Shown in pieces: positions 1 through 64,000 of a stretch of DNA of 64,000 nt (its first letter is position 1; the number at the start of each line of letters is the position of its first letter). Below the pieces are notes generated by a model. It saw only the letters and a program-made list of their open reading frames with translations. It did no database searches and was not told the DNA's origin. The position numbers and the translations under genes are program-made. The stretch lies in the NCBI GenBank assembly GCA_008360975.2, contig VLJF02000035.1:1054001-1118000 (forward strand), in the 5' to 3' direction. The DNA comes from Lichenostomus cassidix (taxonomy: Eukaryota > Chordata > Aves > Passeriformes > Meliphagidae).

Positions 1-1416
1 TTTCCCATTCCTAACGAACTTTTCCCTCTCCCAGACGTCAAGTTCGACGCTCTGAGCGGCGATTACTTCCCAACCAATTTTTCCCAATGAATTATTTCCA
101 TTCCCAATGACTTTTTCCCATTATTTTCCCACCCCAGACATCAAGTTCGACGCGCTGAGCGGCGACTACTTCCCCATCCTGTACTTCAACGACTACTGGA
201 ACCTGCAGCGCGACTATTTCCCAATGAATTGTTCCCATTCCCAATGAGTTATTCCCAATGACTGATTCCCATTTATAATGAATTACTCCCATTCCCAATG
301 ATTTATTTCCATTCCCAATGAACTTTTCCCATTCCCAATGAACTTTTCCCATTCCCAATCAATTATTCCCAATCAATTCCCCCATTCCCACTTAACCATT
401 CCCATTATTTTTCCCATTTTTCCCACCCCAGACGTCAAGTTCGACGCTCTGAGCGGCGATCACTTCCCAATGAATTATTCCCATTCCCAAGGAATTTTTC
501 CCAGTGAATTTCTCCCATTTCCAATCAATTTTCCCATTCCCAATGACTTTTTCCCATTATTTTCCCACCCCAGGCGTCAAGTTCGATGCTCTGAGCGGCG
601 ACTACTTCCCCATCCTGTACTTCAACGACTACTGGAACCTGCAGCGCGACTATTTCCCATTGAATTTTTCCCATTCCCAATGACTTATTCCCAATGACTT
701 ATTCCCATTTCTAATGACTTTTTCCCATTCCCAATGACCTATTTCCATTCCCAATGAACTTTTTCCATTCCCAATGAACTTTTTCCATTCCCAATGAACT
801 TTTCCCAATCAATTTTCCCATTCCCAATGAATTATTGCCAATGAATTATTCTCATTCCCAATGAGTTATTCCCAATGACTTATTCCCATTGCCAATGAAT
901 TATTCCCATTGCCAATGAAATATTCCCATTCCCAATGAGTTATTCCCATTCCCAATGACTTATTTCCATTTCTAATGAACTTTTTCCCATTCCCAATGAC
1001 TTATTTCCATTCCCAATGAACTTTTCCCATTCCAAATCAATTTTTCCCATTCCCAATGAACTTATCCCAATCAATTTTCTCATTCCCAATGAATTATTCC
1101 CATTATTTTTCCCATTTTTCCCATTCCTAGATGTCAAGTTCGATGCCCTCAGCGGCGATTACTTCCCAATCAATTATTCCCATTCCCAAGGAATTTTTCC
1201 CAGTGAATTTCTCCCATTCCCAGTGAATTTCTCCCATTCCCAATCAATTTTTCCCATTCCTAACGAACTTTTCCCTCTCCCAGACGTCAAGTTTGACGCT
1301 CTCAGCGGCGATCACTTCCCAATGAATTATTCCCATTCCCAAGGAATTTTTCCCAGTGAATTTCTCCCATTCCCAATCAATTTTTCCCATTCCTAACGAA
1401 CTTTTCCCTCTCCCAG
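1..1416 (+). repeat. CLPTM1 intron array with six partial exon copies
   Basis: Tandem variants of TTCCCATTCCCAATGAATTA fill the intron. Embedded, each after its own AG, are copies of the exon start (GTCAAGTTCGACGCTCTGAG) at about 34-71, 138-222, 432-468, 574-660, 1131-1169 and 1284-1321. Two copies reach about 85 bases (through the NLQRDYFP codons); the others stop at SGDYFP. The copies carry a few substitutions. Confidence 0.9.
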
Positions 1417-1661
1417 ACGTCAAGTTCGACGCGCTGAGCGGCGACTACTTCCCCATCCTGTACTTCAACGACTACTGGAACCTGCAGCGCGACTATTTCC
1501 CCATCAACGAGTCGCTGCGGCGGCTGCCCTTCCGCCTGTCCTTCTGTCCCCTGTCCCTGTGGCGCTGGCAGCTCTACGCCGCCCAGAGCTCCAGGTCACC
1601 CTGGAACTTCCTGGGGGAAGATCTCTACGAGCAGAGCGACGAGGAGCAGGACTCCGTCAAG
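1417..1661 (+). CDS. CLPTM1: CLPTM1 exon: end of the luminal domain
   Basis: Begins after CCCAG with the last two bases of a Tyr codon and runs VKFDALSGDYFPILYFN ... SDEEQDSVK, ending at AAG before GTGGGG. It is 245 nt, 81 full codons, and ends in phase 0. It is the only one of seven similar segments that keeps the whole exon; the six upstream are truncated. It carries SLWRWQLYAAQS and NFLGEDLYEQSDEEQDSVK, which are near identical to human CLPTM1. Confidence 0.95.
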
Positions 1662-4600
1662 GTGGGGATTCCCGAGTTTTCCCGAGTTTTTGGGGTTTTT
1701 TCATGGTTTTTTGGGGATTTTCCTGGTTTTTCCCCGTTTTTTGGGGCATTTTCCTGAGTTTTTGGGGGGTTTTCCTGGTTTTTTGTGGGGTTTTTGGGGG
1801 ATTTTCCTGATTTTTCTGGGTTTTTGGGCAATTTTCCCGATTGTTCTGGGTTTTGGGGAATTTTCCATTTTTGGGGGTTTTCCTGATTTTTTGGGGTTTT
1901 TAGGGATTTTCCTGGTTTGGATTTTCCTGATTTTTTCAGTTTGGGGATTTTCCTGATTTTTCTGCAGTTTTTAGGAGGTTTCTAATCTTTCTGGGGTTTT
2001 AGGGGTTTTCCTGGTTTTTTGGGGGAATTTTCTGATTTTTCCGGGTTTTTTGGGGGATTTTCCTGGTTTTTCTGGGTTTTTTGGGGGGATTTTCCCGATT
2101 TTTCCTGATTTTTTGGGGTTTTAGGGGGATTTTCCTGATTTTTCAGGGGATTTTCCTGGTTTTTTGGGGGATTTTCCTGGTTTTTCCCCGTTTTTTGGGG
2201 CATTTTCCTGAGTTTTTTGGGGGTTTTTCCTGATTTTTTGGAGGATTTTCCTGGTTTTTCTGGGTTTTTTGGGGGATTTTCCTGGTTTTTCCTGGTTGTT
2301 GGAGGGATTTTTCCTGATTTTTTTGGGGTTTTAGGGGGATTTTCCTGATTTTTCAGGGGATTTTCCTGTTTTTTTGGGGGGATTTTCCTGGTTTTTCTGG
2401 GTTTTTTGGGGGATTTTCCTGGTTTTTCCGGGATTTTGGGGGGATTTTCCTGATTTTTCCTGGTTGTTGGAGGGATTTTTCCTGATTTTTTGGGGTTTTA
2501 GGGGGATTTTCCTGATTTTTCAGGGTATTTTCCTGAGTTTTTGGGGGGTTTTCCTGGTTTTTTGTGGGGTTTTTGTGGGATTTTTCCTGATTTTTCTGGG
2601 TTTTTGGGCAATTTTCCCGATTTTTCCTGGTTTTGGGGAATTTTCCCATTTTTGGGGGGCTTTTCCTGATTTTTTGTGGGGTTTTTAGGGGGATTTTCCT
2701 GGTTTTTGGGGGGATTTTCCTGATTTTTCTGCATTTTTTAGGAGGGTTTTCTCGATCTTTCTGGGGTTTTCCTGGTTTTTTGGGGGAATTTTCTGATTTT
2801 TCTGGGGTTTTTGGGGGATTTTGCTGATTGTTTTGGGGATTTTCCCATTTTTTCAGGGATTTTTCCAGATTTTTTGGGGTTTTTAGGGTGATTTTCCTGA
2901 TTTTTCAGGGTATTTTCCTGGTTTTTTGGGGGGTTTTCTTGATTTTTATGGGTTTTTAGGTGGATTTTCTCAGTTTTTGGGCAATTTTACTAATTTTTCA
3001 GGGTTTTTGGGGTTTTCTCGATTTTCGGGGTTTTTTGGGGATTTTCCTCAGTTTTTGGGGATTTTCCCCTGGTTTTCAGGGGTTTGGGATTTTTCTGTTT
3101 TTTTGGGCAATTCTTCCTGATTTTTCTTGTTTTTGGGATTTTCCTGTTTTCTGGGGTTTTTAGGGATTTTTCCTGATTTTTGGGTGTTTTGGGGGATTTT
3201 CCTGGTTTTTCGGGATTTTCCTGATTTTGGGCAATTTTCCCGATTTTTCAGGGTATTTAGGGGGATTGTCCCAATTTTTCAGGGTTTTTTAGGGCAGCTT
3301 TGCTGGTTTTTTCAAGGGGTTTGGGGTGGGGGAGAGTCCTGGGATTGCTCTTTAGGATTTATCCCATTCCCAGTGGATTTCTCCCTTTTCCCAAGGAATT
3401 TATCCATTTTCCCAAAGGATTTTTTCCATTCCTAAAGGATTTATCCCATTCCAAGGAATTTATCCCTTTTCCCAAGGAATTTATCCCTTTTCCCAAGGAA
3501 TTTATTCCATTCCCAAAGGGTTTATCTCATTTCTAAGGAATTTTTCCCAATCCCAAATGCTTTTCTCCCCATTCCCAATAGATTTTTCCCATTCCCAAGT
3601 GGTTTTATCCCTTTTCCCAAAAGGATTTATCCCTTTTCCCAATGGATTTATCCCATTCCCGAGTGGTTTTCTCCCCATTCCCAAAGGATTTATCCCATTT
3701 CTAAGGAATTTATCCCAATCCCAAATGCTTTTCTCCCCATTCCCAATAGATTTTTCCCATTCCCAAGTGGTTTTCTCCCCATTCCCAAAGGGTTTATCCC
3801 ATCCCAAGGAATTTATCCCTTTTCCCAATGAATTTATCCCTTTTCCCAAAGGATTTTTTCCATTCCCAAAGGATTTATCTCATTTCTAAGGAATTTATCC
3901 CAATCCCAAATGCTTTTCTCCCCATTCCCAATAGATTTTTCCCATTCCCAAGTGGTTTTTCCCCATTCCCAAAAGGATTTATCCCATTCCCAATAGATTT
4001 TTACCATTCCCAAGTGTTTTTTCCCCATTCCCACGGAATTTATCCCTTTTCCCAAAGAATTTCTCCCAATCCCAAATGCTTTTCTCCCCATTCCCAATAG
4101 ATTTTTCCCATTCCCAATGAATTTATCCCTTTTCCCAAAGGATTTCTCCCATTCCCAAGTGGTTTTTTCCCCATTCCCAAGGAATTTATCCCTTTTCCCA
4201 ATGGATTTATCCCATTCCCAAGTGGTTTTCTCCCCATTCCCAAAAGGATTTATCCCTTTTCCCAGTGGATTTATCCCATTCTCAAAGGGTTTATCCCTTT
4301 TCCCAAGGAATTTATCCCTTTTCCCAAGGAATTTATTCCATTCCCAAAGGATTTTTTCCATTTCTAAGGAATTTCTCCCAATCCCAAATGCTTTTCTCCC
4401 CATTCCCAATAGATTTTTCCCATTCCCAAGCAGTTTTTTCCCCATTCCCAAGGAATTTATCCCTCTTCCCAATGGATTTATCCCAATGGATTTATCCCAT
4501 TCCCAAAGGATTTTTTCCATTCCCAAGTGGTTTTTTTCCCCATTCCCAAGGAATTTATCCCTTTTCCCAATAGATTTCTCCCATTCCCAAATGCTTTTCT

Positions 4601-7600
4601 CCCCATTCCCAAAAGGATTTCTCCCTTTTCCCAAGAAATTCACCCCAATTCCCAACAATTCTCCCATTCCCAGTCCCTCCAACCCCCCAGGGCTCTCTTT
4701 ACATTCCCAAAAATTCCCGAATTCCCACGGATTTTCCCCAATTTTCCAGGTGGCTCTGCTGGAGACCAACCCTTACCTGCTGGCTCTCACCATCGTCGTC
4801 TCCATCGTGCACAGCGTCTTCGAGTTCCTCGCCTTCAAGAACGGTCAGAATTCCACTTTTTCTGCCTTTTCCCACTTTTTCCTGGGAATTTTCCCACTTT
4901 TTCCACCTTTTCCGGGAATTTTCCTGGGAATTTTCCCAGTTTTTCCACCTTTTCCGGGAATTTTCCCGGGAATTTTCCCAGGAATTTTCCCAGGAATTTT
5001 CCCACCTTTTCCACCTTTTCCGGGAATTTTCCCAGGAATTTTCCCACTTTTTCCACCTTTTCCGGGAATTTTCCCGGGAATTTTCCCACCTTTTCCCACT
5101 TTTTCCCACTTTTTCTCACCCTTTTCCCACCTTTTCCCACTTTTTCCCACTTTTTCCAGCCTTTTCAAGCCTTCTCCCACCTTTTCCCACTTTTTCCCAC
5201 CTTTTCCATGGAATTTTCCCACCTTTTCCCATTTTTTCCCACCCTTTTCCCACCTTTTCCATGGAATTTTCCCACCTTTTCCCACTTTTTCCCACTTTTT
5301 CCCACTTTTTCCCACTTTTTCCCACCTTTTCCCACTTTTTCCCACCTTTTCCCACCTTTTCCCACTTTTTCCCACTTTTTCTCACCCTTTTCCCACCTTT
5401 TCAATGAAATTTTCCCACGTTTTGCACTTTTTCTCATGAATTTTCCCATGTTTTCCTGCGAATTTTCCCACCTTTTCCCACTTTTTCTGACCTTTTTCCA
5501 GCTTTTCCCACCTTTTCCCGAGAATTTTCCCATCTTCTCCCACCTTTTCCCATTTTTTCCCACTTTTTCCCATTTTTTCCCACCTTTTCAGCCTTTTCCC
5601 ACCTTTTCCCAGGAATTTTCCAGCATTTCCTGGCAATTCTCACACCTTTTCCCACTTTTTCCCATTTATTTCCTACCTTTTCCCACATTTTCCCACTTTT
5701 CCCACCTTTTGCCACATTTTTCCTACGTTTTCCAGGAATTTTCCCAGGAATTCTCCCACCTTTTCCCACTTTCTCCCATTTTTTCCCAGGAATTTTCCCA
5801 CCTTTTCCCACTTTCTCCTGAGAATTTTCTGACCTTTTCCAGACTTTTCCCAGGAATTTTCCCACCTTTTCCCATTTTTTCCTGGGAATTCTAACACCTT
5901 TTCTCACTTTTTCCCATTCTTTTCCCACTTTTTCCCATTTTTCCCCCCTTTTCTCACCTTTTTCTGGGAATTTTCCCACCTTTTCAGCCTTTTCCCAGGA
6001 ATTTTCCCACCTTTTCCCATTTTTTCCTGGGAATTTTCCCACCTTTTCCCATTTTTTCCTGGGAATTTTCTCACCTTTTCCCACCTCTTTCCAGGAATTC
6101 TGCAACCTTTTCCCACCTTTTCCCACCTTTTCCCAGGAATTTTCCAGCCTTTTCCTGGGAATTCTCCCACCTTTTCCCCCTTTTTCCCATTTTTTTCCCA
6201 CTTTTTCCCATTTTTTTCCCACCTTTTCCCACTTTTTCCCATTTTTTCCCACCTTTTCTCACCTTTTTCTGGGAATTTTCCCACCTTTTCAGCCTTTTCC
6301 CACCTTTTCCCAGGAATTTTCCCACCTTTTCCCATTCTTTTCCCATTCTTTTCCCATTCTTTTCCCATTTTTTTCCCATTTTTTCCCACCGTTTGCCAGG
6401 AATTTTCCCACCTTTTCCCACTTTTTCCAACTTTTCCCAACTTTTCCCACCTTTTCCCACCTTTTCCTGGAAGTTTTTGGGGTTTTTTGTAGGTTTTTTG
6501 GGGGTTTCTGTAGGTTTTTTGGGTTTTTTCCCAGGTTTTTTGGAGATTTTTTTGGTTTTTTCCATGTTTTTTGGGGTTTTTTGGGGTTTTTAGGGTTTTT
6601 TTTTTTTGTTTTTTGGGGGTTTTTCTGTAGGTTTTTTTCAGTTTTTTTGGGTTTTCTGTAGGTTTTGGGGTTTTTTCCCAGGTTTTTGGTTTTTCATGGG
6701 TTTTCTGTAGGTTTTTTGGGATTTTTCCATGTTTTTTTGGGATATCTCATATTTTTCTCCCCTCAGACATCCAGTTCTGGAGCAGCCTGCAGTCCCTGGA
6801 AGGACTCTCTGTGATTTTTGGGGTTTTCTGTAGGTTTTTTGGGGTTTTCTCTATGTTTTTTGGGGTTTTTTTTCAGGTCTTTTGGGTTTTTTCCAGGTGT
6901 TTTTAGGTTTTTTGTAGGATTTTTGGGTTTTCTGTAGGTTTTCCATAGGTTTTTTGGGGTTTTTTCCATTTTTTTTTGAGTTTTCTGTAGTTTTTTTGGG
7001 GTTTTCTGTAGGTTTTTCAGGGTTTTCGGTAGGTTTTTTGGGGTTTTTCCAGTTTTTTCGGTTTTCTGGAGTTTTCTGGGGTTTTGGGGATTTTCTGGTG
7101 GTTTCTGTAGGTTTTGTGGGTTTGTGTAGGTTTGGGTTTTCTGTAGGTTTTTGGTTTTCCTCATTTTTTGGGGTTTTTCCAGTTTTTGGGGTTTTCTGTA
7201 GGTTTTTGGGTTTTTTTCATGTTTTTCACAGGAATCTCTGTGGTTTTTGGGTTTTTTTTGGGTTTTTATGAGGTTTTTTCCCTATTTTTCTCCCCTCAGA
7301 CATCCAGTTCTGGAACAGCCTGCAGTCCCTGGAAGGACTCTTGGTCCTTTTTGGGGTTTTTTTGGGTTTTTTTGGTTTTTTTGGGGTTTTTTGGGTTTTT
7401 CTGTAGGTTTTTTGGGTTTTTTCCCAGGTTTTTCCATGTTTTTCACTAGAATCTCTGTGTTTTTTGCGGTTTTTTTCAGGTTTTTTGGGTTTTTTTCCCA
7501 TTTTTTTTGGAGTTTTTTCCAGTTTTTTGGGGTTTTTTTTGTTTTTTGGGGGTTTTTCCCAGGTTTTTTTGGGTTTATCCATGTTTTTCATGGCTATTTT

Positions 7601-10600
7601 TCCTGCAGACATCCAGTTCTGGAACAGCCGGCCGTCCCTGGAAGGTCTCTGTGGTTTTTGGGTTTTTTTCCAGGTTTTTTAGGGTTTTCTGTAGGTTTTT
7701 TCAGGTTTTCTGTAGGTTCTCTGTGGTTTTCTGTGGTTTTCTGTAGGTTTTTTGGGTTTTTTTCCCAGTGTTTTGGGGTTTTTTCCATTTTTTTGGGGTT
7801 TTTTTACAGTTTTTTGGGGTTTTTTTGGGGTTTTTTTGGGATTTCTCATGGTTTTTTCCACATTTTTCCATTTTTCCTGCAGACATCCAGTTCTGGAACA
7901 GCCGGCAGTCCCTGGAAGGATTCTCAGTGATTTTTTGGGGTTTTTTGTAGGTTTTCTGTAGGTTTTTTGGGGTTTTTTCCAGGTTTTTTGGGGTTTTCTG
8001 TAGGTTTTTCCATGTTTTTCACTAGAACCTTTGTGTTTTTTGGGTTTTTTTTCAGGTTTTTTTATGTTTCCTATAGGTTTTTTGGGGTTTTTTCTCTTTT
8101 TTTGGGTTTTTTTTTCAGTTTTTTCCAGTTTTTTTCAGTTTTTTTGAGTTTTTTTCCCTATTTTTCTCCCCTCAGACATCCAGTTCTGGAACAGCCGGCA
8201 GTCCCTGGAAGGTCTCTGTGGTTTTTGGGGTTTTTTGGGGTTTTTTTTCAATGTTTTTTTCAGGATTTTTCAGTTTTTTTCAGGTTTTCTGTCACTTTTT
8301 TTGGGGTTTTCTGTAGGTTTTTTGGGTTTTCTGGAGGTTTTTTTGGGTTTTTTTCCAGGTTTTTTGGGTTTTTCTGGAGGTTTTTCAGGTTTTTTGGGGT
8401 TTTCTGTAGGTTTTTTCAGGTTTTCTGTAGGTTTTTAGGGTTTTTTCCTCATTTTTTGGGGTTTTTTTTCAGTTTTTTTCAGGTTTTTTACTTTTTCCCA
8501 CATTTTCCCTGTTTTTCTCCCCTCAGACATCCAGTTCTGGAACAGCCGCCAGTCCCTGGAAGGACTCTCCGTGATTTTTGGGGTTTTTTGGGTTTTCTGT
8601 AGGTTTTCTGTAGGTTTCCTTGGTTTTTTCCCAGGTTTTTCCATGTTTTTCACTAGAATCTCTGTGGTTTTTGGGGTTTTTTTCAGGTTTTTTGGGGTTT
8701 TTTCCCAGTTTTTTGGGGTTTTTTACAGTTTTTTGGGGTTTTTTTTGGTTTTTTGGGGGTTTCCTGGGGCTTTTTGGGGGGTTTTTGGGGTTTTCTGTAG
8801 GTTTTTTCAGGTTTTCTATAGGTTCTTTGTGGTTTTCTGTGGTTTTCTGTAGGTTTTTTGGGGTTTTTTCCCAGTGTTTTGGGGTTTTTTCCAGTTTTTT
8901 GGGGTTTTTTGGGGTTTTTTTGGGATTTCTCATGGTTTTTCTCCCCTCAGACATCCAGTTCTGGAACAGCCGGCAGTCCCTGGAAGGTCTCTCGGTCCGC
9001 TCTGTGTTTTTTGGGGTTTTTTGTAGGTTTTTGGGGTTTTTTTTGGTTTTTCTGTAGGTTTTTTGGGTTTTTCTGGGGCTTTTTCCAGGTTTTTTGGGGT
9101 TTTTTCCATGGTTTTTTGGGTTTTCTGTAGGTTTTTTTTGGTTTTTTCTATGTTTTTTCAGGTTTTTTTCAGGTTTTTTCAGGTTTTCTGTAGGTTTTTT
9201 GGGGTTTTTTTGGGATTTCTCATGTTTTTTCTCCCCTCAGACATCCAGTTCTGGAACAGCCGGCAGTCCCTGGAAGGTCTCTCGGTCTGCTCTGTGTTTT
9301 TTGGGGTTTTTTTGTAGGTTTTTGGGGTTTTTTTGGGGTTTTCTGTAGGTTTTTTGGGGTTTTTCTGGGGCTTTTTCCAGGTTTTTTGGGGTTTTTTCCA
9401 TGTTTTTTTGGGTTTTCTGTAGGTTTTTTTGGGTTTTTTCTATGTTTTTTCAGGTTTTTTTCAGGTTTTTTCAGGTTTTCTGTAGGTTTTTTGGGGGTTT
9501 TTTTGGGATTTCTCATGGTTTTTTCCACATTTTTCCATTTTTCCTGCAGACATCCAGTTCTGGAACAGCCGGCAGTCCCTGGAAGGTCTCTCGGTCCGCT
9601 CTGTGTTTTTTGGGGTTTTCCAATCCCTGGTGGTTCTTCTGTACATTTTGGACAACGAGACCAACTTCGTGGTTCAGCTCAGCGTCTTCATCGGGCTGCT
9701 CATCGACCTCTGGAAGATCACCAAGGTCATGGACGTCAGGGTGAGCGCAAAAGGGGTTGAAATGGGATTTTTTGGGGTTGAAATGGGATTTTTTGGGGTT
9801 GAAATGGGATTTTTGGGGGTTGAAATGGGATTTTTGGGGGTTGAAATGGGATTTTGGGGGTTTAAATGGGATTTTCTGGGATTTTTGGGGTTTAAATGGA
9901 TTTTTTGGATTTAAATGGGATTTTTACCGATCTTTTTGGGGTTTAAATGGGATTTTTTCTGATTTTTTTGGGGTTTAAATGGGATTTTTTGGGGTTTAAA
10001 TGGGATTTTTCTGATTTTTTGGGGTTTAAATGGGAATTTTTGGGGTTTAAATGGGATTTTTCCTGATTTTTTGGGGTTTAAATGGGATTTTTTGGGGTTT
10101 AAATGGGATTTTTCTGGGATTTTTTGGATTTAAATGGGATTTTTCTGGGATTTTTTGGGGTTTAAATGGGATTTTGGGGTTTAAATGGGATTTTTCTGGG
10201 ATTTTTTCGGGTTGTAAATGAGATTTTTCCTGATTTTTTGGGGTTTAAATGGGATTTTTCTGGGATTTTTTTGGGTTTAAATGGGATTTTTTGGATTTAA
10301 ATGGGATTTTTCTGGGAGTTTTTGGGGTTTAAATGGGATTTTTTGGGGTTTAAATGGGATTTTTCCCGATTTTTTGGGGTTTAAATGGGATTTTTCTGGG
10401 ATTTTTTCGGGTTGTAAATGAGATTTTTCCTGATTTTTTGGGGTTTAAATGGGATTTTTCTGGGATTTTTTTGGGTTTAAATGGGATTTTTTGGATTTAA
10501 ATGGGATTTTTCTGGGAGTTTTTGGGGTTTAAATGGGATTTTTTGGGGTTTAAATGGGATTTTTCCTGATTTTTTGGGGTTTAAATGGGATTTTTTGGGG

Positions 10601-13600
10601 TTTAAATGGGATTTTTCCCAATTTTTTGGGGTTTAAATGGGATTTTTCTGGGATTTTTTGGGGTCTAAATGGGATTTTTTGGGGTTTAAATGGGATTTTT
10701 CCCGATTTTTTGGGGTTTAAATGGGATTTTTCTGGGATTTTTTGGGGTCTAAATGGGATTTTTTGGGGTTTAAATGGGATTTTTCGATTTTTTGGGGTTT
10801 TAAATGGGATTTTCCCGAATTTTTGGGGTTTAAATGGGATTTTTTGGGGTTTAAATGGGGTTTTTGGGGTTTCAGTTTTTCTGGGGTTTTTCGGGTTTTT
10901 GGGGTTTTAAATGGGATTTTTCGCGATTTTTGGGGTTTAAATGGGATTTTGGGGTTTAAATGGGATTTTGGGGTCTAAATGGGTTTTTGCCAATTTTTTA
11001 GGGGTTGAAATGGGTTTTTACGATTTTTTTTTTGGGTCTAAATGGGATTTTGGGTTTAAATGGGGTTTTTGGGTTTTAAATGGGTTTTCAGATTTTTGGG
11101 GTCTAAATGGGGTTTTTCTGATTTTTGGTCTAAATGGGATTTTTGGGTTTAAATGGGGGTTTTATTTGGGTTTTCTGGGATTTTTCCGGGTTGTTTTTTG
11201 GGATCTAAATGGGTTTTTTTCAGTTTTTGGGGTTTAAATGGGATTTTTCCTGATTTTTTTGGGTTTAAATGTTTTTTTTTCCTGCATTTTGGGGGTCTAA
11301 ATGGGATTTTTTGGGGTCTAAATGGGATTTTCCTGGGGTTTTTCTAGGTTTTTCTTAGGTTTTTTTGGGGTCTAAATGGGTTTTTCCCCAATTTTTTGGG
11401 GTATAAATGGTTTTTTTGGGGGTCTAAGTTGGTTTTTCCCAATTTTTTTTGGGTTCTAACTCAGTTTTTTCCCATTTTTTTGGGGTTCTAACTCAGTTTT
11501 TCCCATTTTTTTGGGGTTCTAACTCAGTTTTTCCCATTTTTTTGGGTTCTAAGTCAGTTTTTCCCATTTTTTTGGGTTCTAAGCAGATTTTTCCCAATTT
11601 TTTTGGATTCTAACTCAGTTTTTCCCATTTTTTTGGGTTCTAACTCAGTTTTTCCCATTTTTTTGAGTTCCAAGTCAGTTTTTTCCCATTTTTTTCGGTT
11701 CTAAGCAGATTTTTCCCATTTTTTTCAGGTTCTAACTCAGTTTTTCCCATTTTTTTTGGGTTCTAAGCAGATTTTTCCCATTTTTTTCAGGTTCTAACTC
11801 AGTTTTTCCCATTTTTTTTGGGTTCTAATTCAGTTTATTCCCAATTTTTTTGAGTTCTAAGTCAGTTTTTCCCATTTTTTTTTGGGTTCTAAGCAGATTT
11901 TTCCCAATTTTTTTGGGTTCTAACTCAGTTTTTCCCATTTTTTTTGGTTCTAACTCAGTTTTTCCCATTTTTTTGAGTTCTAAGTCAGTTTATTCCCAAT
12001 TTTTTTGAGTTCTAAGCAGATTTTTCCCATTTTTTTGGGTTCTAACTCAGTTTTTTCCCCTTTTTTTGGAGTTCTAACTCAGTTTTTCCCATTTTTTTTG
12101 GATTCTAACTCAGTTTTTCCCATTTTTTTGAGTTCCAAGTCAGTTTTTTCCCATTTTTTTGGGTTCTAAGCAGATTTTTCCCATTTTTTTCAGGTTCTAA
12201 CTCAGTTTTTCCCATTTTTTTGGGTTCTAACTCAGTTTTTCCCAATTTTTTTGAGTTCTAAGTCAGTTTTTCCCATTTTTTTGGGGTTCTAAGTCAGTTT
12301 TTCCCATTTTTTTGGGGTTCTAACTCAGTTTTTCCCAATTTTTTTGAGTTCCAAGTCAGTTTTTTCTTAATTTTTTTGGTTCTAACTCAGTTTTTCCCAA
12401 TTTTTTTGAGTTCTAAGCAGATTTTTCCCAATTTTTTTGGATTCTAACTCAGTTTTTCCCATTTTTTTGGGTTCTAAGTCAATTTTTCCCAATTTTTTTG
12501 AGTTCTAAGTCAGTTTTTTCCCATTTTTTTTGGATTCTAACTCAGTTTTTTCCCATTTTTTTTGGATTCTAACTCAGTTTTTCCCAATTTTTTTGGGATT
12601 CTAACTCAGTTTTTCCCATTTTTTTTGGCTTCTAACTCAGTTTTTCCCATTTTTTTTGAGTTCTAACTCAGTTTTTTCCCAATTTTTTGGGTTCCAAGTC
12701 AGTTTTTCCCATTTTTTTGGATTCTAACTCAGTTTTTCCCTTTTTTTTTGAGTTCCAAGTCAGTTTTTTCCCAATTTTTTTGGGTTCTGACTCAGTTTTT
12801 CCCAATTTTTTTGAGTTCTAACTCAGTTTTTCCCATTTTTTTTTGGATTCTAACTCAGTTTTTCCCGTTTTTTCTCCGGCCAGCTGGACAGGGAGAACAA
12901 AGTCGCAGGAATTTTCCCTCGAGTGACCTTCAAAGATAAATCCACTTATGTGGAATCTTCCACCAAAGTCTATGACGATGTGAGTCCCAAAATTCCCTGG
13001 AATTCGTCCCAAAATTCCCTGGGATTTATCCCAAAATTCCCTGGGATTTATCCCAAAATTAACTGGAATTTATCCCAAAATTCCCTGGGATTTATCCCAA
13101 AATTAACTGGGATTTATCCCAAAATTAACTGGGATTTGACCCAAAATTTCCTGGAATTCATCCCAAAATTTGATCCAAATTTCCCTGGGATTTATCCCAA
13201 AATTCCCTGGAATTTATCCCAAAATTTCTTGGAATTTATCACAAAATTTCCTGGGATTTGTCCCAAAATTTGACCCAAAATTTCCTGGAATTTGACCCAA
13301 AATTTCCTGGGATTTATCCCAAATTTTCCTGGGAATTATCCCTGAATTTCCTGGGATTTATCCCAAAATTTCCTGATATTTGACCCAAAATTTCCTGAGA
13401 TTTATCCCAAAATTCTATGGGATTTATCCCAAAATTACCTGGGATTTATCCCAATATTTGACCCAAATTTCCTGGAATTTATCCCAAAATTTCCTGATAT
13501 TTGACCCAAAATTTCCTGAGATTTATCCCAAAATTCTATGGGATTTGACCCTAAATTCCCTGGGATTTATCCCAAAATTAACTGGGATTTATCCCAAAAT

Positions 13601-16600
13601 TTCCTGATATTTGACCCGAAATTTCCTGGGATTTATCCCAAAATTTCCTGGGATTTATCCCAAAATATTCTGGAATTTGACCCAAAATTTCCTGGGATTT
13701 ATCCCAAATTTTCCTGGGAATTATCCCTGAATTTCCTGGAATTTATCCCAAAATTTCCTGATATTTGACCCAAAATTTCCTGAGATTTATCCCAAAATTC
13801 TATGGGATTTGACCCTAAATTCCCTGGGATTTATCCCAAAATTAACTGGGATTTATCCCAAAATTTCCTGATATTTGACCCGAAATTTCCTGGGATTTAT
13901 CCCAAAATTTCCTGGGATTTATCCCAAAATATTCTGGAATTTGACCCAAAATTTCCTGGGATTTATCCCAAATTTTCCTGGGAATTATCCCTGAATTTCC
14001 TGGAATTTATCCCAAAATTTCCTGATATTTGACCCAAAATTTCCTGAGATTTATCCCAAAATTTCCTGGGATTTGACCCAAAATTCCCTGGAATTCATCC
14101 CAAAATTTCCTGAGATTTATCCCAAAATTTCCTGGGATTTATCACAGAATTCCCTGGAATTCATCCCAAAATTTCCTGGGATTTATCCTAAAATTGATGA
14201 TGAGAAATGGATGAGAAATGGATGAGAAATTGATGATAAATGGATGATAAAGGGATGATAAATGGATGATAAATTGGTGATAAATTGGTGATAAATTGGT
14301 GATAAATTGATGATAAATTGATAAATTGATAAATTGATGATAAATTGGTGATAAATTGATGAGAAATTGATAAATTGATGATGAATGGATGAGAAATTGA
14401 TGATAAATTGATGATAAATCAGTGATAAATTGACCCAAAATCACCCCAAACGACCCCAAAATGACCCAAAATCCCCAATAAAAAATCCCCAAATCAACCT
14501 TAAATCGGAATTCCACAGATGGAATTGATGAGAAATTGATGAGAAATGGATGAGAAATTGATGATAAATTGATGATCAATTGATGATAAATTGATAAATT
14601 GATGATAAATGGATGATAAATTGGTGATAAATTGATGATAAATTGATAAATGGATGATAAATGGATGATAAATGGATGATAAATTGATGATAAATGGATG
14701 ATAAATTGGTGATAAATTGATGATAAATTGGTGATAAATTGATAAATTGATGATAAATTGGTGATAAATTGATGATAAATTGATGATAAATTGATGATAA
14801 ATTGGTGATAAATTGATGATAAATTGATGATAAATTGGTGATAAATTGATGATAAATTGATAAATTGATGATGAATGGATGATAAATTGATGATAAATTG
14901 GTGATAAATTGGTGATAAATTGATGATAAATTGATCATAAATTGATCATAAATTGATCATAAATTGACCCAAAATCTCCCCAAACGACCCCAAATCGCCC
15001 CAAAATCCCCCAGAAAAAATCCCCAACCCACCTCCAGCCGTTCCCAGCCCTTTTCCCACGGATTTTTCCCGTTTTTCCCGTTTTTTCCAGATGGCATTTC
15101 GGTACCTGTCGTGGCTGCTGTTCCCCCTGCTGGGCTGCTATGCTGTGTACAGCCTGCTCTACCTGGAGCACAAAGGCTGGTACTCCTGGGTGCTCAGCAT
15201 GCTCTACGGATTCCTGCTGACCTTCGGTGAGAAATCCCAAAAAAAACCCCAAAAAAATCTCAAAATTCCCGAAAAAATCCCAAAATCGGCAAAAAAATCC
15301 CCAAAAAAATGACCCCAAATGCCCCAACCTGCCCATTCCCTGCTCTACCTGGAGCACAAAGTTGGTACTCCTGGGTGCTCAGCATGCTCTATGGATTCCT
15401 GCTGACTTTTGGTGAGAAACCCCAAAAAAAACCCCAAAAAAATCCCCCAAAAAATCCCAAAATTCCCAAAAAAATCCGCAAAAAAATCGTCAGAAAAATC
15501 GTCCAAAAAATCCCCGAGAAAATCTGAAAAAATCGCCAAAAAATTCCCCAAAAACTCCCCCAAACCAACCATTCCCTGATGGATTCCTGCTGACTTTCAG
15601 TGAGAAATCCCAAAAAAAACCCCAAAAAAATCCCAAAATCGGCAAAAAAATCGTCAAAAAAATCGGCAAAAAAATTCCCGAGAAAATCCCTGAGAAAATC
15701 CCAAAAAACTCCCCCAAACCAACCATTCCCTGATGGCTTCCTGCTGACCTTCGGTGAGAAACCCCAAAAAAAACCCCAAAAAAATCCCAAAATTCCCCAA
15801 AAAATCCGCAAAAAAATCGTCAAAAAAATCCCCGAGAAAATCTGAAAAAATCGCCAAAAAATTCCCCAAAAAATCTCCCAAACCAACCATTCCCTGATGG
15901 ATTCCTGCTGACCTTTGGTGAGAAACCCCAAAAAAAAGCCCAAAAAAATCCCAAAATTCCCCAAAAAATCCGCAAAAAAGTCCTCCAAAAATCCCCAAAA
16001 AAATCGTCAAAAAAATTCCCGAGAAAATTCCCCAAAAAATCTCCAAACCAACCATTCCCTGATGGATTCCTGCTGACCTTCGGTGAGAAATCCCAAAAAA
16101 AACCCCAAAAAAATCCCAAATCTGTCCAAAATCCCCCAAAAAAATCACCCTAGAATACCCCAAAAAATCCTCCAAAATCCCAAAAAAAATCCTCCAAAAA
16201 ATGCCCCAAAAAATCTCCCAAACCAACCATTCCCTGATGGCTTCCTGCTGACTTTCGGTGAGAAATCCCAAAAAAAAACCCAAATTTGTCTGAAATTCCT
16301 AAAAAAATCCACAAAAAAATCCTCAAAAAATCCCCAAAAAAATCGTCAAAAAAATTCCCGAGATAATCTCCAAAAAATCTTCACATTAACAATTCCCTGA
16401 TGGCTTCCTGCTGACCTTCGGTGAGAAATCCCCAAAAAAATCCCAAAAAATATCCCAAATCTCTCCAAAATCCCTGAACAAATTCCTGAAGAAATGCACC
16501 AAAAAATCTCTGAAAAAATCCCCCAAAAAATCCCAAAATCCTCAAAAAAAAATCCCAAAATCCTGACAGAATTCCTGAAAAAAATCTTCCAAAAAATCCC

Positions 16601-19600
16601 CAAAAAATGCCCCAAAATCCTCCAAAAAATCCTCAAAAAAATCCTCAAAAAAATCCTCCAAAAAAATCCTCCAAAAAATTCTCCAAAAAAATCCTCAAAA
16701 AAATCCTCAAAAAAAATCCTCAAAAAAATCCTCCAAAAAATCCTCCAAAAAATCCCAAAAAAATCTCCCAAACCTGACGGCTTCCTGCTGACCTTCGGTG
16801 AGAAATCCTAAAAAAAATTCCAAAATCCTAAAAAAAAATCCACAAAACATCCCAAAATCCTTCAAAGAATCCTCCAAACCATTCCCTAATCCCCTTTTAT
16901 TCCCATTTTTTCCCATTTTTTTCAGGATGACTCCATTTTATGGCACCCCAAACCTTTCCTAATCCCATTTTTTCTCATTTTTTCCCATTTTATTCCCATT
17001 TTCTCCCCAGGATTCATGACGATGACTCCCCAACTCTTCATCAACTACAAACTCCAGTCGGTGGCTCACCATGACCATTCCCTAATCCCATTTTTTCTCA
17101 TTTTTTCTCATTTTTTCCCATTTTTCCCCAGGATTCATGACGATGACCATTGCCTAATCCTGTTTTTTCTCTTTTTTTTCTCTTTTTTTCCCATCTTTTT
17201 CCAGGATAACTCTATTTCAGGGCACCCCAAACTATTCCCTAATCCCATTTTTTCCCATTTTTTCAAGGACAGCTCTGATTTATGGCACTCCAAACCCATT
17301 CCTAATCCCATTTTTCCCCTGTTTTTCCCCGTTTTTTCCCCGTTTTTCCCCAGTTTTTTCCCATTTTTTTCCCCTTTTTTCTCATTTTTTTCCCGTTTTT
17401 TCCCCAGGATTCATCACCATGACCCCTCAACTCTTCATCAACTACAAACTGCAGTCGGTGGCTCACCATAACCATTCCCTAATCCCATTTTATTCCCATT
17501 TTTTCTCCTTTTTTTCTCATTCTTTCCCATTTTTTTCCTGTTTTTCTCCATTTTTTCCCGTTTTTTCCCGCTTTTTCTCATTTTATTCCCATTTTCTCCC
17601 CAGGATTCATCACCATGATGCCCCAACTCTTCATCAACTACAAACACCAGTCGGTGGCTCACCACGACCATTCCCTAATCCCTTTTTTTCCCGTTCTTTC
17701 CCATTTTTTTCCTGTTTTTTTCCTGTTTTTTCTCATTTTATTCTCATTTTTTCCCATTTTTTCTCACTTTTTCTCATTTTATTCCCATTTTCTCCCCAGG
17801 ATTCATCACGATGACCCCCCAACTCTTCATCAACTACAAACACCAGTCGGTGGCTCACCACGACCATTCCCTAATCCCATTTTTTCCCGTTCTTTCCCAT
17901 TTTTTTCCCGTTTTTTCCCCGTTTTTCCCCATTTTTTTCCCGTTTCTTCCCATTTTTTCTCATTTTATTCCCGTTTTCTCCCCAGGATTCATCACGATGA
18001 CTCCCCAACTCTTCATCAACTACAAACTCCAGTCGGTGGCTCACCATGACCTTTCCCTAATCCCATTTTATTCCCATTTTTTCCCGGTTTTTTCTCATTT
18101 TTTCTCATTTTTTTCTCATTTTTTCTTATTTTTTTCCTGTTTCTTCCCCGTTTCTTCCCATTTTTTCTCATTTTTTCCCATTTTTCTCGTTTTTCTCCCC
18201 AGGATTCATCACCATGACCCCCCAGCTGTTCATCAACTACAAACTCCAGTCCGTAGCTCACCTGCCCTAGTTTTTTTCCCGTTTTTTTCCCATTTTTTCC
18301 TGTTTTTTCTCATTTTATTCTCATTTTTTCCCATTTTTTCTCACTTTTTCCCATTTTATTCCCATTTTCTCCCCAGGATTCATCACAATGACCCCCCAGA
18401 TCTTCATCAACTACAAACTCCAGTCTGTGGCTCACCATGACCATTCCCTAATCCCATTTTTTCCCTGTTTTTTCCCGTTTTTTCCCCGTTTTTCCCCATT
18501 TTTTTCCCGTTTCTTCCCATTTTTTCTCATTTTATTCCCGTTTTCTCCCCAGGATTCATCACGATGACTCCCCAACTCTTCATCAACTACAAACTCCAGT
18601 CGGTGGCTCACCATGACCATTCCCTAATCTCATTTTATTCCCATTTTTTTCCCTGTTTTTTCTCATTTTTTCTCTTTTTTTTCTCATTTTTTCTTATTTT
18701 TTTCCCGTTTTTTCCCCGTTTCTTCCCATTTTTTCTCATTTTTTCCCATTTTTCTCGTTTTTCTCCCCAGGATTCATCACGATGACCCCCCAGCTGTTCA
18801 TCAACTACAAGCTCCAGTCGGTGCCTCACCATGACCATTCCCTAATCCCTTTTTTTCCCGTTTTTTCCCATTTTTTTCCTGTTTTTTTCCCGGTTTTTCC
18901 TGTTTTTTCCCCGTTTTTCCCCATTTTTTCCCGTTTTTTCTCATTTTATTCCCATTTTCTCCCCAGGATTCATCACCATGACTCCCCAACTCTTCATCAA
19001 CTACAAGCTGCAGTTGGTGGCTCACCACGACCATTCCCTAATCCCATTTTTTCCCTGTTTTTTCCCCGTTTTTCCCCATTTTTTTCCCGTTTTTTCTCAT
19101 TTTTTCCCATTTTTCTCGTTTTTCTCCCCAGGATTCATCACGATGACCCCCCAGCTCTTCATCAACTACAAGCTGCAGTCGGTGGCTCACCTGCCCTAGT
19201 TTTTTTCCCGTTTTTTCCCCATTTTATTCTCATTTTTTCCCATTTTTTTCCTGTTTTTTCTCATTTTATTCCCATTTTCTCCCCAGGATTCATCACGATG
19301 ACCCCCCAACTCTTCATCAACTACAAACTCCAGTCTGTGGCTCACCTGCCGTGGCGCATGCTCACCTACAAAGCTCTCAACACCTTCATCGACGACCTGT
19401 TCGCCTTCGTCATCAAGATGCCCATGATGTACAGGATAGGCTGCCTGCGAGATGGTACGGAGAATTCCTGGGGTTTTTTGGGAATTTTGGGGAATTTTTG
19501 GGGTTTTTCCAGGGTTTTTGGGGGATTTTCCCGTATTTGGGGGGATTTTAATGGGTTTTTTAGGATTTTAATGGGTTTTTTGGGGGATTTTCCCAGTTTT

Positions 19601-22596
19601 TGGGGGGATTTTAATGGGGTTTTTTTAGGTTTTCCAGGGGTTTTTTGGGATTCTCCAGGAGTGTTTTGGGATTTTTTTGGGATTTTCCTATTTTTTGGGG
19701 GGATTTTCCCAGGTTTTTGGGGGATTTTCCTGGGGTTTTCTTGGGATTCTCCAGGGTTTTTTTGGGATTCTCCAGGGATGTTTTGGGATTTTCCTATTTT
19801 TTGGGGGGATTTTCCCAGGTTTTTGGGGGATTTTCCTGGGGTTTTTTGGGATTTTCCAGGGTTTTTTTTTTGGATTTTCCCATTTTTGGGGGAATTTTCC
19901 CGGGTTTTCAGGGATTTTTTCAGTTTTTGGGGGATTTTCACAGGTTTATTGGGGTTTTCCTGAGGTTTTTTGGGATTTTCCTGGGTTTTTGGGGATTTTC
20001 CAGGATTTTTTGGGGGATTTTCCCATTTTTTGGGGGGATTTTCATGGGTTTATTGGGGGTTTTTTTGGGTTTTTTTTGATTTTCACAGGTTTATTGGGGA
20101 TTTTCCAGGGTTTTTTTGAGAATTTTCATGGTGTTGTTTTGGATTTTTCTGGGTTTTTTGGGATTTTCTTGGTTTTTTGGGGGGATTTTCCAGCGTTTTT
20201 TGGGATTTTTCTGGGTTTTTTAGGATTTTTCCTGGGGGTTTTTGGGGATTTTTCATGGGTTTTTTGGGAATTTTGGAATTTTCCCCTTTTTTTGGCGGGT
20301 TTTCCAGGGGTTTTTTTGGATTTTCATGGATTTTTGGGGGATTTTCCCATTTTTTCAGGGGATTTTCCTGGGTTTTTGGGGTTTTCCAATTTTTTGGGAT
20401 TTTCCAGGGATTTTGGGGGATTTTCAGTTTTTTTGGGGGATTTTAATGGGTTTTTTTTGGGTTTTCCAGGGTTTTTTTTGGATTTTCCCATTTTTCCCGC
20501 CTCTCACCATGCCAAGTTTCCTGGTATAGAATCACCATGGGGTTTTTTTTTGGATTCTCCCAGGATTTTGGGAATTTTCCCGGGTTTTTTTGGGATTTTC
20601 CAGGAATTTTTTTTGGATTTTCCAGGATTTTTTTTGGGATTTTCCGGGGTTTTTTGGGGGGGATTTTCTTGGGGTTTTTTTGGGATTTTCCCATTTTTCC
20701 CACCTCTGACCATCCCAAATTTCACCCCAGACGTGCTGTTCTTCATTTATCTCTCCCAGTATGGAATCAAAATGGGGTTTTTTTGGGATTTTCCCCTGTT
20801 TATTTGGGATTTTCCTGGGGTATTTTTGGATCTTCCCAGTTTTTTGGGGTTTTTTTGGGATTTTCCCCCCTCTCACCTCCCAAATTTTTCCATTTCTCCC
20901 CCCGGACGTGCTGTTCTTCATTTACCTCTCCCAGTATGGAATCAAAATGGGGTTTTTTTGGGATTTTCCCCTGTTTATTTGGGATTTTCCTGGGGTTTTT
21001 TGGGGATCTTCCCAGTTTTTTGGGGGTTTTTTGGGATTTTCCCCCCTCTCACCTCCCAAATTTTTCCATTTCTCTCCCCCCAGACGTGATGTTCTTCATT
21101 TACCTCTACCAGTATGGAATCAAAATGGGGTTTTTTTGGGATATTCCTGTTTTTTGGGGGATTTTCATGGGGTTTTTTTGGGATTTTCCCGGGTTTTCTT
21201 TGGGATTCTCTCATTTTTTTGGGATTTTCCCGTGTTTATTTGGGATTTTCCCGGGGGTTTTGTTTGGGATTTTCCCACCTCTCACCTCCCAAATTCCCAA
21301 TTTCTCACCTCCCAAATTTTCCCATTTCTCCCCCTAGACGTGATGTTCTTCATTTACCTCTACCTGTATGGAATCACCTTGGGGTTTTTTGGGATTCTCC
21401 CTTTTTTTGGGATTTTCCCATGTTTATTTGGGATTCTCCTGGTGGGTTTTTTTGGGATTTTCCCCCCTCTCACCATCCCAAATTCCCAATTTTTCTCTCC
21501 CCAGATGTGCTGTTCTTCATTTACCTCTACCTGTGGGTGGAGTTTTATTGGGATTTTCCAGGGGTTTTTTGGGGGGATTTTCTTGGGGGTTTTTTTGGGG
21601 ATTTTCTTGGGTTTTTTTGGGGGATTTTCTTGGGGTTTTTTTGGGATTCTCCCATTTTTCCCACCTCTCACCTCCCAAATTTTTCCATTTTCCCCCCCAG
21701 ATGTGGAGTTCTTCATTTACCTCTACCAGTATGGAATCAAAATGGGGTTTTTTTGGGATTCTCCCAGGTTTATTTGGGATTCTCCTGGTGGGGTTTTTTT
21801 GGGATTTTCCCACCTCTCACCTCCCAAATTTTTCCATTTTCCCCCCCAGATGTGGTGTTCTTCATTTACCTCTACCAGCGGGTGGGTTTGTTTTGGGATT
21901 TTCCAGGGTTTTTTTGGGGATTTTCACGGTTTTTTTGGGGGGATTTTCTTGGGGTTTTTTTGGGATTTTCCCACCTCTCACCTCCCAAATTCCCAATTTC
22001 TCACGTCCCAAATTTTCCCGTTTCTCCCCCGCCAGACGTGGTGTTCTTCATTTACCTCAACCAGCGGGTGGGTTTGTTTTGGGATTTTCCCATTTATTTG
22101 GGATTTCCCTGTGTTTATTTGGGATTCTCCCAGTGGGTTTTTTGGGATTTTCCCAGATTTTTGGGGTTTTTTGGGGATTTTCTCACCTCTCACATCCCAA
22201 ATTTTTCCATTTCTCCCCCGCCAGATGTGGTGTTCTTCATTTACCTCTACCAGCGGGTGGGTTTGTTTTGGGATTTTCCAGGGTTTTTTTGGGTATTTTC
22301 ACGGTTTTTTGGGGGATTTTCTTGGGTTTTTTTTGGGATTTTCCCACCTCTCACCTCCCAAATTCCCAATTTCTCACATCCCAAATTTTCCCATCTCTCC
22401 CCCGCCAGACGTGGTGTTCTTCATTTACCTCTACCAGCGCTGGATCTACCGCGTCGACCCGACGCGCGTCAACGAGTTCGGCGGCACCGGCGAGTCCCCC
22501 CAGCCCCCCCTGGGCTGCTCCCCCGAGCCCACAGCGCTGCCCACGGGACCACCCAGCCCCCAGCAGAAACCCCCGCAGGACAAAAAGAAGGATTAA
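1417..22596 (+). CDS. CLPTM1: CLPTM1, C-terminal half (seven coding exons)
   Basis: CLPTM1 is a multi-pass ER/Golgi membrane protein; the human protein is reported to retain GABA-A receptors, and its paralogue CLPTM1L is reported as a lipid scramblase. Coding exons are 1417-1661, 4750-4843, 9550-9740, 12884-12979, 15091-15226, 19287-19454 and 22409-22596. All have AG/GT borders and compatible phases, and they join into about 370 residues close to the human protein from its luminal domain to the final DKKKD. Hydrophobic stretches include YLLALTIVVSIVHSVFEF, SLVVLLYIL, FVVQLSVFIGLLIDL, YLSWLLFPLLGCYAVYSLL and VVFFIYLY. The N-terminal exons lie left of the window. The tail after NEFG is clearly shorter than in human. 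All introns are tandem repeats, and several hold truncated copies of the flanking exons. I am sure of the family and the orthologue. Confidence 0.95.
1665..3345. repeat. CLPTM1 intron array GGGGATTTTCCTGATTTTT
   Basis: About 1.7 kb of imperfect 20-40 base units built on GGGGATTTTCCTGATTTTT and GGGGTTTTCCTGGTTTTT. Longer higher-order repeats are visible (for example 2140-2230 against 2350-2440). No conserved coding segment was seen. Confidence 0.9.
3355..4740. repeat. CLPTM1 intron array CCCATTCCCAAAGGATTTAT
   Basis: Units of about 25-30 bases based on CCCATTCCCAAAGGATTTAT, with larger units ending in CAAATGCTTTTCTCCCCATT that recur about every 170-180 bases (3555, 3722, 3903, 4070, 4385, 4588). 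The change from the previous array is abrupt at about 3350. Confidence 0.9.
4750..4843 (+). CDS. CLPTM1: CLPTM1 exon: first transmembrane segment of the core
   Basis: Follows TTTTCCAG and encodes VALLETNPYLLALTIVVSI through FEFLAFKN plus the first base of the next Asp codon, with donor GTCAGA. The hydrophobic run from YLLAL to FLAF is a clear membrane span. It is 94 nt with phase 0 to 1. No truncated copy of this exon was seen. Confidence 0.95.
4850..6475. repeat. Pyrimidine-rich array TTTTCCCACCTTTTCCCAC
   Basis: About 1.6 kb with nearly only C and T on the + strand apart from scattered A and GGAA steps. Units are TTTTCCCACCTTTTCCCAC and GGAATTTTCCCA. It is intronic in CLPTM1. Confidence 0.9.
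6475..9549 (+). repeat. CLPTM1 intron array with eight partial exon copies
   Basis: Units of TTTTTGGGGTTTTCTGTAGG in which acceptor-preceded copies of the next exon (ACATCCAGTTCTGGAACAGC) start at about 6767, 7300, 7609, 7883, 8176, 8527, 8951 and 9241, spaced 270-530 bases. The first six stop after SLEG (about 45 bases). The two nearest the real exon continue further (SVRSVFFGV), so similarity grows toward the exon. Confidence 0.92.
9550..9740 (+). CDS. CLPTM1: CLPTM1 exon: two membrane segments
   Basis: Encodes IQFWNSRQSLEGLSVRSVFF ... KITKVMDVR. It is 191 nt, begins in phase 1 and ends in phase 0 at AGG before GTGAGC. Two hydrophobic segments flank the polar ILDNETN loop. It is the last and only complete member of nine similar segments between 6767 and 9740. 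Confidence 0.95.
9745..11400. repeat. CLPTM1 intron array GGGTTTAAATGGGATTTTTT
   Basis: More than 60 units of 20-40 bases of GGGTTTAAATGGGATTTTTT, each with a TTTAAA palindrome next to G-runs. A larger segment (about 10195-10340) recurs almost exactly at about 10390-10530. Confidence 0.9.
11405..12875. repeat. CLPTM1 intron array TTCTAACTCAGTTTTTCCCA
   Basis: About 45 units of 32-34 bases: TTCTAACTCAGTTTTTCCCA followed by a T run and GGG. Each unit has a branch-point-like CTAAC and a CAG, so the array resembles repeated 3' splice-site elements ahead of the 12884 exon. Confidence 0.9.
12884..12979 (+). CDS. CLPTM1: CLPTM1 exon: cytosolic or luminal loop
   Basis: A 96-nt phase 0/0 exon encoding LDRENKVAGIFPRVTFKDKS TYVESSTKVYDD (32 residues). 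The acceptor is CGGCCAG and the donor is GATGTGAGT. It is hydrophilic and strongly conserved with human CLPTM1. It sits at the boundary of two different repeat blocks and has no copies. Confidence 0.94.
12980..14190. repeat. CLPTM1 intron array CCCAAAATTTCCTGGGATTT
   Basis: Units of about 24 bases of CCCAAAATTTCCTGGGATTT. A higher-order duplication of about 260 bases is visible: 13504-13768 repeats nearly exactly at 13768-14032. Confidence 0.9.
14190..14965. repeat. AT-rich intron array GATGATAAATTGGTGATAAA
   Basis: About 60 units of 13 bases (GATGATAAATTG, GGTGATAAATTG) broken once at 14430-14520 by a non-repeat segment. It is strikingly AT-rich against the rest of the window. Confidence 0.9.
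15091..15226 (+). CDS. CLPTM1: CLPTM1 exon: two membrane segments, donor edge amplified
   Basis: Encodes MAFRYLSWLLFPLLGCYAVY ... WVLSMLYGFLLTF and the first base of Gly. It is 136 nt, phase 0 to 1, with donor GTGAGA. Two hydrophobic segments are separated by EHKGWYS. Its last 25-70 bases, with the donor, are copied eight times in the intron that follows. Confidence 0.95.
15227..16895 (+). repeat. CLPTM1 intron array with eight donor-edge exon copies
   Basis: CCCCAAAAAAATCCCAAAAA units with copies of the 3' end of the 15091-15226 exon plus its donor (TTCCTGCTGACCTTCGGTGA). They lie at about 15340-15412 (70 bases long), 15578, 15732, 15895, 16060, 16236, 16398 and 16777. The long copy has a small deletion in its HKGW codons. 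Confidence 0.92.
16895..19286 (+). repeat. CLPTM1 intron array with twelve acceptor-edge exon copies
   Basis: TTTTTTCCCATTTTTTCTCA units with copies of the start of the 19287 exon (GGATTCATCACGATGACCCC through SVAH), each after TCCCCAG. They start at about 17011, 17131 (very short), 17408, 17604, 17800, 17986, 18203, 18378, 18553, 18772, 18967 and 19131, about 170-200 bases apart. Two copies (18203, 19131) extend to CACCTGCCCTAG, an in-frame stop. Confidence 0.93.
19287..19454 (+). CDS. CLPTM1: CLPTM1 exon: FITMTPQLFINYKL to GCLRD
   Basis: A 168-nt exon, phase 1 to 1, reading FITMTPQLFINYKLQSVAHL PWRMLTYKALNTF ... MYRIGCLRD, with donor GTACGG. This is the best conserved core of the family. 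It is the last of thirteen similar segments; the upstream ones stop after the SVAH codons, two of them after a stop codon (CACCTGCCCTAG). Confidence 0.95.
19460..20720. repeat. CLPTM1 intron array GGGATTTTCCTGGGGTTTTT
   Basis: Imperfect units of GGGATTTTCCTGGGGTTTTT and GGGGGGATTTTCCCA. A fragment CTGGTATAGAATCACCATGG at about 20520 resembles the exon-copy neighbourhood further on. Confidence 0.88.
20721..22408 (+). repeat. CLPTM1 intron array with nine terminal-exon copies
   Basis: Units of about 170-200 bases, each ending in CTCCCAAATTTTTCCATTTC plus a copy of the start of the last exon (DVxFFIYLxQ). Copies start at about 20731, 20906, 21084, 21338, 21505, 21701, 21850, 22036 and 22225. 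The earlier copies read QYGIKMG after FFIYL; the later ones read YQRVG, closer to the real exon. The copy at 20906 has lost its acceptor (GG in place of AG). Confidence 0.92.
22409..22596 (+). CDS. CLPTM1: CLPTM1 terminal exon with shortened C-tail
   Basis: Encodes VVFFIYLYQRWIYRVDPTRV NEFGG..., a Pro-rich tail and the terminal KKD, then TAA. The last hydrophobic segment VVFFIYLY is followed by basic residues. The tail after NEFG is 38 residues here, roughly half the human tail, while the final DKKKD is kept; a C-terminal KKxx-like lysine cluster would fit ER retrieval. Nine truncated copies of the first 35-50 bases lie upstream. Confidence 0.95.
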
Positions 22597-23815
22597 CCCC
22601 CCAAATCCCCGGAAATCCCCGGAAATTCCCGGAATTTTCCAGAAATTTCTGGAAATCGGCGGAAATTCCTGGCGAGTCGCGGTTTTCCGGGAAGCGGCGG
22701 CGAGCTCGGGGCGCTCGGGGGGATCTCCTCTCCCGGATTTTTTTTTCCCCACCCCGGGAAATCCCCGGAAATTCCCAGAAATTTCCAGAATTTTCCAGAA
22801 ACCCACGGAAATTCCCGGAAATCTGCGGAAATTTCCGGAAATCGGCGGAAATTCCCGGCGAGTCGCGGTTTTCCGACTCCGCGCAGGAAGCGGCGGCGAG
22901 CTCGGGGTGATCTCCTCTCCCAGATTTTTTTTCCCCACCCTGGGAAATCCCCGGAAATTTCCAGAATTTTCCGGAAATCGGCGGAAATTCCCGGCGAGTC
23001 GCGGTTTTCCGGGAAGCGGCGGCGAGCTCGGGGCGCTCGGGGTGATCTCCTCTCCTGGATTTTTTTTCCCCACCCCGGGAAATCCCCGGAAATTCCCAGA
23101 AATTTCCAGAATTTTCCAGAAACCCGCGGAAATTCCCGGAAATCTGCGGAAATTTCCGGAAATCCGTGGAAATTTCCAGAAATCAGCGGAAATTCCCGGC
23201 GAATCGCGGTTTTCCGGGAAGCAGCTGCGAGCTCGGGGCGCTCGGGGTGATCTCCTCTCCCGGATTTTTTTCCCCACACTGGGAAATCCCCAGAAATTCC
23301 TGGAAACCCGTGGAAATTCCCGGAATTTTCCAGAAATTTCCAGAAATCGGCGGAAATTCCCAGCGAGTCGCGGTTTTCCGGGAAGCGGCGGCGAGCTCGG
23401 GGTGCTTGGGGGGATCTCCTCTCCCAGATTTTTTTTCCCCACCCTGGGAAATCCCCAGAAATTTCCGGAAACCCGCAGAAATTCCCAGAATTTTCCAGAA
23501 ATTTCCGGAAATCGGCGGAAATTCCCGGCGAGTCGCGGTTTTCCGGGAAGCGGCGGCGAGCTCGGGGCGCTCGGGGTGATCTCCTCTCCCGGATTTTTTT
23601 TCCCCACCCCGTGTTTATTTCTCGGCCGTCCCGGGATGGTTTTTGGGGTCGCGGGGTTTGTCGTCACCCCGTCCCGACCCCGCCGACGTCCCCGCCGACG
23701 TCATCGCCGCGATGTCACCGCCGATGTCACCTCCCCGTCGTGCTCCATCCATCCCATTGTGCCGCTGTGCTAGGAAAAGTGTCCACGGAGCGCCTCGTCC
23801 ATAAAGAGCTGATTC
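22597..23815 (+). other. CLPTM1: CLPTM1 3' UTR with about six repeat units
   Basis: After TAA come six imperfect units of roughly 130-220 bases holding GGCGAGTCGCGGTTTTCCGG, GCGGCGGCGAGCTCGGGGCG and GATCTCCTCTCCCGGATT, then a unique segment from about 23610. A likely 3' processing signal is ATAAAG at 23801, just after GTGTCCACGGAGCGCCTCGT; no AATAAA is present here. The UTR assignment is inference from position. Confidence 0.65.
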
Positions 23816-23849
23816 ACCCCAAAAAAATCCCAAATTCCTGACTCGGCTG

Positions 23850-25260
23850 CGGCTCTGCCTTTTGGGGTTTTCATGGGGTTTTGGGGGGTTTTGGGGTTTT
23901 GGTGGGTTTTGGGGTTTTCGTGGGGTTTGGTTGGTTTTGGTGGGTTTTGGGGTTTTGCTGGTTTTTGGGGGTTTTGGTGATTTTTTGGGGTTTTGCTGGT
24001 TTTTTGGGGTTTTGGTGGTTCTTGTGGTTTTGGTGGGTTCTGGGGTTTTCCTGGTTTTTTGGGATTTTGCTGGGTTTTGGGGGTTTTGGTGGGTTTTGGG
24101 GGTTTTTGGGATTTTGCTGCTTGTTTTTACAGTTTTCCTGGGTTTTTTGGGGTTTTGGTGGGTTTTGGGGTTTTGGTGGTTTTTGGGGTTTTCCTGGGTT
24201 TTGGGGTTTTCCCGGTTTTATTTGGGGTTTTCTCACTTTTTTTGCGGTTTTCCTGCCTTTTGGGGTTTTGCTGGTTTTTTGGGTTTTCCTGGGTTTTTTG
24301 GGGTTTTTCTGGTTTTTTGGGGTTTTGGTGGGTTTTTGGGGTTTTCCTGGTTTTTTGGAGTTTTCCTGGGTTTTTGGGGTTTTGGTGGGTTTTTGGGGTT
24401 TTCCTGTTTTTTTGGAATTTTCCTGGGGTTTTGGGGTTTTGCTGGGTCTTGGTGGGGTTTGGGGTTTTGCTGGGGTTTGGGGGTTTGGTGGGTTTTGGGG
24501 TTTTCCTGTTTTTTGGGGGTTTTGCTGGGTTTTGGGGGTTTTGGTGGGTTTTGGGGTTTTCCTGGGTTTGGGAGTTTTTGCTGGTTTTATTTGGGGTTTT
24601 CTCGCTTTTTTGAGGGGTTTCTCGCTTTTTTTGGGGTTTTCTTGCTTTTATTTAGGGGTTCTGGGGGGGATTTTGGGGCCCCACAGCTCTCCCCTTTTAG
24701 GGTTTCCCTGCCTCATCTAGGGTTTCCTTCTCTCTTTTAGGGTTTTGGTGGGTTTTGGGGTTTTTGCTGCTTTGATTTGGGGTTTTCTCGCTTTTTTGGG
24801 GGGTTTTCTTGCTTTTAGGGGTTTTCTCGCTTTTTTTGGGTGGGTTCTGCTTGGGTGGAGGCCAAATTTGGGGGTTCTGGGGGGGATTTTGGGGCCCAGG
24901 AGGAGCCAAAAAAACCCCATTCCTGACTCAGCCTCAGCTCTACCTTGTAGGGTTTCCCTCCCTCTTTTAGGGTTTTCCTGGTTTTTTGGGGTTTTCCTGC
25001 TTTTTGGGATTTTCTGTCTGGTTTTTTTGGGTTGGTTCTGCTTGGGTGGAGCCTAAATTTGGGGGTTCTGGGGAGATTTTGGGGCCTCTCCCCTTTTAGG
25101 GTTTCCCTGCCTCTTTTAGGGTTTTCTTGGTTTTTGGGGTTTTCCTGGTTTTTGGGGTTTTCCTGCTTTTATTTGGGGTTTTCTCGCTTTTTTTGGGTGG
25201 GTTCTGCTTGGATGGAGCCCAAATTTAGGGGTCCTGGGGGGGATTTTGGGGGATCCCCGG
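23850..25260. repeat. Intergenic GGGGTTTTGG array
   Basis: Downstream of CLPTM1. TTTTGGGGTTTTGGTGGG units (24050-24600), then larger units containing GGGGATTTTGGGGCCC and CCCCTTTTAGGGTTTCCCTG near 24670, 24880, 25070 and 25230. The segment at about 24917-24950 resembles the CLPTM1 end flank at 23834-23865. No gene was seen. Confidence 0.85.
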
Positions 25261-25264
25261 GATT

Positions 25265-26640
25265 TCTGGGGTGGGAGGGGTCCTGGGGGTCTCGGTAATG
25301 GGGAGGGATCTCGGAAAGGGGTCCCGGAAATGGGGAGGGGTCTCAGAAAGGGGTCCCGGTAATGAGGAGGGGTCTCGGAAAGGGGGGATCCCCCTGATCC
25401 CAGTAACTGGGGGGTGGTCCCGGTAATGGGGAGGGGTCTCAGGGGTCTCGGTAATAGGGAGGGGTCCCGGTAATTGGGGAGGGGTCTCGGAAAGGGGGGA
25501 TCCCATTGGTCCCGGTAATTGGGGGGTGGTCCCGGTAATGGGGAGGGGTCTCAGGGGTCTCGGTAATAGGGAGGGGTCTCGAAAGGGGGGTCCCATTGTC
25601 CCCGTAATGGGGAGGGGTCTGGGGGTCCCGGTAATTGGGGGTGGTCCTGGTAATGGGGAGGGGTCTCAGGGGGTCTCGGTAACAGGGAGGGGTCTCGAAA
25701 GGGGGTCCCGGTAATGAGGAGGGGTCTCGGAAAGGGGGATCCCATTGATCCCGGTAATTGGGGTGGTCTCAGTAATGGGAGGGGTCTCAGGGGGTCCCGG
25801 TAATGGGAAGGGGCCTCGGGCCCTCTCTGCAACGGGAGGGGTCTCAGGGCGGTCCCTGTAATAGGAGGGGTCCCGAACTGGGGAGGGGTCCCGGAAAGGG
25901 GGATCCCATTGGTCCCGGTAATGGGAGGGGTCTCGAGAATCCCGGCTGGGGAGTGGGTTCCCGGTAATGGGGAAGGGTCCAGCTGGTCCCGGCAACGGGA
26001 GGGGTCCGGGGTCTCGGTGAGGGGGAGGGGCCCTGCAGGGGTCCCGTAATTGGGGTGGTCCCGGTAACAGGGAGGGGTCTCGAAAGGGGTCCCGGTAATG
26101 AGGAGGGGTCTGGGGTCCCGGTAATGGGGAAGGGTCCCAGTAATGGGGAGGGGTCTCGGGTCCTGATAATGGGGAGGGGTCTCGGAAAGGGGGATCCCCC
26201 TGATCCCACTGGGGGTGGTCCCGGTAATGGGGAGGGGTCTCGGGGTCTCGGTAATGGGAGGGGTCTCGGGGGTCTCGGATAACGTGGAGGGGTCTCGGGG
26301 TCCCGGTAATAGGGAGGGGTCTCGGTAATTGGGGAGGGGTCTCGGAAAGGGGGGATCCCATTGGTCCCGGTAATGGGGAGGGGTCTGGGGGGTCCCGGTA
26401 ATTGGGGGGTGGTCTCGGTAATGGGGAGGGGCCTCGGGGGTCTCGGTAATGGGGAGGGGTCTCGGGGGTCCCGGTAATGGGGAGGGGTCTTGGTAATGGG
26501 GAGGGGTCTCGGGGGTCTCGGTAGTTGGGGGGTGGTCCCGGTAATGGGGAGGGGTCTCAGGAGGTCTCGGTAACGGGGAGGGGTCTCGGGGGTTCCGGCA
26601 ATGAGGAGGGGTCTCGGGGGTCCCGGGGCTCCTCCCCGCT
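25265..26640. repeat. Intergenic GGGGTCTCGGTAATGGGGAG array
   Basis: About 45 units of 20-30 bases of GGGGTCTCGGTAATGGGGAG with variants GGTCCCGGTAATTGGGG and TCTCGGAAAGGGGGATCCC. It is G-rich on the + strand and contains no gene. Confidence 0.88.
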
Positions 26641-26689
26641 GTTGGGTTGGGGTCCATCCCTGTGTCTCAGGGGGTCTCTCGGGGGTCTC

Positions 26690-26850
26690 GGGAGTTTTCC
26701 CGCCAATTTGGGACCCCCGGGGGGGGTCTCGGGAGGTTTCCCGCCAATTCGGGACCCCCGGGGGGTCTCCGGAGGTTTCCCGCCAATTCGGGACCCCCGG
26801 GGGGGTCTCCGGAGGTTTCCCGCCAATTCGGGACCCCCGCGGCTCTCCCC
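26690..26850. repeat. Four units of TTTCCCGCCAATTCGGGACC
   Basis: About four 40-base units (GTTTCCCGCCAATTCGGGAC then CCCCGGGGGG) directly before the E-box promoter. Each holds TTTCCCGCC, which resembles an E2F site; this is a motif match only. Confidence 0.75.
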
Positions 26851-26854
26851 TCCC

Positions 26855-27120
26855 GCCGGTCACGTGGCTCCGCCGCCCGCCCACCCCTCCGGCCACGTGC
26901 CCCGCGCAGGCCACGCCCCCTCACGTGTCCCAGCACCGGCCCTGGGGCCGCGCGTGGCGCGCGGGGGGTCACGTGACCGGCGGCGGGAGAGACGATTGGT
27001 TGGTGGTGCCGTCGATCAAGCGCGGGGGGTGGGGGAACGGGCGGGGCTTCGTGAGGGGAGCGGATTCGTGAGGGGCGGGGCTTCTCCCTCAGAACGGGGA
27101 GCGGGAGCGGTCGGGAGCGG
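26855..27120 (+). promoter_or_regulatory. CpG-rich promoter with four CACGTG E-boxes
   Basis: Four perfect CACGTG hexamers lie at 26861-26866, 26894-26899, 26922-26927 and 26970-26975, within 115 bases. An inverted CCAAT box (ATTGG, 26995) and GGGGCGGGGC boxes near 27035-27085 follow. The position fits the promoter of the CIPC-like gene; the transcription start was not determined. CACGTG is bound by CLOCK:BMAL1, USF, MYC and TFE family proteins. Confidence 0.7.
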
Positions 27121-28018
27121 ATCGGGATCAATCGGATCGGGATAGGGATCGATCGGGATCACCGGGATAACCGGGATAACCGGTATCGGGATAACCGGGA
27201 TAACCGGTATCGGGATTGGATCGGGATCGGGATCACCGGGACCGGAGCCCCCGATCGGTACCGGAGCGCCGTGACCGCGATCGGAACCCCCTGAGCGAGA
27301 CCGAAGCCCGGGGAGCGGAGCCTTCTGACCGGAGCGCCCCTGACCGGGACCGGAGCCCTTCATCAGAACCGGGACCGAAGCCCTCTGACCGGGAGCGGAG
27401 CCCTTCATCAGAACCGGGAGCGGAGCCCTCCGACCGCGATCGGAACCCTCTGACCGGAGCCCCCCGACCGTGATCGGAGCCCCCTGATCAGAACCGGGAC
27501 CGGAGCCCCCTGACCGGGACCGGAGCCCTCTGACCGGAGCCCCCTGCCCGGGATCGGAACCGGGATTGGAACCCCTGACCAGGACCGGAGCCCCCTGCCC
27601 GGCATCGGAGCCCCTGCCCAGGATCGGGACCCGCTGCCCGGGACTCACCGGAACCCCTGACCGGGATCGGAACCCCCTGACCGGTACCGGAGCCTCCTGC
27701 CCGGGACCAGAACGCTCTGCCCGGGATCGGAACCCCCTGATTGCGATCGGAACCCCCTGCCCGGTACCGGGACCCCCTGCCCGGGATCGGAATCGGGATC
27801 GGAACCCCCTGCCCGGGATCGAAACCCCCTGACCGGTACCGGGAGCCCCTGCCCGGGATCAGAAGCCCCTGCCCGGGATCGGAACCCTCTGACCGGGATC
27901 AGAACCCCCTGCCCGGGATCGGAACCCCCTGCCCGGGACCAGAGCCCCCTGCCCGTTACCGGGAGCCCCTGCCCGGGATCGGAACCCCCTGGGTGACACC
28001 GGCACCGGAGCCGGTCAG
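27120..28018. repeat. CpG-rich array GGATCGGAACCCCCTGCCCG
   Basis: About 40 units of 19-24 bases of GGATCGGAACCCCCTGCCCG, preceded by GGGATAACCGGGATAACCGG. It lies between the CIPC-like promoter and its first coding exon. A CAG|GT donor-like junction at 28018/28019 might end a noncoding exon; support is weak. Confidence 0.8.
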
Positions 28019-28039
28019 GTGCGGGGCTGGGGGGACAGG

Positions 28040-28445
28040 AGAGGACTTGGGGGGATTTGGGGACAAGTGACAGTGCGGGAAATAAGGGGGACACGGGATT
28101 TGGGGACAAGTGACAGTGCGGGGGAAATGGGGAGGACACGGGGATTTGGGGACAAGTGACAATGCGGGGGAAATGGGGAGGACACGGGGATTTGGGGACA
28201 AGTGACAGTGCAGGGGAAATAGGGAGGACGCGGGGATTTGGGGACAAGTGACAGTGCAGGGAAATAAGGAGGACACGGGGATTTGGGGACAAGTGACAAT
28301 GCGGGGGAAATGGGGAGGACACGGGGATTTGGGGACAAGTGACACTGAGGGGGAAATAGGGAGGACACGGAGATTTGGGGACAAGTGACAGTGCAGGGAA
28401 ATAGGGAGGACGCGGGGATTTGGGGACAAGCGACACTGGGGATGC
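28040..28445. repeat. Array GGGGATTTGGGGACAAGTGA
   Basis: Eight units of about 45-60 bases: GGGGATTTGGGGACAAGTGA, CAGTGCGGGGGAAATGGGGA, GGACAC. It is presumed to be the 5' intron of the CIPC-like gene. Confidence 0.85.
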
Positions 28446-28539
28446 AGGGGGACACAGCGGGGGCCACAAGACCCCCCTCATCCCCAGCCTGCTGTCCCCT
28501 GCTGTCCCCAACACCCCCAGGGTCCCCCTGTCCCCCCCG

Positions 28540-28639
28540 ATGCCGGACGAGTCGGGGGTGGCACCGGAGTCCCCCCTGTCCCCAAAAGTGACCCGACGTC
28601 CCCCGGGCAGCGACTCGGAGCAGGATTCTGGCTTTTCGG
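28540..28639 (+). CDS. CIPC-like first coding exon
   Basis: The acceptor CCCCCAG ends at 28520; 19 bases of 5' UTR lead to ATG at 28540. It encodes MPDESGVAPESPLSPK ... SEQDSGFS plus one base, with donor GTAGGT at 28640. The ATG is the first one in the exon and starts the conserved block. Confidence 0.72.
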
Positions 28640-29831
28640 GTAGGTGGGGGGCGGAGCCCGGCCCGGGGGTCCCTGACCCTGTCCCGGGTGTCCCTGTCCC
28701 TGTCCCGGGGGTCCCTGTCCCTGTCCCGGGGGTCCCTGTCCCTGTCCCGGTCTCACCCCGCCCCGGCAGATTGCAGCTCGGAGCCCCTGGGCAGGTGCGA
28801 GGGGACAGACCCGGAGGAGCCACCCGGCCCTGGCGACAGCCGCGGGACACACCTGGGGCTCACCTGGCTCGGCCACGGCCTGCCGGGACCGCAGGTAAGC
28901 GGGATCGGTACCGGGATGGTCCCAATTCCTGTGGATCCGGTACCGGGATTCTCCAAATCCCCGTGGATCTGTCCCCGATCCCTCCCGTCCCCTGTCCCTC
29001 CATCCCCGGTCCCTCCTGTCCCCAGTCCCTCCTGTCCCCGATCCCTTCTGTCCCCTGTCCCTCTGTCCCCAATCCTTCCATCCCCGGTCCCTTCTGTCCC
29101 TCTATCCCCAATCCCTCCTGTCCCCAATCCCTCCTGTCCCTCTGTCCCCTGTCCCTCCTGTCCCCTGTTCCTCCTGTCCCCAGTCCCTCCTGTCCCCAGT
29201 CCCTCCTGTCCCCTGTCCCTCCGTCCCCTGTGCCTCCATCCCCGGTCCCTCTCTCTCCGGTCCCTCCTGTCCCCAATCCCTCCATCCCCGGTCCCTTCTG
29301 TCCCTCTCTCCCCAGTCCTTTCTGTCCCCTGTCCCCTGTCCCTCTGTCCCCTCCCGCAGTCCCGCTGACCTCCCTCGGTCCCTCCCGCAGCCCGCGGCCA
29401 CCTCTCGCCATCCTCACCCGCCGCCCCCCGCCGCCGCCATCCCCCGTCCGGAGGAGTCGCGACATCAGTGCCACCACCCCCGCGGTGTCCCCGCCGAGCT
29501 GTCCCCTCCCGGGCTGTCCCCGCCACAGTGCCACCACCCCCGCGGTGTCCCCGCCGAGCTGTCCCCTCGCGGGCTGTCCCCGCGGCCGGGCGGGGCGCTG
29601 CTGGCGGCGCTGGCGCTGCGCACCGGAGCTCTGCTCCGCCACAACCGGCGCGCGCAGCGCGACATCGCCACCCTGCGCCGCCACACGCGCCTGCTGGCCC
29701 GCGCCACCCGCCACCCCCGCCTGTGGCCAAGCCTGTGTCCCCTCCTGTGTCCCCTCCTGGCCCCCGGTGGCCCCGCGGGACCCTCCGGAGGTGGCCGGGA
29801 GCCCCCCGCGTGTGGGGAGGGGGCGGAATAA
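28540..29831 (+). CDS. CIPC-like (CLOCK-interacting pacemaker paralogue), 221 aa
   Basis: Three coding exons (28540-28639, 28770-28894, 29391-29831) join in frame to 221 residues. Near the N-terminus ESPLSPKV and then SDSEQDSGFSDCSSEPL match the conserved CIPC motif (SDKDSGFSDGSSE in human), followed by HLGLTWLG. The C-terminus LLAALALRTGALLRHNRRAQ, then DIATLRRHTRLLARAT, aligns position by position with the CIPC coiled coil. Human CIPC is about 400 residues, so this is a shortened, Arg-rich relative. CIPC represses CLOCK:BMAL1. No such gene is known to me beside ERCC1 in human, so it may be an ohnologue lost in mammals. The function is inferred from the family; another DSGFS-containing protein is possible but less likely. 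Confidence 0.7.
28770..28894 (+). CDS. CIPC-like second coding exon
   Basis: The acceptor CCCCGGCAG completes an Asp codon and the exon reads CSSEPLGRCEGTDPEEPPGP ... GLTWLGHGLPGPQ, ending at CAG before GTAAGC. It is 125 nt; with the single base carried over it gives 42 codons, phase 0 at the end. Confidence 0.72.
28895..29390. repeat. Intron array CCCTCCTGTCCCCAGTCCCT
   Basis: Tandem TCCCTCCTGTCCCC units fill the second intron of the CIPC-like gene; each CCAG is a possible decoy acceptor. The first intron (28640-28769) is similarly CCTGTCCCGGGGGTCCCTGT. Confidence 0.85.
29391..29831 (+). CDS. CIPC-like last exon with coiled coil
   Basis: Opens after CCCTCCCGCAG with PAATSRHPHPPPPAAA, then a perfect-frame 60-base duplication (QCHHPRGVPAELSP twice, about 29463-29582), then the LRTGALLRHNRRAQRDIATL coiled coil, and stops at TAA 29829-29831. 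The stop codon lies inside the AATAAA signal at 29827-29832. Confidence 0.72.
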   Translation, partial: PAATSRHPHPPPPAAAIPRPEESRHQCHHPRGVPAELSPPGLSPPQCHHPRGVPAELSPRGLSPRPGGALLAALALRTGALLRHNRRAQRDIATLRRHTRLLARATRHPRLWPSLCPLLCPLLAPGGPAGPSGGGREPPACGEGAE

Positions 29832-29832
29832 A
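29827..29832 (+). terminator. AATAAA polyadenylation signal overlapping the stop
   Basis: GGAATAAAGAGG: the TAA stop (29829-29831) of the CIPC-like gene is embedded in a canonical AATAAA, so its 3' UTR would be only about 20-30 bases long. Confidence 0.6.
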
Positions 29833-29859
29833 GAGGTGGCAGCCATGTGGGTGACTTTT

Positions 29860-30790
29860 GGTGGCTTTTGGGGTGGCCGGTGGGGTCTTGTCGCCTCCCT
29901 CTGGTGGCTTCTGGGGTGGCCGGTGGGGTCTTGTCGCCTCCCTCTGGTGGCTTCTGGGGTCCCCCGGGGTGTCGTGGCCTGGTGGCACCCGCGACGCTGT
30001 GGCCGACTTGTCCCTGTGGTGGTCTTCGGCGTCCCCTCCGTGTGCCTGTCCCTGCGCCTCTGGTGGCCCTTGGGGTCCCCGAGGTGTCCCCAAGTTCCTG
30101 TCCCACCGTGTCTCAGGTGTCCCTTGGGGTCCCCAATGTGTCCACAAGTTCCCCCCCACCGTGTCTCTGGTGGTCCCTGGGGTGTCCCCTGTCCCTGTGG
30201 TGGCCTTTGGGACCGCCTGTGTGTCCCCAATGTGTCCCCAAATTCCCCTCTGCCACCATGTCTATGTGTCTCTGGTGGCCCTTGGGGTCCCCGAGGTGTC
30301 CCCAAGTTCCTGTCCCACCGTGTCTCAGGTGTCCCTTGGGATCCCCAATGTGTCCCCAAGTTCCTCCCCCCCATGTCTCCGGTGTCCCCTGGGGTGTGCC
30401 CTGTCCCTGTGGTGGCCTTTGGGACCGCCTGTGTGTCCCCAGTGTGTCCCCAAGTTCCGCCCGCCATGTCTCTGGTGGCCCTTGGGGTCCCCAGTGTGTC
30501 CCCTGGGGTCCCCAATGTGTCCCCAAGTTCCCCCCGCCACGTCTCTGGTGGTCCCTGGGGTGTCCCCTGTCCCTGTGGTGGCCTTTGGGACCCCCTGGGT
30601 GTCCCCAGTGTGGCCCCAGGCTCCCCTCCCACCATGTCCCTGCGCCTCTGGTGGCCCTTGGGGTCCCCAATGTGTCCCCAAATTCCCCCCCACCGTGTCT
30701 CCGGTGTCCCCTGGGGTGTCCCCTGTCGCTGTGGTGGCCTTTGGGACCCGCTGGGTGTCCCCAATGTCCCCCTCTGTCCCCTCCTCACCC
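29860..30790. repeat. Intergenic array GGTGTCCCCTGTCCCTGTGG
   Basis: Units of about 120-240 bases with TTGGGGTCCCCAATGTGTCC, CCAAGTTCCCCCCCACC and TGGTGGCCTTTGGGACC lie between the CIPC-like gene and the ERCC1 promoter. No conserved coding segment was seen, although long open frames run through it. Confidence 0.85.
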
Positions 30791-30839
30791 CCCGTGTCCC
30801 CAGGGTCCTTCGCGCTGCCACATCCGGGACCCTCGGGGA

Positions 30840-31020
30840 CCCTCGGGGACTCCCCGGGCTGTCACTGTCACCCGGGTGGGCGTGGCCTGGTGGGCGTGGT
30901 CTTTGGGAAAAGCCGCGCCAGCTCCGTTTGATTGACAGCTCAATCCCCCAATCAGAAGGGAGGAGGGTGGGCGCGGTCAGAGGCCACGCCTCTTCCGTGT
31001 CACCGGGGCGCGCGCGACCC
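30840..31020 (+). promoter_or_regulatory. ERCC1: ERCC1 promoter region
   Basis: Non-repeat DNA with two GTGGGCGTGG boxes (about 30885-30900), a CCAAT box in CCCCCAATCAGAAG (about 30945) next to GATTGACAGCTCAATC, and GAGGCCACGCC. This is the only unique stretch upstream of ERCC1. The assignment is by position and motif. Confidence 0.55.
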
Positions 31021-31315
31021 AAAAACCGGAACCGGGACCCCAAACACCGAACCCGGGAGCCCAAAACCGACACCGGGACCCCAAACACCGGAACCGGGAC
31101 CCCAAAACCGAGACACCGGAACCGGGACCCTAAAACCGACACCGGGACCCCAAAACCGATACCGGGACCCTAAAACCGACACCGGCACCCCAAAACCGGG
31201 ACCCCAAAACCCAAACCGGGACCCCAAAACCGGCACCGGGACACCGAAACCGACACCGGAACCCCGAAGCCGAAACCGGGACCCCAAAACCGACACCGGG
31301 ACCCCAAAGCCGCCC
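31020..31315. repeat. ERCC1 5' UTR array AAAACCGACACCGGGACCCC
   Basis: About fifteen 18-20 base units of AAAACCGACACCGGGACCCC run to within about a dozen bases of the ERCC1 start codon, so the 5' leader is probably repetitive. Confidence 0.85.
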
Positions 31316-31327
31316 CCAGCCCCCGCC

Positions 31328-31447
31328 ATGGACCCAGACCCGGATCCTCCTCCCGGAGCCTCACCGGAACCGGTACCGGTACCGGAGGAGAAGCGGCGCC
31401 GTTTCACCGTGCGACACGAGGGTCCCGACGAGCCCCCGGTACCGGCG
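31328..31447 (+). CDS. ERCC1: ERCC1 first coding exon
   Basis: ATG at 31328 gives [37 protein letters not shown]; human also starts MDP and has a basic patch here. A phase 0 donor is needed: CCG|GTACCG (end 31438) or GCG|GTGGCG (end 31447). I chose the second; the choice changes three residues. Confidence 0.8.
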
Positions 31448-34400
31448 GTGGCGGGAGGGTGACACCGGGGGGGGACAAAAGGGTGACATCCGTGTCGCCG
31501 CGGGTGACCGGAGCTGTCCGCTGTCGCCGACAGGTGGCCGTGTCGCTGTTCCGAGCCTCCGCCGCTCCCCCGGTTCCGGTACCGGTACCGGTACCGAGCG
31601 GTTCCGTTTCCTACGCCGAGTTCGTGGTGAGCAGCGGGAGGAACCCGCCGGGAGCTGTCGCGATATGCGGGGATCGCGACCGGGATCAGAACCGGGATGA
31701 GAATCGGGACCGGGATGAGAACCGGGACCGGTATCGCGATATCGCCCCCACCGGGACATCCCCGGCACTCCCCCCGCCGCCCCTCCCGGCCGGCGCCGAT
31801 CGCGACAGGGAGGAGGATCGCGACAGGGAGCGGAGCCGGGAGGTGCCGCCGCTGCCGGTGGTCAAACCGGGAGCCAAGAGCAGCAGCATCATCGTCAGCC
31901 CGCGGCAGGTGGGTGGGGCTGTGTCGCGACATGGGGGGGGTGGGTGTGGCCCTCTGTATCGTGGGGTTCGGTGTCATGTCGCGACATGGGGGGTTTCTAG
32001 ACCCCAATACCGTGGGGTTCGGTCTCATATCGCAACACAGGGGGGGGTCTGGCCCCAATATTGCGGGGTTCACTCTCATATCGCGACATGGGGGGGTTTC
32101 CTGGCTCCCTATATCGCAACGCTCGCTCTCATATCACGACATTGGGGGGGGGGTCTGAGCCCTTATATCGCAGGCCTCACTCTCATATCGCGACATGGGG
32201 GGGGTTTCCTGGCCCCCTATATCGCGGGGCTCACTCTCATATCACGATATGGGGTGTTCCGACCCCCTGTATCCTGACGCTCACTCTCATATCATGACAT
32301 GGGGAGGTTTTTTGGCCCCCTATATCGCGACGCTCACTCTCATATCGCAACATGGTGGGTTGTCTGACCCCCTATATTGTGGGGTTCACTCTCATGTCGC
32401 GACATGGAGGTTTTCTGACCCCCTATATCGCGATGCTCACTCTCCTGTCGCGACATGGAGGGTTCTCTGCCCCCCTATATCACGACGTTCACTCTCATAT
32501 TGCGACATGGGGTTTCCTGGCTCCCTATGTCGCGACGCTCACTCTCATATTGCGACATGGGGAGGGTTTCTAGCCCCCTATATCGCGACGCTCACTCTCA
32601 TATCACGACATGGGGGTTTCCTGGCCCCGAAATCGCGACATGGGGAGGGTTCTCTGACCCCCTATATCGCGACATTCGCTCTCATATCGCGACATGGGTT
32701 TTTTCCTGACCCCTATATCGCGACGCTCGCTCTCCTGTCGCGACACGGCCCCCTCGGGTGACACTCCCGTCCCCAGCGCGGCAATCCGGTGCTGAAGTTC
32801 ATCCGGAATGTCCCCTGGGAGTTTGGGGACATCGTCCCCGACTACGTCCTGGGCCAGAGCAGCTGCGCCCTCTTCCTCAGGTGAGTGTCCCCAGGTGTGT
32901 CACCAGGTGTGTCACCAGATGTGTCACCAGGTGTGTCACCAGGGGTCACCAGGTGTGTCACCAGATGTGTCACCAGGTGTCCCCAAGGTGTCCTCAGGTG
33001 TGTCCCCAGGGGTCCCCTCAGTGTAACCAGGTGTGTCCCCAGGTGTCCCCAAGGGTCCCTTCAGTGTCCCCAGGTGTCCCAAGGTGTCCCCTGGTGTGTC
33101 CCCAGGTGTCCCCAGGGTCCCCTCAGTGTCCCCAGGGGTCCTCAGGTGTGTCCCCAGGTGTCCCCAGGTGTCCCCATGGTGTGTCCCCAGGTGTCCCCAC
33201 GGTGTGTCCCCAGGTGTCCCCAGGTGTCCCCAGGTGTCACTGTCACCCCCAGGTGTCCCCAGCTGTCCCCAGCTGTCCCCTCAGTGTCACTGTCCCCAGC
33301 CTCAGGTATCACCACTATCAGTGTCCCCAGGTGTCCCCAGGTGTCCCCTCAGTGTCACTGTCCCCAGCCTCAGGTATCACCACTGTCAGTGTCCCCAGGT
33401 GTCCCCAGGTGTCCCCTCAGTGTCCCCAGCTGTCCCCAGGTGTCCCTAGCTGTCACTGTCGGTGTCCCCAGGTGTCCCCAGCTGTCCCCTCAGTGTCACT
33501 GTCCCCAGCCTCAGGTATCACCAGCTGCACCCTGACTACATCCACGAGCGACTCAGGACTCTGGGCAGGAGCTTCGGCCTGCAGGTGCTGCTGCTGCAGG
33601 TGGACGTGGTGAGGTGTCACTGTCCTTGTCACTGTCATTGTCACTGTCATTGTCATTGTCATTGTCACTGTCACCCCATTGTCACTGCTGTGTGCCCCCC
33701 GTTCCTGTCCCCTCCCTGTCCTGATCCAGGTGTCACTGCTGCAGGTGGTCGTGGTGAGGTGGCACTGGCACTGTCCCTGTCACTGTCATTGTCACTGTCA
33801 CTGTCATTGTTCCTGTCATTGTCACTGTCACTGTCACTGTCATTGTCACTGTCACCTCGTGGTCACTGCTATGTGTCCCCCATTCCTGTCCCCTCCCTGT
33901 CCTGATCCAGGTGTCATTGCTGCAGGTGGACGTGGTGAGGTGGCATTGTCACTGTCCCTATCCCTGTCATTGTCACTGTGCCCGAGTTGGTTTTGTCACT
34001 CTGTGTCCCCTCGCTCTGCTGTCCCTCTGTCCCTCTGTCCCCCTGCTGCCATCCCCATCCTCTCAGCCATCCCGTCCCTGTCCCCTGATCTGTCCCCTCA
34101 ATGTCCCCTCACCCTGTCCTTGTGCCCTCACCTCTCCCCTCAATGTCCCCTCACCTATCCCCTCACCTGTCCCCCATATCCCCTCCATGTCCCCTCTGTC
34201 CCCACAGAAGGATCCCCACCTGTCCCCTCCATGTCCCCTCACCCTGTCTATCCACTTGTCCCCTTAATGTCCCCTCACCTGTCCCCTCACCCTGTCCCTG
34301 TCCCCTCACCTGTCCCTGTCCCCTCACTGTCCCCTCAATGTCCCCACAGAAGGATCCCCACCTGTCCCCTCCCCTGTCCCCTCAATGTCCCCTCACCTTT

Positions 34401-35600
34401 CCCCTCACCTTTCCCCTCACCTGTCCCCTCACCCTGTCCCCTCAATGTCCCCTCTGTCCCCACAGAAGGATCCCCACCTGTCCCCTCAATGTCCCCTCTG
34501 TCCCCACAGAAGGATCCCCACCTGTCCCCTCAATGTCCCCTCTGTCCCCACAGAAGGATCCTCACCTGTCCCCTCACCTGTCCCCCATGTCCCCTCTGTC
34601 CCCACAGAAGGATCCCCACCTGTCCCCTCAATGTCCCTCTGTCCCCACAGAAGGATCCTCACCTGTCCCCTCACCTGTCCCCCATGTCCCCTCTGTCCCC
34701 CACAGAAGGATCCCCACCTGTCCCCTCAATGTCCCCTCACCTGTTCCCTCACCCTGTCTATTCACTTGTCCCCTCAATGTCCCCTCACCCTGTCCCTGTC
34801 CCCTCACTGTCCCCTCTGTCCCCACAGAAGGATCCCCACCAGGCTCTCAAGGACCTGGCCAAGGTTTGTCTCCTCACCGACTGCACCCTCCTGGTGGCCT
34901 GGAGGTAACGCCTGTCCCTTTGTCCTCTTTGTCCCCTGCCACCCTCGGTGTCCCCAATGTCCCCAAATGTCCCCAATGTCCCCTCCATGTCCCCCAATGT
35001 CCCCAATGTCCCCGCAGCCCCGAGGAGGCCGGCAGGTACCTGGAGACCTTCAAATCCTACGAGCAGAAACCAGCAGATCTCCTCAAGGAGCGCGTGGAGC
35101 ACGACTTCCTGTCCCGGGTCAGTGTCCCCAAGTGTCCCCAGCTGTCCCCTCCCCCCCAGCGCTGTCCCCTGACCCCCCCTTGTCACCCCCCAGGTGACAG
35201 ACTGCCTGACCAGCGTCAAATCTGTCAACAAAACCGACTCCCTGAGCCTGCTCAGCACCTTCGGGGTGAGTGGACACTTGGGGACATTGTGCCACCCTCG
35301 GGGACTGTCCCCAACCCCACTGTGACCCCCCCGAGCCTGTCACCCTGATGTCACCTCCCTGCAGTCGCTGGCGGCCGTGGTGGGAGCGTCCCGGGAGGAT
35401 CTGTCCCTCTGTCCCGGCGTGGGACCCCAAAAGGTGAGTGACAGTGACACTGGGGACGTTGGGGACAGAGGGGACGTTGGGGACAGAGGGGACATTGGGG
35501 ACAGAGGGGACAAGTGTCATCCTCCTGTCCCTTTGTCCCCAACCAGGCCAAGCGACTCTTCGATGTGCTGCACGAGCCTTTCCTCAAGAGCCCGCCGTGA
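31328..35600 (+). CDS. ERCC1: ERCC1, nine coding exons, complete
   Basis: ERCC1 is the non-catalytic partner of the XPF nuclease, which cuts 5' of lesions in nucleotide-excision and crosslink repair in the nucleus. Coding exons: 31328-31447 (donor uncertain), 31534-31908, 32777-32880, 33515-33608, 34828-34904, 35018-35117, 35194-35265, 35365-35433 and 35547-35600, all phase-compatible, about 354 residues (human 297). The XPA-binding and central domain is intact ([49 protein letters not shown]), as is the C-terminal double helix-hairpin-helix for XPF ([38 protein letters not shown]). The extra length is an Arg/Asp-rich insert in exon 2. POLR1G converges from the other strand, as in human. Confidence 0.96.
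31534..31908 (+). CDS. ERCC1: ERCC1 exon 2 with Arg/Asp-rich insert
   Basis: The acceptor CGACAG opens VAVSLFRAS (human VAKPLFRST); the exon ends [15 protein letters not shown] at CAG before GTGGGT. It is 375 nt, 125 codons, against roughly 70 in human. The surplus is mainly [20 protein letters not shown] and [11 protein letters not shown], made of GGGATCAGAACC-type repeats. A consensus-like GTGAGC after EFVV could mark an alternative donor, but no convincing partner acceptor was seen. Confidence 0.85.
31909..32776. repeat. ERCC1 intron array CTCATATCGCGACATGGGG
   Basis: About fourteen 55-65 base units with CTCATATCGCGACATGGGG and CCCCTATATCGCGACGCTCA. Each unit holds one or two TCGCGA palindromes, so CpG is kept at high density. 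Units near the exons are most diverged. Confidence 0.9.
32777..32880 (+). CDS. ERCC1: ERCC1 exon 3
   Basis: [34 protein letters not shown] plus two bases; acceptor CCCCAG, donor GTGAGT. It contains the XPA-binding core, nearly invariant against human. Confidence 0.95.
32881..33514 (+). repeat. ERCC1 intron array CCCCAGGTGTCCCCAGGTGT
   Basis: Tandem CAGGTGTCCC units start directly at the donor; every unit has CAG|GT, so both a decoy donor and a decoy acceptor. Two short copies of the exon 4 start (CCTCAGGTATCACCA) are embedded. Confidence 0.9.
33515..33608 (+). CDS. ERCC1: ERCC1 exon 4
   Basis: Completes an Arg codon, then [31 protein letters not shown], with donor GTGAGG. Human has an extra SL before RYH; the bird lacks it. 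Short copies of its start (near 33305 and 33373) and of its end (33722-33760, 33902-33942) lie in the flanking introns. Confidence 0.95.
33609..34827 (+). repeat. ERCC1 intron: donor copies, then acceptor copies
   Basis: A GTCACTGTCATTGTCACTGT array includes two copies of the end of exon 4 (CTGCTGCAGGTGGTCGTGGT, about 33722-33760 and 33902-33942). A CCCCTCACCTGTCCCCTCAA array follows, with eight copies of the start of exon 5 (CCACAGAAGGATCCCCACC) at 34208, 34350, 34466, 34510, 34554, 34608, 34651 and 34706. Confidence 0.9.
34828..34904 (+). CDS. ERCC1: ERCC1 exon 5
   Basis: [25 protein letters not shown] plus AG, with donor GTAACG. It is 77 nt. Eight acceptor-preceded copies of its first bases lie upstream. 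Confidence 0.95.
35018..35117 (+). CDS. ERCC1: ERCC1 exon 6
   Basis: Completes Ser, then [33 protein letters not shown]; acceptor CCCGCAG, donor GTCAGT. It is 100 nt. Confidence 0.95.
35194..35265 (+). CDS. ERCC1: ERCC1 exon 7
   Basis: [24 protein letters not shown], 72 nt, phase 0/0, donor GTGAGT; first helix-hairpin-helix of the XPF-binding domain. Confidence 0.95.
35365..35433 (+). CDS. ERCC1: ERCC1 exon 8
   Basis: [23 protein letters not shown], 69 nt, phase 0/0, donor GTGAGT; second hairpin with the CPGxGPQK turn. Confidence 0.95.
35547..35600 (+). CDS. ERCC1: ERCC1 exon 9 and stop
   Basis: [17 protein letters not shown] then TGA (35598-35600). The terminal Phe of EPFLK, important for XPF binding in human, is kept. 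Confidence 0.95.
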   Translation, partial: AKRLFDVLHEPFLKSPP

Positions 35601-36065
35601 GCAAAACACCCCCAAAATTAAAATTAAAATTAAAATTAAAATTAAAATTGTGATTTTTTTATACTAAATGACAATCCTTGGTGACAAAGGTGACACTTGG
35701 CAAAACCACCCCGAAAATTAAAATTTAAAAAAAAAAAAAATTCTGATTTTTTATACTAAATGCCAGTCCTTGGTGACAAAGGTGACACTCAGCAAAACCA
35801 CCCTGAAAATTAAAATTCTGATTTTTTATACTAAATGCCAGTCCTTGGTGACAAAGGTGACACTCGGAAAAACCACCCCAAAAATTAAAATGAAAATAAA
35901 AATAAAAATTTAAAATAAAAATTCTGATTTTTTATACCAAATGACAGTCCTTGGTGACAAAGGTGACACTTGGCAAAACCACCCCGAAAATTAAAATAAA
36001 AATAAAAATAAAAAATTCCATTTTTTATCCTAAATGCCACTCCTTGGTGACAAAGGTGACACTCG
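35601..36065. repeat. ERCC1/POLR1G shared 3' region: five tandem units
   Basis: Five units of about 75-120 bases each contain CCTTGGTGACAAAGGTGACA (35675, 35770, 35843, 35951, 36044), CAAAACCACCCCGAAAATTA and GATTTTTTATACTAAATG. ATTAAA signals for ERCC1 start at 35617 and AATAAA variants occur near 35894 and 35997. The last unit runs into the POLR1G stop. Confidence 0.85.
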
Positions 36066-36068
36066 CTG

Positions 36069-36555
36069 TCACTCCTCCTCCTCTCGCTTCTGCTTCTTCT
36101 TCTTTTTCTTCCTCTTGGCCACCTCGCCCTCCTCGGGGGCCACCAGGGGTGACACTGTCCCCTCCCCGGGCTCTGTCCCCTCCCCGGGCTCTGTCCCCTC
36201 CCCGGGCTCTGTCCCCACGGCTGGCACTGTCCCCAGCGCTGTCCCCGTGTCCCCCGGTGCCACCAGCTGCGCTGTCACCTTCGCCTTCTTCCTCCTCTTC
36301 CTCCTCTCGGGTGACACGGGGACAGCGGGGGGGTGGCCGAAGCTGCGGGTGATGGTCAGTGACCCCCGCAGGGGGGTGGCACAGCCCAGGGACCCCTCGG
36401 GGGGGACAGGGGACAGCAGCAGGGGACAGTCCCCTCCCGCCGGGCCGCCCCGCAGCACGTAGAGCTTTGGGTCACTGTTGTCGCCGTCGTTGTCATTGTC
36501 ACCGCGGGTCTGCAGCTGCTCGAGGCCATCCAGGGGCACGGTGCAGCCCTCCAGG
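36069..36555 (-). CDS. POLR1G: POLR1G last exon
   Basis: Minus strand CTCCCAG then LEGCTVPLDGLEQLQTRGDN, DPKLYVLRGGPAGGDCPLLL, a region with three EPGEGT copies, and a basic tail KRKKKKKKQKREEEE before TGA at 36069. The exon is the end of the convergent pair. Confidence 0.92.
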
Positions 36556-38784
36556 CTGGGAGGGTGGCATTGTCATTGTCACCGCGCGGTGACAGCGTGA
36601 CACCCCGGAATGTGACCCGAGCCCCGCGTTGTCACTGGGAGCCTCACGGTGTCACCCCTGCCCCGATGTCACCCCCGTGTCACTGTCCCCCCTGTTGTCA
36701 TTGTCCCCCCATTGTCACTGTCCCCTCCCCATTGTCCCTGTCCCCCCATTGTCACTGTACCCTCAATGCCCTCGTGCCCCTCCAGGTCCCTGTCCCCCCA
36801 TGTCCCTGTCCCCCCCATGTCACTGTCCCCCCATTGTCACTGTTCCCCCATGTCACTGTCCCCCCATTGTCACTGTTCCCCCCTGTCCCCCATTGTCACT
36901 GTCCCCCAATGCCCCTCAAGGCTCTCCATGTCCCCTGTCCACCCCACTGTCACTGTCCCCCATTGTCACTGTCCCTCATGTCCCTGTCCTGCATGTTGTC
37001 ACTGTCCCCCATGTCATTGTCCCTCTATTGTCACTGTCTCCCATGTCCCTGTCCTCCTACTGTCCGTGTCGCCCCATGCCCGTACCCTCCATTGTCAATG
37101 TCCCCCCATTGTCACTCGCGTCCCCACATTGTTACTGTCCCTTCATGTCCCTGTCCCCATGTCCCTGTCCTCTATTATCACCGCCCCTCTCATTGTCACT
37201 GTCTCTCAGCTGTCCTGTCCCTTCACTATCCCCCATGCCCTGTCCCCTTGTGTCCCTGTGTCCATGTCCCTGTCCCCCATTGTCCCTGTCCCCCCCATTG
37301 TCACTGTCCCCCATGTCCCTGTCCCTACATTGTCACTGTCCCCTCTCATTGTCACTGTTCCCATGTTATTGTCCCCATTGTCAATGTCCCCCAATGCCTC
37401 CGTGCTCCCCCATGTCCCTGTCCCTCTCTACTGTCACTGTCCCCATTGTCACTGGGTCTCGCACACGTTGTCACTGTCCTATGTCATTGTCCCCATTAAG
37501 GCTGTCTCCCCATGTCCTTGTCCCCCATTGCCACTGTCCCCCTAATGCCCTCTATGCTCTCTCATGTCCCTGTCCCCCCATTGTCACTGTCCCCTCATCC
37601 TTGTCGAAAACACGTTGTCACCCCATGTCATTGTCCCCCATTGTCACGTCACCCCCATGTCCCTGTCCCCCACTGTCCTTCGTCCCCCCATTGTCACTGT
37701 CCCTCCCACCCCACCGTCCCCCCATTATCTGTCCCTTCCATTGTCATTATTTATGTGTCTTGTCCTCATCACTATCTCTATGTCCTGTGTCCATGTCCCT
37801 GTCCCTTCCCATTGTCCCTGTCCCCCCCCATTGTCACTGTCCCCCCATGTCTCTGTCCCCCCAACACCCCCATGCCCCCCCAATGCCACCGTGTCCCCCG
37901 TTGTCACCTGCGGGGACAGAAGTCGGCGGGGGCGCGGATCAGCCACAGCTCGCTGCAGGGACCGCCCAGGGTGACACTGCCTGTCACCGCCTGGAACTCG
38001 GGGGGACACTGGAACCGCAGTGGGCCTGGGGACACGCGGGTCACCTCAGGGCCACCCCGGGGCCACCCCAGGGCCACCTCAGGGCCACCTCAGGGTCACC
38101 TCAGGGTCGCCCCCAGAGTCACCCCCACGGTCACTCCAGGGCCACCCCCAGGGCCACCCCCAGGGTCACCCCAGGGTCACCTCAGGGCCACCCCAGGGTC
38201 ACCCCCAGGCCAGTCCTGTCCCCCCCAATGTCCCCTCCGTGTCCCCAATGTCCCCCTGCATCCCCCAGACCCCCCAATGTCCCCCCCATGTCCCCAATGT
38301 CCCCAAAGTCCCCAACAGCCCCAATGTCCCGAATATCCCAAATGTTCCCAATGTCCCCTCCGTCTCCCCAATGTCCCCCCATGTCCTCCCATGTCCCCAA
38401 TGTCCCCCCATGTCCCCAATGATCCCCCCCGTCCCCAATGTCCCCCCCGTGTCCCCCAGACCCCCGATGTCCCCAGACTCCCCATGTCCCCAATGTCCCC
38501 AAAGTCCCCAACATCCCCAGTGTCCCCAATATCCCAAATGTCCAATGTCCCCGCGTGTTCATATCCCCTGTCCCTGGTGTCCCCTGCATCCCGTGTCACC
38601 CTCCATGTCCCCATCTTCCCGCATCCCCGTGTCCCCAATGATCCCCTGTCCCCAATGTCCCTCGTGTCCCCGTGTCCCCCTCGTGTCCCCAATGTCCCCG
38701 TGTCCCCAACATCCCCCAATGTCCCCCAGACCCCCAATGTCCCCCAATGTCCCCCCTGTCCCCCCCATCCCCCTCACCCTCCAT
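36069..38784 (-). CDS. POLR1G: POLR1G (CD3EAP, PAF49), short 203-residue form
   Basis: POLR1G is an RNA polymerase I subunit that dimerises with POLR1E in a TFIIF-like module in the nucleolus. Three exons on the minus strand (38784-38778, 38025-37908, 36555-36069) sum to 612 nt, 203 codons plus TGA. The fold core is conserved: MEGPLRFQCPPEFQAV, TELWLI-like CSELWLIRAPADFCP, CTVPLDGLEQLQ and DPKLYVLRGG. The C-terminus is a short charged tail ending in lysines and EEEE; human has 510 residues with long Lys-rich repeats, so this form is close to the yeast A34.5 size. The start is fixed because a 7-nt first coding exon (ATGGAGG) gives the right phase. Tail-to-tail position with ERCC1 matches human. 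Confidence 0.92.
36560..37905. repeat. POLR1G intron array CCCCCATTGTCACTGTCCCC
   Basis: About 1.35 kb of CCCCCATTGTCACTGTCCCC and CATGTCCCTGTCCCC units, with long open frames (SPHCHCPP-like) that have no codon-level conservation. Confidence 0.88.
37908..38025 (-). CDS. POLR1G: POLR1G exon 2
   Basis: Minus strand CCCCAG then 118 nt encoding PLRFQCPPEFQAVTGSV, GGPCSELWLIRAPADFCP and R, donor GTGACA. It matches the human dimerisation domain (RFSCPPNF, LWLIQAPADF). Confidence 0.92.
38030..38775. repeat. POLR1G first intron arrays
   Basis: CCAGGGTCACCTCAGGGCCA units (38040-38210), then CCCCAATGTCCCCAATGTCC units to 38770. No exon copy was seen. Confidence 0.88.
38778..38784 (-). CDS. POLR1G: POLR1G start exon (7 coding bases)
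   Basis: GGCGGCATGGAGG followed by GTGAGG. Met-Glu and one base of Gly; joins to 38025 in phase 1. Human POLR1G likewise starts Met-Glu. Confidence 0.8.
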
Positions 38785-38799
38785 GCCGCCGCCTCGTGC

Positions 38800-39000
38800 C
38801 CGCCTGGCTCCTCCCCCCGTCCCGCGGCGCACTTGGTACAGTCCGGGGCGGGGCCAGGGGGCGTGGCTATGCAAATAACCCTCCCGGCCGCTTCCTTAAA
38901 TGGGCATGGGCGTGGCCTGGCGGCGGGCGGCATTTAAAGGTACAGCGACCCCGCTCCGGGGGGAACCGGGGGGCAAACCGGGGGGCAACCGGGGGGCAAA
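38800..39000. promoter_or_regulatory. Shared POLR1G/PPP1R13L promoter
   Basis: The unique sequence between the POLR1G start and the PPP1R13L first exon contains a GGGGCGGGGCC box (about 38845), an octamer ATGCAAAT (38869-38876), a CArG-form CCTTAAATGG (38894-38903), GGGCGTGGCC (about 38908) and CATTTAAAGG (about 38931). Divergent genes with one GC-rich unique block imply a bidirectional promoter; which motif serves which gene is not known. Confidence 0.6.
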
Positions 39001-39138
39001 CGGGGGTCGCAGGGGGGTCGGGGGGCTGCGGAGGGGCGGGGCGGAGGTTTTGGGGGGGGGTCCGGGCAGCGGCGGGCTCCCGGCGTGCACCGGGACGGGA
39101 CGGGGCGGGGGCGTGGCGGGGAGGAGCCGGAGCTGCAG
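39000..39138 (+). other. PPP1R13L: PPP1R13L noncoding first exon (probable)
   Basis: A GC-rich segment ending GGAGCCGGAGCTGCAG before GTAGGG at 39139, a good donor, with no coding conservation. It is placed as the 5' UTR exon because the first coding exon (42849) has its own acceptor. The 5' end was not determined. Confidence 0.45.
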
Positions 39139-39139
39139 G

Positions 39140-42100
39140 TAGGGGGTGGGGGAGGAATTTGGGGGGCGCGACCCCACCCCGTGGGAACGGAGACCCCCCC
39201 CGTGGGAACGGAGAGCCCCCCGTGGGGGTTCCGAGCGGTTCCCGCGGGAATTGAGTGCTTCCCGTGGGACCCCCGTGGGACACGGAGCGTTCCCGTGGGA
39301 CCACCCCGAAAGATCCGAGTGGTTCCCGTGGGACCCCCCCGTGGGACCCCCACTGCGACCCCCCCGTGGGACCTCCCCCGGCACCCAAATCCCCCCCGTG
39401 GGACCCCCGGTGGGATCCGCCCATCCCCCCTCCCGTGGGATCTTCCCAACCCCCCCCTCCTCCCCATTCCCGGGACCTTGACCACCCCGTGGGACCCTCG
39501 GACCCTCCCGTGGGACCCCCCCGTGGGACCCGAGACCCCCCCGTGGGATCCGCGACCCCCCCACTTTGATCTCCCCCCTTTTTAGGCTCCTTTCCCAAAA
39601 TCCCCGTGGGATTTCCCCCATTTAGGATCCCTGTGGGATCCGCGACCCCGTGGGATCTGCCCCTCCTCCGTGGGATTTCCCCATTTTCGGATCCTTCCGC
39701 CCCCTCCGAGGATTCATTTCCCGTGGGATCCACGACCCCCCCGGTGGGATTTCCCCCCTTTTTAGGATCCTTTCCCGGCGGGATCTGCTTCCCCCGTGGG
39801 ATCCGCGACCCTCCCAGTGGGATTTTTCCACTTTTTAGGATCCTCTTCCCGTGGGATTTCCCCCCTTTTTAGGATCCTCTCCACGCGGGATCTGCCTCCC
39901 CGTCCGTGGGATTTATTTCCCGTGGGATTCGTGACCCCCCCGGTGGGATTTCCCCCCTTTTTTCGGATCCTTTCCCGGTGGGATTTCCCCCATTTTTAGG
40001 ATCCTCTCCACGCGGGATTTCCACCCTTTTTAGGATCCTTTCCTCGTGGGATTTCTCCATTTTTAGGATCCCTGTGGGATCCGCGACCCCCCCGGTGGGA
40101 TTTCCCTCCTTTTTAGGATCCTTTCCCCGGTGGGATTTCCCCCCTTTTTTCGGATCCTTTCCCCGTGGGATTTCCCCCCTTTTTAGGATCCTCTTCCCGT
40201 GGGATTTTCCCCCTTTTTAGGATCTCTGTGGGATCCGCGACCCCCCCCGGTGGGATTTCCCCCCATTTTCGGCTCCTTCCCGCCCCCCCCCGTGGGATCG
40301 GTCTCCCGTGGGTCCCGCCCCCCCCCCCGTGGGCCTGCCCCCCACCCCCGGTACCCCGGGGCGCAGGGTGGGGCTCCTTCCCTCCTTCCCTCCCTCCCCC
40401 CGCGCCTCCCCCGCGTGACCCAGCGCTCTGGAATTGGGCGGAGAGGCCGCGGGGACGCGACACCGGGACCCACCGGGACCTACCGGGACCCCCCAGGGAC
40501 CCCCCCAGGTACCCACCGGGACCTACCGGGACCCCCAGGGACCCCCCCAGGTACCCACCGGGATCTACCGGGACCCCCAGGGACCCCCCAGGTACCCATC
40601 GGGACCCCATCGGGACCCCCAGCCCCTACCGGGACCCCCCAAGCACCCATCGGGACCCACCGGGACCCCCAGGTACCCATCGGGACCCCACCGGGACCCC
40701 CCAGCACCTACCAGGACCCACCGGGACTGCACCGGGACCCACCCGGGACCTACCGGCACTCACCGGGACCCCCTAGGTACCCATCGGGACCCCCCAGGTA
40801 CCTACTGGGAGCCCCCAGAACCTACCGGGACCCCTCAGGTACCCACTGGGATCCACCGGAACCCTCCCCGGAATCCACCGGGACCCCCTAGGGACCCCCC
40901 AGGTACCTATCGGGACCCCCCAGGTACCCATCGGGACTCCACCGGGATCTATCGGGACCCCCCAAATACCCACCGGGACCCCCAGAACCTACCGGGACCC
41001 CCCAGGTACCCATCGGGACCCCCAGAACCTACCGGGACCCCTCAGGTATCCATTGGGACCCACCGGAACCCTCCCGGAATCCACCGGGACCTATCGGGAC
41101 CACCCCGGAATCCACCGGGAATCACCGGGACCCCCTAGGGACCCCCCAGGTACCCATCGGGACCTCACCGGGACCCCACTGGGACCCACCGGGACCCCCA
41201 GAACCTACCGGGACCCCCCAGGTACCCATCGGGACCCCTCAAGCACTCACCGAGATCCACCGGGACCCCCCAGCACCCACCGGCACCCACCGGGAATCCC
41301 CCGAGACCTATCGGGACCCCCCAGCACTCACCGGGACCCCCCAGGTACCCATCGGGACCACCCGGAACCCCCCGGGACCCCTCAGCACCCACCGGGACCT
41401 ACCGGTACCCACCGGGACCCCCCCGGAATCCCCCGAGACCTACCGGGACCCCCCAGGTACAGACCCCCAAGAGGAACCCACAGCCTGAACCGCTGGGTGG
41501 GATTTGGGGGTCCCGAGGGAGGATTTGGGGTCCTGGGGAAGGATTTGAGGGTCTTGGGGAAGGATTTGGGGTCCCAGGTGGGATTTGGGGCACCCTGGGA
41601 TGCTGGGAAACCTGGCTAGGATTTGGGGGGGCTTGGGATTTGGAGTTAGGGCAGCCCGGGGTGGGATTTGGGGTGCCGAGGAAGGGTTTGGGGTCCCCGA
41701 GGTGAGATTTGGGGTGGTGGGATTTGGCTGCCGACCCCCCCGGTGGGAGCCACCTCACCCCAGACCCCCAAATCTCACCCCAGAGCCCCAAATCCCACCC
41801 CAGACTCCCAAATCTCACCCCAGACCCCCAAATCAACCCCAGATCCCCAAATCCCCCAAATCCTCACCCTATACCCCCAAATCCCACCCTAGACCCTAAA
41901 TCTCACCCCCAAACCCCAAATCCCACCCGAAATCCCACCCCAGACCCCAAAATCCCACCCCACACCCCCAAATCCCCCAAATCTCACCCCCCAGACCCCC
42001 AAATCTCACCCCAGACCCCAAATCTCACCCCTAGACCCCCAAATCCACCCCAGACCCCCAAATCACCCCAGACCCCAAATCCCCAATCTCACCCCACACC

Positions 42101-42530
42101 CCAACCCTACCCCAGCCCACAAATCACCCCAGACCCCAATCCCCTCCCCAGACCCCTTCACCCCAAATCCCACCCCAGACCCCAACCCCCAAAATCCCCC
42201 AGACCCCTAAACCCACCCCCAGACCCCAAACCCACACCCCCAGACCCCCAAATCCACCCCAGACCCCCAGATCCTCCAGACCCCAAATCTCACCCCCAAA
42301 CCCCAAATCCCACCCAGACCCCCAAATCCACACCCCAGACCCCCAAATCTCACTCCCAGACCCCCAAACCCACCCCGACCCCCAATCTCACCTCCAGACC
42401 TAAATCCCACCCCAGACGCCCAAATCCACCCCAAACCCCTTCGGTCCCCCAAATCCCCAAATCCCTCCCCACCGCCCCTCCCGCAGCCCCTTCCCCAAGG
42501 ACACCCCCTCCCCATCCCATCCCACTCCCC
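39140..42530. repeat. PPP1R13L first intron: three repeat blocks
   Basis: Block 1 (39180-40320): CCCGTGGGATTTCCCCCCTT with GGATCC steps. Block 2 (40440-41460): ACCGGGACCCCCCAGGTACC with CCATCGGGACC. Block 3 (41480-42480): GGATTTGGGGTCCC, then CCCCAGACCCCCAAATCTCA. Block edges are sharp. Long Pro/Thr/Gly open frames here are repeat shadows. Confidence 0.88.
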
Positions 42531-42599
42531 CCACGGGCGATCCCACTCAAAACTGGGGGTCCCACCGCCCCCTCCCCCGTTTTTGGGGGGCCCCCGGGC

Positions 42600-42720
42600 T
42601 GGCCCTGCCCCGGGGGGTGGGCGGCGGCTGGATTAATTAGCGCTAATTACTGTTATGATGCTGCTGCTGACGAGCTCCCGGCGGGTCTCAACACGCCTCG
42701 CTCGCGGCGTTCCCAAGGCA
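42600..42720 (+). promoter_or_regulatory. Unique element with 16-bp homeodomain-type palindrome
   Basis: A non-repeat island in the PPP1R13L intron holds the perfect palindrome TAATTAGCGCTAATTA (42634-42649), two inverted TAATTA cores, followed by CTGTTATGATGCTGCTGCTG. It lies about 200 bases before the first coding exon. TAATTA is the classic homeodomain core; the regulatory role is inference. Confidence 0.45.
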
Positions 42721-42857
42721 CGGCGGCGGGGGCGGGGGGCTCCGGGGGGCTCCGGGGGGGCTCCGGGGGGGTCCGCGATGTCCCCAAGGTGTCCCCGAGA
42801 TGTCCCCACCCCCGGCCGTGCCCACCCCCCCCCAAAATGTCCCCCCAGGAGGCGACA

Positions 42858-42912
42858 ATGGCGAGCGAGAGGCTGCGCAGCGCTCAGGACCTGCTGGACC
42901 TCACCTTCCAGT
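42858..42912 (+). CDS. PPP1R13L: PPP1R13L first coding exon
   Basis: The acceptor CCCCCCAG ends at 42848; ATG at 42858 begins [18 protein letters not shown]. The donor is CAGT|GTGAGC, chosen because it gives FQSLAM with the next exon as in human. Confidence 0.9.
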
Positions 42913-43605
42913 GTGAGCTGGGGAGAGGGGGGTCGCGCTTTTTTTGGGGGGCTGCCCGACCCCCCCCCCGAGGGTCCCAGCCGTGCGACCCCCGCCCCAA
43001 CTCGGTGTCGCCCCCCTCCCTCCCCGGCACAGCGCTGGCCATGCAGCACATGGACCTGAAGCAGGTGGAGCTGGACACGGCCGTGGCCAAGGTGGACGAA
43101 CTGTCGCGGCAGCTCGAGTCGCTGTGGACCGACGGGCCGGGACCCCCCAAAGTGCGACCCCCGACCCACCCCCGGGGGGGGTTTTGAGGAGGGGGCGACC
43201 CTCCCTTCACGGGCAGCCCCCTCCTCGGTTTATCCCCCCCTTTCCAGGAGCAGAGCAGCCGCTCGGGCAGGAGGAGCTTCACTCCGGACAGCCTGGAGCT
43301 GGGCGGGGGGCTCGGAGACCCCCTGGGCCGGCCCGGCTCGCCGAGACCCCTCCTCAATTTTTTGGGGGGCGACGAGCGCGCCCCCTCCCCCCGGCCCAAG
43401 GTGCTGGCGGTGCCCAGCTCGGGGGGCGCGGCGGGCAGAGCCCCCTCCCCACGGCCCGGCCCCAGGGGCTATGAGCTGCTCGGGGGGTCGCCGCGGGCGG
43501 GGGAGGGGGCGTTCTTCGGGGAGAGACCCCCAGCGCCGCCCCCCTACGAGGTGCAGGGGCTTTACCCCAGCCTGAGCGGGCCGCCCGCCGCCTGCCGGGC
43601 ACAGG
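42858..43605 (+). CDS. PPP1R13L: PPP1R13L (iASPP), N-terminal exons, truncated by gap
   Basis: iASPP inhibits p53-family and RelA transcription and binds PP1; it works in nucleus and cytoplasm and at desmosomes. Coding exons 42858-42912, 43033-43151 and 43248-43605 join to 177 residues: [50 protein letters not shown] match human iASPP ([20 protein letters not shown]), followed by Pro/Ser-rich sequence with GSPRP, APSPRP and APSPRP motifs typical of the family. The ankyrin repeats and SH3 domain that bind p53 are missing; the last exon ends in phase 1 and the assembly gap begins 373 bases later. The position beside POLR1G matches human. Confidence 0.93.
43033..43151 (+). CDS. PPP1R13L: PPP1R13L second coding exon
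   Basis: CGGCACAG then [39 protein letters not shown]; 119 nt, donor GTGCGA. Heptad-like pattern of a short coiled coil. Confidence 0.92.
43248..43605 (+). CDS. PPP1R13L: PPP1R13L third coding exon
   Basis: TTTCCAG then [20 protein letters not shown] ... APSPRPKVL ... [14 protein letters not shown] ... [17 protein letters not shown]; 358 nt, phase 1 end, donor GTGAGC. PPPY is a possible WW-binding motif. Confidence 0.9.
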
Positions 43606-43978
43606 GTGAGCCACAGAGGGGACACAGGGACAGAGGGGACAGAGAGGGGGGAGAGGGGGGACAGTGGGGGTAGAGAAGGGGGACACAGGGGACAGAGAGG
43701 AGAGAGGGGATAGAGAGGGACAGAGAGAGGAGAGAGAGGGGACAGTGAGGGACACGAAAGGGGAGACATCTTAGGGACAGAGAGGGGACAGTGAGGGACA
43801 GCGAGGGACAGCGGGGGACAGAGAAAGGGAGAGAGAAGGGACAGAGAAGGGACGGGGTGGGGGACAGCCAGGGGACAGCGGGGGGATACTGAGGGGCTAG
43901 CTAGGGGACAGAGAGGGGACACTGAGGGGAGAGAGGGGGGAGAGCAGGGGGACAGCAGGGACAGCGAGGGGACAGAGG
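43606..43978. repeat. PPP1R13L intron array GGGGACAGAGAGGGGACAGT
   Basis: Purine-rich GGGACAGAGAGGGGACA units run into the gap. Confidence 0.88.
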
Positions 43979-44478
43979 NNNNNNNNNNNNNNNNNNNNNN
44001 NNNNNNNNNNNNNNNNNNNNNNNNNNNNNNNNNNNNNNNNNNNNNNNNNNNNNNNNNNNNNNNNNNNNNNNNNNNNNNNNNNNNNNNNNNNNNNNNNNNN
44101 NNNNNNNNNNNNNNNNNNNNNNNNNNNNNNNNNNNNNNNNNNNNNNNNNNNNNNNNNNNNNNNNNNNNNNNNNNNNNNNNNNNNNNNNNNNNNNNNNNNN
44201 NNNNNNNNNNNNNNNNNNNNNNNNNNNNNNNNNNNNNNNNNNNNNNNNNNNNNNNNNNNNNNNNNNNNNNNNNNNNNNNNNNNNNNNNNNNNNNNNNNNN
44301 NNNNNNNNNNNNNNNNNNNNNNNNNNNNNNNNNNNNNNNNNNNNNNNNNNNNNNNNNNNNNNNNNNNNNNNNNNNNNNNNNNNNNNNNNNNNNNNNNNNN
44401 NNNNNNNNNNNNNNNNNNNNNNNNNNNNNNNNNNNNNNNNNNNNNNNNNNNNNNNNNNNNNNNNNNNNNNNNNNNNNN
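43979..44478. other. Assembly gap of exactly 500 N
   Basis: 500 consecutive N, a typical placeholder for a gap of unknown size. On the left PPP1R13L lacks its C-terminal exons; on the right LTBP4 lacks its last exons. Real missing DNA is probably much more than 500 bases, or the join is wrong. Confidence 0.95.
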
Positions 44479-44479
44479 A

Positions 44480-44920
44480 GGTCCTGGCAGGTCGATAAAT
44501 CACTCACCCACGCACTGCAGGTGCTCACAGACACACACACAGGTCCTGGCAGGTTCACACAGACACACACAGGTCCTGGCAGGTTCACCCAGGTCCTGGC
44601 AGGTCGATAAATCACTCACCCACGCACTGCAGGTGCTCACAGACACACACACAGGTCCTGGCAGGTTCACACAGGTACAGACACACACAGACAGGTCCTG
44701 GCAGGTTCACACAGGTACAGACACACACACACAGGTCCTGGCAGGTGCCACAGACCACACAGACACACACAGGTCCTGGCAGGTGGATAAATCACTCACC
44801 CACGCACTGGAGGTGCTCACAGACACACACAGCCAGGTCCTGGCAGGTGCACACACACACACACAGGTCCTGGCAGGTTCACACACACACACACAGGTCC
44901 TGGCAGCTCCATAAAGCTCA
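44480..44920 (-). repeat. LTBP4 intron array ACACACACACAGGTCCTGGC with exon-end copies
   Basis: CAGGTCCTGGCAGGTTCACA units with (AC)n stretches, and three copies of the end of the 44922 exon plus donor (CACTCACCCACGCACTGCAG on the + strand). Confidence 0.88.
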
Positions 44921-44921
44921 C

Positions 44922-62304
<17,383 letters not shown>

Positions 62305-62945
62305 CTGGGGGGAACAGGTGGGCACAGGTGAGATTAGGTGAGGCACAGGTGAGCACAGGTGGAGTTTTGGGGTGGCACAGGTGAGCTCAGGTGAGCACAG
62401 ATGAGGGACAGGTGAGCACAGGTGAGGCACAGGTGGAGTTTTGGGGTGGCACAGGTGAGCTCAGGTGAGGCACAGGTGAGCTCAGGTGAGGCACAGGTGA
62501 GCACAGGTAAGCTCAGGTGAGCTCAGGTGAGGCACAGGTGGAGTTACGGGGTGGCAAAGGTGAGGTCAGGTGAGGTCAGGTGAGCTCAGGTGAGGCACAG
62601 GTCAGCTCAGGTGAGGCACAGGTGAAGTTTTGGGGTGGCGCAGGTGAGGTCAGGTGAGCTCAGGTGAGCTCAGGTAAGGCACAGGTCAGCTCAGGTGAGG
62701 CACAGGTGAAGTTTTGGGGTGGCACAGGTGAGCTCAGGTGAGCTCAGGTGAGCTCAGGTGAGGCACAGATGAGGCAGAGGAGAGCTCAGGTGAGGCACAG
62801 ATGAGGGACAGGTGAGCTCAGGTGAGGCACAGGTGAGCTCAGGTGAGGGACAAGTGAGCACAGGTGAGCTCAGGTGAGCACAGGTGAGCTCAGGTGAGCT
62901 CAGGTGAGCACAGGTGAGCTCAGGTGAGCTCACCTGAGGGACAGG
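62305..62945. repeat. LTBP4 intron array CAGGTGAGCTCAGGTGAGGC
   Basis: A continuation of the CAGGTG family on the other side of the exon, with GGAGTTTTGGGGTGGCACAG inserts. The same family flanks one exon on both sides. Confidence 0.88.
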
Positions 62946-64000
62946 TGAACCCCCCCAACACCTTGAACCCCCCGAGATACCCCAGGACCTTTTTAAACTC
63001 CCTAAAAACCCCTTGAAAGACCCTAAAATGCCCAAAAAACCCCCAAAAACCCAAAAAACCCCTTTAAAAACCAAAAAAACCCTTTAAAAACCCCAAAACC
63101 CCAAAAACCCTTTAAAAACCCCAAAAACCCCCAAAAAACCCCAAAAACCCCAGACTCACCTATGCAGTGTGTCCCCTGGGGGCTGAGCCAGAAGCCCCCC
63201 CGGCAGAGGCAGGTGTAGCCCCCCGAGACCCCCTTGGAACCCCCAAACCGCCCCAAAAACCCCTTGAAACACCCAAACCCCCAAAACCCCTTGAAACCCC
63301 CAAAGATCCCCAAAAACCCCTTGAAGACCCCAAAAACCCCTTGAAACACCCAAAAGACCCCTTTAAACACCCCCAAAACCCCAAAGATCCCTAAAGACCC
63401 CTTGAAGCCCCCAAGACCCCCAAGACCCCTTCAGATACTCCAAAACGCCCCAAAGCCCCTTCAAAACCCCCAAAAAACTCCTTTAAACCCCCCAAAAAAA
63501 ACCCCAAAAACCCCAAAAACCCCTTTAAACCCCCAAAACGCCCTTGAAACACCCCAAAACCCCCAAAGACCCCTTTAAAACCCCCAAAAAACCCCCAAAC
63601 ACCCCAAAAACACCTTTAAACATCCCAAAACCCAAAAAATCCCTTTAAACACCCCAAAACACCCCAAAACCCCCAAACCCCAAAATCCCCCCAAATCTCC
63701 CCAAACTCACCGACGCAGTGTGTCCCCTGGGGGCTGAGCCAGAAGCCCCCCCGGCAGAGGCAGGTGTAGCCCCCCGAGACCCCCTTGGAACCCCCCAAAA
63801 ACCCCCAAAGACCCTTGAAACCCCCAAAATCCCAAAGACCCCTTGAAAGACCCCAAACCCCTTGAAACACCCAAAAGACCCCTTTAGACACCCAAAACCC
63901 CAGACCCCTTGAAACCCCCAAGACCCCCAAGACCCCTTCAGATACCCCAAAATGCCCCAAAAACCCCTTCAAAACCCTAAAAGCCCTTCAAAACTCCCCA
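62945..64000 (-). repeat. LTBP4 intron array CCCCAAAAACCCCTTGAAAC with two exon-end copies
   Basis: CCCCTTGAAACCCCCAAAGA units with two donor-side copies of an EGF exon end (GGYTCLCRGGFWLSPQGTHC plus donor GTGAGT) at about 63711-63780 and 63161-63229. Both lack the first half of the domain, so the real exon should lie beyond the window. Confidence 0.85.

Follow-up and report, generated by a model that had tools for sequence, protein, structure and literature searches.

Exon-edge copies with splice sites in the tandem intron arrays of avian CLPTM1, ERCC1 and LTBP4, and their possible exchange with the working exons

In the introns of CLPTM1, ERCC1 and LTBP4, copies of exon edges that carry splice sites lie within tandem arrays, and our analysis confirmed this observation. 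The analysis covered the window, a stretch of 64,000 nucleotides from one assembly of one individual. By blastn, 64 truncated edge copies (42 acceptor-side and 22 donor-side) are found beside 15 of the 26 mapped exons. The changes among the copies resemble those of coding sequence, a pattern which suggests continuing sequence exchange between the copies and the working exon. The best explanation, which we hold to be probable, is exon stuttering via intron-exon duplication, unequal exchange and two-way exchange with the working exon. The names “sequence stuttering” and “exon stuttering” come from avian dot chromosomes, where the main text of Hron et al. (2026; PMC12954441) describes the phenomenon. 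The three loci thus add a case to a phenomenon already described, and the earlier statement that no named system of this kind exists is out of date.

CLPTM1 is represented by its 3′ part on the plus strand (1-22.6 kb; Pfam CLPTM1 domain, E 2e-97), and its product is 93% identical to the Corvus moneduloides protein, the first among the matches listed. ERCC1 lies on the plus strand at 31.8-35.6 kb (Rad10 domain, E 5e-49; PDB ERCC1 match, E 2e-115). A partial LTBP4 with EGF_CA domains occupies 44.9-64 kb, and its top-listed protein match is latent-transforming growth factor beta-binding protein 4; as a correction, this gene is on the minus strand. The nearest proteins among the matches listed are those of birds, and the exons are GC-rich (CLPTM1 GC3 0.84). 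Exon ends were placed by AG/GT and homology, and the mapped exons concatenate into open reading frames. The introns are imperfect tandem arrays, as the sequence-only reading had held: TRF returned 696 rows across the window, and unique 12-mers begin at 37% of its positions. A 500-N assembly gap (43979..44478, no strand) abuts the array of L_45046 donor copies.

The cut-off of the blastn-short screen with the 26 mapped exons was 31.9 bits, the 99th percentile of 780 dinucleotide-shuffled exons. It was exceeded by 151 rows, self hits included, and all 151 lay on the same strand as the gene. The rows dropped were self hits, five mid-exon matches of C_a at 29.0-30.6 kb, two C_c matches (20373 and 24981), three 21-nt matches to C_c bases 50-70 (array units), an L_45046 match at 43254, cross-matches of EGF paralogues and the whole-exon copy. 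Donor copies listed twice for two near-identical LTBP4 exons were each given to the nearer exon and counted once. All 64 kept copies are correct-sided, with acceptor copies upstream and donor copies downstream of their own exon, and 63 of them retain AG or GT at the edge when small shifts are allowed. All 64 also sit in the adjacent intron, adjacency itself being one condition for keeping a row. The second screen used 16-mers across the junction with at most three mismatches and gave 93 matches (66 acceptor and 27 donor), at 10 of 26 upstream edges (including that of R_2, whose start is undefined) and 8 of 24 downstream edges. The reverse-complement control of this screen gave no acceptor and no donor matches in the window. 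The wrong-side control gave 12, of which eight were copy starts of neighbouring EGF exons and four were copies of the duplicated LTBP4 exon. The intron flank is copied together with the exon edge, and a TRF period of 133 bp spans the C_a acceptor. The 70-80 truncated copies and about 100 decoy splice sites counted in the sequence-only reading are therefore about right (64 by blastn, 93 by junction 16-mers), and so is its description of copies that include the junction, acceptors upstream and donors downstream. Its statement that mid-exon copies are absent is true in general, with the exception of the three array-like 21-mers at C_c bases 50-70 and distal low-complexity rows.

The CLPTM1 features are all on the plus strand. 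The intron array upstream of C_a (1..1416; unit TTCCCAATGAATT) holds six acceptor-side copies, which start at 35, 138, 432, 575, 1133 and 1284, and the complete exon is at 1417..1661. Eight acceptor-side copies of C_c (exon 9550..9740) are located at 6767..9310, where the array unit resembles C_c bases 50-70. Exon C_e (15091..15226) is followed by eight donor-side copies (15339..16797), four of which exceed the blastn cut-off. The complete exon C_f (19287..19454) is preceded by eleven acceptor-side copies of 60-64 nt each and a shorter one at 17132 (17011..19195). The C_e donor copies and the C_f acceptor copies occupy separate zones of one intron. The last coding exon, C_g, with the stop (22409..22596), has nine acceptor-side copies of 27-31 nt at 20731..22255. 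No edge copies were found by blastn or 16-mers for C_b (4750..4843) and C_d (12884..12979).

All three genes carry copies, as had been proposed, but the share of ERCC1 is small. Its exons R_2 to R_9 span 31849..35600 on the plus strand. R_4 has two short acceptor-side copies (33300 and 33368, within 33300..33383) and two donor-side copies of 17-27 nt (33727..33934), and R_5 has eight short acceptor-side copies with 13 exon nt each (34208..34719).

In LTBP4, all on the minus strand, donor-side copies accompany the EGF exons at 44922..45047 (three, 44508..44818), 50118..50243 (two, 49780..49998), 55488-55613 (one, 55348-55390) and 62179-62304 (one, 61816-61859, with a weak second at 61360). Acceptor-side copies accompany those at 48666..48791, whose 3′ end is uncertain (two, 49034..49271), 54841-54963 (one, 55032-55100), 55695-55823 (five of 47 nt, reaching 56262) and 56621-56740 (13-14 short ones, reaching 58982). 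The copies of exon 56621-56740 are about 17 nt each and fall under the blastn cut-off. Neither blastn nor 16-mers found edge copies of the EGF exon at 59976..60101. Five weak matches near 46 kb, considered as possible donor copies, resemble plain array and were left uncounted.

One LTBP4 exon was copied whole. The duplicated blocks 50560..51330 and 52664..53431 are 86% alike; the former contains the complete EGF exon 51185-51316 with five donor-side copies, and the latter the complete EGF exon 53287-53418 with donor-side copies. The five donor-side copies of exon 53287-53418 extend over 52617-53239, the outermost lying just beyond the block. The two exons are 98.5% identical, and both lengths are divisible by three. 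By eye, the LTBP4 gene model of the jay Cyanocitta cristata (P0123) contains the same EGF exon twice in tandem, and that of Myiozetetes (P0124) contains it once. The two jay copies are mutually identical and differ from the first copy of the window at three residues. The identical twins in the jay and the single exon in Myiozetetes would indicate either independent duplications or joint evolution of the copies within species. The jay gene model also repeats one exon end, WGAQCPGQPCPTPGT, a putative repeat that fits stuttering at another edge.

We compared the breakpoints of 22 founding classes, picked by eye, with a null of random exon positions (20,000 draws). Each breakpoint scored the length of the longest run of its exon sequence that recurs in the copy-masked array, and these lengths were summed. 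The sharing amounted to 125 bases against 86.8 ± 7.0 under the null (p 5e-5, the floor of the draws). Most of the excess is supplied by three long exon-array matches of 16, 14 and 11 nt, found in C_c (TGTTTTTTGGGGTTTT), L_62305 (CCCACCTGGGCACA) and L_55824 (GTCCCCACGGT); without these matches the excess is marginal (84 vs 73.2, p 0.044). An excess of short homology over chance would be expected of microhomology-mediated duplication, for example by polymerase-theta end joining. When the smallest value per edge was taken (16 edges), the sharing was 81 vs 62.2 (p 0.0036). An earlier version of the test (21 classes, 139 vs 85.4) was superseded because some copies had been left unmasked. That array units derive from exons was rejected as a general rule, since long exon-array matches are confined to C_c, L_62305 and L_55824. 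Within the TCT-to-CAA stretch of C_c, five of the eight codons have A or T in third position, against a GC3 of 84% for the gene, and this single post-hoc case could reflect array-to-exon conversion.

That edges are copied and middles are spared would follow from the geometry of intron-to-exon duplication, with no special role of the junction required. When a duplication runs from the intron into the exon interior, the product is a correctly sided, truncated edge with its splice site, and the exon itself stays complete. A duplication inside the exon is an insertion into coding sequence, and one that spans the whole exon gives an extra exon. In the observed spectrum there are many edges, a whole exon once, and no middles beyond the C_c 21-mers and the distal low-complexity rows already mentioned. 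A junction-specific amplifying signal was dropped because the duplication geometry and selection on the exon explain the edge bias. The sequence-only reading had proposed amplification that starts at or crosses the junction. Crossing is supported by the same strand, the correct side and the co-copied flank; starting at the junction is not required.

The mean difference between acceptor copies and their exon, over seven exons, is 4.9%, and the changes at codon positions 1, 2 and 3 number 14, 13 and 59 when each copy is counted. Counted once per family, 47 of 76 unique copy-versus-exon changes are synonymous, compared with 23.6 ± 3.6 under a null that matched the reference base, the new base and CpG (two poorly matching copies were skipped, and one split-codon change was unclassed). 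Third positions account for 46 of 72 changes in frame, and for 12 and 14 in the shifted frames. For families of four or more copies, L_51317 was omitted as the near-identical twin of L_53419. Among variants that are few and partly non-independent, over compared lengths that we chose, 22 of the 29 shared variants in these families are synonymous, against a null of 9.5 (pooled, CpG-matched) or 11.9 (within edge; p 2.5e-4, the floor). The singletons of the same families are synonymous in 12 of 27 cases (null 8.6 or 10.3; p 0.09 and 0.27), and the synonymous shares of shared variants and singletons differ with a Fisher p of 0.028. The excess is also seen in non-CpG shared variants (14/19 vs a null of 4.6-5.9), and leaving out one family at a time gave p values from 0.0047 to 1.3e-5. 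None of the 56 variants in these families is fixed between the exon and all its copies. Families of under four copies had 11 of 16 synonymous changes (null 4.5-5.3). C_g opposes the trend, with one synonymous and three non-synonymous shared variants. Similarity did not decay with distance in three of four families, a point against the best explanation.

Exchange seems to be seen directly in the C_c edge and in the four-gamete mosaics. Two copy types are combined in the real C_c edge: it is identical to copy 7883 over 56 flank bases and 37 exon bases, beyond which that copy diverges, whereas copy 8951 matches it at 70 of 70 exon bases and only 13 of 40 flank bases. All four gametes were present at 4 of 10 site pairs in C_f, 3 of 6 in C_a, 2 of 3 in C_e and 1 of 3 in L_56741; C_c and C_g, with one site pair each, gave 0/1 and 0/1. 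We set these families beside a toy simulation of a population of 80 chromosomes with 9 copies, run 120 times per setting at arbitrary rates. Two-way exchange gave shared-synonymous shares of 0.58, 0.83 and 0.92 with rising rate, singleton shares of 0.38-0.59 and 1-2% fixed variants; the observed values are 0.76, 0.44 and 0/56. With a single chromosome, two-way exchange gave a shared value of only 0.43-0.51. The exchange model therefore needs a sieve that acts over the population.

In the proposed mechanism, a tandem duplication that has one breakpoint in the intron array and its second within the exon would found an edge copy, in some cases via array-like sequence or microhomology within the exon. 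The long units would next grow and shrink through unequal exchange or slippage. With 13-91 exon bases beside the splice junction common to copies and exon, we propose that exchange would reach the working exon too, in both directions. Exchanges that bring a non-synonymous change into the exon would be lost, so that the variants which spread would be mostly synonymous. Edges and not middles would be involved as exon-touching duplications of the edge class spare the protein, and duplication of an entire exon would give an additional EGF exon, as in LTBP4.

One-way serial seeding, possibly between homologues, would make the copies a record of past synonymous states of the exon, with no feedback. 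It explains the shared synonymous variants and the absence of fixed differences. Simulated seeding from exon to copies only gave shared values of 0.47-0.63 with 1-2% fixed, and its fast form between homologues (0.63; 5/464 fixed) would be compatible by share alone. With fast seeding, however, singletons should far outnumber shared variants (362 against 97 in simulation), and the observed numbers are 27 and 29. The mosaic at the C_c edge likewise suggests that the exon or its flank received sequence, although seeding combined with copy-to-copy exchange could mimic it. We regard one-way seeding as unlikely.

More doubtful still is one capture per family followed by neutral growth of the array, with the copies as inert relics. 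It would be the simplest account of the recurring identical breakpoints and of locality, and the variation of C_g and L_55824 looks neutral. A single capture predicts similar shared and singleton classes and the exon as an outgroup; neither holds, and the model does not fit. In simulation it gave a shared synonymous share of 0.41 against the 22/29 observed, and 118 of 806 variants were fixed, against 0 of 56.

Direct selection on the copies, with decoy splice sites used in alternative or regulatory splicing for example, seems very improbable to us. It would agree with the AG/GT kept in 63 of 64 copies, with decoy pyrimidine tracts about equal to those of real acceptors, and with the synonymous excess, which extends to single-copy changes of all families (23/42, null 12.4). 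Because these all-family singletons are also synonymous-rich, it is the larger families that make singletons look neutral, and this leaves room for direct constraint on copies. Against it, the copies lack the remainder of the exon, singletons are near neutral in families of four or more copies, and the changes of L_48792 and L_55824 are all non-synonymous (three and two). In families of one to three copies, a singleton is indistinguishable from an old difference. A crude 5′ splice-site score, for exon definition by a nearby 5′ site, failed to tell decoys apart from background. That ordinary introns were repeatedly misassembled is scarcely credible: the 500-N gap adjoins one array, but the variation of the acceptor copies is codon-structured at the 4.9% given above, the jay gene model holds the same LTBP4 exon twice, and comparable arrays in chicken PHF8 were checked with raw nanopore reads according to the main text of Hron et al. 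(2026; PMC12954441).

Returning to two-way exchange, we tentatively consider a further reading, which is quite possible but short of probable. Copies and working edge may be one concertedly evolving family, a recombining reservoir in which copies repeatedly replace the 5′ or 3′ end of the exon together with its splice site, and the conversion load may impose coding-type purifying selection on the intron. If exon edges exchange with intronic copies, introns would be a source of mutation for exons. The instability of the introns could then be tested for a link to the rapid protein change or gene loss that has been reported on avian dot chromosomes, and the many near-identical acceptors would offer a natural assay for splice-site choice. 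Whole-exon copies would be a route to new protein domains.

Minisatellites and other tandem arrays evolve through unequal exchange or conversion. The arrays described here are similar in their variant units, mosaic copies and exchange-driven length change, but here a coding exon edge forms part of the unit, which ties the array to a sequence under selection. Conversion of a gene by its pseudogene is exemplified by CYP21A1P and CYP21A2. In both cases non-functional copies would be able to convert a working gene; here, unlike in that pair, the copies are short exon edges, many and in tandem, within introns of the same gene. The closest known system is avian exon stuttering. In chicken, the main text of Hron et al. 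(2026; PMC12954441) reports it in 236 introns of 115 genes, 190 of these introns being on dot chromosomes, with strong length variation among individuals and the mechanism left open. More than 90% of the copied exon sources are given there as lying within 1 base of the exon border, and coding regions are reported as intact, with no repeat block entering exons (PMC12954441). Both there and here, imperfect tandem arrays fill introns and contain local edge fragments with a donor or an acceptor. CLPTM1, ERCC1 and LTBP4 are not named in the main text of PMC12954441, and the terms “synonymous”, “codon”, “purifying”, “microhomology” and “exon duplication” do not occur in it. As far as such term searches show, that main text does not contain codon-structured sharing, breakpoints of array-like sequence or a copy of a whole exon. 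The present loci thus differ from the stuttering described there (PMC12954441) in that an LTBP4 exon is duplicated whole and that the variation among copies suggests exchange with the exon.

The array-like stretch CTCTGTGTTTTTTGGGGTTTT makes up bases 50-70 of the CLPTM1 exon at 9550..9740 (9599-9619, + strand), and it contains codons ending in A or T, compared with 84% GC3 for the CLPTM1 gene. This may reflect conversion of the exon by array DNA.

In LTBP4, a complete EGF exon is present in two in-phase copies (51185-51316 and 53287-53418, - strand) with 98.5% identity. The LTBP4 gene model of the jay Cyanocitta cristata (P0123) likewise contains this exon in two copies, which are identical to each other. 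Two donor-edge copies of an LTBP4 exon, GYTCLCRGGFWLSPQGTHC, are located at 63164-63220 and 63715-63771 (- strand), and their source exon probably lies past the window end. A 500-N gap (43979-44478) adjoins an exon-edge array. Because a search at E 0.01 with further LTBP4 exons from two bird models (P0123 and P0130) gave no hits below this gap, the sequences flanking it may not be true neighbours.

The Nipponia nippon protein P0066 is a gene model in which CLPTM1 is fused to an ERCC1 Rad10 domain, and this fusion is consistent with CLPTM1 and ERCC1 being adjacent in birds.
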